Of a DNA stretch of 62,288 nucleotides, positions 1 through 62,288 are shown one piece after another. The stretch comes from Prevotella sp. (GTDB lineage: Bacteria; Bacteroidota; Bacteroidia; Bacteroidales; Bacteroidaceae), in assembly GCA_017645905.1 (NCBI GenBank), contig JAGCNO010000175.1, positions 1 through 62,288 on the forward strand, read 5' to 3'. A program made the position numbers and the translations under genes. Numbering within the stretch: position 1 is the first letter of the stretch; each line of letters starts with the position of its first letter. A model generated the notes under the pieces. It had not been told where the DNA came from. It searched no databases and worked only from the letters and a program-made list of their open reading frames with translations.

Positions 1-1
1 C

Positions 2-1420
2 GGTTGCGAAAAGCTTGTGGAGTTGGTGCTGCCCGATTCGCTCCTGACCATCGGCCGAAACAGCTTACAGGGCTGCTCATCACTGACCGACGTAAAGATT
101 CCTGCTACGGTAAAAGTCATCGACGACAATGCCTTCTCCAAGTGCTCCGCATTGGAGAAGATTAAGCTCCCTGCCGATCTGGTCAAGATAGGCAAGGGTG
201 CCTTCAGGGGCTGCAAGGCGCTGAAGTCCGTTACCATTCCAGAGAATGTTACCGAAATGGAGGATGACGTGTTCAGCGGTTGCAAGGAACTGGAGCAGGT
301 GAACTTTGAATGTAAGCTGGGCATCATGCCCGATGGTACCTTCAATGGCTGCGAGAAACTCACCGCCATCACGCTTCCCTCAACGGTTAAGGAAATTGGC
401 GACAACACTTTCCAGGACTGCACCGCCTTGGAGAGAGTAGAGACCAGCGAAGGTGTGAAGAAGATTGGCAAGTTGGCTTTCGACGGATGCAAGATGCTCT
501 CTGAAATAGACCTCGGCGAAGTCACCTACCTGGGCACTTCGGCATTTCAGGACTGTGCCAGTCTGCCCAACGCCATCATGCCCAATCTGTCCCATCTGGA
601 CAACGATGCTTTCCACGGCTGCTCACGCCTTGAAACCGTAGAGCTTGGTGAAAGCCTTAAGGCCATCGAGAGTGATGCCTTCCTCAACTGCCAGAACCTC
701 ATGACCGTCAAGCTGCCGAAACGGCTGACCACTATCGGAAAGTCTGCCTTCCGGGGCTGTAAGTCATTGGCTGCCATAGACCTTCCGCAGACACTCACCC
801 GTATCAGCGACCGTGCCTTCGAGGAGTGCTCTAACCTAAAGACCGTTACCATCCCCCAGCTGGTACGGCAAATGGGCAGTAGCACATTCAAGGAGTGTGT
901 GCTTCTGGACAGCGTGAGCATACAAGGACAAGTTGAGAAGCTCGAGGACGAGGTGTTCCAGAAGTGCCAGTCTTTGCGCGTAGTGCTCTTACCCATCACA
1001 CTTCGCAGCATAGGCGACAAGACCTTCCAGGACTGCATCACCCTGAAGAGTCCCCGTCTGCCGGCCTCCCTTAGCACCATTGGCGATAATGCCTTTGAGC
1101 GCTGCCTCAGCATAGCCGAGGTCACCATCCCGCCGGCATGCACCAATATTGGCAGTAGTGCCTTCCGCGAGTGTAGCGGTTTAAAGACCGTCGACACTCC
1201 TGTGGGACTGAAGAAGATAGGCAGCAACGCCTTCAACAAGTGCGTCTCGCTTCAGGACTTCTATCTTAATTCTCCCGCGCCGCCCAACATTTCGTCGAAC
1301 ACCTTCAAGGGTGTGACCACTGGTCTTTGCCGTTTCTATGTCCCAGCCGGTGCCAAGTCTCGCTATTACAGCGACAAGACGTGGAACAAGGCAGTCGTGC
1401 TTTTCATAGAGAAGAGGTAA
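2..1420 (+). CDS. BspA-like leucine-rich repeat surface protein, C-terminal part
   Basis: The frame is open at the left edge, so the 5' end lies outside the window. The visible 470 or so residues are nearly all LRR_5 (BspA/TpLRR-type) repeats of about 23 residues, with the recurring core 'IG..AF..C..L..V.LP..L'. The last segment (VPAGAKSRYYSDKTWN) is the usual closing block of BspA-like proteins. Proteins of this family are secreted or cell-surface anchored in Bacteroidales and are linked to binding host proteins or other cells; that role is family knowledge, not seen here. No sorting domain follows the last repeat. A GTG at 17 could be mistaken for a start, but the repeat pattern continues upstream of it. 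Confidence 0.9.
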   Translation, partial: GCEKLVELVLPDSLLTIGRNSLQGCSSLTDVKIPATVKVIDDNAFSKCSALEKIKLPADLVKIGKGAFRGCKALKSVTIPENVTEMEDDVFSGCKELEQVNFECKLGIMPDGTFNGCEKLTAITLPSTVKEIGDNTFQDCTALERVETSEGVKKIGKLAFDGCKMLSEIDLGEVTYLGTSAFQDCASLPNAIMPNLSHLDNDAFHGCSRLETVELGESLKAIESDAFLNCQNLMTVKLPKRLTTIGKSAFRGCKSLAAIDLPQTLTRISDRAFEECSNLKTVTIPQLVRQMGSSTFKECVLLDSVSIQGQVEKLEDEVFQKCQSLRVVLLPITLRSIGDKTFQDCITLKSPRLPASLSTIGDNAFERCLSIAEVTIPPACTNIGSSAFRECSGLKTVDTPVGLKKIGSNAFNKCVSLQDFYLNSPAPPNISSNTFKGVTTGLCRFYVPAGAKSRYYSDKTWNKAVVLFIEKR

Positions 1421-1431
1421 GGGAACAAAAT

Positions 1432-1463
1432 AAATACCACTGGACTTTTGCCCAGTGGTATTT
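1432..1463. terminator. Bidirectional intrinsic terminator hairpin
   Basis: Perfect 12-bp arms (AAATACCACTGG and its complement) around an 8-nt loop. A-rich sequence lies on one side and T-rich on the other. It separates the LRR gene from the convergent lipoprotein gene, so it can serve both. Confidence 0.8.
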
Positions 1464-1500
1464 AATACACTTAATATTTGGCGTTTGAACGCTTAGGAGA

Positions 1501-1854
1501 TTATTGCTGGATAGCTTCCTTAGCAGCGTCAATAGCGTCACCAGCAGCCTCAACTGCGTCGCCAGCAGCCTCAACAGCAGCCTCGGCACCTTCCTTAAGG
1601 CTCTGAGCCTTAGCCTTGATGTCGGTCAGAACACTGTCAACAGCGGCAGCGTAGTTCTCAGCTGTCTCAGCGATACCGAGCTCGGCAACAGCGGCCTTAG
1701 CAGCGATAGAATCCTCAGCGGTCAGAACATACTCTTCAACGACCTCGATAGCCTCTTCAACGGGAGCCTCAACTTCCTCAGCGGCGGGCTTGGTCTGGTT
1801 TCCACATGCTACGAACATTGCAGCAGCTGCGAACATAAATGCGATCTTTTTCAT
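1501..1854 (-). CDS. Small Ala/Glu-rich lipoprotein
   Basis: 117 residues. The N-terminus is a lipoprotein signal (MKKIAFMFAAAAMFVAC, Cys17 as the lipidated residue). The mature part is acidic and alanine-rich, with heptad-like repeats near the C-terminus (EAAGDAVEAAGDAIDAAKEA), which predicts a long amphipathic helix. It is probably an outer-membrane or periplasmic helical lipoprotein; I do not recognise a specific family. It has its own strong promoter at 1906-1935 and ends at the shared terminator, so it looks monocistronic and perhaps abundant. Confidence 0.85.
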   Translation of the reverse strand: MKKIAFMFAAAAMFVACGNQTKPAAEEVEAPVEEAIEVVEEYVLTAEDSIAAKAAVAELGIAETAENYAAAVDSVLTDIKAKAQSLKEGAEAAVEAAGDAVEAAGDAIDAAKEAIQQ

Positions 1855-1905
1855 TTCTTTGCTTTTTTAAATCTGTAAAACAATCAGTTGTTAATTAAAT
1901 CGCTG

Positions 1906-1935
1906 CAAAGGTAGATATTTTTTCAATACCAACAA
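1906..1935 (-). promoter_or_regulatory. Bacteroidetes promoter for the small lipoprotein
   Basis: Minus-strand -7 box TACCTTTG (1913-1906) and -33 TTG (1935-1933) with 19 nt between them. The lipoprotein start codon is about 50 nt downstream. Confidence 0.75.
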
Positions 1936-2082
1936 GCATTTTTTTAGATTTTTTCACTAAGAATTTTGTAACTTTTTAGCAAACCGCTGATTTATAACAA
2001 TATACGAATTGTTAAAAATTATACAAATTTTGCGGATAAATCTTTTTTAACAACAATTTCTCCGAATTGTTCGTTAGAACTG

Positions 2083-2258
2083 TCTCAGAGATAAAACGGC
2101 TTAATCTCTTAGAAAGCGCTCGGCGACGAAGGAGACGCTTGCGTAATGAAATGGAGCAAGAACGGCTTTTTCCCATAGAAAGAACGGCTTTTTCCCATAG
2201 AAAGAACGGATTATTCTCATAGAAAGAACGGCTTTTTCCCATAGAAAGAACGGCTTTT
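2083..2258 (+). repeat. 22-bp-period tandem array (8 units), with an internal 44-bp block
   Basis: Eight consecutive 22-bp units. A typical unit is a 12-nt half (TCTCATAGAAAG) followed by a 10-nt half (AACGGCTTTT). Between the halves of one unit lies a 44-nt unrelated block (2117-2160, beginning CGCTCGGCGACG), exactly two periods long, so phase is kept. The same block recurs at 58113-58156. The array is just downstream of the EamA gene stop. The wider gap 1855-2277 holds only this array and the lipoprotein promoter. Confidence 0.9.
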
Positions 2259-2277
2259 TCTCGGGAAGGGCAGCGCG

Positions 2278-3195
2278 CTATCGGCTGCCGATGTATAGGA
2301 AAACCATTCCGAGGAGTACCAAGGCAAGGTCTAACGCCTTGGCTTTCAGGTTCTTTTCATGGAAGAACATGGCGCCGCAGAGGAAGCTGACGATGACGCT
2401 ACCCCGGCGAATCATCGACACGATGCTAATCATGGCCGAGGGAAGTGACAGGGAGTAGAAATAGAGGAAGTCGGCGGTGCTAAGGAAGAGGCTGACGCCT
2501 ATGATGGCCCAGTCCCAATGGAAGGGCGTGGTCTGGTGGTGCTTGGGCCACCAAAGGAGCATGAGCATGAGCAGCATCATGAAGCATTGGTAGATGTTGT
2601 ACCACGACTGTACCATCATTCGGTCGAGCCCTACCCCACCCTCGCTAACGGGTGCCATGAGATATTTGTCGTAGAGTCCGCTGATGGCACCCATCGCGGC
2701 GGCTCCCACAATCATGTATATCCAGTGGTCGTGCTTGAAGTCTATGCCTTCCTTCTTCCCGCTACGGCTGAGCAAAAGGAAGGAAATCACGGCCAGGCAG
2801 ACACCCACCCATTGCCACACGTTCAGTCGTTCGCCAAAGACCAACAAGGCACCGACAAGCACCATGACGGGTCGTGTGGCATTGATAGGCCCTACGATGG
2901 TCAGCGGCAGGTGCTTCATGCCGAAATAGCCCAGCAGCCAACTGCTGAGCACGATAATTGCTTTAAGGACAATGTATTTGTGTACCTCCCATCCGCCGCT
3001 GCCAACGTGGAAGATGCTGCCGTCGAGCATGTCGCTGGTTCCGCTCACAATGATAAACGGAAGGAAGATGAGCGACGAGAACAGCGTGTTGAGAAAGAGG
3101 ATGGGAATGACGGCGTTGTCCTTCAACGCCTTCTTCTTCAGCGAGTCATAGACGCCCAGGAAGGCTGCCGAGAGGAATGCAAGCAGAAGCCACAT
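2278..3195 (-). CDS. EamA/DMT-family membrane transporter
   Basis: About 305 residues with roughly ten hydrophobic segments and the internal two-fold arrangement of drug/metabolite transporters (EamA). The motif around 'LPLTIVGPINATRPVMVLVGALLVFGE' matches the end of the first EamA repeat; the second repeat follows after 'GAISGLYDKYLM'. The substrate cannot be told. I chose the ATG at 3195, because it overlaps the upstream lipoprotein stop as TGATG, a typical coupled junction; a GTG at 3210 would add five residues. It is the last gene of the der-lipoprotein-EamA operon. Confidence 0.88.
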   Translation of the reverse strand: MWLLLAFLSAAFLGVYDSLKKKALKDNAVIPILFLNTLFSSLIFLPFIIVSGTSDMLDGSIFHVGSGGWEVHKYIVLKAIIVLSSWLLGYFGMKHLPLTIVGPINATRPVMVLVGALLVFGERLNVWQWVGVCLAVISFLLLSRSGKKEGIDFKHDHWIYMIVGAAAMGAISGLYDKYLMAPVSEGGVGLDRMMVQSWYNIYQCFMMLLMLMLLWWPKHHQTTPFHWDWAIIGVSLFLSTADFLYFYSLSLPSAMISIVSMIRRGSVIVSFLCGAMFFHEKNLKAKALDLALVLLGMVFLYIGSR

Positions 3196-3635
3196 CACTT
3201 CATCCTCCACTGCCCTCCCTCATCGGTCACCATCGGCACGACGACTTCCTCCTGGGTGCCGTCGCCATAGTCGAGCTGCATGAACACCTGCATGACCTGC
3301 ATTGTGGAGTCCATCTGGGCACGCGTGGCGGTGAACTTCTTCACGCCCTTATGCAGCTGCTCCTCGGTGGCCATATACATTTTGTAGGCATCGGCAAGCT
3401 GTGGACGCATAGCCTCGGGGATGTTGTCGATGTCATGACGGAAAGCCAGGAAACCTTCATAGTCACCCTCCAGCAGACGGTCGTAGCATGCCTGGGCTAC
3501 GGCCATAGCCTCGGCCTGAGCAACTTCCTCGGCTGTACGACTGTTGGAGCAGGAAGTGAGCGCTACGCTAAATGATAAATGACAAATGACAAATGACAAA
3601 ACTACCAGATGTCTTCTGCATATTTTGTTAATCAT
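3195..3635 (-). CDS. Putative lipoprotein with a repeat-containing signal peptide
   Basis: 146 residues. The start ATG at 3635 is 4 nt past the der stop. The N-terminus is a lipoprotein signal ending in the lipobox VALTSC. The mature part has a small helical then beta pattern (ACYDRLLEGDYEGFLAF, later VVVPMVTDEGGQWRMK) that resembles NTF2-like DUF4878 lipoproteins; this is a guess from pattern. The hydrophobic core of the signal (LSFVICHLSF) is encoded by four 7-bp repeats at 3571-3598. Seven is not a multiple of three, so unit gain or loss would frameshift the gene; as read, it is in the ON frame. Confidence 0.75.
   Translation of the reverse strand: MINKICRRHLVVLSFVICHLSFSVALTSCSNSRTAEEVAQAEAMAVAQACYDRLLEGDYEGFLAFRHDIDNIPEAMRPQLADAYKMYMATEEQLHKGVKKFTATRAQMDSTMQVMQVFMQLDYGDGTQEEVVVPMVTDEGGQWRMK
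3571..3598 (-). repeat. Heptamer microsatellite inside the lipoprotein signal-peptide region
   Basis: Four direct 7-bp units on the plus strand: AATGATA once, then AATGACA three times. They lie between the start codon and the lipobox codons of the lipoprotein gene. Confidence 0.9.
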
Positions 3636-3639
3636 AATA

Positions 3640-4953
3640 CTACTTTTGTCTGATAAAAACGTTGATGGGCGTACCTGTGAGGGTCCAGTTCTCACGAATC
3701 TTATTCTCCAGGAAGCGGCGATAGGGCTCCTTCACATACTGCGGCAGGTTGGCGTAGAAGATGAAGGACGGAATCTGTGTGTCGGGCACCTGGCTCACAT
3801 ATTTTATTTTAATATACTTACCCTTGATGCTGGGTGGCGGTGTGGCCTCGATGATGGGCAGCATCACCTCGTTGAGCTTCGTGGTTCCGATGCGAGACTT
3901 ACGGTTCAGGTACACCTGCTTGGCCGTCTCAAGCACCTTGAAGATGCGCTGCTTGGTGAGTGCCGAGGTAAAGATAATGGGGAAGTCGCGGAAAGGAGCC
4001 ATGCGCTCACGGATGGCATTCTCGAAAGTCTCGATGGCAATCTGCGACTTGTCCTCCACCAGGTCCCACTTGTTCACGGCAACGACCAACGACTTGTTAT
4101 TCTTCTGGATAAGCTGGAAGATGTTCATGTCCTGCGCTTCAATGCCTCGTGTGGCATCAATCATCAGAATACAGACATCGCTGTTCTCGATGGCACGGAT
4201 GCTTCGCATGACGCTGTAGAACTCCAAGTCCTCCGACACCTTATTCTTGCGGCGTATGCCGGCGGTGTCTACGAGGTAGAAGTCAAAGCCGAACTTGTCG
4301 TAGCGGGTGTAGATACTGTCGCGAGTGGTTCCGGCTATGTCGGTGACGATGTGTCGGTCCTCACCAATGAAGGCATTGATGATGCTCGACTTTCCGGCGT
4401 TAGGACGACCCACAACGGCAAAGCGTGGTATTCCCTCCTCCAGTCCGTCTTCCTTCTTCTCCGGCAGCATCTCCATAATCTTATCCAGCAGGTCGCCGGT
4501 GCCGCTGCCTGTTGCAGCGCTGACACACCAGGGGTCGCCGAGGCCCAGCTTGTAGAAATCATATTGTCCGTAGAGGTCCTTGCCGTCGTCGGCCTTGTTA
4601 AGTACCAGCAGCGTGGGCAGCTTCGCCTTTCTGAGTATCTGTGCCACGTCCTCGTCGAGGTCGGTGACGCCGTTCTTGATGTCGCAGAGGAAGAGCACGA
4701 GGTCGGCCTCCTCGGTGGCAATGATGACCTGCTTGCGGATTTCCTCTTCGAAGATATCATCGCTGTTCACCACCCATCCGCCGGTGTCGACCACGGAGAA
4801 CTCTCTTCCGCACCATTCGCACTTGCCGTACTGACGGTCGCGGGTGGTGCCGGCCTGGTCGCTGACGATGGCCTGGCGGCTGTTGGTCAGTCTGTTAAAT
4901 AGTGTGGACTTGCCCACATTAGGACGGCCCACAATGGCTACTAGGTTTCCCAT
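3640..4953 (-). CDS. der: Ribosome assembly GTPase Der (EngA)
   Basis: 437 residues, normal for Der. It has two GTPase domains in tandem: first P-loop GRPNVGKST near residues 9-17 with NKAD later; second P-loop GRPNAGKSS near residue 184 with DTAG and NKWD. A KH-like C-terminal domain ends with the typical '[13 protein letters not shown]'. Der acts in late assembly of the 50S subunit and is essential in most bacteria. The start ATG at 4953 sits 30 nt after a full promoter. It heads an operon with the lipoprotein and EamA genes. Confidence 0.97.
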
Positions 4954-4982
4954 ATAATAATAATGTGTATTGTTTTATGCGG

Positions 4983-5014
4983 CAAAAGTACGAATAAATC
5001 GGGAGACAGCCAAA
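4983..5014 (-). promoter_or_regulatory. Bacteroidetes promoter for der
   Basis: On the minus strand, TTTG (5014-5011), 20 nt, then TACTTTTG (4990-4983). The der start codon is 30 nt downstream. Confidence 0.8.
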
Positions 5015-5074
5015 CAAATTCACGTTTTTTAGAAGTCGTATAACGTTACTTTCAGTCCCTTTTGTCGCCTTGTG

Positions 5075-5767
5075 TCACTTATAGAACGTTATCCAATTGG
5101 TTCTGTACTTGTAACTCGGAGCCAGTTTACTCTCAGGAAACACCTCTTTTACCTTCCCGTCCTTGTCCCGATACCAGGCGTAGTTCCAGCCGCTGCCCAT
5201 ATCCAGATAGAGCGCATGGGTAACTTTATAGGTGCTCAGGCACTTCACGAAGAACTCGTAAGTCATCATCTTCTTCGACTCAATGATACACAGCTGGCCA
5301 TCCTTTTCACATAGCGCCCTGTAGATGTTCCTGTTGTTCTTCATCCTCGAGCCTATGGGCCTCGTCGTTCCGTCCTTGATAATCAGCAACTGGCAGAAGC
5401 CCATATTCCAGCTCTTTGCTGTAGTAGGATAGTCAGCCTTCCTCATAAACTTCCACTTGCCATTACCCCAAACGAAGCCTCCAGTATTGGCCTTACAGCG
5501 ATAGCCCTTCTTCATCACCCCATCGCAGATATGATTATCCGCAATGTTCGTATGCTTAAACTCTTTCAGCAGCTCACCTGTAAAAGCCGCCTCACAACAG
5601 AACTCCACGTCCTTCTCCGTAGTCTTTGGCATTTGCCCACATACCAAGTCTATCTTCCTATACTCAGGATAATACACGTTGAGATTTGTTGTCGTCTCAA
5701 CAGTCACCGCATAACAACTGATTTGCAGGAATATCAGAGCGATTATAATAGCAATTTCCTTTTTCAT
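5075..5767 (-). CDS. Secreted phosphodiester-glycosidase-like (NAGPA/DUF2233) protein
   Basis: 230 residues with an N-terminal signal peptide (MKKEIAIIIALIFLQISCYA; the Cys may also make it a lipoprotein). The segment 'RALCEKDGQLCIIES' followed by 'THALYLDMGSGW' matches the pattern of NAGPA/DUF2233 domains, in which a self-contained beta-rich domain ends with a conserved 'AL.LDGG.S'. Here the usual GG is MG, so activity is uncertain. Family members remove sugar caps from phosphodiesters. It lies alone between der and an AT-rich lipoprotein gene, with only a weak -7-like box near 5785. Confidence 0.6.
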   Translation of the reverse strand: MKKEIAIIIALIFLQISCYAVTVETTTNLNVYYPEYRKIDLVCGQMPKTTEKDVEFCCEAAFTGELLKEFKHTNIADNHICDGVMKKGYRCKANTGGFVWGNGKWKFMRKADYPTTAKSWNMGFCQLLIIKDGTTRPIGSRMKNNRNIYRALCEKDGQLCIIESKKMMTYEFFVKCLSTYKVTHALYLDMGSGWNYAWYRDKDGKVKEVFPESKLAPSYKYRTNWITFYK

Positions 5768-5882
5768 TCTTCGTTGTAATATCGATAAAAGTACGGGTTA
5801 AAGGTGGCTAAAGTCTAATTCTTTTGTATGAAAAGTACGGTTTAAAGTTAAAAACACGTCGTTATTTAATGTTTTACCAGCT

Positions 5883-6716
5883 CTATTCTAAATTATTTAA
5901 ATATTTAGCCCATACCACATTAAAGCCCGGGTACTCCAATAGTTCTTTGTCTGAGCAATCATTTGGTAACAAACATTCTACAATTTCACCACTAACCACT
6001 CCCAGCCCTTGATTTTGATTCTTTAGTTGTAGGAGTTTTGTTCGCTTTACCATATTGGTACAATTGTCGTAACAACATTTAATCTTGTTAGGCAGTTCCT
6101 TAGAAATGGTTTCACGGCAATAAAGCCAGTTGTTCCAACATTTTTGTTCGTTACCAATAAGTTTACGCTCGTCCATTTCTCGTGTGATATTAATAAACGC
6201 AGTATAAGCCTTCTCAATCATGGCATTATTGAACATAGTTTTGCAGAAGTTTGTGGAGGTGCCTTGCGAAAAAAGATAGAGATTATGTATCGAGACTTCG
6301 CGAAGTTTTATACTCTGGTTGACGATATCGTTGATTCGCATTGGCATAGAGCTTCCATATTCACCATAGCCTGCAACCTTATTAACAGCATCATAATACT
6401 CTCGCCACACAGATTTCTCATTTTCAAACATTTCTTTATATTTCGGATAGGCACTTATAAGTTTCTGGTATTCTTCTTCCACAGACTTATAGTAATTCAT
6501 GCTACCATTGTATGATTCCAAATTCATTTCCAGTTGGGTAAGGTAGACTTCTTCTTCCCCATTATCACCAGCTTTGTTTACAAAAGTATCTGAGGGCTCA
6601 ATGACAATAGTATCACGTGCCTCCATAGAGTTTGGCGAGGGATCCTTCTTAGACGAACAACCTACACCCCATCCTAAACAGAAAAGTATAGCAATAGTAA
6701 AGACAACCTTTCTCAT
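5883..6716 (-). CDS. Hypothetical lipoprotein, helical
   Basis: About 277 residues. I start at the ATG at 6716 because it gives a clean lipoprotein signal (MRKVVFTIAILFCLGWGVGC); an upstream in-frame start would add eight residues. After a Ser/Pro/Asp linker the protein is predicted helical, with Lys/Glu-rich stretches ('SVEEEYQKLISAYPKYKEMF') and a CC pair near 'KIKCCYDNC'. No domain is recognised; the layout resembles periplasmic LprI/DUF1311-type helical proteins, without a clear motif. Base use is AT-rich like the next gene and unlike der, which suggests acquisition of this block. Confidence 0.7.
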   Translation of the reverse strand: MRKVVFTIAILFCLGWGVGCSSKKDPSPNSMEARDTIVIEPSDTFVNKAGDNGEEEVYLTQLEMNLESYNGSMNYYKSVEEEYQKLISAYPKYKEMFENEKSVWREYYDAVNKVAGYGEYGSSMPMRINDIVNQSIKLREVSIHNLYLFSQGTSTNFCKTMFNNAMIEKAYTAFINITREMDERKLIGNEQKCWNNWLYCRETISKELPNKIKCCYDNCTNMVKRTKLLQLKNQNQGLGVVSGEIVECLLPNDCSDKELLEYPGFNVVWAKYLNNLE

Positions 6717-6915
6717 AATAATTTCATTAACTAAATACATTCAAAACTCTTTCCCTTATTCCATCTTCATAATCACATACCACTTCTTTGCAGAAAGATG
6801 AATCATTAAAGCAATGACAGTAGAGTGATGGGCATTTCTATAGTCACTCTTTATGTGCGATAACTTTTCATAGTATGGGAACTGTAATCATGTACATTAA
6901 TGTTTTTTTCTCTCA

Positions 6916-8955
6916 TTAGAGGGAACTGTCACCATGAAGAGCCGTTTCTGTTGACCCGCGTTGCTTATCAGCAAATATCCATTTATAGAGTTCCCTTGAT
7001 TCCAAAAAAATTGAAATAATAATAGATATTAGTAATACATATAGAAGTAACAAAATCCCCATAGGGAGTTGCCCAATAGTAAATAGAGGATAATAAATAA
7101 AAGCTGTAATACTTTTCATACCAACTCTACTATGAAATCTCATGTAATAATACCGCATAACAGCATTTGGTATCAAGAAATATGGGTGATATGTACTTTT
7201 GGACTTTTTGAATAAATACATCCAAGCACAAATATTCATTATCAGAGTTAATCCAAATGAATACACATAGAAACGGCCGAATTTGGAATCGTCTGAATAT
7301 TGAGCTTTTATTAGAAAAAATGTGATTATTAAATTGACCACACAACATATAAAGATAAACACATTCAACTTTTGGGCAACTCTATTCTTTGTGGGGAAAT
7401 TACTATATTGAATTAGACATACAATCAATCCTAACAAGCATAATACAAGTGAGCCCAAGAAGAGAGAAAAGATTTTATTTCTTATAGGAATTGGTGACAT
7501 ATTCTCAGTTGTAAATGAATCTAAGACTTTATTGGTACAATCTATAAGAAAATAATTTGAATTAACCTCTATAAAATATGCTTTTTTATTTGCAAAAAAC
7601 AAACTTCTTCTTGTTGGAATTCTTGAAAGGCTATTTGTGCGGTAGGTAACTAAATCGTGGGGCGTTTTAAATTCATTGAATCCAATATATACCATATCGC
7701 ACCTTTTGTTTTCATATGCAGACAAAAGACTATAGAACTTATCAAGTTTTTGTTTATATATCTTGTCTTCATTGTCCATGAAGCCAATATCGTCTGATAT
7801 ATCATAGACCGAAATTGTATAAGTAAAAGAGAATTCAACAGGTACTTCACGCGATCGCTGAACTTTTCGCATCTTAGGAATATATTCACCATTTTTATAT
7901 TCATATTGTTGCCTATAATGAAAATCAAACACGGGAGCCAAATCATCATACCATTCTGTTCGAAGATAGTGATTATGACTCTTACCAGAAAATGAAGATA
8001 CAAATCTTCCATCGGGAATAGGACCTATTTTTTCTTTTAAAGTGTCTTCTGCTACTATACGATTATTCAAAAGATTATGGTAATGTTTATTAGCATAAAT
8101 TTTCTCTTCAGGATAATAAGTATAATCTTTCGAATAATTGAGGAGTGAAAGACGAGTACTGTTTTCTTTATAAAGAGTTTCAACTCCAAAAATAAACAAC
8201 ACAAGAGAAATCAAAACAAGTAGTAGTAACCAACACCTTGAAATTCCTTTAATACGATTCTTGAACGCAATCATCCTTAGTGTAGTTCCAAAGCTGTTTT
8301 GTTGCTTTTCAGTTTCTGTATATGCTTGGGATTGGAGAGACAGCAAACTTTTTCTTGTTATGTACCGTGTATTAGAAAGAATGTCAATTAGTGAAACTTT
8401 TGATGTCAATACAGTTACATCAATTACAAGAAAGAAAAGCAAAGCTGTAAAAAGCAGACTAATATTCAACAGAAAGTGAATATATACTGCTGCAACCATA
8501 AGACTACCACTAACTATCGCACGTTTGAACCATGTATACTTTTTCTTTAGTTGTACTTCATTTCTGCATATAATAATTCCTCCCAAAAAGTATTTACCAA
8601 GTGAAGCTTTTATGAAGCACTCAAAAATGGCATAATACAACAAATTGATTAGTATGAAAAAAGTTGTTAAATAAAGGTCAACCCCTCTAGTCATTCCACT
8701 CCATGTGTTGGAATCATACAATTCTTTCACCTTAGCCACAGCATCATGGCTGGTCATTCCACAACGAACAAGATTCCCAATATCTGTATATTGGTATTCA
8801 GCAGGCGACATGGTAATAATAGCAGAATATATTCCTAATTGTTGAGATGCACCATAAGGACTAATAATAACAACACCAATAACAAAAATGATAATAACAA
8901 ACATTTTGTCTATTACACTTCCTATTAAGCGTCTGTTTAGTGGAAAATCGTTCAT
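6916..8955 (-). CDS. RDD-family integral membrane protein with a large non-membrane loop
   Basis: 679 residues, long for an RDD protein. The N-terminal RDD signature is visible: 'FPLNRRLIGSVIDKMFVIIIF' then 'LLYYAIFECFIKASLGKYFLGG', where the conserved Arg-Asp of helix 1 and the E...LGK...G segment of helix 2 stand out. Two more helices follow, then a soluble region of roughly residues 255-490, then about five more membrane helices. RDD proteins include transporters and membrane-anchored regulators; the substrate here is unknown. The gene is strongly AT-rich. A promoter-like box lies far upstream at 9141-9148, with a tiny ORF between. Confidence 0.75.
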   Translation of the reverse strand: MNDFPLNRRLIGSVIDKMFVIIIFVIGVVIISPYGASQQLGIYSAIITMSPAEYQYTDIGNLVRCGMTSHDAVAKVKELYDSNTWSGMTRGVDLYLTTFFILINLLYYAIFECFIKASLGKYFLGGIIICRNEVQLKKKYTWFKRAIVSGSLMVAAVYIHFLLNISLLFTALLFFLVIDVTVLTSKVSLIDILSNTRYITRKSLLSLQSQAYTETEKQQNSFGTTLRMIAFKNRIKGISRCWLLLLVLISLVLFIFGVETLYKENSTRLSLLNYSKDYTYYPEEKIYANKHYHNLLNNRIVAEDTLKEKIGPIPDGRFVSSFSGKSHNHYLRTEWYDDLAPVFDFHYRQQYEYKNGEYIPKMRKVQRSREVPVEFSFTYTISVYDISDDIGFMDNEDKIYKQKLDKFYSLLSAYENKRCDMVYIGFNEFKTPHDLVTYRTNSLSRIPTRRSLFFANKKAYFIEVNSNYFLIDCTNKVLDSFTTENMSPIPIRNKIFSLFLGSLVLCLLGLIVCLIQYSNFPTKNRVAQKLNVFIFICCVVNLIITFFLIKAQYSDDSKFGRFYVYSFGLTLIMNICAWMYLFKKSKSTYHPYFLIPNAVMRYYYMRFHSRVGMKSITAFIYYPLFTIGQLPMGILLLLYVLLISIIISIFLESRELYKWIFADKQRGSTETALHGDSSL

Positions 8956-9029
8956 ATTTAATTCTCTTTTTTGTTCCTATATTAATAAATTGCAGTCTAT
9001 TGCCACTTAGTTCATTTTTTTGTTCGAAT

Positions 9030-9131
9030 TTACTTTAACAAATTCTTACTTCTATTCCCATCTAGCACCTGCTTCTGCTGTATAGCAATCTGATTAAGTT
9101 TTTCAGATTTCCCGTTTTGATGGTTTGCCAT
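9030..9131 (-). CDS. Possible small protein (33 aa) upstream of the RDD gene
   Basis: An ATG at 9131 opens a 33-codon frame ending in TAA: hydrophilic, Gln/Lys/Asn-rich (MANHQNGKSEKLNQIAIQQK at the start). It begins only 9 nt after a TACCTTTG box, so the message would be nearly leaderless. It could be a real small protein, a leader peptide for the RDD gene 75 nt downstream, or chance. Apart from this and the two promoter boxes I see nothing else in the gap 8956-9422. Confidence 0.3.
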   Translation of the reverse strand: MANHQNGKSEKLNQIAIQQKQVLDGNRSKNLLK

Positions 9132-9140
9132 ATTCGACCA

Positions 9141-9148
9141 CAAAGGTA
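9141..9148 (-). promoter_or_regulatory. -7 box upstream of the RDD gene
   Basis: TACCTTTG on the minus strand; no clear -33 TTTG at the right distance. Confidence 0.5.
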
Positions 9149-9350
9149 ATAAAATAAAATAGACCACAGCATAGATGAAGTGGTAATCTGTAATGATTTA
9201 TGTTTTTTTCAGCTTTGGCAGAGGATAAGATGGCTCAAAGTATGAGTGTGGACATATACAAGATTTGTTTCCACGGTGACTGATTCGAGTTTATTTCAGG
9301 CCGATGTGCTAAAAACTTTAAAAACGTTTTCTGTTTTTAATAATATTTCG

Positions 9351-9358
9351 TAAATTTG
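9351..9358 (+). promoter_or_regulatory. -7 box for ilvD
   Basis: TAAATTTG about 65 nt upstream of the ilvD start; the -33 region is only T-rich (TTTT/TTTC near 9327-9331). A short run of heptamer-like repeats (AAGTGAG, AAGTGAT, AAATGAT) lies between it and the gene. Confidence 0.55.
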
Positions 9359-9422
9359 CAGCCCGAAAGGAAGAGGGAAGGGATAAGTGAGAAGTGATAA
9401 ATGATATATTATAGTACGAATT

Positions 9423-11234
9423 ATGAAACATCAACTGAGAAGCAGCGTCTGCACAGAGGGTAGGCGTATGGCTGGAGCCCGTGCCCTTTGGGTGGCCACA
9501 GGAATGAAACAGGAGCAGTTTGGCAAGCCTATTATTGCCATCGTAAACTCTTTTACTCAGTTCGTGCCGGGCCATACCCATCTGCATGAGATTGGTCAGG
9601 TGGTACGTGAGGAGATTGAGAAGCTGGGCTGCTATGCCGCTGAGTTCAACACCATTGCCATCGACGACGGCATTGCAATGGGCCACGACGGTATGCTCTA
9701 CTCCCTGCCCAGCCGTGACATCATCGCCGACTCTGTGGAGTATATGGTCAACGCCCATAAGGCCGACGCTATGGTGTGCATCTCAAACTGCGACAAGGTG
9801 ACGCCCGGTATGCTTATGGCCGCCATGCGACTGAACATCCCCGCCGTATTCGTCAGCGGAGGACCTATGGAGGCAGGACGCTGGCGTGGCGAGAATGCCG
9901 ACCTCATTACCGCTATGGTGAAGGGTGCCGACCCCTCGGTTACTGACGAGGAGATGCGCGAGATAGAGCAATGTGCCTGTCCCGGCTGTGGCTCCTGCTC
10001 CGGCATGTTCACGGCCAACAGCATGAACTCGCTTACCGAGGCCATCGGTCTAAGCCTGCCCGGCAACGGCACCATCGTGGCCACACATGCCAATCGTGTC
10101 AAGCTGTTCAAGGATGCTGCCCACCTCATCGTGAAGAATGCCCTGGCCTACTATGAGGACGGCGATTCCTCAGTCTTGCCCCGCAGCATTGCCACCCGCC
10201 AGGCCTTCCTGAACGCTATGACGCTCGACATCGCTATGGGGGGCTCTACCAATACCGTGCTCCACCTGTTGGCCGTGGCCCAGGAGGCGGGCGTGGACTT
10301 CACCATGAAGGACATCGACGAACTGTCGCGGCGTGTGCCTTGCCTCTGCAAGCTGGCTCCAAACACTCAGAAGTACAGCGTCCAGGAGTGTAACCGTGCC
10401 GGAGGCATACTGGGCATTCTGCGCGAACTGGACAAGGGCGGGCTCATCGATGGTTTGGCTATCCGTGTGGACGGCTATACGCTCGGCGAGGCATTGGTCA
10501 CCTACGACCCTGCCCCCATAGCTCAGTCGCCCAAGACCCCCCACCCCGCTCATATCTACTTCAGCGCTCCTGCCGGACGTTTCTCTACGAAGATGGGCAG
10601 TCAGGACACGCTTTATGACTCACTCGACCTTGACCGTGCCAACGGCTGCATACGCGATATTGAGCATGCCTACACGAAGGATGGCGGTCTGGCCGTGCTC
10701 TTCGGCAACATCGCCCAGGACGGCTGCGTGGTGAAGACGGCCGGCGTAGACGAGAGTCTGTGGCACTTCGAGGGTCCCGCCGTCTGCTTCGACTCCCAGG
10801 AGGATGCCTGCGAGGGTATTCTTGGCGGAAAGGTGAAGAGCGGCGACTGTGTGGTTATCACCCATGAGGGTCCGAAGGGAGGACCGGGCATGCAGGAGAT
10901 GCTCTACCCCACCTCTTATATTAAGAGTATGCATCTGGGCCGAGAGTGTGCCCTCATCACCGACGGCCGATTCTCTGGCGGCACAAGCGGCCTCTCTATC
11001 GGACATATCTCGCCCGAGGCTGCCAGCGGAGGAAAAATCGGCAAGCTTGTGGACGGCGACATTGTCGTTATCGACATCCCCTCTCGCAGCATCAACGTGA
11101 AGCTCTCCGACGAGGAACTGGCAGCCCGTCCGCAGCAGCCCTTACGCCGTAACCGTGTGGTTAGCAAGGCCCTCCGTGCCTATGCCCAGAGCGTGGCAAG
11201 TGCCGATAAGGGAGGAGTGAGGATTATTGACTGA
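9423..11234 (+). CDS. ilvD: Dihydroxy-acid dehydratase
   Basis: 603 residues, the normal length. IlvD dehydrates 2,3-dihydroxy-3-methylvalerate and 2,3-dihydroxyisovalerate in isoleucine and valine synthesis, using an iron-sulfur cluster. The cluster ligand motifs are present: NCDKVTPG with Cys123, and [17 protein letters not shown] with Cys192. The late motifs [12 protein letters not shown] and [15 protein letters not shown] are also intact. In many Bacteroidales ilvD heads an ilvD-ilvB-ilvN-ilvC operon. Here the next gene is an unrelated secreted protein, so ilvD stands alone in this window. A GC-rich paired repeat follows the stop. Confidence 0.98.
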
Positions 11235-11280
11235 GTTCGCCTTAAAGGACAACTAATGATAGAGACCGCTATAATACAAC

Positions 11281-11402
11281 GCGCAGCCACTCCCCTCCCC
11301 TCAGGGGAGGGGTTAGGGGTGGGGTCAGTATCTTTTTCGCTGACAGGACATTACAGACCCCACCCCTGCCCCTCCCCTTGGAGGGGAGGGGAGTGGCTGC
11401 GC
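11281..11402. repeat. Paired GC-rich REP-like element (REPIN/MITE-like), best copy
   Basis: Two inverted arms of 46-47 bp (11281-11326 and 11356-11402) that match except for one indel and two changes, around a 29-bp centre. Both begin at the outside with GCGCAGCCACTCCCC. Each arm is itself a small palindrome (CCCCTCCCC...GGGGAGGGG). It fills most of the ilvD-downstream gap (11235-11494), which otherwise shows nothing. Confidence 0.85.
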
Positions 11403-11494
11403 ACAGTTAAAAGTAGCTTTGTACATATTAGTTGGGCTCAATCATTAAGAGTTAAACGTATATAATGTATTGTTTAATTTAATAACACAAAAAT

Positions 11495-14257
11495 ATGAAA
11501 AAATTACTACTTGTCTTTGCAGGCCTTATGAGTCTGCTATTGAGCACAGAGGCAGCCGTGGTGACGTTCTCGTCGACCAACAAGCCTGCCACCTGGGCAA
11601 AGCTGAAGGCTTCCGTGGGTGCCCAGTCCATCGAGTCGGGAGCGAGTGTGGATGATGGTGCCGTTGTGGTGTTCACCGCCGACGAGGGCATCGGTTTCCA
11701 TGTAGACTGGTACGTGAACGATGTACTTGACGAAACGGCACAGGAGAGCGAGCTGTCGCTCACCATAACGGCCGACACCAAGGTGGAGGCTCGCTATGTG
11801 GAGCACTTCAAGTACATCTTCAAGGGCACGCCCTTCGTGAAGTATGCCAACGCCAAGGGTGAAATCTATGTAGGCTGTAACGCCTATTTCCATCGTGGCG
11901 ACAAGGCCCGTGCCTTCGGCTACAGCATGCTGTCGTTCCAGCGTGGTGATACCAACATGGCCGAGCTTCCCGATAATGTGCCCTACGACACATTATATAT
12001 AAAGAAGGACACGCTGAAGGCCGATGTCACGATGACGCCCAACTGGACCCTGAGCGAGTCGGACCTGGGCGATGTCACCGCTACCGTCACTTGGGACTTC
12101 ACACATCCTGACAGCATCGGACTCTTCCGCAACTACCAGGGTTGCTGCGACTATCCCAGCCCCACGTTCATGGAGTCGGTCTACACCGATGTGAACATGA
12201 GCATCGACGCCACCAGCGGCTGGATAGACAACGAGCATCGTCTGAAAGTGCGTGACACTCAGGTGGGTGCCGGTACCCGTCTGAAGATTCCTGCCCGCTA
12301 TGGCACCCTCTACAAGATGGTGACACGCGGCGAGCTTTCGGCCACCACTATTGCCGACAGCACCACTTATAAGAAGACTATCGATGCCGAGGGCAACCAT
12401 GTGGCTACCCTACTCTACTACGGTTCGGACTACGACTCCATCTACATCGACGTCAAGGAAGATATTGAACTGCTGAAGGTTATGGCATCCTATCCCGGTG
12501 GCGACAACGTGCTGAGCTGGGAACCCGAGATGAAGACCACCAAGAATGAAATCGTCACTACGGCGAAGACTGGCGAGGCAGGCTGTCTGCTCTTCAATAT
12601 GTCCGACATCATGATTAACGACCTGAAGGTGGAGGCCGGAGAACCCCTCGACAGCCTCTCGGCAAAGATTGAGGTGCCCGATGCCTTCGACGAGAACAAG
12701 TATCTCTCCGTCACCTTCCAGACGGGCGAGGGATTCTCGTTCAGCATGAAACAGATCTTCCTGCAGATGCGCCTTGTGGGAGCCGATAAGTCGGCCGATG
12801 TGCGTATGAGACTTACCGACGAGGTGGGCAACAAACTCGATACCATCTACCACTATCACCAGGCCGACAGCATTCTGCTCGACACGCTCTGCAACCTGGG
12901 CAAGCCCAACGACATCGCCTTCATCGGCAAGATGAACCTCAAGGTCTGGGTCTATGGCCAGGCCGAGAGCTACCGCCTCTGCATGCCCTTCACCTGTGCT
13001 GGTGAGATTTGCGAGATTATCCGCTTCCCCGAGGGCTACAACTTCATCCCCTACAAGGCCAAGAGCGAGATTGACAAGGACGGTACTGCCCTGCTCACCA
13101 TCGACTGCTTCGAGCTGGTGGGCGTCGACGAGGCGGAGCAACACGTCATCCTCAACGCCATCGAGGAGGTGCCGATGGGCGACTTCCTCATCATCCATTC
13201 CGACCAGGCAGGAGCCACTCACCACATTCCGCTGACCCGTGCCGACGATGCCTATGTGCGTGGCAACAACAAGCTGTGGATGTCTGACGGTACGGTTCGT
13301 GGCGGACGTGACATCTACTGCTTCAGCAAGGAGAACATCGACGGCGAGCGTTACATTTTTAAGAACACCCCGACCGACTATATCCTCCCGAAGGGTGAAA
13401 TCTACATGAAGTATCACAGCGCCAGCCGTACCGACATCTTCTATCTCGACAAGGACGATATGCCGGCGATAATTGAAAATCTGACGCTTAGCGCTACGGA
13501 GGACAACACCCAGACCATCAACCAGTATAAGGCCCGCACCATCAGCCAGGTAACCCTTAAGGGTACTGTCTTCACCAAGAACCATGCCTGGAACACGCTC
13601 TGCCTGCCCTTCGACATCATAGCTGAGAACATTGAGAAGTCGCCCCTGAACGGAGCCGAGATATGGGAGCTGGACATCGCCCACTCATCTGACTACATCG
13701 AGCCTACAGGCTACAATCCTGAAACGGGCATACTCTACCTGAACTTCAAGCCTGCCCGCAGCATTGAGGCCGGCAAGCCCTATATCTTTGAATGGCGCAC
13801 CACCCAGTACAGCGAGATTGTAGACCCCGTCTTCGAGAATGTGACCATCAAAACTTCAGAGCCCGACGAGATGTGCGTCACCAGTGGCGACGGCAGAGTG
13901 CAGTTTGCCGGCATTTACGACCCCACCCTACTCCTCGCCGAAAGCTTCGGCAATCTCTACATGGGAGCTGATGACAACCTCGAGGTGCCCGTGGAGAATA
14001 AAGACCTCAACGCCTTCCTGTCTTACTTCCGCGTTGATGTAGGCAACGGCCTTGGAATGCCTGGTGATGACGTCATCACAGATGCTAAGATGAACATCGG
14101 TGGTGGCATCACCACTTCTATCTTCGATATTCAATCTACCATCACCAACCTTCTGTCAGAAACAGGATGGTACACCCTTGACGGACGAAAGCTCAACAGC
14201 CGTCCCACGGCAAAGGGCATCTACATCAATAACGGACGGAAAATGATTATCAAATAA
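11495..14257 (+). CDS. Large secreted protein with Prevotella-type C-terminal tail
   Basis: 920 residues. Signal peptide MKKLLLVFAGLMSLLLSTEA. The mature protein is beta-rich and acidic; an early segment looks like an Ig-like or InlB-type repeat (FTADEGIGFHVDWYVNDV ... LTITADTKVEARY). I do not recognise the central domains. The end, 'YTLDGRKL' followed by 'PTAKGIYINNGRKMIIK', is the short C-terminal module common on secreted Prevotella proteins and probably used for sorting or surface attachment. No carbohydrate-active catalytic motif was found. Likely monocistronic, ending at the terminator at 14340-14378. Confidence 0.85.
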   Translation: MKKLLLVFAGLMSLLLSTEAAVVTFSSTNKPATWAKLKASVGAQSIESGASVDDGAVVVFTADEGIGFHVDWYVNDVLDETAQESELSLTITADTKVEARYVEHFKYIFKGTPFVKYANAKGEIYVGCNAYFHRGDKARAFGYSMLSFQRGDTNMAELPDNVPYDTLYIKKDTLKADVTMTPNWTLSESDLGDVTATVTWDFTHPDSIGLFRNYQGCCDYPSPTFMESVYTDVNMSIDATSGWIDNEHRLKVRDTQVGAGTRLKIPARYGTLYKMVTRGELSATTIADSTTYKKTIDAEGNHVATLLYYGSDYDSIYIDVKEDIELLKVMASYPGGDNVLSWEPEMKTTKNEIVTTAKTGEAGCLLFNMSDIMINDLKVEAGEPLDSLSAKIEVPDAFDENKYLSVTFQTGEGFSFSMKQIFLQMRLVGADKSADVRMRLTDEVGNKLDTIYHYHQADSILLDTLCNLGKPNDIAFIGKMNLKVWVYGQAESYRLCMPFTCAGEICEIIRFPEGYNFIPYKAKSEIDKDGTALLTIDCFELVGVDEAEQHVILNAIEEVPMGDFLIIHSDQAGATHHIPLTRADDAYVRGNNKLWMSDGTVRGGRDIYCFSKENIDGERYIFKNTPTDYILPKGEIYMKYHSASRTDIFYLDKDDMPAIIENLTLSATEDNTQTINQYKARTISQVTLKGTVFTKNHAWNTLCLPFDIIAENIEKSPLNGAEIWELDIAHSSDYIEPTGYNPETGILYLNFKPARSIEAGKPYIFEWRTTQYSEIVDPVFENVTIKTSEPDEMCVTSGDGRVQFAGIYDPTLLLAESFGNLYMGADDNLEVPVENKDLNAFLSYFRVDVGNGLGMPGDDVITDAKMNIGGGITTSIFDIQSTITNLLSETGWYTLDGRKLNSRPTAKGIYINNGRKMIIK

Positions 14258-14270
14258 ATCCTTCCAGGAG

Positions 14271-14358
14271 AAAGGATAGTCTCTTCTACCAGAAAAGATA
14301 GTCTTTTCCCATAGAAAAGGTAGTCTTTTCTCATAGAAAAAGCCGTTTTGTCTACGCA
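14271..14358 (-). repeat. 22-bp-period tandem array (4 units)
   Basis: Four 22-bp units starting 14 nt after the stop of the secreted-protein gene. Relative to the other arrays it reads on the opposite strand. Three units carry the variant core GATAGTC or GGTAGTC, the last carries AAGCCGTT. The last unit merges with the terminator hairpin. Confidence 0.85.
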
Positions 14359-14378
14359 GGCAAAACGGCTTCTTTTTT
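14340..14378. terminator. Intrinsic terminator
   Basis: 11-bp perfect stem (AAGCCGTTTTG and complement), 10-nt loop, then CTTTTTT. On the minus strand the stem is also followed by TTTTTC, so it can end both this gene and the convergent beta-helix gene. Confidence 0.85.
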
Positions 14379-14420
14379 ATAGAGAATCACTCAAAGTCTG
14401 AGTTCCTGTCGATGAGTCAT

Positions 14421-17405
14421 TTATTGTGCCGTGAAAGAGCTGACGACGGTTGTCGTTCCCTGAGCCGTTGAGCCGAGGAAGACGCCGTGGAACGACTCGG
14501 TGGCGTCGGTAGGCTCCTCGTCACTGCTCTTGATGGTGTACTTGCTGCCCTTCACCATGCCCTTGGCGGTGATGATGGAGTGGCTGTTTGAGAAGGATGC
14601 GTCAAACTTGTAGGTCATCAGGTTGTTGCCGTCTGCGTCGGCCAGGGTGTAGTAGCTCGTGGCATTATAGCTGCTGGGCGAGCTGAGGATGGCATATCCC
14701 TGGGCGGCCCCGCTGATGGTCGACGATGACGAACCTCCCCATCCGCCGCCACCGCCTTGCTGTGCGCCGCCGCTGATGGCATAGCCGTTGCCCGAAATCT
14801 TGACGTAGGAGTCGTTGTCGCAGTCCAGTCCCTCCTCGGGAGCGCCACGTGAGGTGTAGGCCATGACAAAGCCGTTTCCGATGTCGACGGCTCCTGAGCG
14901 TCCGTAGTTGCTGTCGACGGCGTCGTTGCCGTAGCCGTAGCAGATGGTGATGCCGCCGTCGAACTTGATGCCTCCTGCTGAGTTGATGCAGTCATCGTAG
15001 CACTTGAAGTAGTGGTGTCCGCCCTTGATGAGGATGCTCTCTGCCGTTGAGGTCTTCGACTCCAGTCCCTCTGCTCCGTCGGTGGAGGTAGAGACTTCGG
15101 TAGTGCCGCCATAGAGTGTGATGGTGCCCTGCACCTTGATGCCCTTTGCCGAGCCGCCGCCGCTGGTCTGTCCCCAGCCGCCACCGGGACCTCCCATGCC
15201 ACCTCCTGACGAGGAGGTGAGCTTGGTACCTGTCGTTGTTACCTTCAGCGTGGGGCCTTCGCCATCGCTGGTACCCTCGGTGAAGGTGCCGTTGCACTTG
15301 ATGCCCTTGCCGCCTGTGCCACTCATGGTGATGGTGATGTCGCCGGCGTTGAGCTTGATGTCGCCGTCGGCCTTCAGACCCTTGGCCGTGTAGTCGTCAT
15401 TGGTTCCTGTCACTCCTGCTCCGCTGTTAGTGATGTTCAGCGTGCCGCCATTGGTGGTGATGTTGTTGGCCGAGATGCCACGACCTGCCTGGCCGGAGGA
15501 CTTGATGGTGAGCGTGCCGCCGTTCTGCTCGAAGTCTTCGGTCTTGATGCCTATGCTGTAAGAGGCGTCGCTGTTGATGACCTGCATGCCACCACTGGGG
15601 GTGAGGGTGATGTCGCCGCCGTTGATGGTGGCCGTGGCCTTCGACTTGATGCTTTTGCTCATGGAGCCGCTGTTCTTGATGGTGATGGTTCCGGCGTTGA
15701 TGGTCAGGTTGCCGTCGGCCTTCAGGCCTGCAGCGTTGTAGCCCGTGCCCTCTTCCTCAGCGGCGTCGCTTGTGCCACTATAGGTGGAGGTGACGTTGGT
15801 CAGTTTGTAGGTGCGGGTGGTGCCGCTCGTGGTATAGCTGTTGGTAATCTGATAGTAGACATCGCTGCCCGACGTAGGACCGGCGAAGTTCTCCGAGAGG
15901 ATGGTGTAGGTGGTGTTGCGCGAGGTGTAGTTGTCGGCCTTGAAGTAGTAGCTGCCGTCGTCCTCAGCTTTGAAGTCGTAGTAGTAGAACGTGGCGTTCG
16001 ACTTGGTGACGGTCTGGGTGAGCTGCTGGACGAGGGTGCCGTCGCTCTTGTAGAGGTATACCGTCCGCCAGGCGTTGCCACCTCCGGGGCCGCCTCCCTG
16101 TCCGCCGGTGGGAAGGGTGACGTAGACCTTATAGGACTTCACTTCCTCTGCCTCCTCTGAGCTCTGCGTGATTTCGGCAACTCCGCCCTTACCATTGACG
16201 GTAATGTCTACGGTCGGAATCTGTAGCAGAGAGTCTGCCTCCTCGGTACCGATGGTCAAAGTACCGTCGGCACTCATGCCCTTGCCGCCGTCGGCCGTAT
16301 TATTAATAGTAATAGTACCGCTTGTGATGTCGATATTACCGCCGGCCTTGATGCTGGTAGGATAGCTGAGGTCTGATTCTTCCACGACGAGGCTTCCCGT
16401 CTGTGTGACGTCGAGCGTGCCTCCGCTGACGTACACGTCGCCTACGGCCTTCATGCCCTTGCCGCCGTCAGAGCTGAGGGTGATGTTGAGTGTTCCACCC
16501 TCGATGTAGATGTTGCCGCTGTCCTCGTCCTCGTGGTCTTCGGTGATGCCGGTACGCTCCTCGCCGTCGAGGTCTACCTGTATGCCGTCGTCGCCCACGC
16601 CGCTGATGTTGAGCGTGCCGCTCTCCATGAGGAAGAACTCATTGGCTGACAGTCCGTCCTTCACGGCAGAGAGGACGTTCACCGTACAGTTCTTCATCGA
16701 CATGTAGTCGCCGCTCTTGATAGCGTGAGCCGTGTTTCCCGTGACGTTGAGCGTGCCCTGTCCTTTCAGCTCCAGGTGACCCTTACAGTAGATGGCAGCC
16801 TTCTGCTCGCCGTCCTTCCCGTCGGCAAAGGTGTTCACCGTTCCTTTCTTGGCACTCAGGGCTATGCGCTTGCCGTTGGTGATGTTGATGGCTGCTCCCT
16901 TGGAGTTGGTCAGGGTCAAGCCTCGTAGCTCGACGGTAGCCTTGTAGTTGCCCGACATGGCGAACTCGCCGTCCTGGCTCTCACCACTGAGAACGTAGGT
17001 AATTTCGAAAGGAAGCTCAGCATCCTGGGCAATGGTGACATGGCCGCTGTCGTTGATGACCGTGACATACTCCTCCACATTCTTCGCCACGATGACCTCG
17101 GCTACGCTGCCCATATAATTAATGGTAATGGTGGAGTCGCCCTCCACGACGTCACTCCCCTGTCCACCGGCCATGATGGAGATAATCATGGAGATGTCGG
17201 CCACGTCAATACCGCCGTCGCCATTGACGTCGGCATTATCGTAGGGTTCGTCTCCGGCCATCGTAGTAATGACTGCAGAGATGTCGGCCACATCGACAGC
17301 ACCGTCATTGTTGACATCGCCGATAATCACCTCTGACTGTGCAAACACTTGAAGGGCCACGACTGCTATCAGGCCCAAAATACATTTCTTTAATACCTTA
17401 TTCAT
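14421..17405 (-). CDS. Secreted Cthe_2159-type beta-helix protein with N-terminal dockerin-like repeats
   Basis: About 994 residues from the ATG at 17405 (ATG at 17408 also possible), placed just after a full promoter; longer frames run through that promoter. Signal peptide ends near ALQVFAQS. Next come two dockerin-like calcium loops (DVNNDGAVDVADIS and DVNGDGGIDVADIS), then a long right-handed beta-helix with the Cthe_2159 (DUF4353) pattern: GTLNISGVGDDGIQ, GGKGMKA, TINGGDITLTPSGG, VDSNYGRSGAV and EGLDCDNDSYVKI. Cthe_2159 binds acidic plant polysaccharide such as polygalacturonate. Gly/Ser-rich linkers (GGGMGGPGGGWGQ) occur. An N-terminal dockerin is unusual, since dockerins are mostly C-terminal. 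Confidence 0.88.
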   Translation of the reverse strand: MNKVLKKCILGLIAVVALQVFAQSEVIIGDVNNDGAVDVADISAVITTMAGDEPYDNADVNGDGGIDVADISMIISIMAGGQGSDVVEGDSTITINYMGSVAEVIVAKNVEEYVTVINDSGHVTIAQDAELPFEITYVLSGESQDGEFAMSGNYKATVELRGLTLTNSKGAAINITNGKRIALSAKKGTVNTFADGKDGEQKAAIYCKGHLELKGQGTLNVTGNTAHAIKSGDYMSMKNCTVNVLSAVKDGLSANEFFLMESGTLNISGVGDDGIQVDLDGEERTGITEDHEDEDSGNIYIEGGTLNITLSSDGGKGMKAVGDVYVSGGTLDVTQTGSLVVEESDLSYPTSIKAGGNIDITSGTITINNTADGGKGMSADGTLTIGTEEADSLLQIPTVDITVNGKGGVAEITQSSEEAEEVKSYKVYVTLPTGGQGGGPGGGNAWRTVYLYKSDGTLVQQLTQTVTKSNATFYYYDFKAEDDGSYYFKADNYTSRNTTYTILSENFAGPTSGSDVYYQITNSYTTSGTTRTYKLTNVTSTYSGTSDAAEEEGTGYNAAGLKADGNLTINAGTITIKNSGSMSKSIKSKATATINGGDITLTPSGGMQVINSDASYSIGIKTEDFEQNGGTLTIKSSGQAGRGISANNITTNGGTLNITNSGAGVTGTNDDYTAKGLKADGDIKLNAGDITITMSGTGGKGIKCNGTFTEGTSDGEGPTLKVTTTGTKLTSSSGGGMGGPGGGWGQTSGGGSAKGIKVQGTITLYGGTTEVSTSTDGAEGLESKTSTAESILIKGGHHYFKCYDDCINSAGGIKFDGGITICYGYGNDAVDSNYGRSGAVDIGNGFVMAYTSRGAPEEGLDCDNDSYVKISGNGYAISGGAQQGGGGGWGGSSSSTISGAAQGYAILSSPSSYNATSYYTLADADGNNLMTYKFDASFSNSHSIITAKGMVKGSKYTIKSSDEEPTDATESFHGVFLGSTAQGTTTVVSSFTAQ

Positions 17406-17435
17406 CATATTATCAGAGTTATTGCATTTTCGCTG

Positions 17436-17467
17436 CAAAATTACACAAAAAGGTACAAACGTGCAAA
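17436..17467 (-). promoter_or_regulatory. Promoter of the Cthe_2159-like gene
   Basis: Minus strand TTTG (17467-17464), 20 nt, TAATTTTG (17443-17436), then about 30 nt to the start codon. It fixes the start choice. Confidence 0.8.
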
Positions 17468-17504
17468 AACCTTTCAGCAAACCTGCCGTTTTTTTAAGCA
17501 AACA

Positions 17505-17536
17505 TTTGGTGAGAAAGAAAAAAAGCCTTACCTTTG
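17505..17536 (+). promoter_or_regulatory. Promoter of the porin gene
   Basis: TTTG (17505-17508), 20 nt, TACCTTTG (17529-17536). It is divergent from the beta-helix promoter, with about 40 bp between the two. Confidence 0.82.
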
Positions 17537-17594
17537 CACGCCAAAAAGGGATAAAAGTTTACAAAATGTTATAAAACTAAACGTCATTAACTAC

Positions 17595-18671
17595 ATGAGA
17601 AAAACGTTACACAATGGCCTTTGGGCCTTTCTCTTTAGTGTCATTGCCATTCTTCCCGCCAGCAGTCAGACGAAGGATAGTCCCGACTGGCTGAAAGACC
17701 TGGCCAGCCGCATCACCATCAACGGCTACATGCAGGGCGGTTACGAGTACAACGACAAAGGTGGACAAACCACCAGTACCTTCAACTTCAAGCGAGCCAT
17801 TTTCTGGGGTAAGGCCCGTATCACAGACCGCTGGTCGTTCCTTTTCATGAACAACTTCGCCAATTCAAAGGGAGTACTGGAGTACTATACGGACTATCGT
17901 GTCACCAACGACAAGGCGCTTACCGTTCGTATCGGACAGTTCCAACATCCCTTCTCCCTCGAGAGTCCCCTGTCGCCCACCATGCTCGAGCTTGTAGATG
18001 TTACGTCGCAGGCCGTCACCTATCTGGCCAACGGCAACGAGCCCCTGCTGGGGCCCAACTACGGTCGTGACGAGGGTATCATGCTGTTGGGCGATTTGTT
18101 TAATAACCACATGCACTACGAGCTGGCCGTCATGAACGGTCAGGGTATCAACCAGGGTGACGGCAATACTGACAAGGACGTCATTCTGAAATTAGAATAT
18201 CGTCCTACCAAGGAGCTGCGCATCGTAGCTACAGGACAGAAAGGCCGCGGCCATGCCATAAACACGTGTGCCTGGAACGATATTCAGGTTGGCGACAACT
18301 ACCGTCGTGACCGTGTCAGCTTTGGCGGCGAACTAAAAATGCCCACCCGCTTGGGAGAGAAGTCCACCAGCGGCGGCATCTGTCTGCGCAGCGAGTTCCT
18401 GGCCGGCAAGGACGGCGACGTTGGCAGCCGTGGCGCTTACATGACTGGTTCGGTGGCTGTCGGCAATGGTGTTGACCTGATTGCTTCGGCCGACTACTAC
18501 GACCGTAACACGTCAGTCAGCGGTTGGCAGCAAACCAACCTCATGGGTGGCCTGCAATATTGGTTCTACCGTAAGTGCCGCCTGCAGCTGCAATATACGC
18601 ACAGCTTCTGCGGACATCTGCTTGGCGACGACTACAACCGCCTTCAGGCACAGGTGCAGGTAGCGTTTTAA
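17595..18671 (+). CDS. OprO/OprP-type outer-membrane porin
   Basis: 358 residues with a signal peptide (cleavage after ILPASSQ). Alternating hydrophobic strands run through the whole length, from 'RITINGYMQGGYEYND' to the terminal beta-strand 'RLQAQVQVAF', ending in Phe as expected for a BAM substrate. The segment 'TVRIGQFQHPFSLE' and 'NYGRDEGIMLLGDL' match the phosphate-selective porin O/P family. The solute is unknown; in Bacteroidetes these proteins are often general or phosphate-related porins. The sodium symporter gene follows, so they may act on a shared solute. Confidence 0.88.
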   Translation: MRKTLHNGLWAFLFSVIAILPASSQTKDSPDWLKDLASRITINGYMQGGYEYNDKGGQTTSTFNFKRAIFWGKARITDRWSFLFMNNFANSKGVLEYYTDYRVTNDKALTVRIGQFQHPFSLESPLSPTMLELVDVTSQAVTYLANGNEPLLGPNYGRDEGIMLLGDLFNNHMHYELAVMNGQGINQGDGNTDKDVILKLEYRPTKELRIVATGQKGRGHAINTCAWNDIQVGDNYRRDRVSFGGELKMPTRLGEKSTSGGICLRSEFLAGKDGDVGSRGAYMTGSVAVGNGVDLIASADYYDRNTSVSGWQQTNLMGGLQYWFYRKCRLQLQYTHSFCGHLLGDDYNRLQAQVQVAF

Positions 18672-18672
18672 G

Positions 18673-18825
18673 AACCCACCCCCTACCCCTCCCGAGGGGA
18701 GGGGAGTCTGAATAGACTTATGGTGGAATAAACACAAAACTAAATTATCGTTTAACAATTAAATAATAGGAACCCCCGAATGTTACTAAGCGCCCCTCCC
18801 CTCGGGAGGGGATGGGGATAGGGTT
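18673..18825. repeat. Paired GC-rich REP-like element
   Basis: Inverted arms at 18673-18707 and 18791-18825. Both contain the block CCCCTCCCGAGGGGAGGGG and an outer AACCC. The element starts 2 nt after the porin stop and ends 4 nt before the symporter start, so it is the whole intergenic gap and must be transcribed if the two genes are co-transcribed. Confidence 0.8.
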
Positions 18826-18829
18826 TATT

Positions 18830-20356
18830 ATGATTATCAAAGTACTTCTTACAATCATTTTCCTGGTCGTAATGATTGGCGTGGGTCTTTACTCACGTAA
18901 GCAGGCCAGTAGTGTTGACGGATTTGTGCTTGGCGGTCGTGCCGTGGGCCCGTGGCTCACAGCCTTTGCTTTTGGCACCAGTTATTTCTCGGCGGTGGTC
19001 TTTGTGGGCTATGCCGGACAGTTTGGATGGAAATACGGTCTGTCGTCGGCCTGGATAGGCATCGGCAATGCCATTATCGGTTCGCTCCTCGCCTGGATTA
19101 TTCTTGGTCGGCGCACGAAGCTGATGACCCAGCATATCGAGAGCCGCACCATGCCCGACTTCTTCGGAACCCGCTTCCAGAGCCAGGGACTGCGCGTGAC
19201 TGCCTCGATTATCGCCTTCGTGTTCCTTATCCCTTATACCGCTGGCGTATATAGCGGAATATCAAGGCTTTTCGAAATGGGATTTGAGATTCCTTATGAG
19301 TACTGTGTGATTATCATGTCCATCCTTACCGCCGTCTATGTCATCCTCGGCGGCTACAAGGCTACGGCCATGAACGACTTCATCCAGGGCATCATCATGC
19401 TCTTTGGCATCGTAGCCGTCATCCTCGCCGTGCTCTCTGCTCAGGGAGGTTTGACAACAGCTGTGCAGAAGCTGGCCGAGCTTCCTGCCGACGGTGCTAC
19501 TGAGGCTGGCAGCGGATTGTTTGCCTCGTGGTTCGGCCCTGACCCCTGGGGACTGCTCGGCGTCATTATCCTGACGTCGTTAGGAACGATGGGACTGCCG
19601 CAGATGGTGGGCAAGTTCTACTCGATTACCGACGAGGCTGCCATCAAGCGCGGCACGGTCATCTCGACCATCTTTGCCTTCATCGTGGCTGGCGGCTGCT
19701 ACTTCCTCGGAGGCTTCGGCCGTCTCTATGACCCCGTTATTAACGAGGCAACGGGCAAGATAGCCTACGACTCGATAGTGCCCGCCATGCTCGTCACCCT
19801 GCCCGACGTGCTCATCGCCCTCGTGGTGCTGCTCGTCCTCTCCGCCTCGATGTCTACGCTGGCCTCACTGGTGCTCACCTCCAGCTCGACCATGACCCTC
19901 GACCTCATCTACCGTGACAAGAAGTCGCTGCCTGGCGAGGTGGAGGAAGGAACCATCGACGACATCGTTGCCGAGAAGGTGGAGCGCCGCAAGGTGGTGG
20001 TCATGCGCGTGCTCATCATGTTCTTCATCGCTATCTCGCTGCTCATCGCCCTCAACCCGCCGACATTCATTGCCCAGCTTATGGGCATCTCTTGGGGCGC
20101 GCTGGCCGGAGCCTTCCTCGCTCCCTTCATGCTGGGTCTCTACTGGCGTGGCGTGACGACAGCCTCCGTCTGGGCTTGCTTCATCTGGGGTGTCGGCCTC
20201 ACGGTTATCAACATGTTGCTGGGCAACCCCATCAATCCCATCAACTGCGGAGCTATCGCCATGGTTGGCGGATTCCCCGTCGTATGGCTTGTCAGCCTGC
20301 TTTCGCCGAAGATGAACCGCGAGACGGTAGACAACATCTTCAACTGCTACAAATAA
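18830..20356 (+). CDS. Sodium:solute symporter (SSS family)
   Basis: About 508 residues, with roughly 13 membrane helices. The SSS hallmarks are visible: 'YSRKQASSVDGFVLGGRAVGPWLTAFAFGTSYFSAVVFVGYAG' at the N-terminus and 'TSLGTMGLPQMVGKFYSI' in the middle. The latter matches the SSS signature region. The start is taken at the ATG at 18830 (MIIKVLL); the in-frame GTG/ATG at 18812 lies in the repeat element. The substrate (amino acid, sugar or organic acid) cannot be inferred. A terminator follows. Confidence 0.93.
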   Translation: MIIKVLLTIIFLVVMIGVGLYSRKQASSVDGFVLGGRAVGPWLTAFAFGTSYFSAVVFVGYAGQFGWKYGLSSAWIGIGNAIIGSLLAWIILGRRTKLMTQHIESRTMPDFFGTRFQSQGLRVTASIIAFVFLIPYTAGVYSGISRLFEMGFEIPYEYCVIIMSILTAVYVILGGYKATAMNDFIQGIIMLFGIVAVILAVLSAQGGLTTAVQKLAELPADGATEAGSGLFASWFGPDPWGLLGVIILTSLGTMGLPQMVGKFYSITDEAAIKRGTVISTIFAFIVAGGCYFLGGFGRLYDPVINEATGKIAYDSIVPAMLVTLPDVLIALVVLLVLSASMSTLASLVLTSSSTMTLDLIYRDKKSLPGEVEEGTIDDIVAEKVERRKVVVMRVLIMFFIAISLLIALNPPTFIAQLMGISWGALAGAFLAPFMLGLYWRGVTTASVWACFIWGVGLTVINMLLGNPINPINCGAIAMVGGFPVVWLVSLLSPKMNRETVDNIFNCYK

Positions 20357-20384
20357 GGCAGGATATACACACTCTACACAAACC

Positions 20385-20428
20385 AATTCCGGTCTTTCCC
20401 CACTTCGGGAAAGGCCGGAATTCTTTTT
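20385..20428 (+). terminator. Intrinsic terminator after the symporter
   Basis: Stem of AATTCCGG-TCTTTCCC with GGGAAAG-GCCGGAATT, 6-nt loop, then CTTTTT. Confidence 0.88.
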
Positions 20429-20468
20429 GCCCTTTTGTCGACGTCATAAAAAATAAATGGCATTTTGT

Positions 20469-20499
20469 TTTGTGTTGTTCTTCTTTATTTGTACCTTTG
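20469..20499 (+). promoter_or_regulatory. Promoter of the methylase transcript
   Basis: TTTG (20469-20472), 19 nt, TACCTTTG (20492-20499). The start codon it serves is about 285 nt away, which implies an unusually long leader. Confidence 0.8.
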
Positions 20500-20505
20500 C
20501 ACCTT

Positions 20506-20785
20506 GAACGCCGCCAAGAAGTCCGAGCGAGGACGGCGGTGCGACTTTCGTGGGTGAATAGATAGTTGTATCTATATTCTATAAGAGGTTCATACCGAAA
20601 TCCGACCAGATTTGAACGAGCCTCGTGGAATCGGGATACACCTTGAAACATAGGTGTACCCGTTCCTTAAATGTCTCGTTCAAGGTCCTTGGTCGGATAC
20701 CTGGTGTGAAGCATTATTAGGGACGTGGTACACTTTCTTTGTATCTACGCTTGAACTGTATCGTTTCACGCTAAAATCCGACCAA
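20506..20785 (+). promoter_or_regulatory. Structured 5' leader with two competing hairpins
   Basis: No reading frame explains this stretch. Hairpins seen in order: GCCGCC/GTCC with GGAC/GGCGGT (20510-20540); ATAGATA with TATCTAT (20558-20575); a large hairpin in which ATCCGACCA (20600-20608) and TTGAACGAG (20612-20620) pair with CTCGTTCAA (20675-20683) and TGGTCGGAT (20690-20698), capped by TACACC/GGTGTA. The strand TTGGTCGGAT (20689-20698) is also a perfect 10-bp complement of ATCCGACCAA (20776-20785), which ends at the base before the ATG. That second hairpin is extended by GTGTGAA (20704-20710) with TTCACGC (20765-20771). The two folds exclude each other, and one buries the start region. 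Regulation is inferred from pairing only. Confidence 0.6.
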
Positions 20786-21472
20786 ATGACAGTAACAGAC
20801 GATCAGCAGGAAAGGCAGGTAGTATCGAAGCAGCGCGTGGCTGATCATGGCGAGGTATATACTGCCAAACGTGAGGTGAACGCCATGCTCGACCTGGTGA
20901 AGGAGGAGACGGAGCGCATAGACTCCCGATTCTTGGAACCAGCCTGCGGAACGGGGAACTTCCTCGTGGAAATCTTGAACAGGAAAATGGAGGCGGTAAG
21001 AAAACAGTTTTCCAAGAACCGTCATGAGTACGACTTGGCTTCGGCACAGGCCGTCAGCTCGATGTATGGCGTTGAGCTGCTGCCCGACAATGTGGAGATA
21101 TGCCGCAGCCGACTATTGGAGCAGTATCTCGACACGTACCGAAAACATCTTTCTGCCGATGCATCGCCAGCATTGGAGCGATGCATCCGTTTCCTTTTAC
21201 GTAAGAACATTCTTTGTGGCGATGCCCTTACCATGCTACAAGCCGACGGAAATCCCATCACCTTCTGTGAATGGACGTTTATCGGCACAGGCGGTAAGGT
21301 GAAGCGCCGAGACTTTGAGCTGGCCGAGCTGCTCCGTAACGTGGAGTACGACAAGCCCAAGGCTGGCGAAGAGGGTTTGCTCTTTGCCGACACGGGCGAG
21401 CCGACCTTCGTGCATCTGCCCAAACGGGAATATCCCCTAACCGACTACCTAAAACTTCCTGACTATGAATAA
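20786..21472 (+). CDS. SAM-dependent DNA methylase subunit, no NPPY motif
   Basis: 228 residues from the ATG at 20786; a longer frame upstream runs through the structured leader. The N-terminus has the family lead 'VADHGEVYTAKREVNAMLDLV' and then SAM-binding motif I, FLEPACGTGNFLVEIL. 'YGVELLPDNVEICRSRL' and 'ILCGDAL' follow. The catalytic (D/N)PP(Y/F) motif is absent. It therefore probably works with the next gene, whose start it overlaps by 8 nt (ATGAATAA), as a two-part adenine methylase. Similar pairs are annotated as Eco57I-like or restriction subunit M proteins. Confidence 0.82.
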   Translation: MTVTDDQQERQVVSKQRVADHGEVYTAKREVNAMLDLVKEETERIDSRFLEPACGTGNFLVEILNRKMEAVRKQFSKNRHEYDLASAQAVSSMYGVELLPDNVEICRSRLLEQYLDTYRKHLSADASPALERCIRFLLRKNILCGDALTMLQADGNPITFCEWTFIGTGGKVKRRDFELAELLRNVEYDKPKAGEEGLLFADTGEPTFVHLPKREYPLTDYLKLPDYE

Positions 21473-22967
21473 CTACAACCCCGACGTGCTCTCCTGTTTG
21501 GCCAATCTGAGCAACGACGAAGTGTTCACCCCTCCGCAACTGGCCAACCAGATGCTCGACATGCTGCCGCAGGAACTTTTCCGCAACCCCGACACCAAGT
21601 TTCTTGACCCTTGCACCAAGAGCGGAGTCTTTCTTCGTGAGATTGCCAAACGGTTGATTGACGGGCTGGCCGACGAGATTCCCGACCTGCAAAAGCGCAT
21701 CGACCACATCATGCACCATCAGCTATACGGCATAGCCATCACCCGCCTTACCTCGTTAATGAGCCGCCGAAGCCTCTATTGTTCAAAGGATGCCAGCTGC
21801 CGCTACAGCATCTCACACTTCGACGATACCGACGGCAACATCCGCTTCTCTGAAATCCAACATTCGTGGCAGAACGGGAAGTGTCGCTATTGCGGAGCCT
21901 CCCAAGAGGTCTACGACCGAGGCGACGACCTCGAATCCCACGCCTACGAGTTTATTCATACAGATAACCCAAATAAACTATACAACAATATGACTTTCGA
22001 TGTAATAATTGGTAATCCGCCGTATCAGCTAGGAGATGGAGGGAATAATGCAAGTGCCACACCAATATATAATATGTTTGTTACACAGGCACGGAAATTG
22101 AATCCATTTTATCTATTAATGATTATCCCTTCGAGATGGTATTGTGGAGGAAGAGGACTTGATGAATTCCGCAATATGATGCTTGAGGATGAATGTTTGC
22201 AATACATTTATGACTATAAGAAAAGTTCAGATTGCTTTCCTGGTATCAGAAATGGAGGAGGTATATGTTACTTCTTACGAAATCAACGATATAAATCATT
22301 ATACGTTAGTATTGCAAATCACGTAGAAGGAGAGAATGCTCATTGGATATCAAGAAAGAAACTTGATTTTGGTCTCAACTTTTTCATAAGAGATAACAAA
22401 GTATACGAGATAGTAAAAAAGGTGATGAAGATGAAAGAACCCTCTATGGCAGAAATTGTTTATTCTCAAAAGCCATATGGTTTTAGGACAAACTTTACAG
22501 ACTTTATTGATACAGGAAAGGTAAAACTATATACTAAGAAATCGAAACGTGGTTATGAATACATTACTGAAGATCAGATAACTAAAAACAAAGGAGACCT
22601 AGACAAGTGGAAGCTTGTGACATCAAGAAGCACATCAGTACCTGAAGAAGACAATGGTCAGGTCTTAAGAATGTCACAGACCTTCATTGTTGAGCCACAA
22701 GCGGTTGTCACAGAGTCATATATTGTTATTTGTGTTTCTAAGAATAAGACAATAGTAGAAAATTGCTACTCATATTTAAAAACAATGCTATTTAGATTAC
22801 TATGCCAAATAACAATCGTATCACCTGATGTGTCTCAAAGAACATTTACTCTCGTCCCCCTCCAAGACTTCAGCAAGCCTTGGACGGACGAGGATCTCTA
22901 TGCTAAGTACGGCCTGACGGACGAGGAAATCGCGTTTATTGAGTCGATGATACGGCCAATGGAATAA
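21465..22967 (+). CDS. Eco57I-like adenine-N6 DNA methylase with AT-rich recognition region
   Basis: 500 residues. Motif I is a variant, FLDPCTKSGVFLREI (near residues 45-59), preceded by 'NDEVFTPPQLANQMLDMLP'. The catalytic motif IV, IIGNPPYQLGDGG, lies near residue 180. A zinc-like CxxC pair (KCRYCGAS) precedes it. Downstream, 'PSRWYCGGRGLDEFRNMML' and 'IVSPDVSQRTFTLVPLQDF' fit the Eco57I methylase layout, with the middle to end acting as target recognition. From about 21960 to 22855 the DNA is clearly AT-rich, while both ends are GC-rich like the neighbours. This suggests that the recognition region was swapped by recombination. Partner of the upstream subunit and probably of the GIY-YIG helicase. 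Confidence 0.88.
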   Translation: MNNYNPDVLSCLANLSNDEVFTPPQLANQMLDMLPQELFRNPDTKFLDPCTKSGVFLREIAKRLIDGLADEIPDLQKRIDHIMHHQLYGIAITRLTSLMSRRSLYCSKDASCRYSISHFDDTDGNIRFSEIQHSWQNGKCRYCGASQEVYDRGDDLESHAYEFIHTDNPNKLYNNMTFDVIIGNPPYQLGDGGNNASATPIYNMFVTQARKLNPFYLLMIIPSRWYCGGRGLDEFRNMMLEDECLQYIYDYKKSSDCFPGIRNGGGICYFLRNQRYKSLYVSIANHVEGENAHWISRKKLDFGLNFFIRDNKVYEIVKKVMKMKEPSMAEIVYSQKPYGFRTNFTDFIDTGKVKLYTKKSKRGYEYITEDQITKNKGDLDKWKLVTSRSTSVPEEDNGQVLRMSQTFIVEPQAVVTESYIVICVSKNKTIVENCYSYLKTMLFRLLCQITIVSPDVSQRTFTLVPLQDFSKPWTDEDLYAKYGLTDEEIAFIESMIRPME

Positions 22968-22990
22968 CCTGAATCGGGACCATAGAGCAG

Positions 22991-23188
22991 TCTCAGAGAA
23001 AGAACGGCTTATTCGAATCGAAAGAACGGCTTATTCGAATCGAAAGAACGGCTTATTCAAATCGAAAGAACGGCTTTTTCTCTGAGAAAGAACGGCATAA
23101 ACTCACAGTTTCCACGGATAATCCTCACAGTTTCCACGGCAGAAACTCAGAGTTTACACGGCAAATACTCTCAGCTTGAACGGCTTAA
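22991..23188 (+). repeat. 22-bp-period tandem array (9 units, divergent cores)
   Basis: Nine exactly spaced 22-bp units, starting 24 nt after the methylase stop. All have ACGG at unit positions 14-17. The preceding 8-9 nt vary between units: GAATCGAAAG (in three, one with A for G at the start), CAGAGAAAG, CACAGTTTCC (two), CAGAGTTTAC, CTCAGCTTG. The rest of the gap 22968-23312 holds the toxin-antitoxin promoter. Confidence 0.9.
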
Positions 23189-23254
23189 AGTATGGTGATG
23201 AACGAAAGATAATAGTAACAACAGGCGCTCTTTGACAAGATTTTGACTGGAAAA

Positions 23255-23286
23255 TTTGGATGTCTTAGGAAAAGTCATTATCTTTG
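23255..23286 (+). promoter_or_regulatory. Promoter of the PIN toxin-antitoxin pair
   Basis: TTTG (23255-23258), 20 nt, TATCTTTG (23279-23286); the antitoxin start is 27 nt on. The pair therefore has its own transcription start inside the methylase-helicase locus. Confidence 0.78.
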
Positions 23287-23312
23287 CAGCACTAAACAAA
23301 TAATGTGCGATT

Positions 23313-23576
23313 ATGACTGTACGTGAAATGAAGAACGATGCTGTTAGGCGTATAAACCTTTTAGGCGATAGCGATGAGAAGACAATCAAGTCCATTTGGC
23401 TTTACGTCACAACAGCTTTACCATTGCAAGAAGAGGAGAATCAGGAAGCTCTTCGTCGAGCCGAGGCAAAAGAATTGGCCCATTCGTTCCTGGGCAGCTT
23501 TGCGGCAAGCAGAACAGATCAGGACTGGAAGCGTGTAAAGGAAGATTATCTTGTAGAAAAATACGCATCAAAATGA
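23313..23576 (+). CDS. Putative antitoxin of a PIN-domain toxin
   Basis: 87 residues, charged, mostly helical. The first part (MTVREMKNDAVRRINLLGD) could hold a small DNA-binding or dimerisation unit, and the rest (DQDWKRVKEDYLVEKYASK) has the look of a toxin-wrapping tail. No known antitoxin family is certain. Position supports the call: it is the first gene of a pair and its stop overlaps the PIN gene start as ATGA. Antitoxins of this type usually repress their own promoter; that is expected, not shown. Confidence 0.72.
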   Translation: MTVREMKNDAVRRINLLGDSDEKTIKSIWLYVTTALPLQEEENQEALRRAEAKELAHSFLGSFAASRTDQDWKRVKEDYLVEKYASK

Positions 23577-24001
23577 TGAAAGTGTTTATCGATACCAATG
23601 TCTTTCTTGACTATATTCAGCAACGGCCTGAGGGATGGAAAGAAGCTGAAATAATCTTCTTTCTGGCAATTCATGGAGATATTGAATTGTTGGTAACTGA
23701 CCTAACTATAGCCAATATACGTTATATCACCAGAAAAGACATTGCTTTGGAAGAGTTCTATGCCGTAATGAAGGGGCTGCGTCCTTACTATCATATAGTT
23801 CCTTTAGGTAGTACTGTCGTTGACAAGGCTTATCAAATTGAGACAAAAGATTTTGAGGATGCCCTGCAATACTATGCTGCCGAGCAGGCAGAAGCAGATT
23901 GTGTTGTCACACGTAATCTGAAAGATTTCGATTTCGCTTTTACAATAGAGACATTAGAGCCTCACGACTTCCTCTCCAAATTTTTCCCCGAAGAACTATA
24001 G
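23573..24001 (+). CDS. PIN-domain ribonuclease toxin (VapC-like)
   Basis: 142 residues starting at the ATG at 23573 (ATG at 23576 also possible). PIN hallmarks: the first acidic residue in KVFIDTNVFLDYI (Asp7), a helical middle with 'TDLTIANIRYI', and the C-terminal acidic motif EADCVVTRNLKDF. This fits the metal-dependent RNase fold of VapC toxins, which cut tRNA or rRNA when not bound by antitoxin. It lies between the methylase genes and the helicase-nuclease, 31 nt before the latter. Confidence 0.88.
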   Translation: MMKVFIDTNVFLDYIQQRPEGWKEAEIIFFLAIHGDIELLVTDLTIANIRYITRKDIALEEFYAVMKGLRPYYHIVPLGSTVVDKAYQIETKDFEDALQYYAAEQAEADCVVTRNLKDFDFAFTIETLEPHDFLSKFFPEEL

Positions 24002-24032
24002 ATATAGAGCGCCATAACAAAAATGGAAGGTT

Positions 24033-26600
24033 ATGGCAACAACAAATTATTTCCCCAGGAAGTCGGAGTCAGCTCCGATGATTTATGCTTATGAGGATAA
24101 GTATGACCCACAGCTGAAAGGACTGCTGAAGGTGGGCTATACTACTGTTGGCGTGCAGGAACGGGTGCGCCAGCAGTATAACATTGTGCGGCCAGGCGAA
24201 CCACCTTACCGCATACTGGTAGAAGAGAGTGCCATGCGGAAGGACGGGACGTCGTTTATGGACCACGATGTGCATCGTGCCTTGCTGAAGATGGGCTGCC
24301 AGCACGTTGAGGGAGAATGGTATCGCGCTACGCCGCAACAGGTGAAGGCGGCCATCGTGGCTGTCAAGGAGAGGGTTGACGTGGCGTGGCATTGCGACAA
24401 GACTTTCAATATGCGTCCGGAACAAGAACGGGCGGTAATGAAAACTGCTGCATACTTTGACAACTACAAGTCAGAGGAAGGTCGTGTCCCTCACTTCCTC
24501 TGGAACTGCAAGATGCGCTTCGGCAAGACTTTCACGACCTATCAGCTGGCCAAGCGCATGGGATGGACGCGCGTGCTGATACTCACGTTCAAGCCCGCCG
24601 TAGCCCAGGCATGGGAGGAGGACTTGATGACACATGTGGACTTTGAGGGTTGGCAGTTCATTGCCAGAGGGGTTGGGGATTACAAATCCCCAACAGCAAA
24701 TACTATAGACTATCAGTTTGAACATGCCGACCAGTCAAAGCCAATGGTGGTGTTTGGGTCGTTCCAAGACTTCCTCGGGAAGAATACAGCTAATGGTGGC
24801 ATGAAGCTAAAGCATGAGTGGGCACGGGAATTCAACTGGGACTGCATCGTGCTCGACGAGTATCACTATGGCGCCTGGCGAGAGAATGCCAAGGAACTGA
24901 TTGGTGTCAGCGAAGACTTAGGCGGAGAGATAGAGAATCCTGACTATTTTGACGAGGACCTGATTCCCATCACGTCTAATCATTATCTCTATCTCTCGGG
25001 CACTCCCTTCCGGGCCATTGCCTCGGGCGAGTTTATCGAGGAACAGATTTACAACTGGACGTATAGCGATGAGCAGCGTGCAAAAGAGGAATGGGCGGCA
25101 GATTGCAAATCCGCCACAACGGGTGACAATCCATACGCCTCGCTACCAAAGATGGTGCTGCTGACCTATCAGTTGCCTGCGGAGATATCGCGAGTGGCTG
25201 AGGAAGGAGAATTTGACGAGTTTGACCTGAACTCTTTCTTTGAAGCCACAGTACCGTCGAATTGCAAATCCGACGTAACCGCTGCCGTGTTCAAGCATCA
25301 TGACGAAGTGCAGAAATGGCTCGACATGTTGCGGGGACAATATCTGCCGACCTCCATCAACGATCTGAAAGCTGGCAACAGGAAGCCTCCCCTACCCTTC
25401 CTGAACGGCGACCTCTATTCAAACATGAACCATACACTGTGGTTCCTGCCCAATGTGGCTTCGTGCTTTGCTATGAGAAACCTGCTGACGGAGCTACAGA
25501 ATACTTTCTACCATGAATACCGCGTCGTGGTTTGTGCGGGAACCAAGGCTGGTATCGGCCAGCAGGCTCTGCCGCCCGTTGAGAAAGCCATGTCGCATCC
25601 TGACCCGCTACATTGCAAGACCATTACACTGACCTGTGGCAAGCTGACGACGGGTGTCACCGTCCGTCCTTGGACAGGCATCTTCATGCTGCGCGATACT
25701 TCATCGCCAGAGACTTACTTCCAGTCGGCCTTCCGGGTGCAGTCGCCTTGGACGATTACGAATAGCGACGGGCTGCATCCTAATAGGGTGGAGATACTGA
25801 AGAAGGTGTGCTATGTGTTCGACTTTGCGCCTAACAGGGCCTTGCGGAAGGTTGCCGACTATTCATGCCAGCTGAATGTGGAAGAGGGCAATCCGGAAAA
25901 GTGTGTAGATGACTTTATCAAGTTCCTGCCCGTGCTTTGTTATGAGAATGGCGTGATGAAAGCCTTGTCGGCAAGCGATGTGCTCGATATGGCTATGAAC
26001 AATACGTCGGCCACGCTCCTGGCGCGCCGTTGGGAGAGTGCCTTGCTGGTGAATGTCGATAACTTTACGCTCCAACGGCTGATGAACAATGCAGAGGCGA
26101 TGGCTGCCCTGATGAAGATTGAGGGATTCCGCTCGCTGAATCAAGACATTGAGACGATTATCAACAAGACTGATAACATCAAAAAGAAACGAAAGGAGAA
26201 CGAGGAAGGCCTGACACCCAAGGAAAAGAAAGAACTGAGCGAGGCAGAAAAGGAAATCAAGAGCAAACGCCGCCAGATACAGGAGAAGCTGATGAAGTTT
26301 GCTACGCGCATACCCATCTTCATGTATCTGACGGACTATCGGGAGTATTCGCTGAAGGATGTCATCCTGCAATTAGAGCCAACGTTGTTTGAGCGTGTAA
26401 CAGGATTGACCAAGCAGGACTTTGCGCTGTTGGTAAGTTTGAACGTTTTCAACGAGGCGCTGATGAACGATGCCGTCTATAAGTTTAAGCGGTATGAAGA
26501 CAGCAGCCTAAACTATGCTGGCATAGACCGCCATGAGGGTGAGAAGATGGTGGGCGGTTATAGTACCGTCATTTCTGTAGAAGAGTATCAACACCAGTAG
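24033..26600 (+). CDS. GIY-YIG (T5orf172-like) nuclease fused to a DExH helicase
   Basis: 855 residues. Residues about 15-115 form a GIY-YIG domain of the T5orf172 type: MIYAYEDKY, LLKVGYTT, the Arg in VQERVRQQY, and a late Glu in HVEGEWYRATP. A superfamily 2 helicase follows: motif I MRFGKTFTTYQ, motif II IVLDEYHYG, motif III YLSGTPFRA, motif VI YFQSAFRVQSPW. A Lys/Glu-rich coiled coil (near residues 705-760, 'KKKRKENEEGLTPKEKKEL') precedes the C-terminal domain. It looks like the restriction subunit of the adjacent methylase. Three short palindromes interrupt the coding sequence in frame (24672, 25094, 25255). It ends 3 nt from the convergent queH. Confidence 0.88.
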   Translation: MATTNYFPRKSESAPMIYAYEDKYDPQLKGLLKVGYTTVGVQERVRQQYNIVRPGEPPYRILVEESAMRKDGTSFMDHDVHRALLKMGCQHVEGEWYRATPQQVKAAIVAVKERVDVAWHCDKTFNMRPEQERAVMKTAAYFDNYKSEEGRVPHFLWNCKMRFGKTFTTYQLAKRMGWTRVLILTFKPAVAQAWEEDLMTHVDFEGWQFIARGVGDYKSPTANTIDYQFEHADQSKPMVVFGSFQDFLGKNTANGGMKLKHEWAREFNWDCIVLDEYHYGAWRENAKELIGVSEDLGGEIENPDYFDEDLIPITSNHYLYLSGTPFRAIASGEFIEEQIYNWTYSDEQRAKEEWAADCKSATTGDNPYASLPKMVLLTYQLPAEISRVAEEGEFDEFDLNSFFEATVPSNCKSDVTAAVFKHHDEVQKWLDMLRGQYLPTSINDLKAGNRKPPLPFLNGDLYSNMNHTLWFLPNVASCFAMRNLLTELQNTFYHEYRVVVCAGTKAGIGQQALPPVEKAMSHPDPLHCKTITLTCGKLTTGVTVRPWTGIFMLRDTSSPETYFQSAFRVQSPWTITNSDGLHPNRVEILKKVCYVFDFAPNRALRKVADYSCQLNVEEGNPEKCVDDFIKFLPVLCYENGVMKALSASDVLDMAMNNTSATLLARRWESALLVNVDNFTLQRLMNNAEAMAALMKIEGFRSLNQDIETIINKTDNIKKKRKENEEGLTPKEKKELSEAEKEIKSKRRQIQEKLMKFATRIPIFMYLTDYREYSLKDVILQLEPTLFERVTGLTKQDFALLVSLNVFNEALMNDAVYKFKRYEDSSLNYAGIDRHEGEKMVGGYSTVISVEEYQHQ
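24672..24694 (+). repeat. In-frame coding palindrome, copy 1
   Basis: Perfect 10-bp arms GTTGGGGATT and AATCCCCAAC around ACA. Read as V-G-D-Y-K-S-P-T in the helicase gene. Confidence 0.85.
25094..25115 (+). repeat. In-frame coding palindrome, copy 2
   Basis: GGCGG-CAG-ATT, loop GCA, AATCCGCC; the left arm has a 3-nt bulge. Read as A-A-D-C-K-S-A-T in the helicase gene. Confidence 0.7.
25255..25275 (+). repeat. In-frame coding palindrome, copy 3
   Basis: CGTCGAATT, loop GCA, AATCCGACG (one mismatch). Read as P-S-N-C-K-S-D-V in the helicase gene. Confidence 0.75.
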
Positions 26601-26603
26601 CTA

Positions 26604-27173
26604 CTAACGCATACTGAACTCGCAGCCGCAGTACTGCTGGTTGTAGAATCCGTATTCCCGCAGCAGCTGGTTGCGCCGCTCGTAGAGGCCTCCCTTGCGC
26701 CAGTTCTGTGCCCAAAAGCGGGTGCCGGCGACGGTGTTCTCGGCGTCGTGGCCTGCCCGCTCTATCTGCTCCAGACTTTTCCAGCGAGACGATGCCAGCG
26801 TGGTGGCAAACCAGGTGATGCCCTGACGTCTGGCCTCTTGTGCCGTAGCGGTGAGGCGCTGCCTGAAACAGCACTCACAACGCCTTCCGCGTTCTGGCTC
26901 GCCCTCCAGACCTTTTACGCAGCTAAGCCATTGGCCGTGGTCATAGTCGCCGTCTATCCAGTGCAATCCCAGGCTTTCGGCATGGCGCTTGCTCTCCTGC
27001 TTACGAATCTCATACTCCTCAAAGGGGAAGATATTGGGATTGTAATAATATATGGTGGGCGTGACACCATGATCTACCAGCCACTCGACGATGGCCGACG
27101 AGCAGGGAGCACAACAGGCGTGAAGGAGCACTTCCCTCACGCCTGTCGGAATAATGATTGGGGGCTGTTTCAT
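26604..27173 (-). CDS. queH: Epoxyqueuosine reductase QueH
   Basis: 189 residues, normal for QueH (formerly DUF208). It reduces epoxyqueuosine to queuosine in tRNA, replacing the unrelated QueG. The conserved cysteines are all present: HACCAPCS (Cys20, Cys21, Cys24), RRCECCFRQRL, and the C-terminal YCGCEFS. The start ATG overlaps the upstream stop as TAATG, so translation is probably coupled to the dockerin beta-helix gene, an odd pairing of functions. Its stop lies 3 nt from the convergent helicase stop, with no terminator between. Confidence 0.96.
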   Translation of the reverse strand: MKQPPIIIPTGVREVLLHACCAPCSSAIVEWLVDHGVTPTIYYYNPNIFPFEEYEIRKQESKRHAESLGLHWIDGDYDHGQWLSCVKGLEGEPERGRRCECCFRQRLTATAQEARRQGITWFATTLASSRWKSLEQIERAGHDAENTVAGTRFWAQNWRKGGLYERRNQLLREYGFYNQQYCGCEFSMR

Positions 27174-28849
27174 TAGTTTTCTCCAGCCATAATGCTGATA
27201 ATGCTGGCAATATCGGCCACGTCGACACTTCCGTCACCATTGACGTCGGCAGCATCGTAGTTTCCATCGCCGGCCATAACGCTGATGACGGAGGCAATAT
27301 CGGCCACATCTACCGAACCGTCGCCATTGACATCACCGGGAGTGCCCTTGACAACCTTGTAGGGATAGGTCTCCATGGTGCCGGGGTCGGTGTTGTCAAT
27401 GCACTCGCAACCCTCTGCAAGGAGGGATGAGGGTATGGGCTCTGAGAACAGGCCGCCAGAGCAGACCATCGTGCCTTCTGCCCAGCAGATGAGCATGTTC
27501 CAAGCCTTGATGCGGCAGCCGGTAATCTCCACGTTTCCATTGGTGGCAATACCCGAGCCATGACCGTTGTTCGTGATGGTGCCTCCGCTGACGGTTGCCT
27601 TGCCATAGTAGATGGTGATGGTCTGAGCCGTGGAATTGTTGGTGAACGTTCCGCCATTGATGATGGTGTTGGTGTTGACGTTTGCCCAGAGGCAGCGACG
27701 GTTGTCGGTCTCGGGGCTATCCTCAGGCAGCTCACAGTTGTTGAGGAAGGTGCCGCCCTTGATGACCAATTCGCCGGTGGTGTTGTAGTTGTGGACTACA
27801 TTGATGTTGCCAGTCGTGACAAACTCTCCACCGCTGACGGTAGCGTCGCCGTTGAACACAAGTACCTGATAGGGCGAAGTGAACTTACCGGCAGTGATAG
27901 CCGTTCTGGTATTCTGGTAAGAGATGACGCAGTAACGCTGGTCGGTACCCTCGGCAGGCTTGGAGCCAAGGTTTGTGAACGTGCCGCCATTGATGGCCAC
28001 ATCGCCATTAGCGGACATGTTGCCCACTACGAAGCCATTGCCCGTCGTCGTAAAGTTACCGCCATTAACAATGGCTGAGCCGAGCAGGTAGAGGACATGA
28101 TTGCCAGAAGTAAAGGTGCCACCCTTAATAAGGGTGTTTGTCCCGGTGCTTGTCCAAAGGCAGCGGCGCACATCGTTGCCGGAGGGAATGTCAGCAAGGT
28201 TGGAGAACAAACCGTTATTGATAATCAGTTGCTTGTCGGTACAGTAGTTAGCTACTACATCGCAGTTGCCTGTGGTAGAAAACGTACCGGTATCGATAAC
28301 TGTCTCGCCTGCAAGACATAAGGCCTGCCCGGTAGAGGAGAAGGTGCCGCCCTTAATGTGGGTGGTAGAACCAGCAAAGGTGATGAGGCATCGGCGGGCA
28401 TCGTTAGCATTCACTTCCTGTGATGAGCAAGTGAAGATACCGCCGGTGATGGTCAGCTCACCATAATTATAAATCATGCTGACGTTGCCATGATCAAGAA
28501 TCATGGAGCCACTGCCGTTGCTGCTGTCGGTAATGGTAAGCGTGCCGTAGTTGTAGATGCCTTGGCTCTCGATTTCCACCTTGTGACCGTTAAGGTCGAG
28601 CGACACGGTAACGCCCTTCTGGAGAACGATGAGACCCATCTTGGCGTCGTCTACGAGCTGGATATTGGTCACGGTAGAGTCTGTTGAGGAATAGAATGCT
28701 CCGTCGAGTGTGGCGTATGGAGTCTCACCGTTAACGATAGCCACGGGAATGATAATGTCTTCTTCCTCCTCGCCGTCGGGCATCGCTGCCCATGCCTGAC
28801 CAACGAAAGCCAGGGCCGAGAACATAAAAATGTAAAAACGTTTCTTCAT
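27173..28849 (-). CDS. Secreted beta-helix protein with C-terminal dockerin-like repeats
   Basis: 558 residues. Signal peptide MKKRFYIFMFSALAFVGQAWA. Residues about 95-470 are imperfect repeats of roughly 75 residues, each with 'INGGTFTN'- or 'IKGGTFSS'-like turns and an 'RRCLW'-type segment. This is a right-handed beta-helix of the kind seen in adhesins and pectin-binding proteins. The end carries two calcium-binding dockerin loops (DVNGDGSVDVADIAS twice). No cohesin is visible in the window, so the dockerin pair may be a folding or anchoring module. It lies 49 nt after the ABC-F gene with no clear promoter of its own. Confidence 0.85.
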   Translation of the reverse strand: MKKRFYIFMFSALAFVGQAWAAMPDGEEEEDIIIPVAIVNGETPYATLDGAFYSSTDSTVTNIQLVDDAKMGLIVLQKGVTVSLDLNGHKVEIESQGIYNYGTLTITDSSNGSGSMILDHGNVSMIYNYGELTITGGIFTCSSQEVNANDARRCLITFAGSTTHIKGGTFSSTGQALCLAGETVIDTGTFSTTGNCDVVANYCTDKQLIINNGLFSNLADIPSGNDVRRCLWTSTGTNTLIKGGTFTSGNHVLYLLGSAIVNGGNFTTTGNGFVVGNMSANGDVAINGGTFTNLGSKPAEGTDQRYCVISYQNTRTAITAGKFTSPYQVLVFNGDATVSGGEFVTTGNINVVHNYNTTGELVIKGGTFLNNCELPEDSPETDNRRCLWANVNTNTIINGGTFTNNSTAQTITIYYGKATVSGGTITNNGHGSGIATNGNVEITGCRIKAWNMLICWAEGTMVCSGGLFSEPIPSSLLAEGCECIDNTDPGTMETYPYKVVKGTPGDVNGDGSVDVADIASVISVMAGDGNYDAADVNGDGSVDVADIASIISIMAGEN

Positions 28850-28878
28850 TTTTGATTTATTGTTTATTATAAAATGTT

Positions 28879-30587
<1,709 letters not shown>

Positions 30588-30593
30588 TTATTG

Positions 30594-31205
30594 TCAGAAT
30601 GTCGCCAACTCGTTGTAGACACGCTGTACGGGAAATCCCATCACGTTGTAGAAACTTCCCGCAATGGCCGACACGCCGACGTAACCTATCCATTCCTGCA
30701 CGCCGTAGGCTCCGGCCTTGTCGTAGGGTCGGTATTTCTCTAAATAGTAGGCTATCTCCTCGTCGGTAAGATGCTTGAAGGTCACGTCGGTAGTGGCCGA
30801 GAAGCGCCGTTCCCTATCCTTTGCCGTCAGGCAAACGCCCGTCACTACACGGTGGGTATGGTCGCTCAGCATGTGAAGCATACGGATGGCATCGTCCTTG
30901 TCACGGGGCTTGCCCAGCACGCTTGGAGGATTCACAGTTGTCGGGGACTTGTAATCCCCGACGATGACAATTGTGTCGGCGGTGATGATCAGCTCGTCGT
31001 CGGCCATCAGCGGCTTGTAGGCAGCAGCCTTCTCACAGGCGATGTGCTCCGCCACCTGCTCCAAGGGCATGCCAGGTGGATAGCTCTCGTCAATGTCGGG
31101 GAGAACCTTTACCTCGAAGGGAATGTCAAGGCCCTCTAACAACATCCTGCGGCGGGGAGAGTTGCTGGCCAGCACTACATGGTATTTCTTCAGATTGTCT
31201 AACAT
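30594..31205 (-). CDS. maf: Maf-family nucleotide pyrophosphatase with an inserted palindrome
   Basis: 203 residues from the ATG at 31205, placed after a full promoter. Maf proteins hydrolyse non-canonical or modified nucleoside triphosphates (dTTP/UTP type here by general likeness). Motifs seen: VVLASNSPRRRMLL at the N-terminus, ADTIVIV, LGKPRDKDDAIRML, and AGAYGVQEW near the C-terminus. Normally ADTIV-V is followed within a few residues by (V)LGKP. Here an extra stretch, GDYKSPTTVNPPS, stands between, and its DNA is a palindrome (30940-30962). The loop is near the active site, so the insertion is either tolerated or changes activity. Confidence 0.93.
   Translation of the reverse strand: MLDNLKKYHVVLASNSPRRRMLLEGLDIPFEVKVLPDIDESYPPGMPLEQVAEHIACEKAAAYKPLMADDELIITADTIVIVGDYKSPTTVNPPSVLGKPRDKDDAIRMLHMLSDHTHRVVTGVCLTAKDRERRFSATTDVTFKHLTDEEIAYYLEKYRPYDKAGAYGVQEWIGYVGVSAIAGSFYNVMGFPVQRVYNELATF
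30940..30962 (-). repeat. In-frame coding palindrome, copy 4 (in maf)
   Basis: Arms GTCGGGGA and TCCCCGAC plus inner TT/AA. On the sense strand it reads V-G-D-Y-K-S-P-T, the same frame and nearly the same bases as copy 1. Confidence 0.88.
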
Positions 31206-31228
31206 GGCGTCTTCTTGTTTTGCGGCGG

Positions 31229-31260
31229 CAAAGGTAGTCATTATTTCCGGGATATGCAAA
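31229..31260 (-). promoter_or_regulatory. Promoter of maf
   Basis: Minus strand TTTG (31260-31257), 20 nt, TACCTTTG (31236-31229), then 24 nt to the ATG. Confidence 0.8.
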
Positions 31261-31389
31261 TCTTTCAGAAGTAAATATTTCAAGATTCACATTTGCTCAA
31301 CTCTCCTTTATCTCCCTAACCTTCTTGTCACTCAGTTTCTTACTACCTTTCTCATGGTTTCAACCGTTGAAAGTCATGGAAAGGACGTA

Positions 31390-31463
31390 TTTCCAATATA
31401 GTTTCCTTACTGGAAACTGTCAGTTCCCCATAAGGAAACTGTGAGTTTCCATACCGGAAACTG
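31390..31463. repeat. 22-bp-period hairpin array with a GGAAACTG core
   Basis: GGAAACTG recurs at 31412, 31434 and 31456, exactly 22 bp apart. Between them lie GTTTCC-like complements, so each period folds as a small stem-loop (for example AGTTTCC, TTACT, GGAAACT). It sits in the divergent gap between maf and the TonB receptor (31206-31637), which otherwise has only the two promoters. Confidence 0.8.
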
Positions 31464-31581
31464 AAAGACTGGCCGTACTATTCCTTGGAAAAGGTCGTAG
31501 GAAGCTCAGGGAAAGGATGGCCAGATAGTTTACTGACATAACGGTCTAAACGTTAATAGTGGCAAAATATCGGCGCAATTT

Positions 31582-31612
31582 TTTGCCAAAACCATCTTTA
31601 TTCGTAATTTTG
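31582..31612 (+). promoter_or_regulatory. Promoter of the TonB-dependent receptor
   Basis: TTTG (31582-31585), 19 nt, TAATTTTG (31605-31612), 25 nt before the ATG. Confidence 0.78.
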
Positions 31613-31637
31613 CAGATTGAATATAGAGAAAAGACCT

Positions 31638-34127
31638 ATGAACAGAGCTATATTGCTCCTCTTGCTGCTGCTGGGCTGCGCAGGGATAGAGGCACAGAAT
31701 GTGGACGAGCAGCTGCGTGGTGTCTACGAGGCTGCCCAGACGGCTTACGACGTGGGACGTATAGAGGAGTCGCGGAAGCTGCTGACCGACAATGTGAAGC
31801 GGTTCTCGGGCAACCTCAAACAGAGTGCCTACCGCCTGTTGTCGCTATGTGCGCTGGCCGACGACGACAACGCGGCGGCTGAGGAATACGTCAGACAGCT
31901 GCTGCGCGAAAACCCCTACTACAGCACCACGCTCGAGGACCCGCAGCGGTTTACCGACATGGTGGAGCGCATCAGCGGACGCTCGGAGAGCACTATCACC
32001 ACGGCTTCGAGCCACGAGGAGCAGCTGAGCGAGGTGCCCGTGCCGACGACGCTCATCACCGAGCAGATGATTCGTGACAGCGGAGCCCGTAACCTGCAGG
32101 AGGTGCTGGCCACCTATGTCCCGGGGATGAACATCGTGGACTGCAACAACGACATCAACATCGCCATGCGTGGCATCTTCAGCAACGGACAGGAGAAGAT
32201 TCTCATCATGCTCAACGGCCACCGGCTGAACAGCTACTGCACGAACATCGCTGCTCCGGACTTCAGTATCTCGCTTGACAAGCTGAAGCAGATAGAGGTG
32301 CTGCGCGGTCCGGCCTCGTCGCTCTACGGAGGCGTGGCGCTGACGGCGGTGGTGAACCTCATCACGAAGAAGGGTGCCGACGTGGATGGCGTAAAGGTGA
32401 AGGCAGGTTACGGTAACTACGGCCAGGTGAAGGCTGACGTACTGTTCGGAAAGCGCTATTACGACATCGACGTGCTGCTCTGGGGTAGCCTCTACAGGAC
32501 CAGCGGACAGGCACGTGAGATACCCAAAAATGAAGAGGAGATGAGCTTCGACGACTACAAGGTGACGGTGGGATGCATAGGCCGCAAGCCATCCTACGAC
32601 CTGGGGCTCTCGCTCAAGTGGAAGGACATCCAGTTCATGTATGAGACTCGGTTCTCTCAGGTACGGGCTCCCTACACCATCAGCACGGCTGTAGCATCAT
32701 ACGACTATGACCGCTACCGCACTTACAACGGGCTGCATCCGGGATATGCCACCAGCTCGCATCATGCCGACCTGAAATGGGGACGGCAGTTCGGGAAGGT
32801 TACCATCGATGGCTCGTTGTTCTATGACAGCAGCGACCTGACGCAGTACCAGGTCATCAGCGATGACACGCTTTCCTGGTTTGGCGAAATGCTTTCGCTT
32901 GGCGACGAACTGTCCAACATATTTAAAAATCACGGCGGCACATCACGCTACATCAACGGACAGGAGCAGACCTTCGGAGCGCAAGTGGAAGGTGACTACA
33001 ACTATATATCTACTGACGACCATAACGGCTATCTCACCTTCGGAGCGGAATTCTCGCACTTCCAGCTCGACGACGTGCGCTATTCCATAAGCTACGACTT
33101 CATATACGCTACCCCTGAGAACGCCCTCCTCAACCAGACGGGAAAGGGCAACGAGAACAGCTACAACGCCTTTGCCCAGCTGAAGCACCGCTGGCGGTCG
33201 TTCATCCTGAATGCCGGACTGCGCTACGACCATAAGGTGCGCTTCGACGATTCCCGTGTGAACGAGCTGTCGCCACGACTGGCACTCATCTACGTCAGGC
33301 CGAAATGGAACGTCAAGCTGAGCTACTCACGCTCGTTTGTCGATGCGCCCTACCTCTATCAGAAGACAAACCAGTTTCTCTCGTTCCTGAGAAACGACAT
33401 GCTTCACGACGGCAACCTTTCCTTCCAACCGCTGCGCCCTGAGACGCTGCGCTCCCTGCAGCTCACCTTCGCAGGTACACAATGGCTGCCAGGACTGGAC
33501 TTTGAACTGAACCTCTTCCAAAACCGTGCGCAGGACCTTATCTTCACAGAGATCTTAAGCCATAAGAACAGCGGTGAGAACAAAACCATAGGTGCAGAGC
33601 TGATGGCAGGCTACAAGCACGGCAAGCTGTCGGCCAACTTAAATGCCACGTGGATGAAAACGCTGAAAGCAAACCTTATTTACGTGGACTACGACGACAA
33701 CAACAGTACACCGATATTCACCTCAAACCTGACGCTGGCGTGGCAGGCATCGCAGCGGCTAAGACTGCACACCAAGGTAAACTTCCAAGGACGGCAGACA
33801 GCGTACAACGTATCGTTTACAACTTTGTCGCAGATTTACGGACTAACCGACCTTATTAAGAACTCTTATGATGAATATGACGACATCACGCTGTCTGAAA
33901 TGATGGAACAGTTGGCAGACCTTATAGATAACCGTCTGGTGTCGAGCCAGAAGATAGACCCACGTATCGTGTTCGACCTCGGAGCCGAATACCATATTGG
34001 GAAAGTCAGCCTTGGGCTGAATATTCACAACCTGCTGAACAAGAAATATAGCCAAAGCGGCATGAACACCGGGCTGGTGCCACAACGAGGACGATGGTTC
34101 CTGGGCACCATAGGCTATCAGTTCTGA
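31638..34127 (+). CDS. TonB-dependent outer-membrane receptor with helical N-terminal extension
   Basis: 829 residues from the ATG at 31638 (MNRAILLLLLLLGCAG...); an in-frame TTG at 31617 is too close to the promoter. After the signal peptide comes a helical, TPR-like stretch of about 90 residues (AAQTAYDVGRIEESRKLL ... AAAEEYVRQLLRENPYY). Next is the plug (VPTTLITEQMIRDSGARNL, LNGHRLNSY, IEVLRGPASSLYGG) and a 22-strand-type barrel ending 'NTGLVPQRGRWFLGTIGYQF' with the terminal Phe. No SusD partner is adjacent, so it resembles metal, vitamin or siderophore receptors rather than a glycan uptake pair. The ligand is unknown. Confidence 0.9.
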   Translation: MNRAILLLLLLLGCAGIEAQNVDEQLRGVYEAAQTAYDVGRIEESRKLLTDNVKRFSGNLKQSAYRLLSLCALADDDNAAAEEYVRQLLRENPYYSTTLEDPQRFTDMVERISGRSESTITTASSHEEQLSEVPVPTTLITEQMIRDSGARNLQEVLATYVPGMNIVDCNNDINIAMRGIFSNGQEKILIMLNGHRLNSYCTNIAAPDFSISLDKLKQIEVLRGPASSLYGGVALTAVVNLITKKGADVDGVKVKAGYGNYGQVKADVLFGKRYYDIDVLLWGSLYRTSGQAREIPKNEEEMSFDDYKVTVGCIGRKPSYDLGLSLKWKDIQFMYETRFSQVRAPYTISTAVASYDYDRYRTYNGLHPGYATSSHHADLKWGRQFGKVTIDGSLFYDSSDLTQYQVISDDTLSWFGEMLSLGDELSNIFKNHGGTSRYINGQEQTFGAQVEGDYNYISTDDHNGYLTFGAEFSHFQLDDVRYSISYDFIYATPENALLNQTGKGNENSYNAFAQLKHRWRSFILNAGLRYDHKVRFDDSRVNELSPRLALIYVRPKWNVKLSYSRSFVDAPYLYQKTNQFLSFLRNDMLHDGNLSFQPLRPETLRSLQLTFAGTQWLPGLDFELNLFQNRAQDLIFTEILSHKNSGENKTIGAELMAGYKHGKLSANLNATWMKTLKANLIYVDYDDNNSTPIFTSNLTLAWQASQRLRLHTKVNFQGRQTAYNVSFTTLSQIYGLTDLIKNSYDEYDDITLSEMMEQLADLIDNRLVSSQKIDPRIVFDLGAEYHIGKVSLGLNIHNLLNKKYSQSGMNTGLVPQRGRWFLGTIGYQF

Positions 34128-34183
34128 ACTATCACTATTCACTCTTCACTTATTTTGGCACACCTTTTGCAGATACATACCAC

Positions 34184-36808
34184 ATGACAAGTCAATTTTC
34201 TTCAAAGGTATCCGAAATATTAGCCTTCTCTCGTGAGGAGGCAGCCCGTCTGTCCAGCACTTCCGTTGGCCCTGAGCACCTGCTGCTGGGCATGATGCGA
34301 ATGAAGGACGGAACGGCCAACAACGTGTTCCGTCGACTGCAAATGAGCGCTCCCGATATCAAGCAGTCGCTGGAGCAGAAACTGCGACGTGATTCCACGA
34401 CGCCCCAATACCCTAACTCTCCAAACGACCAAACGACCAACTCCCCAATTCCCCAAAGAGACCTCGTCCTCAACGATGCTGCCTCAAACATTCTCAAGCT
34501 GGCCGTGCTCGAAGCACGCATACAGCACAAGCAGCCTGTGGAAGAGGAGCATCTGCTGCTCGCCATACTTCACGACCAGATGGACAATGGGGCAAAACAA
34601 ATATTAGAGACAAACAACATGAACTACGACGACCTTGTAACCCTCCTCAACAACCAAACAACCAGCTCCCCTAACGACGAGCTCCCCAAACAACCAAACC
34701 ACCAAACCACCAAAGACGCCCTGAACCTCCCAGAGGAAGACGAGGAGGACGAGGAAGAGGGAACGGCCACTAATACAACTATTAATAAGAAGGGCGAAGG
34801 ACAGAAAGAGAAGTCGAAGACTCCCGTCCTCGACAATTTCTCTACCGACCTGACGAAAGCCGCCGCTGAAGGCAAGCTCGACACGGTCGTGGGCCGTGAG
34901 CGGGAGATTCATCGTGTGATGGAGATTCTGGGGCGCCGCAAGAAGAACAACCCCATACTCATCGGCGAGCCGGGTGTAGGCAAGAGCGCCATCGTCGAAG
35001 GACTGGCACAGATGATAGCACAACGCAAGTGCTCGCCCATGTTCTTTGGCAAGCGCATCGTCAACCTTGACATGACAGGCCTCGTGGCCGGTACGAAATA
35101 CCGCGGACAGTTTGAAGAGCGTATCAAGGCGCTGCTCAAGGAGATAGAGTCAACGCCCGACGTCATCGTCTTCATCGACGAGATTCACACCATGATAGGC
35201 GCAGGAGGCACAGCCGGCTCAATGGATGCCGCCAACATCATGAAACCCGCATTGGCAAGGGGAACCATACAATGTATCGGAGCCACGACGCTCGACGAAT
35301 ATCGCAACTCGATAGAGAAAGACGGGGCTCTGGAGCGACGTTTCCAGAAGGTCATCATCGACCCTACCAATGTCGAAGAGACCATCCAGATACTCCAGAA
35401 CATCAAAGACCGCTACGAACATCATCACCATGTCCGCTATACCGAAGATGCCATCTTGGCGTGTGTCAAATTGACAGAACGATATATCACAGACCGTAGT
35501 CAGCCTGACAAAGCCATCGACGCTATGGATGAGACAGGCTCCCGCGTTCATCTTAAGACTGCTCAGATACCGCCTGAGATTGCTGAGAAGGAAAAGGAAC
35601 TGAGCCAGATAAAAGACAAGAAGGGACGTGCCGTGAGCAACCAGAACTTCGAACTGGCCGCCAGCTATCGTGACCGTCAGGCCGAGCTGGAACAGGAGCT
35701 GAAGAAGATGCAGGAGGAATGGCAGGCCGGCGGGCTGGACGACAGTCAGACCGTCACAGAAGCCGAAGTCTCAGACGTGGTCTCCATGATGACCGGCATT
35801 CCTGTTCAGCGTATGGCCGAGAACGAAGGCACGAAGTTGAAGAATATGGGTCCTGCCTTGAAGGAATGTGTCATCGCACAAGATGCTGCTATCGACAAGT
35901 TGGTGAAGGCCATCCAGCGCAACCGCGTAGGCCTCAAAGACCCCAACCACCCCATCGGAGCCTTTATGTTCCTTGGCCCCACAGGTGTGGGTAAGACCTA
36001 CCTGGCAAAGAAGCTCGCCGAGCAGATGTTCGGCTCGGCAGATGCCCTGATTCGTATTGACATGAGCGAATATACCGAGTCGTTCAATGTCAGCCGTCTC
36101 ATTGGTGCCCCTCCGGGCTATGTGGGCTACGAGGAAGGAGGACAGCTGACTGAGCGTGTACGCCGCAAGCCTTACAGCATCGTGCTGCTCGACGAGATAG
36201 AGAAGGCACATGGCAACGTCTTCAACCTCCTCCTGCAAGTATTGGACGAGGGACGCCTGACTGACGGCAACGGCCGCTTCGTGGATTTCCGCAATACTGT
36301 CATCATTATGACCAGCAACGCCGGAACCCGCCAGCTGAAGGACTTTGGTCGGGGTGTTGGTTTTAATGCCACAACGTTCGGAGCCAACATGGACGAGAAA
36401 GACCGTGAGCACGCCCGTAGCATCGTGCAGAAAGCACTTTCCAAGCAGTTCTCACCCGAGTTCCTCAACCGTCTGGACGAGATTATCACCTTCGACCAGC
36501 TCGACCTTGAGGCCATCAAGCGTATCGTCGATGTGGAACTTCGCCCGCTAATGAAACGTATCAGCGACCTTGGCTACGAGATTACGCTTACCGACCAAGC
36601 CAAGGAGTTCATCGCTACAAAAGGATATGATGTACAGTTCGGTGCCCGCCCATTAAAGCGCGCCCTGCAGAACTACATCGAGGATGGTGTCTGCGAGATG
36701 ATACTCGGCGAAGACCTACGTCTCGGTTCCGTCATTCACATTGACAAGCACCCTGAGAAAGAAGAGCTGACCTACACTACCTTCAGCGGAACCACTGTGG
36801 CATCTTGA
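34184..36808 (+). CDS. clpC: ClpC-type AAA+ unfoldase
   Basis: 874 residues from the ATG at 34184. Order: two Clp N repeats (to about residue 155), AAA domain 1 ([18 protein letters not shown]), a short middle domain ([20 protein letters not shown]), AAA domain 2 ([17 protein letters not shown]), and the small C-terminal domain. It unfolds substrates for ClpP. Low-complexity Asn/Pro/Gln/Thr stretches interrupt it: one between the two N repeats ([18 protein letters not shown]) and one after them ([20 protein letters not shown]), before an acidic run. Their DNA is simple repeats (CCAAACGA, CCAAACCA). The 3' end overlaps the convergent CotH gene by 26 nt. Confidence 0.94.
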
Positions 36809-38396
36809 TTTCCTTCAGCTCCTGAATACGTGGTTCCCAATCTTTGTCGAATCGCTTAATGTTTCGGTCGAGGAACGCCAGACGTTTGGCGAGCCATTCT
36901 TTGAGGATCTGTATTTCCTCATCGTAGGAACTGACACGATAGGCGGCAAACATGCTGGCAGCATTGAAACCACCTCCGAAACCTTCAAAATCGCCCATCG
37001 GCGGGAAGCCTCCGGGAAAGGGAGAAATGGAGTCTGGCATCTGGAAATTGCCCATCGGCGGGAAGCCTACAGGAAAGGGAAGGATGGAGTCTGGCATCTG
37101 GAAATCGCCCATTGGCGGGAAACCTCCAGGAAAGAGCGGGAGAGAGTCAGGCATCTGGAAGCCACCCATCGGCGGAAATTGTCCGAAGGGTTGTGCCATT
37201 AACTGCTCCTTTTCTTCCTCAGAAACAAGCAGTTCGGGGTATCTCTCAAAGTGCCTTCCTATGCAGGGTGCCAACAGCTTGGCGTGGCAATCGATGTAGG
37301 CATTGATGGCCTTGTTGCTTAGCACACCCTTGCGCAGGGCCTTGTAGCGCACCTTTACCGCCTTGCGGAAAACAGGATCTTGTAGCAGCCGCTGCCACAT
37401 TGCGGGTGTGGGGTTGTTGCTCGCACCCTCAAAGCACCAGGCCTCCAGATTGTTGGCGTTGGCAAAGTTGGCATTGCCATAGGCCAGATTATAGTCCCAC
37501 ACGGGTCCTGCCACGAGCTTGCCGCCAGTACCGTCGGCGTTCAGCTTCTCCTTGTAGAAATAGGCACTGCGCTTGTAGCCGTCGGCATTGAGGCTCAGCT
37601 CCGTGTGTATGAAGTAGTCTACGAACGAGGGCACGTCGATGTAGCGGGCATAGCCTCGCTCGGGGTCGGCAAATGTTTCCGACTGAATCACCTGTTCCAC
37701 CGTGTCCACATAGTTATGGATATAGTCAAACTGCTCGGGCTGCAGTTTCTTCTTCTTCGGATAGATGCACGACCAGATGACCTGGCTCGTCATGTTGCCC
37801 TCGCCGATGCCCGGCACTTTCGACGTGAAAGTGGCATCGTCTTGATTGTAAGTATCGATGCGCAGCAGGTAACCGCCCGTCACGTCACGACCCTTGACAT
37901 CGGTCTTTTTCAGTTTTGCAATATTCACACGGTCTATGCCGCGCTTGATGGCTTCCGAGAGGATGTAGATGCCCCTATAGTCGCCGTTTAGTGTCAGTTC
38001 GACAATCCGGGTGCGTGGCCCCCAATGGCCCATGTCACGCCACAGTTGGAACGCCAAGGGGTCGCGAACAGCTGATACATCGTTGTAGGGAGCCAGCAAT
38101 ACCCAGTCGCTATGAGCAGGCATACCAAGAAGTGGAGCTTCCACTTCCTTGCCGTCTGCGTCACGTAGCTCTATGGTATATTTCTTCTGGTTGAAGCCCA
38201 ACGAGCTGTTGCCACGTAGTTTGATACCGATGGGACCGTCGTAACCGTCAGTCAATAAATGTCCCGGAACCTTATGCTGAGGGTTCAACGAAGATTCCAC
38301 GGTGATGCTCATCTGCCCTACGGTCAGTTGTTGTGCTGTGGTGTCAACGAGTGTAAGGGCTAAGGCGATGCAAAGCAAAAAATTCTTTTTAACCAT
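36783..38396 (-). CDS. Secreted CotH-family protein with tandem Pro/Gly/Met repeats
   Basis: About 537 residues from the ATG at 38396, which gives a signal peptide (MVKKNFLLCIALALTLVDTTAQ). The CotH kinase domain is clear: 'IGIKLRGNSSLGFNQKKYTI', 'VDYFIHTELSLNADGYKRS', and the metal-binding 'GPVWDYNLAYGNANF'. CotH proteins are atypical kinases of secreted or surface proteins. Near the C-terminus are three and a part copies of a 19-residue repeat (FPPMGGFQMPDSLPLFPGG), with only small changes. The C-terminal codons overlap the clpC 3' end on the other strand. It lies 92 nt after galE, with a hairpin between. Confidence 0.9.
   Translation of the reverse strand: MVKKNFLLCIALALTLVDTTAQQLTVGQMSITVESSLNPQHKVPGHLLTDGYDGPIGIKLRGNSSLGFNQKKYTIELRDADGKEVEAPLLGMPAHSDWVLLAPYNDVSAVRDPLAFQLWRDMGHWGPRTRIVELTLNGDYRGIYILSEAIKRGIDRVNIAKLKKTDVKGRDVTGGYLLRIDTYNQDDATFTSKVPGIGEGNMTSQVIWSCIYPKKKKLQPEQFDYIHNYVDTVEQVIQSETFADPERGYARYIDVPSFVDYFIHTELSLNADGYKRSAYFYKEKLNADGTGGKLVAGPVWDYNLAYGNANFANANNLEAWCFEGASNNPTPAMWQRLLQDPVFRKAVKVRYKALRKGVLSNKAINAYIDCHAKLLAPCIGRHFERYPELLVSEEEKEQLMAQPFGQFPPMGGFQMPDSLPLFPGGFPPMGDFQMPDSILPFPVGFPPMGNFQMPDSISPFPGGFPPMGDFEGFGGGFNAASMFAAYRVSSYDEEIQILKEWLAKRLAFLDRNIKRFDKDWEPRIQELKEIKMPQWFR
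36994..37176 (-). repeat. 57-bp in-frame tandem repeat in the CotH gene
   Basis: CCCATYGGCGG recurs at 36994, 37051, 37108 and 37165, each 57 bp apart, so unit changes keep the frame (19 residues). Confidence 0.92.
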
Positions 38397-38416
38397 ATTT
38401 TTTGAGTTATTACAAA

Positions 38417-38446
38417 ATGGGTCCCTGATTCGCATCGGGGACCCAT
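38417..38446 (-). terminator. Hairpin between galE and the CotH gene
   Basis: Arms ATGGGTCCC and GGGACCCAT, 12-nt loop; on the minus strand followed by TTTTG. It could end or reduce galE read-through into the CotH gene. Confidence 0.6.
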
Positions 38447-38488
38447 CACAACACAAACACAAATTCAGTCGATAATGACTGTATGTCT

Positions 38489-39529
38489 TTACTGGATTCC
38501 GTCTTTGCGCAGCTTCTCCTGCCAGCGCCAGGCACTCTTCAAAACTTCCTCGGTAGGCGTGTCGGCTTTCCATCCAAGGACTTTGTTGGCCTTGTCAACA
38601 TTGCCCCAAACCTGCTCGATGTCGCCCTCACGACGGGGTGCATACTCCCAGTTTACCTTTACACCAGTAGCTTTCTCAAAGCCCTCAACGACCTCTAAGG
38701 TGGAGAGACCGCGGCCGGTACCGATGTTGAACACCTCGACGGCATTGGTGTCTGGATTGTCAAGCACACGTTCCATTGCCTTCACATGGGCCTTGGCCAG
38801 GTCGACGACGTAAATGTAGTCGCGGATACAGGTATGGTCGGGTGTGTTATAGTCGTGGCCGAAGATTTTCAGCTGCTTGCGGATTCCTATGGCCGTCTGT
38901 GTGACGAAGGGGATAAGGTTCATGGGCACGCCGTTAGGCAGTTCACCGATGAGTGCTGAGGGATGGGCACCGATGGGGTTGAAATAGCGCAGGATAATCG
39001 ACTTGATGGGTGCGCCGCTGTGGATATAGTCCTGAATGATTTCCTCGTTAATCTGCTTGGTGTTGCCATAGGGCGAGAGGGCTTTCTGTATGGGGGCATT
39101 CTCGGTCACGGGAAGGTTTTCCTCTGTAGGCTGGCCATAGACGGTGCAGCTGGAGGAGAAGATGATTCCCTTCACGTCATACTTCGGCATGAGCTCGAGC
39201 AGGTTGATAAGCGAGGTAATGTTGTTGCGGTAGTAGAGCAGGGGCTTCTCCACACTCTCGCCGACAGCTTTCGAAGCGGCAAAATGGATAATGCCCTCTA
39301 TCTTCGGATAATTCTTGAATACACCCTCTAAAGCCTCCATGTCGCAGCAGTCCACCTTCTCGAAGGCAGGACGTACGCCTGTTATTTTTTCTATGCCGTC
39401 TACGACATTCGCGTTGGAGTTGGATAGATTGTCGATGATGACTACTTCGTAGCCTGCCTCCTGCAGTTCTACGGTTGTGTGGCTGCCGATGAAACCGGTG
39501 CCACCTGTGACAAGGATTGTCTGTTTCAT
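38489..39529 (-). CDS. galE: UDP-glucose 4-epimerase
   Basis: 346 residues from the ATG at 39529 ([10 protein letters not shown]); a TTG at 39535 overlaps a promoter-like box. Extended SDR enzyme that interconverts UDP-glucose and UDP-galactose. NAD-binding GGTGFIGSH near residues 9-17; catalytic Ser in SSSCTVYG and the YxxxK motif in YGNTKQ; substrate-side '[11 protein letters not shown]' and '[13 protein letters not shown]'. Length and motifs are typical. It supplies sugar nucleotides for surface polysaccharide. Confidence 0.96.
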
Positions 39530-39561
39530 GTTCAAAAGTACTAGGTTTTAGGATTTCCGTG

Positions 39562-39569
39562 CAAAGGTA
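39562..39569 (-). promoter_or_regulatory. -7 box for galE
   Basis: TACCTTTG on the minus strand, about 33 nt upstream of the ATG; no good -33 box. A second box, TACTTTTG (39540-39533), is too close to the start to be used. Confidence 0.55.
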
Positions 39570-39683
39570 GTCATTTTTATGTAGTTAGAATAGCGAACGT
39601 AGTTAAAAGGAGTTAAAACGCAAACAGAAGAAACGGAAAGTGATTGTTTCCGCTTCCTCTGTCTGTTGTAAATTAGCTTGTTC

Positions 39684-40874
39684 TTATTGTTTGATGATGC
39701 CTTGCTCTATGAAGATTTGCTTCAGGGCTTTTACCGAACGTTCCACTTGTTCCTCAGTATGGGTAGCCATAAGGGCATAGCGTACGAGGGTGTCCTGTGG
39801 GGCACATGCCGGCGGTATGACTGGATTGATAAACACTCCGGCATTGAAGGCTAAGGCCGTAACTAGAAAAGTCTTTTCTGGGTCGCGGACGTAGAGGGGT
39901 ATGATGGGGCTCTCGGTGTCGCCAATCTCGAAACCCTCTTCACGGAAGCGCTTCAGGGCATACTTGGTAACCTTCCACAGGCGGTCTATGCGCTCTGGCT
40001 CTTGCTGGATGATGTGCAGAGCCTCCATAGCGGCAGCCGTAGCGGCAGGGGTATTGGAAGCGGAGAAGATGTAGGAGCGGGTAGCATGGCGCAGGTAGTT
40101 GATAGTATCCTTGTCTCCTGCGATAAAGCCGCCGATGCTGGCCAGCGACTTCGAGAAGGTTCCCATGATAAGGTCTACATCATCTGTAAGGCCGAAATGG
40201 TCGCATACACCACGACCCTGACGGCCGAAGACGCCAATGCCGTGAGCCTCGTCGACCATCACGGCGCAGTTGTATTTCTTCTTTAATTCAATAATCTGAG
40301 GCAGCTTGGCGAGGTCGCCCTCCATAGAAAACAGACCGTCTACGACAATAAGCTTAATGGATTCCTCGGGCAGTCGCTGAAGCACACGCTCCAGGTCTTC
40401 CATATCGTTGTGCTTGTAGTGCAGCTGCTTGGCAAACGAAAGACGGCGGCCGTCCACAATAGAAGCGTGGTCTCGGTCGTCGCATATAATGTAGTCGTCT
40501 TTGCCTACGACTACGGCCAGTACACCTTGGTTGACGCTAAAGCCGGTAGAGAAACAGAGTGCTTCTTCTTTGCCCACAAAGGCGGCAAGCTCTTTCTCCA
40601 GCTTTACGTGTAGGTCGAGTGTTCCGTTAAGGAATCGGCTGCCGGCACATCCGGAGCCGTATTTGTCAAGTGCTTCCTTTGCCTTATCTATGATGCGCTG
40701 GTCACCGGTAAGACCCGTGTAGGCGTTACTGCCAAACATGAGCACCTTGTGGCCGCCCATCTCTACCTCCGTGCCCTGCTTGCCTGTAATTTCACGGAAA
40801 TAAGGGTATATTCCCTTAGCCATGAACTCCTGCGGAACACGGTAGGATTTGAATTTCTCTTGTAGTTGTCCCAT
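39684..40874 (-). CDS. spt: Serine palmitoyltransferase (alpha-oxoamine synthase)
   Basis: 396 residues, fold-type I PLP enzyme. PLP Lys242 lies in GTFSKSLAS; DEAHG (208-212) and GSGCAGSRFLNGT are the other family motifs. Alpha-oxoamine synthases also include Kbl and BioF. The start (LQEKFKSYRVPQEFMAKGIYPYFREI) and the Bacteroidales setting point to serine palmitoyltransferase, the first enzyme of sphingolipid synthesis, which joins serine and a fatty acyl-CoA. The divergent neighbour is a lipid kinase, which supports this. Confidence 0.88.
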   Translation of the reverse strand: MGQLQEKFKSYRVPQEFMAKGIYPYFREITGKQGTEVEMGGHKVLMFGSNAYTGLTGDQRIIDKAKEALDKYGSGCAGSRFLNGTLDLHVKLEKELAAFVGKEEALCFSTGFSVNQGVLAVVVGKDDYIICDDRDHASIVDGRRLSFAKQLHYKHNDMEDLERVLQRLPEESIKLIVVDGLFSMEGDLAKLPQIIELKKKYNCAVMVDEAHGIGVFGRQGRGVCDHFGLTDDVDLIMGTFSKSLASIGGFIAGDKDTINYLRHATRSYIFSASNTPAATAAAMEALHIIQQEPERIDRLWKVTKYALKRFREEGFEIGDTESPIIPLYVRDPEKTFLVTALAFNAGVFINPVIPPACAPQDTLVRYALMATHTEEQVERSVKALKQIFIEQGIIKQ

Positions 40875-40908
40875 AACTATTTTATAGGTTAGACGTCTAA
40901 TTGGGCTG

Positions 40909-40916
40909 CAAAGTTA
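40909..40916 (-). promoter_or_regulatory. -7 box for the serine palmitoyltransferase gene
   Basis: TAACTTTG on the minus strand, 34 nt before the ATG. No matching -33 box at the usual spacing. Confidence 0.55.
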
Positions 40917-41010
40917 CACAAAAAATTGTAAACAACGCACGTTTTTCCTAATAAATGTTCGTTTTTTGTATTTTTAATAGAAAAACTTAAACGATTTAAA
41001 ACAATAATTG

Positions 41011-41018
41011 TATTTTTG
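41011..41018 (+). promoter_or_regulatory. -7 box almost touching the lipid kinase start
   Basis: TATTTTTG ends 5 nt before the ATG at 41024, so transcription from it would give a leaderless or nearly leaderless message. No good -33 box. Confidence 0.4.
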
Positions 41019-41023
41019 CAACG

Positions 41024-42004
41024 ATGATTAACAGCAAAAGAAATATCACCTTCATCGTCAATCCCATTTCGGGTACTCGCTCGAAGGATGCCATCTGTGA
41101 CCTTATCGATGAGACGATTGATGCCAGCCGTTTCGACTGTCGCATCATCCGAACGGAGTATGCCGGTCATGCCTCGGTAATCGCCTCGCAATGTGTCAGC
41201 GAAGGCTGCGACATCTGTGTAGCCGTAGGTGGCGACGGTACCGTCAACGAGGTGGCTCGTTCCTTGGTGAAAAGCCAGACGGCACTTGGCATCATCCCTT
41301 GTGGCTCTGGCAACGGCTTGGCACGCCACCTGCGTATTCCTATGGAGCCGAAGGAGGCGCTGGTCATCATCAACGAGGGGCAGACGGACTTCTACGACTA
41401 CGGTATCATCAACAGCCAGCCTTTCTTCTGCACTTGCGGCATGGGCTTCGATGCCTTCGTCTCGGAGAAGTTTGCCGAGGCAGGTAAACGGGGCCTGACT
41501 ACTTACATAGAGAAGGTGCTGAAGGAGTCGCTGAAGTACGAGCCCGACACTTATACCATTGAGGACGAGACGGGCACTCACAAGTACAAGGCTTTCCTCA
41601 TCGCCTGTGCCAACGCGGCGCAGTATGGCAACAACGCCTACATCGCCCCACGTGCTTCGATGCAGGACGGGCTGCTCGATGTTATCGTTATGGAACCTTT
41701 CACCGTCTTTGAGGCGCCGCAGATGGCCATCGACCTCTTTGCCAAGACGCTGGGCAACAATCATCGCATCAAGACGTTCCAGGCTCATCGTGTGCATATT
41801 CATCGTGAGCGGGAGGGAGCCATCCACTACGACGGCGACCCTATGCAGATGGGACGAGACATCGACGTAGTGATAGAACCGATGGGGCTGAAGGCCGTGA
41901 TTAACCCTTTGGAGAAGGAAGATACTGCTGAGCCTAACAAGATGATGAACGCGATGAGCTGGTTAGTGAACAGCCTTAACATATTATATAATGTGCGCGT
42001 GTGA
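41024..42004 (+). CDS. Diacylglycerol/sphingoid-base kinase-family lipid kinase
   Basis: 326 residues. DAGK catalytic domain: FIVNPISGTRSK (nucleotide loop), VAVGGDGTVNEVA (GGDGT), and IPCGSGNGLARHL. The C-terminal beta domain contains 'FFCTCGMGFDAFVSEKF' and 'DGLLDVIVMEP'. These enzymes phosphorylate lipid hydroxyls such as diacylglycerol or sphingosine. Its place next to serine palmitoyltransferase suggests a sphingoid base or ceramide as substrate, an inference from position. The stop overlaps the next start as TGATG. Confidence 0.9.
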   Translation: MINSKRNITFIVNPISGTRSKDAICDLIDETIDASRFDCRIIRTEYAGHASVIASQCVSEGCDICVAVGGDGTVNEVARSLVKSQTALGIIPCGSGNGLARHLRIPMEPKEALVIINEGQTDFYDYGIINSQPFFCTCGMGFDAFVSEKFAEAGKRGLTTYIEKVLKESLKYEPDTYTIEDETGTHKYKAFLIACANAAQYGNNAYIAPRASMQDGLLDVIVMEPFTVFEAPQMAIDLFAKTLGNNHRIKTFQAHRVHIHREREGAIHYDGDPMQMGRDIDVVIEPMGLKAVINPLEKEDTAEPNKMMNAMSWLVNSLNILYNVRV

Positions 42005-42255
42005 TGCAGACTGCCGTCGTCCTTTCTATAGTAGCCCTTTGTGTGGCCTACGCCGCCTGGCGATGCTTCCGGGTCATTCGTCATACGTCAGACCCTTGTA
42101 GCGGCTGCGTGTTGTCAGAAAGGTGTGGGAGCGTTGAAGGTCATTGCCCGCATTGTCACGGGATGTCGGAATGTCAGCATCCGGGCGTGAAGACAGAGGC
42201 GCGAGGCTTGGGAAGGCCGGCCGTAGAGATTATCGCCGACGATGGGCAGTCCTAA
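42004..42255 (+). CDS. Small Cys-rich single-span membrane protein
   Basis: 83 residues starting at the ATG that overlaps the lipid kinase stop (TGATG). One membrane helix (TAVVLSIVALCVAYAAW) is followed by a Cys-rich tail (CSGCVLSERC, then HCPHCHG). The layout is like the short FeoB-associated Cys-rich proteins, but no Fe transporter is near. The last 141 nt lie antisense to the 3' end of the RluA-family gene, so the C-terminal half may be a read-through rather than selected sequence. Confidence 0.5.
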   Translation: MQTAVVLSIVALCVAYAAWRCFRVIRHTSDPCSGCVLSERCGSVEGHCPHCHGMSECQHPGVKTEARGLGRPAVEIIADDGQS

Positions 42256-43707
42256 GCCTTCATGATGGGCACAATGCACCCGCAGCTGATGTGTGCGGCC
42301 AGTATGGGGAATGAGCAAGACGCGTGTCTGCCCGTTCTCCACTTTTATAATACGGTAGTGAGTAGTGGCAGTCTTCCCGTATTCATAGTCCACAAGCTGA
42401 CGGGGACGGTCTGTCAGATCAGGACGAAGGGGAAGAGTGACAGTACCTTCCCCGTCTTGGAGAATACCGTCGAGCAACGCTTCATATTCCTTTCTTACAG
42501 AATGATTTATGAATTGCTGCTGCAAGTGGTGATAAGCATCTATCGTACGCGCTACGACAAGTAGTCCTGATGTGTCTTGGTCAAGGCGATGGGGCATAAA
42601 TAACTGCCCGTAATGCTCGCTGAGAATACTTTCTACCGACGGCAGCTCCTGCTTACCAGGAACGGAGAGTAATCCCGTAGGCTTGTTCACTACGATGATG
42701 CTCTCGTCTTCGTAGAGAATGTCTACTGTGCACAGCTGCTCACCTCCCATTAAGGGGAGGGGCTGGGGGTGGGTTATCATCCACTCCAGTATGGGCTTGC
42801 ACTTTCCTCTACAGGCCGGATAGAACTGCCCATGATGCCTTACCTCCATCTGTGGCGACCGTCCTTGCCAGAACTCGCCTATGCACAAAGGCTTCAGGTG
42901 ATGCAGGAAGGCATAGTGGAGCAGCTTAGGAGCACAGCACTCGCCAGCACCCGACGGAGGTGTGCCTTGCGGCGTATCGGCAAAGATGCTGGTCAATGAG
43001 CGACGCTCACCCCTTTCATTCAGCAGGATAAAGTTGTCGAAGAGCCACGCCTGCAACTCGTCCGACCGCTGCCGACGCTCCTGCTTCATGCTTTCTATAC
43101 GCTCTACAAGTGGCCGTAGCTGCTCCTCCACACGCTCGGCTTCCTCCTTCCAATGCCGCTTGATTCTTCTCAGCTCCGCCTTCTGGAATTGGCTCTCCCT
43201 AATAAGTTCCTCCTCTTGTGCTTGCCCGCTTATTCTGATGTCATCGCGCCTCTGTTTGCACTCCTGCATATACTTACGGTAGGCATTTACGGCAGCCTCT
43301 CCCTCGGCCTTCACATGCTCCAGCCTGGCGGTCAATTCACGATAATTGTTGGTGTCCTTCAGCTCGTCCAGTTGTCTGTTGATGGCCGATATTCGGGCTT
43401 CCTCCTGCTTGAAATGTCCGTCGGGCTGCAGATAGTCGAACACCGCAGGGACAAACCAAGGCCAGTCGGCTCTGCCTGCCAACTGGCCGCTATAGGCCGC
43501 TAAGAATCCCAAGCGACCCTCTTCGTCTCGGCACACCAGCACCCCGAACATCTTTCCTGCAGCTATCTCCTCTCGAAACTCAGGCTTTGTGCTGAGGTAA
43601 TCGCGCAGCTCCTTTGCCGCCAAGAGTGTCAGCTCGTGCGGCACGTAGCTGAACGGGTTGTTTAGCCTTTCAGGAGGTTCAATCCTGGTGTTGAGTAAAT
43701 GTAGCAC
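42115..43707 (-). CDS. RluA-family pseudouridine synthase with long N-terminal region
   Basis: 530 residues; the GTG at 43707 is the only start that keeps the family N-terminus (RLNNPFSYVPHELTLLAAKEL), as an in-frame stop lies just upstream. The first 330 or so residues include a coiled coil (EELIRESQFQKAELRRIKRHWKEE region), and the C-terminal 200 form the RluA domain: VVNKPTGLLSVPG, catalytic Asp in HRLDQDTSG, and RTHQLRVH. It modifies rRNA or tRNA uridines; this long form is known in several phyla. A single GC-rich REP-like arm is inside the gene (42741-42779), encoding THPQPLPLMGGE at the linker between the two parts. Confidence 0.88.
   Translation of the reverse strand: MLHLLNTRIEPPERLNNPFSYVPHELTLLAAKELRDYLSTKPEFREEIAAGKMFGVLVCRDEEGRLGFLAAYSGQLAGRADWPWFVPAVFDYLQPDGHFKQEEARISAINRQLDELKDTNNYRELTARLEHVKAEGEAAVNAYRKYMQECKQRRDDIRISGQAQEEELIRESQFQKAELRRIKRHWKEEAERVEEQLRPLVERIESMKQERRQRSDELQAWLFDNFILLNERGERRSLTSIFADTPQGTPPSGAGECCAPKLLHYAFLHHLKPLCIGEFWQGRSPQMEVRHHGQFYPACRGKCKPILEWMITHPQPLPLMGGEQLCTVDILYEDESIIVVNKPTGLLSVPGKQELPSVESILSEHYGQLFMPHRLDQDTSGLLVVARTIDAYHHLQQQFINHSVRKEYEALLDGILQDGEGTVTLPLRPDLTDRPRQLVDYEYGKTATTHYRIIKVENGQTRVLLIPHTGRTHQLRVHCAHHEGLGLPIVGDNLYGRPSQASRLCLHARMLTFRHPVTMRAMTFNAPTPF
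42741..42779 (-). repeat. Single REP-like arm inside the RluA-family gene
   Basis: CACCTCCC, ATTA, then AGGGGAGGGGCTGGGGGTGG: one arm of the GC-rich element, in frame, at the domain boundary. Confidence 0.75.
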
Positions 43708-43710
43708 TAT

Positions 43711-43745
43711 CTAAAGTGAAAAGTGAAGAGTGAAGAGTGAAGAAT
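43711..43745. repeat. Degenerate heptamer microsatellite
   Basis: 7-bp units AAAGTGA (twice), AGAGTGA (twice), AGAATG. A second run (CTCCTAA) lies at 43829-43857 at the serS 3' end. Together they bound the 143-nt gap between serS and the RluA-family gene. Confidence 0.75.
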
Positions 43746-43850
43746 GTTGCGCATCAGCGAGTGCAAACTTAGTTCACCTGAAGTCTGCCGAGCGCAAGCA
43801 GCATCGACCAAAGTCAATTTGCTGCCGCTGCAACTCTTAACTCCTAACTC

Positions 43851-45170
43851 CTAACTTATCATGTCAAACCCTGTGTAGGGCTGCAATGCCTTCGGTATGC
43901 GTATGCCCTCGGGTGTCTGGTTGTTCTCCAAGAGGGCAGCCACGATGCGGGGCAATGCCAGTGCAGAGCCGTTGAGGGTGTGGCATAGCTCGGTCTTCTT
44001 GGTGTCAGCGCGACGGTAGCGGCACTTCAGACGGTTGGCCTGATAGGTGTCGAAGTTGCTCACCGACGATACCTCTAACCAGCGGCCCTGAGCCTCAGAA
44101 TAGACTTCAAAGTCGTAGCAGATAGCGCTCGTAAAGCTCTGGTCGCCACCACATAACAGCAGAATCCTGTAGGGAAGCTCCAGCTTCTTCAGCAGCCCCT
44201 CTACGTGCTCCAGCATCTCCTTATGGCTCTCCTTGGAGTGCTCAGGCGTGTCGATGCGTACAATCTCAATCTTGGAGAACTCATGCAGACGGTTCAGGCC
44301 GCGCACGTCCTTGCCATACGAGCCTGCCTCACGACGGAAGCACTCTGTGTAGGCGCAGTTCTTGATGGGCAGCTGGGCCTCGTCGAGGATAACGTCGCGG
44401 TAGATATTCGTCACAGGCACCTCTGCCGTGGGTATGAGGTAGAAGTCGTCCACCTCGCAATGATACATCTGTCCCTCCTTGTCGGGCAGCTGGCCTGTGC
44501 CGTAGCCCGAGGCAGCGTTCACCACCGTCGGCGGCATAATCTCCGTGTAGCCGCTCTTGTTGGCCTCGGCCAGGAAGAAATTGATGAGGGCGCGCTGCAG
44601 CTGTGCTCCCTTGCCTATGTAGACGGGGAAGCCGGCACCAGTAATCTTCACGCCCAGGTCGAAGTCTATGAGGTTGTACTTCTTAGCCAGTTCCCAGTGG
44701 GGCAGGGGGTTCTCCAAGCCCAGCGTGGGGTTCACCGTCCAGTTGCCCACGGTGTCAGCCTCGGTACACTCCTTCAGGTTCGACTTCACCACGCGGTTGT
44801 CCTCAGCGGCTCTGCCCTCAGGCACTTCGTCGTAGGGGATGTTGGGGATGGTGCAGAGCAGCTGCGTCATCTCCTCCTGCGCCTGGTTCATCTGGTCCTC
44901 CAGCTGCTTGTTGGTGTCCTTCGTCTGGGCCACCTGAGCCTTGATAGCCTCGGCCTCGTCCTTCTTGCCCTGCTTCATCAGCGCTCCAATCTGAGCGGCC
45001 ATCTTCTTGGCCTCGCTAAGGTTTGCGTCTAACTGCTGCTGGGCCTCACGGCGGCGCTTGTCGATAGCCATCACCTCGGCGACGGCCTCACGGGCACCAG
45101 CAAAATGTTTCTTCTCCAGACCGGCAATGACGCGCTCGGTCTGCTCGGTAATCAGTTTTAGTGTAAGCAT
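43851..45170 (-). CDS. serS: Seryl-tRNA synthetase
   Basis: 439 residues, full length. The N-terminal coiled-coil arm that grips the long variable arm of tRNA-Ser is clear (about residues 25-105, 'VAEVMAIDKRRREAQQQLDA'). Class II motifs follow: TAEVPVTNIY, motif 2 FRREAGSYGKDVRGLNRLHEF, and motif 3 near NGSALALPRIVAALLEN. Start at the ATG at 45170. Single copy in the window, expected essential. Confidence 0.98.
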   Translation of the reverse strand: MLTLKLITEQTERVIAGLEKKHFAGAREAVAEVMAIDKRRREAQQQLDANLSEAKKMAAQIGALMKQGKKDEAEAIKAQVAQTKDTNKQLEDQMNQAQEEMTQLLCTIPNIPYDEVPEGRAAEDNRVVKSNLKECTEADTVGNWTVNPTLGLENPLPHWELAKKYNLIDFDLGVKITGAGFPVYIGKGAQLQRALINFFLAEANKSGYTEIMPPTVVNAASGYGTGQLPDKEGQMYHCEVDDFYLIPTAEVPVTNIYRDVILDEAQLPIKNCAYTECFRREAGSYGKDVRGLNRLHEFSKIEIVRIDTPEHSKESHKEMLEHVEGLLKKLELPYRILLLCGGDQSFTSAICYDFEVYSEAQGRWLEVSSVSNFDTYQANRLKCRYRRADTKKTELCHTLNGSALALPRIVAALLENNQTPEGIRIPKALQPYTGFDMIS

Positions 45171-45230
45171 GATTGTTATTTACGATTTACTTATTTTCGA
45201 TTTACGATTTATAGATTTGCAATTTGGCTG

Positions 45231-45262
45231 CAAAGGTACTACAAATCGGGCAGACCGCCAAA
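45231..45262 (-). promoter_or_regulatory. Promoter of serS
   Basis: Minus strand TTTG (45262-45259), 20 nt, TACCTTTG (45238-45231), about 60 nt before the start. Confidence 0.78.
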
Positions 45263-45305
45263 CAATCGCGGGCAAAATTCAAACAAAACGGATTAATCCA
45301 ACAGA

Positions 45306-45393
45306 AAAAGCCGTTCTTTCCACCAGAAAAAGCCGTTCTTTCTATCAGAGAAAGCCGTTCTTTCTATGGGAAAAAGCCGTTCTTTCTCCTCGT
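45306..45393 (-). repeat. 22-bp-period tandem array (4 units)
   Basis: AAAGCCGTTCTTTC recurs four times at exact 22-bp steps (CCGTT at 45311, 45333, 45355, 45377). It is in the divergent serS / Mrr gap, one of only two arrays not just after a stop codon. Confidence 0.9.
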
Positions 45394-45428
45394 AGGGAAT
45401 CTCGCTTGTCTAATTCCGTCTGATTTTT

Positions 45429-45486
45429 CTAAGGAGTTCAGGAGTCAAGGAGCCTGTGGGGCTGCATAAACTCCTAAACTCCTTAG
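45429..45486. repeat. Inverted repeat in the serS-Mrr gap
   Basis: 17-bp arms CTAAGGAGTTCAGGAGT and ACTCCTAAACTCCTTAG (one mismatch) around a 24-nt loop; could form a strong hairpin. Beyond this, the array, the promoter and a small ORF, I see nothing in 45171-45821. Confidence 0.75.
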
Positions 45487-45628
45487 GTAAGTGAAGGATT
45501 TTGACACCCCCTTTTTTAAACTGAAACAACTGAAACTGAAACGCATTAGGAATCTCTATCGGGCTGACTACACCAGCAGTATTGAAACGCTGATTTAACT
45601 ATAGGCCAAAAAATAATCCCGATAATCT

Positions 45629-45659
45629 TTTGGAGTATCAGGATTTATTCGTACCTTTG
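45629..45659 (+). promoter_or_regulatory. Promoter upstream of the Mrr-type gene
   Basis: TTTG (45629-45632), 19 nt, TACCTTTG (45652-45659). It leaves a leader of about 155 nt that contains the small ORF below. Confidence 0.78.
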
Positions 45660-45693
45660 CCGACGGTTCGGGGAGAAATCCGGAGTATTTAGT

Positions 45694-45798
45694 ATGAGGA
45701 CAGATAATCAGATTGCCGCAGGCGCAGCTGAATTCGCGTCACGTCAAGACGATGACCGGGAGTCAATGCGTGACTTTATTATTCAAACTATTTTGTGA
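45694..45798 (+). CDS. Possible small protein (34 aa) ahead of the Mrr-type nuclease
   Basis: ATG at 45694, about 30 nt after the promoter, opens a 34-codon frame (begins MRTDNQIAAGAAEFASRQDD, ends IIQTIL). Its TGA overlaps a GTG that starts an in-frame extension of the nuclease gene (GTGA). Composition is protein-like: acidic middle, hydrophobic end. It may be a leader peptide or a small partner; no homology is recognised. Confidence 0.4.
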   Translation: MRTDNQIAAGAAEFASRQDDDRESMRDFIIQTIL

Positions 45799-45821
45799 AA
45801 AGACCAAATAACAATCGAGAT

Positions 45822-46721
45822 ATGGCAAAAGACAAATTCAGCAGAACGAAAGCTTGTGCTACCAAGACGCTATATGCTGTAATGAAGGAGATGAGTCGCC
45901 GAGGCGGCAGTATGCCTGCTAAGGAACTATATCCTTTTGTGAATGATAATGTGGAACTCACAGAATGGGAGCGTGAGCCAGCAGGCAAGATGAAATATAT
46001 ACGATGGACGAACAGCTTCCAGTTCTATTCCATAGACTATCAGAAAGCAGGCTTTATTGTAAAGAAAAGTGGCAACTGGTATCTGACACCAGAGGGAGAA
46101 ACAATACTGAAAAAGACACCTGAAGAGGTGATGACCATAGCCAATGATGCCTATCATGAATGGAGAAAGTTGAATCCCAAGGATGATGGTCCAGATGTGG
46201 AACCTAACGATGAGACGGCAGAGAAGGACAACTCAAGGAATCTCGATTTGCTGGAGTCAGATGCCCGTGAAGGAATCAGGCAGTTCATCGCGTCGAAGAG
46301 TCCTTACGAGTTCCAGGATATGGTAGCTGCCTTGCTGCGAGCTATGGACTATCACACGCCCTTTATTGCTCCCAAGGGCAAGGACGGTGGCATAGACATC
46401 ATTGCCTACTTAGACCCTCTGGGGGCAAAGACTCCGAGAATAAAAGTGCAGGTGAAGCACAAGCCTGACACAGCGATTGGAGCCTCCGAGATACGAGCCT
46501 TGCTGGGAGTGCTGCGTGCGGGTGACATTGCTTTGTTTGTGACCAGCGGAACCTTCTCGCCCGATGCCCGCAACACCAGCACCAGTTCGCGAGAGTTCAT
46601 CCGACTGATTGACGGCAACGACTTCATCGACATGTGGCAGGAATATTACGATAAGATGTCGGACGAGGATAAGAACATGCTACCGCTGAAGCGTATTTCG
46701 TTTTTAGGGAACAACGACTAA
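45822..46721 (+). CDS. Mrr-type restriction endonuclease
   Basis: 299 residues from the ATG at 45822 (GTG at 45795 would add nine). The N-terminal half is a winged-helix Mrr_N domain (MPAKELYPFVNDNVELTEWE ... GNWYLTPEGETILKK). The C-terminal half is an Mrr_cat PD-(D/E)xK nuclease: YEFQDMVAALLRAMDY, GKDGGIDIIAY, and IKVQVKHK with the catalytic Lys. Mrr enzymes cut DNA carrying foreign methylation. No methylase is adjacent, which fits a type IV enzyme, though it may also respond to the methylase at 21 kb. Confidence 0.93.
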   Translation: MAKDKFSRTKACATKTLYAVMKEMSRRGGSMPAKELYPFVNDNVELTEWEREPAGKMKYIRWTNSFQFYSIDYQKAGFIVKKSGNWYLTPEGETILKKTPEEVMTIANDAYHEWRKLNPKDDGPDVEPNDETAEKDNSRNLDLLESDAREGIRQFIASKSPYEFQDMVAALLRAMDYHTPFIAPKGKDGGIDIIAYLDPLGAKTPRIKVQVKHKPDTAIGASEIRALLGVLRAGDIALFVTSGTFSPDARNTSTSSREFIRLIDGNDFIDMWQEYYDKMSDEDKNMLPLKRISFLGNND

Positions 46722-46755
46722 TTCCCTTTTGCAATCCACTATACATAAAACGATA

Positions 46756-46784
46756 AAAGCCACCCCATTTTACGAGGTGGCTTT
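46756..46784. terminator. Terminator between the Mrr-type and DUF4301 genes
   Basis: 9-bp stem AAAGCCACC/GGTGGCTTT with an 11-nt loop, A-rich before and T-rich after; likely works for both convergent genes. Confidence 0.8.
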
Positions 46785-46811
46785 AATTGTTGATGTGTTT
46801 AAAGATTACGA

Positions 46812-48314
46812 CTATCCCTGATGCTGCGGGCGGAGCAGGTCGTTGACGGTCTTCACGGGGTTGAAGGTGCCGAGAGGCACTTCTACGAAGACGGTTGACC
46901 AGTCGCTCATGGCTCCGTTCCAGAGGCCGGGCAGTTCGAGGGCCTTCAGCTCCTTGCCGCCCTTCGATTTCGAGGAGATGAAACCCGTGGTCTTGTCGAC
47001 GAACTCGGGCAGGTAGTAGGGATTGCCGAGATAGTCCTTCACGGCGCAGACGAGGTCTACGGGATTGAAGTGAGTGCCCTGGGTGAACATCTTCATGTAT
47101 TCCTCGTTGTTGGTGTCAATCTGAGAGCTTTCGAGAATCTGAAGCGAGACGGTGCCGTCCTGATTGTAGGTGAGGAAGGGGCCTCCGCCAGGCTCGCCCA
47201 TGTTCTTTACCACACCACAGACGCGCATGGGACGGTCCAGCTTGCAACGCAGATAGCCAGCGTCAACCACATTGTCCTTCGGGTCTACGCACAGGCAGTC
47301 CTTTACAAACTGTGCTATCTCCTTCAGCTGGGCATCGGTGGCTCCGTGGTCGAGAATGCGGAGATAGTCGAAGGCCTTCTGCTGGAGGGTGACGAGCACG
47401 CCGGCGATGACCTGCTTCCACTCTACGGTCTCGGGCTTCAGGCGGTCGGGCACCACATTGTCGATGTTCTTGATGAATACCACGTCGGCCTCTATCTCGT
47501 TGAGGTTCTCAATGAGAGCGCCGTGACCTCCAGGACGGAAGAGCAACGAGCCGTCGTCCTCGCGGAAGGGCGTGTTGTCCGTGTTGGCGGCGAGGGTGTC
47601 GGTAGAGGGCTTCTGCTCGGAGAAGGTAATGTCGTACTTGATGCCGTACTTCTGTGCGAAGCCGTCGGCTTTCTCTGCCACCTTCTGCTTGAAGAACTCC
47701 AGATGGTCGTGCGAGACGGTGAAATGTACATGCGCCTCACCATTGCTGGCGGCATAGAGTGCTCCCTCGACGAGGTGCTCCTCCATGGGCGTGCGGGCAC
47801 CTTCGGGGTATTTGTGGAAGAGGAGCATGCCCTTGGGTAGCTGACCGTAGTTCAGGCCTTCCTTCTTCAGCATGTTGGCAGCAACGGCCTTGTAGTTGCC
47901 TTCGGCCATCAGGGCCTTGATGCCCTTGCCCTCGTTCTTCAGGCATACGGCATCGAGAGCGTCATAGAAGGCAAAGTGCTCTATCTCGTCGAAATATTTC
48001 TTCTCGAAGTCGGTGGTAGGCACATCATAGGGGGCATCTACGAAAGCGAACATGTTCTTGAACATACGGCTGGCGGCACCGCTGGCAGGAACGAACTTCA
48101 CGATGCGATGTCCTGCTGCCTTATACTGCTCCCAGGCGCTGATGTACTGCTTACGCTCTTCCTCTGTGGGGGCTACAATGCCACGTCCCACGGCTGCTGC
48201 GGCTTCGAGCTTCAAGAAGGGGAAGCCGGTCTCAAACTGGTGTAACTGGGTCTTGATTTGCTCCTCGCTAATACCACGCTGGGCAATCTGCTTTAGGTCT
48301 TTTTCCTGTAACAT
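46812..48314 (-). CDS. DUF4301 family protein
   Basis: 500 residues, close to the family length. Recognised by 'RIVKFVPASGAASRMFKNMFAF', a loop that resembles the nucleotide-binding start of nucleotidyltransferases, and by 'FRPGGHGALIENLNEIEADVVFIKNIDNV', which resembles sugar-nucleotide transferases. The family is common in Bacteroidetes and has no assigned function that I know of. Monocistronic by position, with a -7 box at 48351-48358 and a terminator after. Confidence 0.88.
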   Translation of the reverse strand: MLQEKDLKQIAQRGISEEQIKTQLHQFETGFPFLKLEAAAAVGRGIVAPTEEERKQYISAWEQYKAAGHRIVKFVPASGAASRMFKNMFAFVDAPYDVPTTDFEKKYFDEIEHFAFYDALDAVCLKNEGKGIKALMAEGNYKAVAANMLKKEGLNYGQLPKGMLLFHKYPEGARTPMEEHLVEGALYAASNGEAHVHFTVSHDHLEFFKQKVAEKADGFAQKYGIKYDITFSEQKPSTDTLAANTDNTPFREDDGSLLFRPGGHGALIENLNEIEADVVFIKNIDNVVPDRLKPETVEWKQVIAGVLVTLQQKAFDYLRILDHGATDAQLKEIAQFVKDCLCVDPKDNVVDAGYLRCKLDRPMRVCGVVKNMGEPGGGPFLTYNQDGTVSLQILESSQIDTNNEEYMKMFTQGTHFNPVDLVCAVKDYLGNPYYLPEFVDKTTGFISSKSKGGKELKALELPGLWNGAMSDWSTVFVEVPLGTFNPVKTVNDLLRPQHQG

Positions 48315-48350
48315 AGCTTATTATCTTTAAGGTTTAACTTATTTTGATGA

Positions 48351-48358
48351 CAAAGGTA
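48351..48358 (-). promoter_or_regulatory. -7 box for the DUF4301 gene
   Basis: TACCTTTG on the minus strand, 37 nt before the ATG; -33 box unclear. A heptamer run (GTCTAAG and relatives, 48400-48434) sits between this and the next gene's stop. Confidence 0.55.
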
Positions 48359-48426
48359 CTATTTTTTGTAGATATAACCATAATAAAAGTTGTTAAAAGT
48401 GAGGTCGGAGGTCAAAGGTCTAAGGT

Positions 48427-49071
48427 CTAAGGTCGTTCAAAGTGCTGATAGTCTTTCAAGGAGTTCCAGTTGCCTCCCCATAGGAATCCGTACTCCATAA
48501 ACAGGCGGTAGCAGAGGTCGCCGCGTTTCAGCTTGTAGGGCGATGTCTTGCTACGATCGGCATAGCGTGTGCCGGCAGCAGGCTGGACGATGGTCTTGGC
48601 GCCTTTCTTCCTGACGCAGGGATTGTAGAGCGGGTTGATGTCTACGGCCATTCCTAAGGCGTGCTTGGACAGCCGTTTGCTGCCCGCCACCTTTCGGAAA
48701 CAGAAGCAGGAGGTGTTGTTCGCCGTCATAGAGCGCTCGTCGTCAGCATCATAGTCGTCGATGAGCGTCATGCGCTCTATGGGGTAGCGGGCTTCGTAGA
48801 GACGGCGGAAGATGTTGAGCAGGTCGGACGCGATGGCTTTGTTGCACACCATCTGCCCTTGCTTCGTATGTCCTTCGGCATCGCAATGGAGCACGCTGAG
48901 AAGGCGCAGGTCACTTCGTGCTACCGTGCATCCCTCAGGATAGCTCTTGCCCATCATCCGGCTGAACACCTCGTTGCTGAGGGTATCGATGCGGAAAGCA
49001 TCCGGCACCTGACCGCTGACCGTAAGGCAGCAAGCGAGAAGAAAGAGAAGCAGGGAAATGTGATGTCTCAT
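48427..49071 (-). CDS. Secreted M15-family peptidase
   Basis: 214 residues with a signal peptide (ending near CLTVSG). The zinc ligands of M15 peptidases are seen: His and Asp in SKHALGMAVDINPLYNP, and the C-terminal His in DYQHFERP. 'WGGNWNSLKDYQHFE' matches the M15C/VanY-like end. It probably trims peptidoglycan peptides (D-Ala-D-Ala or L-Ala-D-Glu type). A -7 box TACCTTTG lies 26 nt before the start. The stop overlaps a heptamer run. Confidence 0.9.
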   Translation of the reverse strand: MRHHISLLLFLLACCLTVSGQVPDAFRIDTLSNEVFSRMMGKSYPEGCTVARSDLRLLSVLHCDAEGHTKQGQMVCNKAIASDLLNIFRRLYEARYPIERMTLIDDYDADDERSMTANNTSCFCFRKVAGSKRLSKHALGMAVDINPLYNPCVRKKGAKTIVQPAAGTRYADRSKTSPYKLKRGDLCYRLFMEYGFLWGGNWNSLKDYQHFERP

Positions 49072-49096
49072 ATATATTATTTAGGTGTAGTGAGGG

Positions 49097-49104
49097 CAAA
49101 GGTA
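49097..49104 (-). promoter_or_regulatory. -7 box for the M15 peptidase gene
   Basis: TACCTTTG on the minus strand; no clear -33 box. Confidence 0.5.
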
Positions 49105-49174
49105 TGAAGATTATTCCGAAAAGAAGGCATCGACGGTTCTTTTTTAATGTATTTTCAAAAAAAAGAGGGAAAAA

Positions 49175-49206
49175 TTTGCGGGGTAAAGAAAAAATAGTTA
49201 CCTTTG
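49175..49206 (+). promoter_or_regulatory. Promoter of the tRNA pair
   Basis: TTTG (49175-49178), 20 nt, TACCTTTG (49199-49206), about 20 nt before the first tRNA. Confidence 0.82.
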
Positions 49207-49226
49207 CAGCCGCAAATGAAAGGAAG

Positions 49227-49302
<76 letters not shown>

Positions 49303-49345
49303 ATAAGAGGAACTCCAGCGTTCCTTTTTTTAGCTTGATAGCAAG

Positions 49346-49418
49346 GCGGAATTAGCTCAGTTGGTAGAGCATTGGCTTCCCAAGCCGAGGGTCGCGGGTT
49401 CGAGTCCCGTATTCCGCT
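49346..49418 (+). tRNA. tRNA-Gly (anticodon CCC)
   Basis: Acceptor GCGGAAT/ATTCCGC, anticodon loop TTCCCAA with CCC, T-arm GGGTTCGAGTCCC. CCA is not encoded, unlike the upstream tRNA-Thr. It shares that transcript; spacing 43 nt. Confidence 0.93.
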
Positions 49419-49436
49419 CAAAAGCAAATAATCCCC

Positions 49437-49874
49437 ATGTTTCAGATAGACCGTTCATACATAGAGCCCATCGAGTCGTTGGAGTCTCTTCAGGGAAAGA
49501 TTTGGGATATACGTACCGACTACAAGGACGACCCTACGCTTCCCCACATAGAAAATTATGGAATTACTGAGGAACAGTTTGAGGCTTATCTCGACCGCAA
49601 GCAGCACTTTGAAGACTTCAAGGCTGCATGGAAGAAGCACCGCCTGCTCATCCTCGTGCTCACCTTTACCGTTCCCGTTGCCATCTTCAGCCTTTTGATG
49701 AGGGGCAGGGATACCGGCCTGTATGCTTACTCCACTGGCTTGCTGCTCTGCACGCTCGTCTACCTCATCTATCTGAGCATCGAGGGCTATCGTGCCCGGG
49801 AGTTCCGTAATAATCCTTGCGAGACCTTTATCAAAGCCCTGCTGTCTTGGGAGGAGAATAGAGTTAGGAGTTGA
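49437..49874 (+). CDS. Hypothetical small membrane protein
   Basis: 145 residues. A soluble, charged N-terminal 65 residues are followed by two membrane helices (LLILVLTFTVPVAIFSLLM and YAYSTGLLLCTLVYLIYLSI) and a short C-terminal tail. No family is recognised. It starts 18 nt after tRNA-Gly, so it may be read from the tRNA promoter. Its last codons (NRVRS and the stop) are made of the start of a heptamer array, so the true C-terminus may vary between strains. Confidence 0.72.
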   Translation: MFQIDRSYIEPIESLESLQGKIWDIRTDYKDDPTLPHIENYGITEEQFEAYLDRKQHFEDFKAAWKKHRLLILVLTFTVPVAIFSLLMRGRDTGLYAYSTGLLLCTLVYLIYLSIEGYRAREFRNNPCETFIKALLSWEENRVRS

Positions 49875-49953
49875 GAGTTGAGAGTTAAGAGTTGAGAGTT
49901 GAGAGTTTAGTGTTGAGAGTTAAGAGTTGAGAGTTAAGAGTTAAGAGTTAAGT
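49860..49953. repeat. Long heptamer microsatellite
   Basis: About 13 degenerate 7-bp units (GAGTTGA, GAGTTAA and close variants) from the end of the membrane protein gene to 11 nt before the flippase start. Confidence 0.88.
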
Positions 49954-49963
49954 GTTTTAAGAT

Positions 49964-51412
49964 TTGGGCACAGATAACCTGAAGGAAAGGACAGCCCGAG
50001 GCATTGCCTGGGGAGCGGTGAACAACGGCACGGTACAAGTGCTCAACCTTGTTTTCGGCATCGTGCTTGCCCGCCGCCTGTCGGAGGACGACTATGGTAT
50101 CCTTGCCTTGCTCACCATCTTTACCGCTCTTGCCGGATGCATACAGTCGGCAGGATTCTCTCAGGCGCTGGCCAATATGAAGCCGCCCACGCACCGTGAC
50201 TATAGTGCCGTGTTCTGGTTTAATACGCTGGCGGGCATCTCCTTATACATCTTATTATATATAGCCTCTCCGCTCATTGCTGCCTTTTTCCGACTGCCCG
50301 TTCTTACCGACGTGGCACGTTTCATCTTTCTTTGCATACCCATCTCTGCACTTGGCATAGTGCCCAACGCTAAGTTATGGATAGAACTGCGCAACCGTGA
50401 ACTGGCTATTGCAGCCATTGTCTCGCTGGCCTTGTCGGGCTGTGTGGGCATCTGGCTGGCCTATCATGGCTATGGCTACTGGAGTTTGGCTTGGCAACAG
50501 CTACTTTTCATATCCCTAAGCAGTCTCATCAAATGGTGCTTCACACGTTGGCGCCCACTCCTGCCTATTGATATGAGCCCCATCCGCAGCATGTTCCGAT
50601 TCTCCTCGAAGCTCTTGCTGACGAATATGCTTACCGTTACCAGCCAGAACGTGCTGACGTTCATCTTCGGCAAGCTGTTGCCCATTGGTGTCGTGGGACA
50701 GTTCAACCAGGCTAACAAGTGGAACACGATGGGCAATTCGTTCATCAGCAATACCATGCAGCAGGTGGCACAGCCTGTTCTCACGCAAGCCTCTGTAACC
50801 GACAATGATGAGGAGCCCCTCGTTCGACAGGAGCGAGTGTTCCGCAAGATGCTGCGTTTCACCGCCTTCGTCACCTTCCCCCTGATGCTTGGTCTTGCCT
50901 TGGTGGCCCGGGAGTTCATCGTGCTCACTATCACCGAGCGGTGGCTGCCCTGCGTGCCTTTGCTTCAGACACTTTGCATAGGAGGGGCTTTCCTTCCGCT
51001 TCACACGCTCTATCAGAACTTCATCATCTCCCGAGGACGTAGCGACCTTTACCTGCGCTGCATCGCCCTGATGATTGTTCTACAGATAGTCCTCACCCTC
51101 TCCCTCTCTTCTTTGGGCATTATGGCTATGGTGATAGCCTTCTCCGCCCTGAACGTTGCGTTCACCGTCTGCTGGCACATTGCCCTGAGCCGTGTGGCAC
51201 CCATATCCTTCCTCTCGGCCCTGAAGGACATCATACCGTTCTTCATCATCGCTCTTGCCGTGATGGCCGTTACCTACGTCCTGACCGCCTCTGTGGAAAA
51301 TCTTGCCATACTGCTGGCTTCGCGTATCGTCATAGCCTCAATACTCTATGTCGGCCTGATGAAACTCTTGCGTTCCAAAACCTTAGAAGAATGTATAAAG
51401 TTTCGGTTATAG
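49964..51412 (+). CDS. Wzx-like polysaccharide flippase (MOP superfamily)
   Basis: 482 residues with about 12-14 membrane helices. The N-terminus 'RGIAWGAVNNGTVQVLNLVFGIVLARRLSEDDYGI' is the typical opening of Wzx/oligosaccharide flippases. I place the start at a TTG at 49964: a stop lies two codons upstream, and the first internal Met is far inside the protein. The heptamer array ends directly before it, so the original start may have been lost. It exports lipid-linked glycan; a GT2 gene overlaps its end by 22 nt. Confidence 0.85.
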   Translation: MGTDNLKERTARGIAWGAVNNGTVQVLNLVFGIVLARRLSEDDYGILALLTIFTALAGCIQSAGFSQALANMKPPTHRDYSAVFWFNTLAGISLYILLYIASPLIAAFFRLPVLTDVARFIFLCIPISALGIVPNAKLWIELRNRELAIAAIVSLALSGCVGIWLAYHGYGYWSLAWQQLLFISLSSLIKWCFTRWRPLLPIDMSPIRSMFRFSSKLLLTNMLTVTSQNVLTFIFGKLLPIGVVGQFNQANKWNTMGNSFISNTMQQVAQPVLTQASVTDNDEEPLVRQERVFRKMLRFTAFVTFPLMLGLALVAREFIVLTITERWLPCVPLLQTLCIGGAFLPLHTLYQNFIISRGRSDLYLRCIALMIVLQIVLTLSLSSLGIMAMVIAFSALNVAFTVCWHIALSRVAPISFLSALKDIIPFFIIALAVMAVTYVLTASVENLAILLASRIVIASILYVGLMKLLRSKTLEECIKFRL

Positions 51413-52344
51413 TCCCAGTCTACGGAGTTGAACACTTCATCGGGGCCTGTGCTGAGTCGTTGTTCAGCCAGACCTATTCCGAGCTGGAGTACATCTTTGT
51501 CGACGACTGCTCTCCCGATGCCAGCGTGCCCGTGCTTCAGGAAGTGCTGTCACGCTACCCTGAACGACAGTCCCAGGTACGTATCATCCATAATAGCGAG
51601 AACCGAGGCTCCGGTGCTACCCGTTCCATAGCCCTTGCCGCAGCTACAGGCGACTTCGTGATGTATGCCGACAGCGACGACGTGCTCATGCCCGATGCCG
51701 TAGAGAAACTGGTAAAAGCCCAGCAGTCTACTGGTGCAGACATCGTCGACGGCGGCTACTGCCGGCTGCTTCCCGATGGTACGATAGGGGAGACGGTCAC
51801 TCCCTTTCACGGCAATAAGGAAACGATGATGCGGCTGCTCCTGGCACAGAACGCCATCACTCACCAGGTGTGGGCACGTCTTATCCGCCGTAGTCTGCAT
51901 ACGGAGAACGGCGTAGACTTCATTCACGGCATCAATATGGCCGAGGACTATTGCATCATGCCCCGCCTGCTCTTCTTTGCCACCCGGTCATATATCGACG
52001 ATGTGCTCTACCAATACCGTGTGAACGAAACGGGAACCTTTGCCTCCTGGCTCAACGAGCGGCACATCGGCTCCTATCTTTCCGCCAGCCGCGTGGTTGG
52101 GGAGTTCCTTCGTAAGCATGATAAAGAACATGCCTACACTTACGCTTACGAGCTGGGCATGCTCAACACCATTCACCGCGCCTTGGGCATCATCGGTATT
52201 GACGACATCTACAAGTGGTGTCCCTACCATCCTACCATTCCTCTTTTCCGCCTTTGCCGTGCCCTGTTCTGCCACCATGCCACGCGCTTCCTGCTCAGGA
52301 ATGTCTATCTCCTGCTGAAGGGGCTCTACGTGAGGTGTCACTAA
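51391..52344 (+). CDS. Family 2 glycosyltransferase
   Basis: 317 residues. GT-A fold: VSVIVPVYGVEHFI at the N-terminus, DDCSPDAS, and the metal-binding DxD region MYADSDDVLMPDA. The catalytic acidic residue is probably in MAEDYCIM. Such enzymes add a sugar to a lipid-linked glycan on the inner face of the membrane. It overlaps the flippase gene by 22 nt, so the two are translated together and probably serve the same surface glycan. The acceptor is unknown. Confidence 0.92.
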   Translation: MYKVSVIVPVYGVEHFIGACAESLFSQTYSELEYIFVDDCSPDASVPVLQEVLSRYPERQSQVRIIHNSENRGSGATRSIALAAATGDFVMYADSDDVLMPDAVEKLVKAQQSTGADIVDGGYCRLLPDGTIGETVTPFHGNKETMMRLLLAQNAITHQVWARLIRRSLHTENGVDFIHGINMAEDYCIMPRLLFFATRSYIDDVLYQYRVNETGTFASWLNERHIGSYLSASRVVGEFLRKHDKEHAYTYAYELGMLNTIHRALGIIGIDDIYKWCPYHPTIPLFRLCRALFCHHATRFLLRNVYLLLKGLYVRCH

Positions 52345-52356
52345 AGGACAGATTGG

Positions 52357-52444
52357 TCCTATAGAAAGAATGGCTTTTTCTCATAGAAAGAACTATCTTT
52401 TCTCATAGAAAGAACGGCTTATTCTCATAGAAAGAACGGCTTAA
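52357..52444 (+). repeat. 22-bp-period tandem array (4 units)
   Basis: Four units starting 13 nt after the glycosyltransferase stop. Second halves: AATGGCTTTT, AACTATCTTT, AACGGCTTAT, AACGGCTTAA. Confidence 0.9.
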
Positions 52445-52509
52445 TCTCAAAGGGTCTGTTTTTTTGATAATTAACAAGGCGTTTTTTTTCATATCTGACA
52501 AGAAAGTAT

Positions 52510-52517
52510 TAACTTTG
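52510..52517 (+). promoter_or_regulatory. -7 box for the TamB-like gene
   Basis: TAACTTTG, 38 nt before the ATG; the -33 position is T-rich (TTTC at 52487-52490, 19 nt away). Confidence 0.65.
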
Positions 52518-52555
52518 CACGCGATTAGCGACGTGAAGGCGTAGGAACGAAATCT

Positions 52556-55500
52556 ATGAAAGTGTTGAAGCGCATACTCTACTTTACGATATGGAGTCTC
52601 GTAGCCCTCCATGTTGTGGTGCTGCTGGCTGTTCAACTGCCCCCGGTGCAGACCTGGCTTGGCAGTAAGGCGGGCACAGCGCTGAGTGAGAAGCTGGGCA
52701 CGAACGTCACCGTAGGACGTGTGGAGCTGGGACTCTTCAACCGCATCATCATCAATGACGTCTGCATCCCCGACCTTCAGGGTGACACGCTGCTCCGAGC
52801 CAGCCACCTATCGGTAAAAGCTTCGCTGCTGCCGCTGCTCAAGGGGCACATAGACATCTCGTCGGCTCAGCTTTTCGGTGCCCATGTGCGGCTTTATCAA
52901 GAAGACTCTTTATCAGCACCTAACTGGCAGTTCGTCGTTGACGCCTTCTCAACGGACAACGACTCCACAGAGCCGACACCTCTCGACCTGCACATCGGCT
53001 CGGTCATCGTGCGCCACAGCAGCGTTTCCTACGACCGAGGCGATGCCTTCACCACCCCGGGACGCTTCAACCCCGCACATATTGCCATCAATGACATCAG
53101 CGCCCACATCATGCTGAAGAGCCTTACCCCTGATTCTTTGAGCATCAACCTGAAGCGTCTTTCTATGCACGAGAAGTCGGGTCTCAGTGTGGAGAACCTC
53201 AACGCCCGTATCATGGCCGGTCCCCGTGCTGCCCAGTTATACGGGCTGCAACTGCAGCTGCCCCACTCTACTTTGGCTATCGACACCTTAGAGGCCACCT
53301 ATGCCCTAATGGAGGGGACAGAATCAGACAAGCAAAATTCCCCACAGGGAAAGGCTAACACGGAGGACAATCGCCGTCACTTCTTGGAGACCCTGCGCTA
53401 CCACGCCAATTTCGACGGCATTATCACACCTGCCGACCTCACGCCGCTCATTCCCTCTGTTCACGGGAATTTACAATCCCCGCACTCTCTATCTGCTTTG
53501 CCTCCTCTCACCCTCTCTGCCTCCCTCTCCGGCACAGCAAATTCCATCACCCTGCCTGACTTGAACATCTTCACTTCTGACGGCAATCTCATCGTGAAAG
53601 CCTCGGGCATCTTGGGCCCTCAAAAGGAATGGCACCTCGACATTGAGCAGTTTGAGGCCTATGCCGACATGTTGGCCACGTTGGAAGAGGCCTTCCCCGT
53701 CATCCCCGATGAGATTTCCCGTCTCGGCAATATCCACCTCACGGCAAGGGCTAAGCAACTGCCAGGCGGTCAGGCCGACGGTCAGGCAGCCATCGCCACC
53801 ACACTGGGTGATGCCCGCCTCCTCTTTGCCATCGACAGCAACGATGAACTCTCAGGCCAGTTTGTCACCGACAGCCTTCACTTGGGTCGTCTGCTGGCCA
53901 ACGATGACCTGGGGCCTATTGCAGCTAACATTACCCTCGGCGGTACCAGGCAGCAGCTGGAAGCCGAAGCCGTCATCAGCCAACTGCACTTCAAGGGTCA
54001 CCGCTACTCTGACATTAAGGGTAACTGCACGTACAAGCCTAAGGGTGGTGACGTAGCAGTCCACCTTTACGCACCCATCATGCAGCTCCATCCCTCAGGC
54101 CTCGGCCTTACTACAGAGAGAGACGATGCCTTCTTCTCGGGCACCGTAGAGGCCGATGTCACTATCGAAGGGGACATACAGTCTATTCAAGGGCATCCGA
54201 AATCCCTGCTTGACCGTGCTCAGGGCTTTGTGCGTATCGATGATTTCACCATGCGCACCGCCACAGATTCCTCGCTTTGCCACATTGACCATCTCGAATT
54301 AGCATCAAAGAACAACGACGGCGAGCGGGAGATAATCCTCACCAGCGATATTGCTAACGGAGAGCTGTTAGGGCAGTTCGATCTTGCCTCCCTCCCCAAC
54401 AGTCTGGCCCGCTACATGGAATCAAAGCTCCCTACCCTGCCGGGTCTCACCTCCACCTCAGTTAAAGGTGATTTGCAATCCCCGCACTCCTCAAATAATT
54501 TCAACCTTAACCTCACGGTATGGGACACCCAATGGATGAAGCCGCTGCTGGGCATACCCCTCACGCTACACCAGCCCCTGCGCCTCATTGCCGCCATCGA
54601 TGATGACGACCAGACCGTCAACATGAGCGGACGTCTGCCATCATTCAACTATTCCGGCAGTCGCTACCGTGACTGCCTCGTCAGCATTACAACTCTGGGC
54701 GACTCCACCCTCTGCGATGCTACACTCACGAAGATGAACGACGACGGCGGACAACTCACCCTCGTCGCTGACATCGGTGCCGCCAACAACGACATTCTCT
54801 CCCTGCTGTCTTGGCGTACCACACCGGCCTTGGAGAGCGACATGCAGTGGGCCACGAAAGGTGTCCTCAACACTGTGACACAGCTCTACACCAATGCCAA
54901 TGGGAAACCCGAAGCAAAAATTGGCGTGCTGTCCTCGCAAGTGATGGTTGGCGACAAGCCTTGGCACATACTGCCCTGCCGACTCACCTATTCCGATAAC
55001 CGACTTGACGTAGACAGCTTCGTAGTCAGACACAATGGCCAGCACCTCAGCATCGACGGTACGGCATCATCATCACACGCCGACACGCTCATCGTCGACA
55101 TGGACGGCCTGGACATTGCCTACATTCAAGACTTGCTCGACTTCCACCCCGTAGACTTCTCCGGACTGTTGGGGGGCAAGGCAAAGGGAACTGGTGTATT
55201 CGGCAACTTCGCCGCCTGGGCTGATATTGTGGCCCGCGATTTCCGCTTCATGAACGGAAGCATGGGAACGCTGCTGGCACAAGTAAAGTGGAACGCCGAT
55301 GACAAGCAGATAGACATTGACGCCGTAGCTGACGAAGGGGGACCCCGAACTGTCATTCAGGGTTATGTCTCTCCCGTCCGTGAAGACATCGACCTGAAGA
55401 TACGTGCCGAGGGCTCGAACATAGAGTTCGTCCATACCTTTGCCGAGAGCGTCATGCGCAATATCTCAGGCTCAGCCTACGGAGAACTGGAACTTGCAGG

Positions 55501-57055
55501 GCCGCTGGGCGAAATGAACCTTACGGGAGAACTTATCGCCGATGGAGAGATGACTGTCGATGCCCTGAACACTACCTACCGTCTGGAGCATGATACCGTC
55601 TACTTCGTACCTAACGACATACAGTTCCGTGATGCCGTCATCAAAGACCGCGACGGCAATACCGCCACATTGAGCGGAGGCATACACCATGAGTGGCTTT
55701 CGGACTTCACCTTCGACATCGACGTTGAGACCCGCAATGCGCTGGTCTATGACTTCCCTACTTTCGACGACAGTAACATCTGCGGCACCGTCCGCGCCAC
55801 AGGCCATGCCGACATGCACGGACGACCGGGAGAAGTGATTATCAACTGCGACGTCACGCCTCAGGCCGGTTCCACCTTCTCCTACAACGCCGCCAACCCC
55901 GACGCGGTGAGCCGGCAGGAGTTTATTACTTGGGAGGCTGAGCCCTCTAAGTTAGGGGGTTGGGGGGCTGAACAATCGTTAAGATCAGACTCTACTACTG
56001 CTTTGGCTTACAATCATTCTGAACCCCAACCCTCCAACACAGGAGGCTCGAGTGACCTCATTATCAACTTCCTCATCAACGCTAACCCAGACGCCACACT
56101 GCGCCTCCTCATGGATGCCAAGACCGGCGACTACATCACACTCAACGGCGAGGGAACTATCCGCGCCTCGTTCCACGACAAGGGACCCTTCCACATGTTC
56201 GGCACCTATACCGTAAGCCGAGGCACCTACGGCATCACCATCCAGGAAATCATCAAGAAGAACTTCACCTTCCAGCCCGAGGGAACCATCATCTTCGGCG
56301 GCGACCCCTACGATGCTGCACTTAACCTCCAGGCCGTGCATACCGTCAACGGTGTGTCGCTCTCCGACCTCAACATCGGCAGCTCGTTCGCCAGCAACAC
56401 CGTCCGTGTGAACTGTCTGATGAACATCACAGGCACACCGACACAGCCACATGTGGAGTTCGACCTTGAGATGCCCACGGTGAACAGCGAGGAGCAGCAA
56501 ATGATACGCTCACTCATAGCCAGCGAGCAGGAGATGAACCAGCAGGTACTCTACCTTCTGGGCATCGGCCGCTTCTACACACAGGGCGCCAACAACGCTG
56601 ACGCTCAGCAGTATGGACAGACCACGCTCGCCATGCAGTCGTTCCTCTCCGGCACGGTCTCCACACAGATTAACGAGGTGCTCTCGCAGGTCATCAAGAG
56701 CAACGACTGGAATTTCGGCGCCAACATCTCCACTGGCGATGAAGGATGGAACAACGCCGAGTATGAGGGTATGGTCAGCGGCCGTCTGCTGAACAACCGC
56801 CTGCTCATCAACGGACAGTTCGGCTACCGTGACAACGCCACCACAACAACGCCTTCGTTCATCGGCGACTTCGACCTGCAATACCTGCTCAAGCAAAACG
56901 GTAACCTCGCCGTGAAGGTCTACAACCAGACCAACGACCGCTACTTCACCCGCTCCGCCCTTAACACCCAGGGTGTGGGCCTCGTCATGAAGAAAGACTT
57001 CGACGGCCTCAGCGAACTGCTAAGAAGGAAAAAGAAAGTGAGGAGTGAGAGGTGA
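52556..57055 (+). CDS. tamB: TamB/AsmA-like envelope biogenesis protein
   Basis: 1499 residues. An N-terminal membrane anchor (YFTIWSLVALHVVVLLAVQL) leads into AsmA-like repeats ('GTNVTVGRVELGLFNRIIINDVCIPDLQGDTLL'). A very long repetitive beta region follows, closed by the TamB (DUF490) C-terminal domain (VSRGTYGITIQEIIKKNFTFQPEGTI ... VLYLLGIGRFYT). TamB-like proteins bridge inner and outer membranes and move lipid or help outer-membrane protein assembly. Three repeat elements sit in frame: palindromes at 53464 and 54467 (GNLQSPHS and GDLQSPHS), and a paired REP-like element at 55940-56049 that adds about 37 residues. Confidence 0.9.
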   Translation: MKVLKRILYFTIWSLVALHVVVLLAVQLPPVQTWLGSKAGTALSEKLGTNVTVGRVELGLFNRIIINDVCIPDLQGDTLLRASHLSVKASLLPLLKGHIDISSAQLFGAHVRLYQEDSLSAPNWQFVVDAFSTDNDSTEPTPLDLHIGSVIVRHSSVSYDRGDAFTTPGRFNPAHIAINDISAHIMLKSLTPDSLSINLKRLSMHEKSGLSVENLNARIMAGPRAAQLYGLQLQLPHSTLAIDTLEATYALMEGTESDKQNSPQGKANTEDNRRHFLETLRYHANFDGIITPADLTPLIPSVHGNLQSPHSLSALPPLTLSASLSGTANSITLPDLNIFTSDGNLIVKASGILGPQKEWHLDIEQFEAYADMLATLEEAFPVIPDEISRLGNIHLTARAKQLPGGQADGQAAIATTLGDARLLFAIDSNDELSGQFVTDSLHLGRLLANDDLGPIAANITLGGTRQQLEAEAVISQLHFKGHRYSDIKGNCTYKPKGGDVAVHLYAPIMQLHPSGLGLTTERDDAFFSGTVEADVTIEGDIQSIQGHPKSLLDRAQGFVRIDDFTMRTATDSSLCHIDHLELASKNNDGEREIILTSDIANGELLGQFDLASLPNSLARYMESKLPTLPGLTSTSVKGDLQSPHSSNNFNLNLTVWDTQWMKPLLGIPLTLHQPLRLIAAIDDDDQTVNMSGRLPSFNYSGSRYRDCLVSITTLGDSTLCDATLTKMNDDGGQLTLVADIGAANNDILSLLSWRTTPALESDMQWATKGVLNTVTQLYTNANGKPEAKIGVLSSQVMVGDKPWHILPCRLTYSDNRLDVDSFVVRHNGQHLSIDGTASSSHADTLIVDMDGLDIAYIQDLLDFHPVDFSGLLGGKAKGTGVFGNFAAWADIVARDFRFMNGSMGTLLAQVKWNADDKQIDIDAVADEGGPRTVIQGYVSPVREDIDLKIRAEGSNIEFVHTFAESVMRNISGSAYGELELAGPLGEMNLTGELIADGEMTVDALNTTYRLEHDTVYFVPNDIQFRDAVIKDRDGNTATLSGGIHHEWLSDFTFDIDVETRNALVYDFPTFDDSNICGTVRATGHADMHGRPGEVIINCDVTPQAGSTFSYNAANPDAVSRQEFITWEAEPSKLGGWGAEQSLRSDSTTALAYNHSEPQPSNTGGSSDLIINFLINANPDATLRLLMDAKTGDYITLNGEGTIRASFHDKGPFHMFGTYTVSRGTYGITIQEIIKKNFTFQPEGTIIFGGDPYDAALNLQAVHTVNGVSLSDLNIGSSFASNTVRVNCLMNITGTPTQPHVEFDLEMPTVNSEEQQMIRSLIASEQEMNQQVLYLLGIGRFYTQGANNADAQQYGQTTLAMQSFLSGTVSTQINEVLSQVIKSNDWNFGANISTGDEGWNNAEYEGMVSGRLLNNRLLINGQFGYRDNATTTTPSFIGDFDLQYLLKQNGNLAVKVYNQTNDRYFTRSALNTQGVGLVMKKDFDGLSELLRRKKKVRSER
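53464..53482 (+). repeat. In-frame coding palindrome, copy 5
   Basis: CGGGAATT, loop TAC, AATCCCCG (one mismatch). Read as G-N-L-Q-S-P in the TamB-like gene. Confidence 0.75.
54467..54483 (+). repeat. In-frame coding palindrome, copy 6
   Basis: GGTGATT, loop TGC, AATCCCC (one mismatch). Read as G-D-L-Q-S-P in the TamB-like gene. Confidence 0.75.
55940..56049 (+). repeat. Paired REP-like element inside the TamB-like gene
   Basis: Inverted arms at 55940-55971 and 56018-56049, about 24 of 32 positions matching, with shared GTT-GGGTTGGGG blocks. The whole element is in frame and encodes a Ser/Gly/Pro-rich stretch (SKLGGWGAEQSLRSD ...) in an otherwise conserved region. Confidence 0.65.
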
Positions 57056-57110
57056 GGGGTTACCTCCACAAACAAACGACTAAAAAACTAAAAAACCAAA
57101 TATCCAACCT

Positions 57111-58055
57111 ATGGAGAAACATAATTTCGTAACCATCGCCGGGCTGACCCGCGAGAAAATCCTTTACATGATAGAGCTGGCACAGGAGTTTGAGCGCCAC
57201 CCTAACCGTGAACTGCTGAAGGGAAAGGTGGTGGCGACCCTGTTCTTCGAGCCGAGTACCAGGACCAGACTGAGCTTCGAGACGGCTGCCAACCGTTTGG
57301 GAGCGAGGGTGATAGGCTTTGCCGACCCAAAGGTGACCAGCGGTACGAAGGGAGAGACGCTGAAGGACACCATCCTCATGGTGGCCAATTATGCCGACGT
57401 CATCGTGATGCGCCACTTCATCGAGGGCGCTGCTCAGTATGCCTCGGAAATTTCGCCCGTACCCATCGTCAATGCCGGTGATGGAGCCCACCAGCACCCC
57501 TCGCAATGCATGCTCGACCTCTACAGCATCTACAAGACGCAGGGCACGCTCGACAACCTTAATATATATATGGTGGGCGACCTGAAGTATGGCCGTACGG
57601 TGCACTCCCTGCTCATGGCCATGCGCCACTTCAACCCGACGTTCCACTTCGTGGCTCCCAAGGAGCTGGCCATGCCCAAGGAGTATAAGCTCTACTGCGA
57701 CGAACACGGCATTCGCTATCAGGAGCACACGGCGTTCAACGAGAAGGTCATACAGGACGCCGACATCGTCTACATGACACGTGTCCAGAAGGAACGTTTC
57801 TCAGACCTCATGGAGTATGAGCGGGTGAAGAACGTCTACATCCTAAACAACGACACGCTGCGGCTGGCCAAGCCCAACATGAAGATACTCCATCCCCTGC
57901 CCCGTGTGAACGAGATTGCCTACGAGGTGGACGACAACCCCCACGCCTACTACATCCAGCAGGCGGCCAACGGACTCTTCGCCCGTGAGGCCATCTTTGC
58001 CGATGTGCTCGGCATCAGTCTCGACGAGGTCAAGGCTGACTGCACCATTCTATAA
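57111..58055 (+). CDS. pyrB: Aspartate carbamoyltransferase, catalytic subunit
   Basis: 314 residues. Catalyses carbamoyl phosphate plus aspartate to carbamoyl-aspartate, the second step of pyrimidine synthesis. Carbamoyl-phosphate motif [12 protein letters not shown] (residues 47-58), HQHPSQ in the middle, and HPLPRVNEI near the C-terminus. In many Bacteroidales the regulatory gene pyrI follows directly. Here the next 210 nt are a repeat array and then an efflux gene, so pyrI is missing from its usual place. Upstream is a short AT-rich, simple-repeat spacer (ACTAAAAA units) after the TamB-like gene. Confidence 0.97.
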
Positions 58056-58100
58056 TTCCAAAACAATCATAAAAATGCTCTCAAAGTTTGAGCCGATCAA

Positions 58101-58232
58101 GCTCATAGAAAGCGCTCGGCGACGAAGGAGACGCTTGCGTAATGAAATGGAGCAAGAACTATCTTTTCTCATAGAAAGAACGGCTTTTTCTCATAGAAAG
58201 AACTATCTTTTCTCATAGAAAAAACGGATTAT
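58101..58232 (+). repeat. 22-bp-period tandem array (6 units) with the same 44-bp block
   Basis: Six periods, starting 45 nt after the pyrB stop. The first unit is split by the 44-nt block (58113-58156), identical to the block at 2117-2160 and at the same place in the unit. Second halves alternate AACTATCTTT and AACGGCTTTT. The rest of the gap to 58268 shows nothing else. Confidence 0.9.
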
Positions 58233-58268
58233 TCCAGAAAACCACTTTAACACCTTTATTTTATTTAG

Positions 58269-59288
58269 ATGAAGAGAACCATTATTATGCTGCTGGCAAC
58301 TCTGCTCATGGTCAGCTGCACAGAGAAACAGGAAGAGAAGACGAAAGCTCCCACCAGGGTCACGACCGAAGTAGTGGCGGCTGCCACAGGCCTTGGCGGA
58401 CAGTCCTATGTGGGCATCGTTGAGGAGCGCGAAGCCACTGCCGTGAGCTTCACCGGCATGGGTGTGGTGAAGCGCGTACTGGTCAGCGAAGGTCAGGCCG
58501 TAAGCCGCGGACAGCTCATTGCCGAGATGGACGGTACCCAGGCCCGCAACGCCCTTAGTGCGGCAGAGGCTCAGATGACCCAGGCCGACGATGCGCTGAA
58601 GCGATACGGCATGCTCCACGATAACGGTTCTCTGCCCGAAGTGAAGTGGGTGGAGATACAGAGCAAGGTGGCACAGGCTAAGGCTCAGCTGGAGATGGCC
58701 AAGAAGAACGTGGCCGACACACGGCTGACGGCCCCCGTGAGCGGCATCATCGGGAAGAAATTCCTGGGAGCCGGAGAGACCGCCATGCCCTCACAGTCGG
58801 TGGTGAGCATCCTCGACATCAGTTCTGTGAAGGTGAAGGTAGCCGTGCCAGAAGTGGAGATTGGAGGTATCGGAACGCACTCCCCGACGGAAATCAAAGT
58901 GGATGCTATCGGCGGCATCTTCAATGGAGGCCTGATAGAGAAAGGTGTGGTGGCCGATGCTTTGACCCACACTTACGACATACGCATCAACGTGGCGAAC
59001 AGCAATCGCCGGCTGCTGCCAGGCATGGTGGCCTCCGTGAAGTTTACCGAAGAGTCGCCACAAGCAACGGGACATCTGTCGCTGCCCGTCACGGCAATTC
59101 AGAAGAAGGTCGGCGGCTCACTCTTCGTGTGGACAATTGACAACAACAACCTGGCACACCGCACGACGGTGACCATAGGACATACCGTGGGCAACAGGCT
59201 AACCATCACCTCTGGGCTGGAAAGCGGACAGAGAGTGGTCACGGAGGGTTACCTCAAACTCAGCGAAGGCACTCAGGTGGTTTATTAG
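58269..59288 (+). CDS. RND efflux periplasmic adaptor lipoprotein
   Basis: 339 residues. Lipoprotein signal with lipobox LLMVSC (Cys17). Membrane fusion protein layout: first half-lipoyl VSFTGMGVVKRVLVSEGQAVSRGQLIAEMD, an alpha-hairpin ('AAEAQMTQADDALKRYGML'), second half-lipoyl TRLTAPVSGIIGKKFLGAGE, then beta-barrel and proximal domains ending VTEGYLKLSEGTQVVY. It links an inner-membrane RND pump to an outer-membrane channel. The pump gene follows after a paired repeat element; no TolC gene is in view. Confidence 0.94.
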   Translation: MKRTIIMLLATLLMVSCTEKQEEKTKAPTRVTTEVVAAATGLGGQSYVGIVEEREATAVSFTGMGVVKRVLVSEGQAVSRGQLIAEMDGTQARNALSAAEAQMTQADDALKRYGMLHDNGSLPEVKWVEIQSKVAQAKAQLEMAKKNVADTRLTAPVSGIIGKKFLGAGETAMPSQSVVSILDISSVKVKVAVPEVEIGGIGTHSPTEIKVDAIGGIFNGGLIEKGVVADALTHTYDIRINVANSNRRLLPGMVASVKFTEESPQATGHLSLPVTAIQKKVGGSLFVWTIDNNNLAHRTTVTIGHTVGNRLTITSGLESGQRVVTEGYLKLSEGTQVVY

Positions 59289-59409
59289 TCCCCTAAGTAG
59301 GGGGTTGTGGGTCTTACCAAGACTCAAAACGAATACATGAATAATGGAAAAGGACAATAACATAAAAGTAGGTCAATCAGGCCCTCAACTCCCTAAATCA
59401 GGGGGCTTA
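59285..59409. repeat. Paired REP-like element spanning the adaptor-pump junction
   Basis: Inverted arms at 59285-59311 (includes the adaptor stop codon) and 59382-59409 (inside the pump gene, encoding GPQLPKSGGL). Shared core CCCCTAA...TAGGGGGTTG. Confidence 0.68.
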
Positions 59410-62288
59410 GGATACTGGCTCCAGTGGCCGCTGGAGCACTATTCCATAACGCTGCTCATCGTTGGACTGTTCTTTGTCTTCGGCATCTACGGCATTTACA
59501 TCATGCCCAAGGACGAGTTCCCCCACGCCACGATACGTCAGGGAGTGGTGGTAGCGGTCTATCCCGGTGCTACCAGCGAGGAGGTGGAACAGCAGGTGGC
59601 ACGTCCACTGGAGCGCTACCTCTTCACCTATGGCGAGGTTAACCGTACCAAGACGACGACCACATCGCAGAACGGCATGTGCATCACAATGGTGAAGCTC
59701 AATGACGACGTGAACAACAAGGACGAGGTGTGGTCGAAAATCAAGCACGGCATCAATGCCTTCAAGAGCAGCCTTCCTATGGGCGTGCTGGCCATCGTGG
59801 TAAACGACGACTTCGGCAATACCTCGGCGCTGCTCGTGGCCATCGAGAGCGGCGAGCGCAGCTATCGGGAGCTGAAGAAATACAGCGACGACCTCTCCGA
59901 CCGGCTGCGACGCATTCCCTCGGTGGCCAACGTCAAGATGTTCGGTGTGCAGAAAGAGCAGATTTCGCTATACATAGACCGACAGCGCATGCAGGCCTAC
60001 GGCATTGGCCAGCAGATGCTCTTCAGCCGTCTGCAGGCACAGGGTGTCACCACCATGAGCGGCAGTCTGAGCGACGACGACCAGAACATCCCCATCTACA
60101 TAGAGCCTACAGAGAACTCTGAGGAGGAGATTGCCAACCAGATTATCTTTAGCGACCCCGTCAGCGGCAAGGTGGCCCGAGTGAGAGACGTGGCCCGCGT
60201 GGTTCGAGAGTATGAGCCTCGTGCCAGCCGAATAGAGCAGGACGGCCATCCCTGCGTGCTGCTGTCGATGGAGATGACGCCGGGCAACAACGTGGTGCTC
60301 TATGGCCAAGAGGTGGAGAAAGTGCTCCAGGACTTCGCTGCCGAGGAGCTGCCTGCCGACGTTCACGTCACCCGCATTGCCGACAAGCCCAAGGTGGTGA
60401 ACCTGAGCGTGACGAACTTCCTGCGCGACCTCATCATCGCCATGATTATCATCATCCTCGTCATGATGGTGCTCTTCCCGTTGCGGTCGGCCATCGTGGC
60501 GGCCATCACCATCCCGCTGAGCACTTTCGTCTCGGTGGCCATCATGTACATGCTGGGCATTGAACTCAACATCGTCACCCTGGCAGCACTCATTGTCGTG
60601 CTGGGAATGATTGTGGACAACAGCATCGTGGTCATTGACGGGTATCTGGAATATTTGGGCAAGGGGTTCAAGCCCCAGGACGCCGCCATAGAGTCGGCCC
60701 GGCAGTACTTCATGCCGATGATGCTGGCCACGATATGTATTTGCGCCATCTTCTACCCCTTCCTCATCACCATGAAGGGCATGTTCCTCGACTGTCTGGA
60801 GGACTTCCCCATCACCATCACCATCAACCTCATGGTGTCGCTCTTCCTGGCCGTGACCGTCATTCCCTTCCTCGAGATGCTCATCATCAAGCCCGGCAAA
60901 GTAAAGACCGACGGCAACGCCATTACCCGATGGGTGCAGCGTACCTACGACCGTGTGCTTGACTGGACATTCCGCCATCCCTGGGCTACTATTGTGGGAG
61001 GCATCGCCTTGATTCTGCTCTCCACCCTCATCGTTCCTACCCTGAAGGTGAGGCTCTTCCCTTACGCCGACCGTGACCAGTTTGCCGTAGAGATTTATCT
61101 CCCCGAAGGCCGGGGACTGGCAGAGACCACAGCCGTGGCCGACTCCGTCCGACTGACGCTGGCAAAGGACGAGCGCATCACAGGCATCACCAGTTTCATA
61201 GGCTGTGCCTCGCCTCGCTTCATGGATGCCTACGCTCCGCAGATAGCTGGACAGAACTATGCGCAGTTTATCGTCAACACCACCTCGGAGTCAGCTACCC
61301 TCGACCTCCTCGCCGACTATCAGCCCAAGCTGAGCGAGGCCTTCCCTGGAGCCTACGTCAAGTTCAAACGCCTGGACTATCTCGAGGTGCCTGAGCTAGA
61401 ATACCGCTTCTATGGCGAAGACCTCGACTCCCTGCACATCGTGGCAGAGCGGATGATGGAGCGCATGCGCCAGATGCCTGAGCTGGAGTGGGTACACACC
61501 GACTATTTCCAGCCGTCGCCCATCATTGACGTGGAGCTCGACCCCGTCACCTCGACACAGCTGGGCATCACCCGTACCACGGCACAGCTGGCGCTGAGTG
61601 CCTCGACTGGCGACCTCCGTGTGGGTCAGATGTGGGAGGGCGACTATGAGCTGCCCATCATCGTGAAAGACCCTGCCGATATGACCTTCAGCGACATAGA
61701 GAATCTGGGCATTGCCACGCCGGCATCGGTAGTCTCGGCAAGCCTCTCCACAGCCATACCACAGGCCGCCATTCTCAACACGCAAATCTCAACACTGAAC
61801 AATATTCTCTCGCCCACCATCACCGTGCCGCTGAGACATATTGCCACCGTGCAGCCCAAGTGGAGCGAGAGCCGCATCATCCATCGCGGCGGACAGCGGT
61901 GCATCACCGTCACGGCCCACTTCGCCCAAGGTGTGTTCACCTCGCCTGTGGAGTACCGTCTGAAGGAAATCATGGAGAACGAGCTTGAGCTTCCCCAAGG
62001 TGTTCGCACCGAGGTGGGCGGCGAGATTGAATATGGTGACGAGGCCCTGCCCCAAATCTTCGGTGGCATCACCATCGCCATGATCATCGTGTTATTCTTC
62101 CTGCTCTTCAACTTCAAGAAATACGGCATCACCCTGGTCTGCATGGCTGCCCTGGCGCTGATGACTCCAGGAGCACTCATCGGACTCGGACTCATGGACC
62201 GTGCCCTTGGCCTGACCTCTATCTTCGGCCTCATCACCCTCATGGGAATGATTATGCGAAATGAAATCCTCATCTTCGAGCATGCCAA
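59344..62288 (+). CDS. RND efflux pump permease, 3' end outside the window
   Basis: The frame from the ATG at 59344 stays open to the last base (981 codons). Typical RND pump: first helix 'SITLLIVGLFFVFGIYGIYIMPKDEFP', a periplasmic PN/PC region starting VVVAVYPGATSEEVEQQV, helices 2-6 with 'IVVLGMIVDNSIVVIDGYLEYL' (the Asp that carries protons lies here), the second porter loop, and the C-terminal helices 'LTSIFGLITLMGMIMRNEILIFEH'. About 40-60 residues are missing. Codons about 13-22 come from a REP-like arm and extend the cytoplasmic N-terminus. Confidence 0.93.
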   Translation, partial: MEKDNNIKVGQSGPQLPKSGGLGYWLQWPLEHYSITLLIVGLFFVFGIYGIYIMPKDEFPHATIRQGVVVAVYPGATSEEVEQQVARPLERYLFTYGEVNRTKTTTTSQNGMCITMVKLNDDVNNKDEVWSKIKHGINAFKSSLPMGVLAIVVNDDFGNTSALLVAIESGERSYRELKKYSDDLSDRLRRIPSVANVKMFGVQKEQISLYIDRQRMQAYGIGQQMLFSRLQAQGVTTMSGSLSDDDQNIPIYIEPTENSEEEIANQIIFSDPVSGKVARVRDVARVVREYEPRASRIEQDGHPCVLLSMEMTPGNNVVLYGQEVEKVLQDFAAEELPADVHVTRIADKPKVVNLSVTNFLRDLIIAMIIIILVMMVLFPLRSAIVAAITIPLSTFVSVAIMYMLGIELNIVTLAALIVVLGMIVDNSIVVIDGYLEYLGKGFKPQDAAIESARQYFMPMMLATICICAIFYPFLITMKGMFLDCLEDFPITITINLMVSLFLAVTVIPFLEMLIIKPGKVKTDGNAITRWVQRTYDRVLDWTFRHPWATIVGGIALILLSTLIVPTLKVRLFPYADRDQFAVEIYLPEGRGLAETTAVADSVRLTLAKDERITGITSFIGCASPRFMDAYAPQIAGQNYAQFIVNTTSESATLDLLADYQPKLSEAFPGAYVKFKRLDYLEVPELEYRFYGEDLDSLHIVAERMMERMRQMPELEWVHTDYFQPSPIIDVELDPVTSTQLGITRTTAQLALSASTGDLRVGQMWEGDYELPIIVKDPADMTFSDIENLGIATPASVVSASLSTAIPQAAILNTQISTLNNILSPTITVPLRHIATVQPKWSESRIIHRGGQRCITVTAHFAQGVFTSPVEYRLKEIMENELELPQGVRTEVGGEIEYGDEALPQIFGGITIAMIIVLFFLLFNFKKYGITLVCMAALALMTPGALIGLGLMDRALGLTSIFGLITLMGMIMRNEILIFEHA

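Follow-up and report, generated by a model that had tools for sequence, protein, structure and literature searches.

Short palindromes inserted in protein-coding genes of a Prevotella-like lineage are copies of a dispersed repeat with a strong reading-frame bias

The window analysed here, a 62,288-nucleotide stretch of the genome of a rumen Prevotella sp., raises the question of whether the short palindromes inside three of its genes are inserted copies of a repeat, and why all of them are read in the same frame. The sequence-only reading had placed six such palindromes in a helicase, a maf and a TamB-like gene, and inspection of the sequence found all six there (Table 1). The hairpin of copy 1 has a 10-bp stem and a 3-nt loop. 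The statement that all copies share the core GATT-N3-AATC was slightly generous because three of the six break one core position: cores are intact at 24678, 25101 and 54470, and one position is off in each of the copies at 25255, 30940 and 53464. The common frame was borne out, with the first base of the core at the first codon position in every copy to give [DN]-[YCL]-[KQ]-S. This set mixes orientations, as the four helicase and maf copies carry GATTRCAAATC in sense on the coding strand and the two TamB copies carry its complement. The element had been described as open in three frames, and all six frames of the consensus proved free of stops. The accompanying figure of 1 in 243 for six copies in one frame by chance holds only if all frames are equally tolerated and the sites are independent, and three of the sites lie in one gene.

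Table 1. Positions of the palindromes and their host genes, of other repeats in the window, and of sites at further loci of the window's own genome and of G422.
Feature	Coordinates	Strand	Remarks
T5orf172 and ResIII domain protein (helicase) gene	24033..26600	+	855 aa
Palindrome copy 1, T5orf172/ResIII protein gene	24672..24694	+	read GVGDYKSPT
Palindrome copy 2, T5orf172/ResIII protein gene	25094..25115	+	imperfect; read AADCKSA
Palindrome copy 3, T5orf172/ResIII protein gene	25255..25273	+	degenerate (AATTGCAAATC); read SNCKSD
Maf-like protein gene	30594..31283	-	229 aa
Palindrome in maf gene	30940..30962	-	coding strand GATTACAAGTC; read GDYKSPT
TamB family protein gene	52556..57055	+	1499 aa
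First palindrome, TamB-like gene	53464..53482	+	degenerate (AATTTACAATC); read GNLQSPH
Second palindrome, TamB-like gene	54467..54484	+	read KGDLQSPH
AGAAAGAACGGCTTTTTCTCAT-type array	2158-2260		
AGAAAGAACGGCTTTTTCTCAT-type array	14269-14340		
AGAAAGAACGGCTTTTTCTCAT-type array	22998-23080		
AGAAAGAACGGCTTTTTCTCAT-type array	45302-45387		
AGAAAGAACGGCTTTTTCTCAT-type array	52361-52449		
AGAAAGAACGGCTTTTTCTCAT-type array	58164-58234		
In-frame 57-bp repeat	36988-37175		3.3 copies
GAGAGTT-type tandem array	49860-49956		7/14-bp unit
Clean 21-bp site, G422	L158:2963		
Clean 21-bp site, G422	L163:2961		
Clean 21-bp site, G422	L163:3133		
Clean 21-bp site, own genome	L050:2475		
Two copies, transketolase-like gene, own genome	L017, ~2510-2548		28 bp apart
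RAYT-like protein P0004, own genome	L139, 987-1724	-	

The six palindromes are members of a real dispersed family, beyond chance. GATTRCAAATC matched 117 times in the 3.4-Mb genome of the window as compared to 0 times for a reversed control, GATTNNNAATC matched 162 times per strand as compared to 12 for its reversed control, and the 17-mer core had 50 exact matches in own-genome loci and the window as compared to none for a single-base shuffle. We analysed 100 of the 117 copies, three of them in the window, together with all 78 copies of G422, the MAG Prevotella sp. RGIG5135 from sheep abomasum, which is the genome behind L059, whose Maf was the closest found. Copies in tRNA-Thr(TGT) arms were dropped (four own and two G422; ARAGORN confirmed five of the six, and L049 was assigned by sequence identity only) and 15 ATATTCA/TATAC-headed copies were set apart by regular expression, leaving 87 own and 70 G422 copies with some REP-like ones still among them. 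The 93 copies with the full 17-mer gave the consensus and profile, a conserved 26-bp block (CTGYTSRAGGGGATTTGYAATCCCCG) that begins CTGYT and finishes CCCCG, with GYT before the core in nearly all copies and a hairpin of a 7-bp stem and a 3-nt loop. Information fell to about zero to the left of the block, and only a weak preference was seen to the right (A 0.44, C 0.59, C 0.54). An Rfam scan of the window matched two tRNAs and no other RNA family. Viral carriage was considered and set aside: an 18-mer occurred in one viral contig, with no frame across the match longer than 73 codons.

Most copies lie in coding sequence. Frames were called on the longest stop-to-stop ORFs rather than on annotated genes, and 63 of the 87 own copies and 50 of the 70 non-REP-headed G422 copies sit in dominant ORFs of at least 200 codons. 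The usual reading is one or two residues followed by GDLQSP, and tandem copies encode (VGGDLQS)n. Spacing between tandem copies in long ORFs was 21 bp in 9 of 17 pairs and a multiple of 3 in 14 of 17. This is no proof of frame selection because pairs in short-ORF regions were also multiples of 3 in 7 of 8 cases (the other was 20), and tandem spacing was dropped as a test. In G422 several copies at L147, L162 and L163 lie within a larger shared context, TGTAGGGGCAGG...GTGCCAGCCC, that is itself repeated.

Comparison of the two genomes supported the earlier proposal that the palindromes are insertions. In four DNA comparisons the own genome and G422 differed by 21 bp at the element, with flanks 74-88% identical (clean sites, Table 1), and other pairs differed by 19 bp (L034), by 48 bp (L006) or in a complex manner. 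Copies with clean borders add 21 bp, or seven codons. Visual inspection of the four cleanest pairs revealed no target-site duplication. Forty peptides were prepared, of which 20 were queried against G422 and 18 aligned, with doubtful orthology for the weakest alignments (L005, 48% and L036, 50% identity). The residues of the element were missing from G422 in 17 of the 18 genes, the match to L029 having GDLKSP. The difference was exactly 7 residues in five genes (L007, L008, L023, L036, L046), 4 to 6 residues in four (L011, L012, L015, L055:2477), 9 residues in L038 and 11 to 26 in three more. At L004, L005:9938, L014 and L055:3479 G422 has other, partly repetitive or low-complexity sequence of similar or greater length. 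Low-complexity inserts of other kinds occupy loops in G422 (L201, L205, L217, L215) where the own genome has a palindrome, suggesting that permissive loops are reused by different inserts. The transketolase-like gene in L017 carries two copies in different frames, GICNP and then GDLQSP, and its protein is 17 residues longer than the G422 match. Sites were filled in both genomes at L033/L199, L054/L167 and L019/L188 and in one genome only elsewhere, and the activity of the repeat therefore spans the split of the two species.

The three host genes in the window were compared with further relatives. In Maf a 10-residue gap fell at the site in 25 of the 30 relatives listed, in agreement with the earlier proposal of an insert, and the total excess at the palindrome is about 10 residues. 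The remaining five have different residues there, two being full length (L071, L073) and three being 5 residues shorter (L081, L083, L084). The insert is also absent from three aligned solved Maf structures. At the second TamB site exactly 7 residues were fewer in 6 of 10 relatives; of the others, G028 was 6 shorter, G423 3 shorter and G422 2 longer, and G009 came to 7 fewer only when a second gap, of 2 residues and further along, was included. Of the 10 relatives, 6 were a net 8 residues shorter where the first TamB copy lies. The four helicase relatives were only 26-31% identical, and some copies but not all faced gaps in them. The 7 residues of copy 1 were absent in G006 and G034 with no gap in G422, at copy 2 G422 was 6 residues shorter, G006 and G034 were each 3 residues shorter and the fourth relative was no shorter, and copy 3 had gaps opposite it in all three relatives aligned there, with other length changes nearby. 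Alignment resolved the inserts only weakly at the first TamB site and in the helicase.

Reading-frame use was tabulated on unique sites in dominant ORFs of at least 200 codons, 55 in the own genome (the three exact window copies included) and 45 in G422. The own sites comprised GDLQSP 36, GFAIP 4, GICNP 5, D[CY]KS 3, GLQIP 4 and GIANP 3, and the G422 sites GDLQSP 22, GFAIP 7, GICNP 2, D[CY]KS 6, GLQIP 4 and GIANP 4. GDLQSP exceeded the expected 1/6 in both genomes (36/55, p 9.5e-16; 22/45, p 5.9e-7), although these p values treat sites as independent and copies within one gene are not. Phase 0 on either strand accounted for 39/55 own and 28/45 G422 sites against an expected 1/3. The GATTTGC strand was the coding strand at 45/55 own and 31/45 G422 sites, and sites in the sense orientation were without frame bias (3, 4 and 3 in the own genome; 6, 4 and 4 in G422). 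The frame bias stems from one orientation. Non-random frame use, first noticed in the window, holds genome-wide; the single frame is a strong bias and not a rule because all six readings occur. The window is itself atypical: the sense reading D/N-Y/C-K-S is used by four of the six palindromes in it as compared to 3 of the 55 own sites, two of which are from this window. In GDLQSP copies, the glycine ahead of GAT was encoded by GGG in 50 of 66, and TCC-CCG followed in 49 of 66; this conservation at the DNA level indicates that DNA spreads, and not a peptide with free codons.

The explanation that we favour, at a probability of roughly two in three, is a mobile palindrome of the REP class whose insertions usually keep the frame and from which selection retains the peptide best tolerated in loops. 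The six palindromes would be copies of a dispersed, non-autonomous repeat with the core GGATTRCAAATCC, probably moved by transposition, and one variant of it, the 26-bp block, is largely intragenic in this Prevotella-like lineage. As none of the six readings contains a stop, the host reading frame would survive many insertions. With the host protein under purifying selection, mainly GDLQSP would then be kept, presumably the reading that loops and linkers tolerate best. Counting against this explanation are the size differences of 4 to 26 residues and the 48-bp and 19-bp pairs, the four of 18 aligned genes at which G422 has no shortening or has low-complexity sequence of another kind, a 26-bp block that exceeds the 21-bp gain, and a repeat to which no transposase is tied.

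The repeat was compared with known systems. The likeness to Rickettsia palindromic elements that had been drawn from the window held, in that palindromes are inserted in frame in unrelated protein genes and seen as extra encoded residues, as did the remark that the sequence is different and much shorter. The Rickettsia elements are about 100-200 bp according to PMC10969869 and PMC2229807, and the Prevotella repeat, a block of about 26 bp that adds about 21 bp, falls short of an element of that length with terminal inverted repeats and occurs in another phylum. Intragenic REPs of the GTAG- and CGTC-tagged kind are described in PMC3733652 as palindromes of 20-40 bp, mostly intergenic, with some lying within ORFs and missing from shorter homologues. 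The Prevotella repeat is likewise an imperfect palindrome of 20-40 bp in high copy, but unlike REPs it is not mainly extragenic, one reading dominates, no GTAG or CGTC end tag is conserved, and among the RAYT loci examined no RAYT gene is flanked by the repeat save at one G193 locus with a nearby core copy. Intergenic copies in G201 do carry CGTC as part of the stem, which counts against the absence of a REP tag. The repeat is a variant of the Rickettsia-palindromic-element and intragenic-REP kind, without the size of the former or the end tag of the latter. In searches of freely accessible literature no description of an intragenic Prevotella palindrome was found, and the core sequences retrieved only two works that, by title, concern fish tRNA primers and Spiroplasma surface proteins.

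The same hairpin core (GGATTGCAAATCC) is found in REPINs and intergenic REPs of Prevotella and Segatella, which differ in their flanks and in their mostly paired arrangement within short ORFs or intergenic sequence. The 15-mer GGGATTGCAAATCCC was present in 63 of 398 genomes of the genus, the window's own included, with 57 copies in the own genome, 38 in G337 (same coordinates as G422), 90 in G201 and 34 in G417. Copies of the core were sampled at 30 loci of G201, 30 loci of G417, G066, G263 and G193 together, and 16 stretches of S. copri iA622. They lay mainly in short ORFs, where they often formed paired repeats with other flanks, and a minority lay in longer ORFs (for example, a 921-codon frame of G066 holds three, G193 has several, and S. 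copri iA622 has L323, L324, L327, L328 and L331). The shared core suggests that the intragenic variant may have descended from an intergenic REP. REPIN-like copies that share the core, carry an ATATTCA-type head and pair in inverted orientation were also seen between genes at L010, L020 and L027 of the own genome and at L256-L285 of G201.

REPs are thought to be moved by RAYT-type HUH transposases, and such an enzyme of the own genome is a tentative candidate for moving this repeat. Five matches to a RAYT-like protein were obtained in the own genome (putative HUH proteins), and P0004 scored 45 bits against NF047646 (REP-associated tyrosine transposase), under the cut-off of 80. In a survey of 21 genomes (G096 and G423 share coordinates and were counted once) RAYT-like matches occurred in 8 of 10 repeat-rich genomes, G417 and G066 being the exceptions, but also in 5 of 11 repeat-free genomes. 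Among 25 RAYT loci a core copy lay beside the RAYT gene only in G193 (L234/L249, overlapping), and none lay beside it in the five own RAYT stretches. Neither distribution nor flanks tie RAYT-like genes to the repeat, which weakens RAYT as a proven mobiliser. The conserved halves of P0004 are separated by a small (QQTRP)n tandem.

A further proposal, which we regard as rather doubtful, is that the palindrome has adapted to life within genes. An intergenic REP core would have become a seven-codon cassette open in six frames, whose gain of 21 bp and loop-compatible peptide would render insertion in conserved genes almost neutral, whose main habitat moved from intergenic to coding sequence and whose readings suit their places, GDLQSP in loops and GFAIP in signal peptides. 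GFAIP sites lay within 30 codons of the first ATG in 3 of 11 cases (L150, L154, L187), and by eye these look like signal peptides. The hydropathy fit of GFAIP sites is only suggestive, with p 0.045 on unique sites (11 vs 58) and p 0.003 when the limit was 150 codons and tandems were left uncollapsed.

It is unlikely that the frame and orientation bias was made by the insertion mechanism, through a target motif or transcription coupling, rather than by selection. The excess of coding GATTTGC strands, the even frames of sense sites and the GYT that precedes the core would all fit such a mechanism. We counted how often sense occurrences of the candidate motifs fall in the favoured phase in 33 window ORFs, and obtained 29% for GYT, 28% for TGYT and 22% for CTGYT as compared to the 36/45 observed. 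CTGTT, the commonest start of the block, reached 44%, tied with another phase, and so mildly favours the phase observed. By eye, GYT was missing from the empty site of three out of the four cleanest pairs. A target motif was rejected as the cause of the bias on these phase counts. GDLQSP is hydrophilic, cysteine-free and turn-forming, and of the causes that remain, selection acting on the encoded peptide explains its excess most simply. Selection alone may not suffice because the cysteine-free sense readings GLQIP and GIANP look harmless yet are rare, and a partly mechanistic cause is possible.

It is very unlikely that short repeats, the palindromes being one class of them, are made locally in permissive loops by slippage or template switching: the other low-complexity inserts of G422 at several of the same loops (L004, L005:9938, L014, L055:3479) and the 21-bp tandems speak for it, but slippage does not scatter one sequence across many contigs and among unrelated genes, as is seen here. 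Least probable of all is a motif drive without insertion, with point mutations in place favoured by uptake or repair machinery, since, although the DNA uptake sequences of Pasteurellaceae and Neisseria are also short over-represented motifs with a bias inside genes, including an orientation bias in reading frames according to PMC2346458, here orthologues differ by whole 21-bp blocks with a change in length, copies form tandems and the core is patchy between species of the genus.

Selfish DNA within coding sequence has been known mainly from Rickettsia, plus scattered intragenic REPs elsewhere. Here an insert of about seven residues, in which one reading dominates, occurs in dozens of genes, often not the same ones in two related species. 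It amounts to a natural experiment on the protein sites and frames that tolerate insertion, and raises the question of how so short a repeat moves. It is also a warning for annotation, as GDLQSP, DYKSP and GFAIP stretches in such proteins may derive from the repeat.

The window holds other repeats as well (Table 1). A 22-bp tandem repeat forms six mostly intergenic arrays in both orientations, the GAGAGTT-type array separates a pair of tRNAs from the ORF that follows, and the 57-bp repeat lies at the end of a 596-codon minus-strand ORF.
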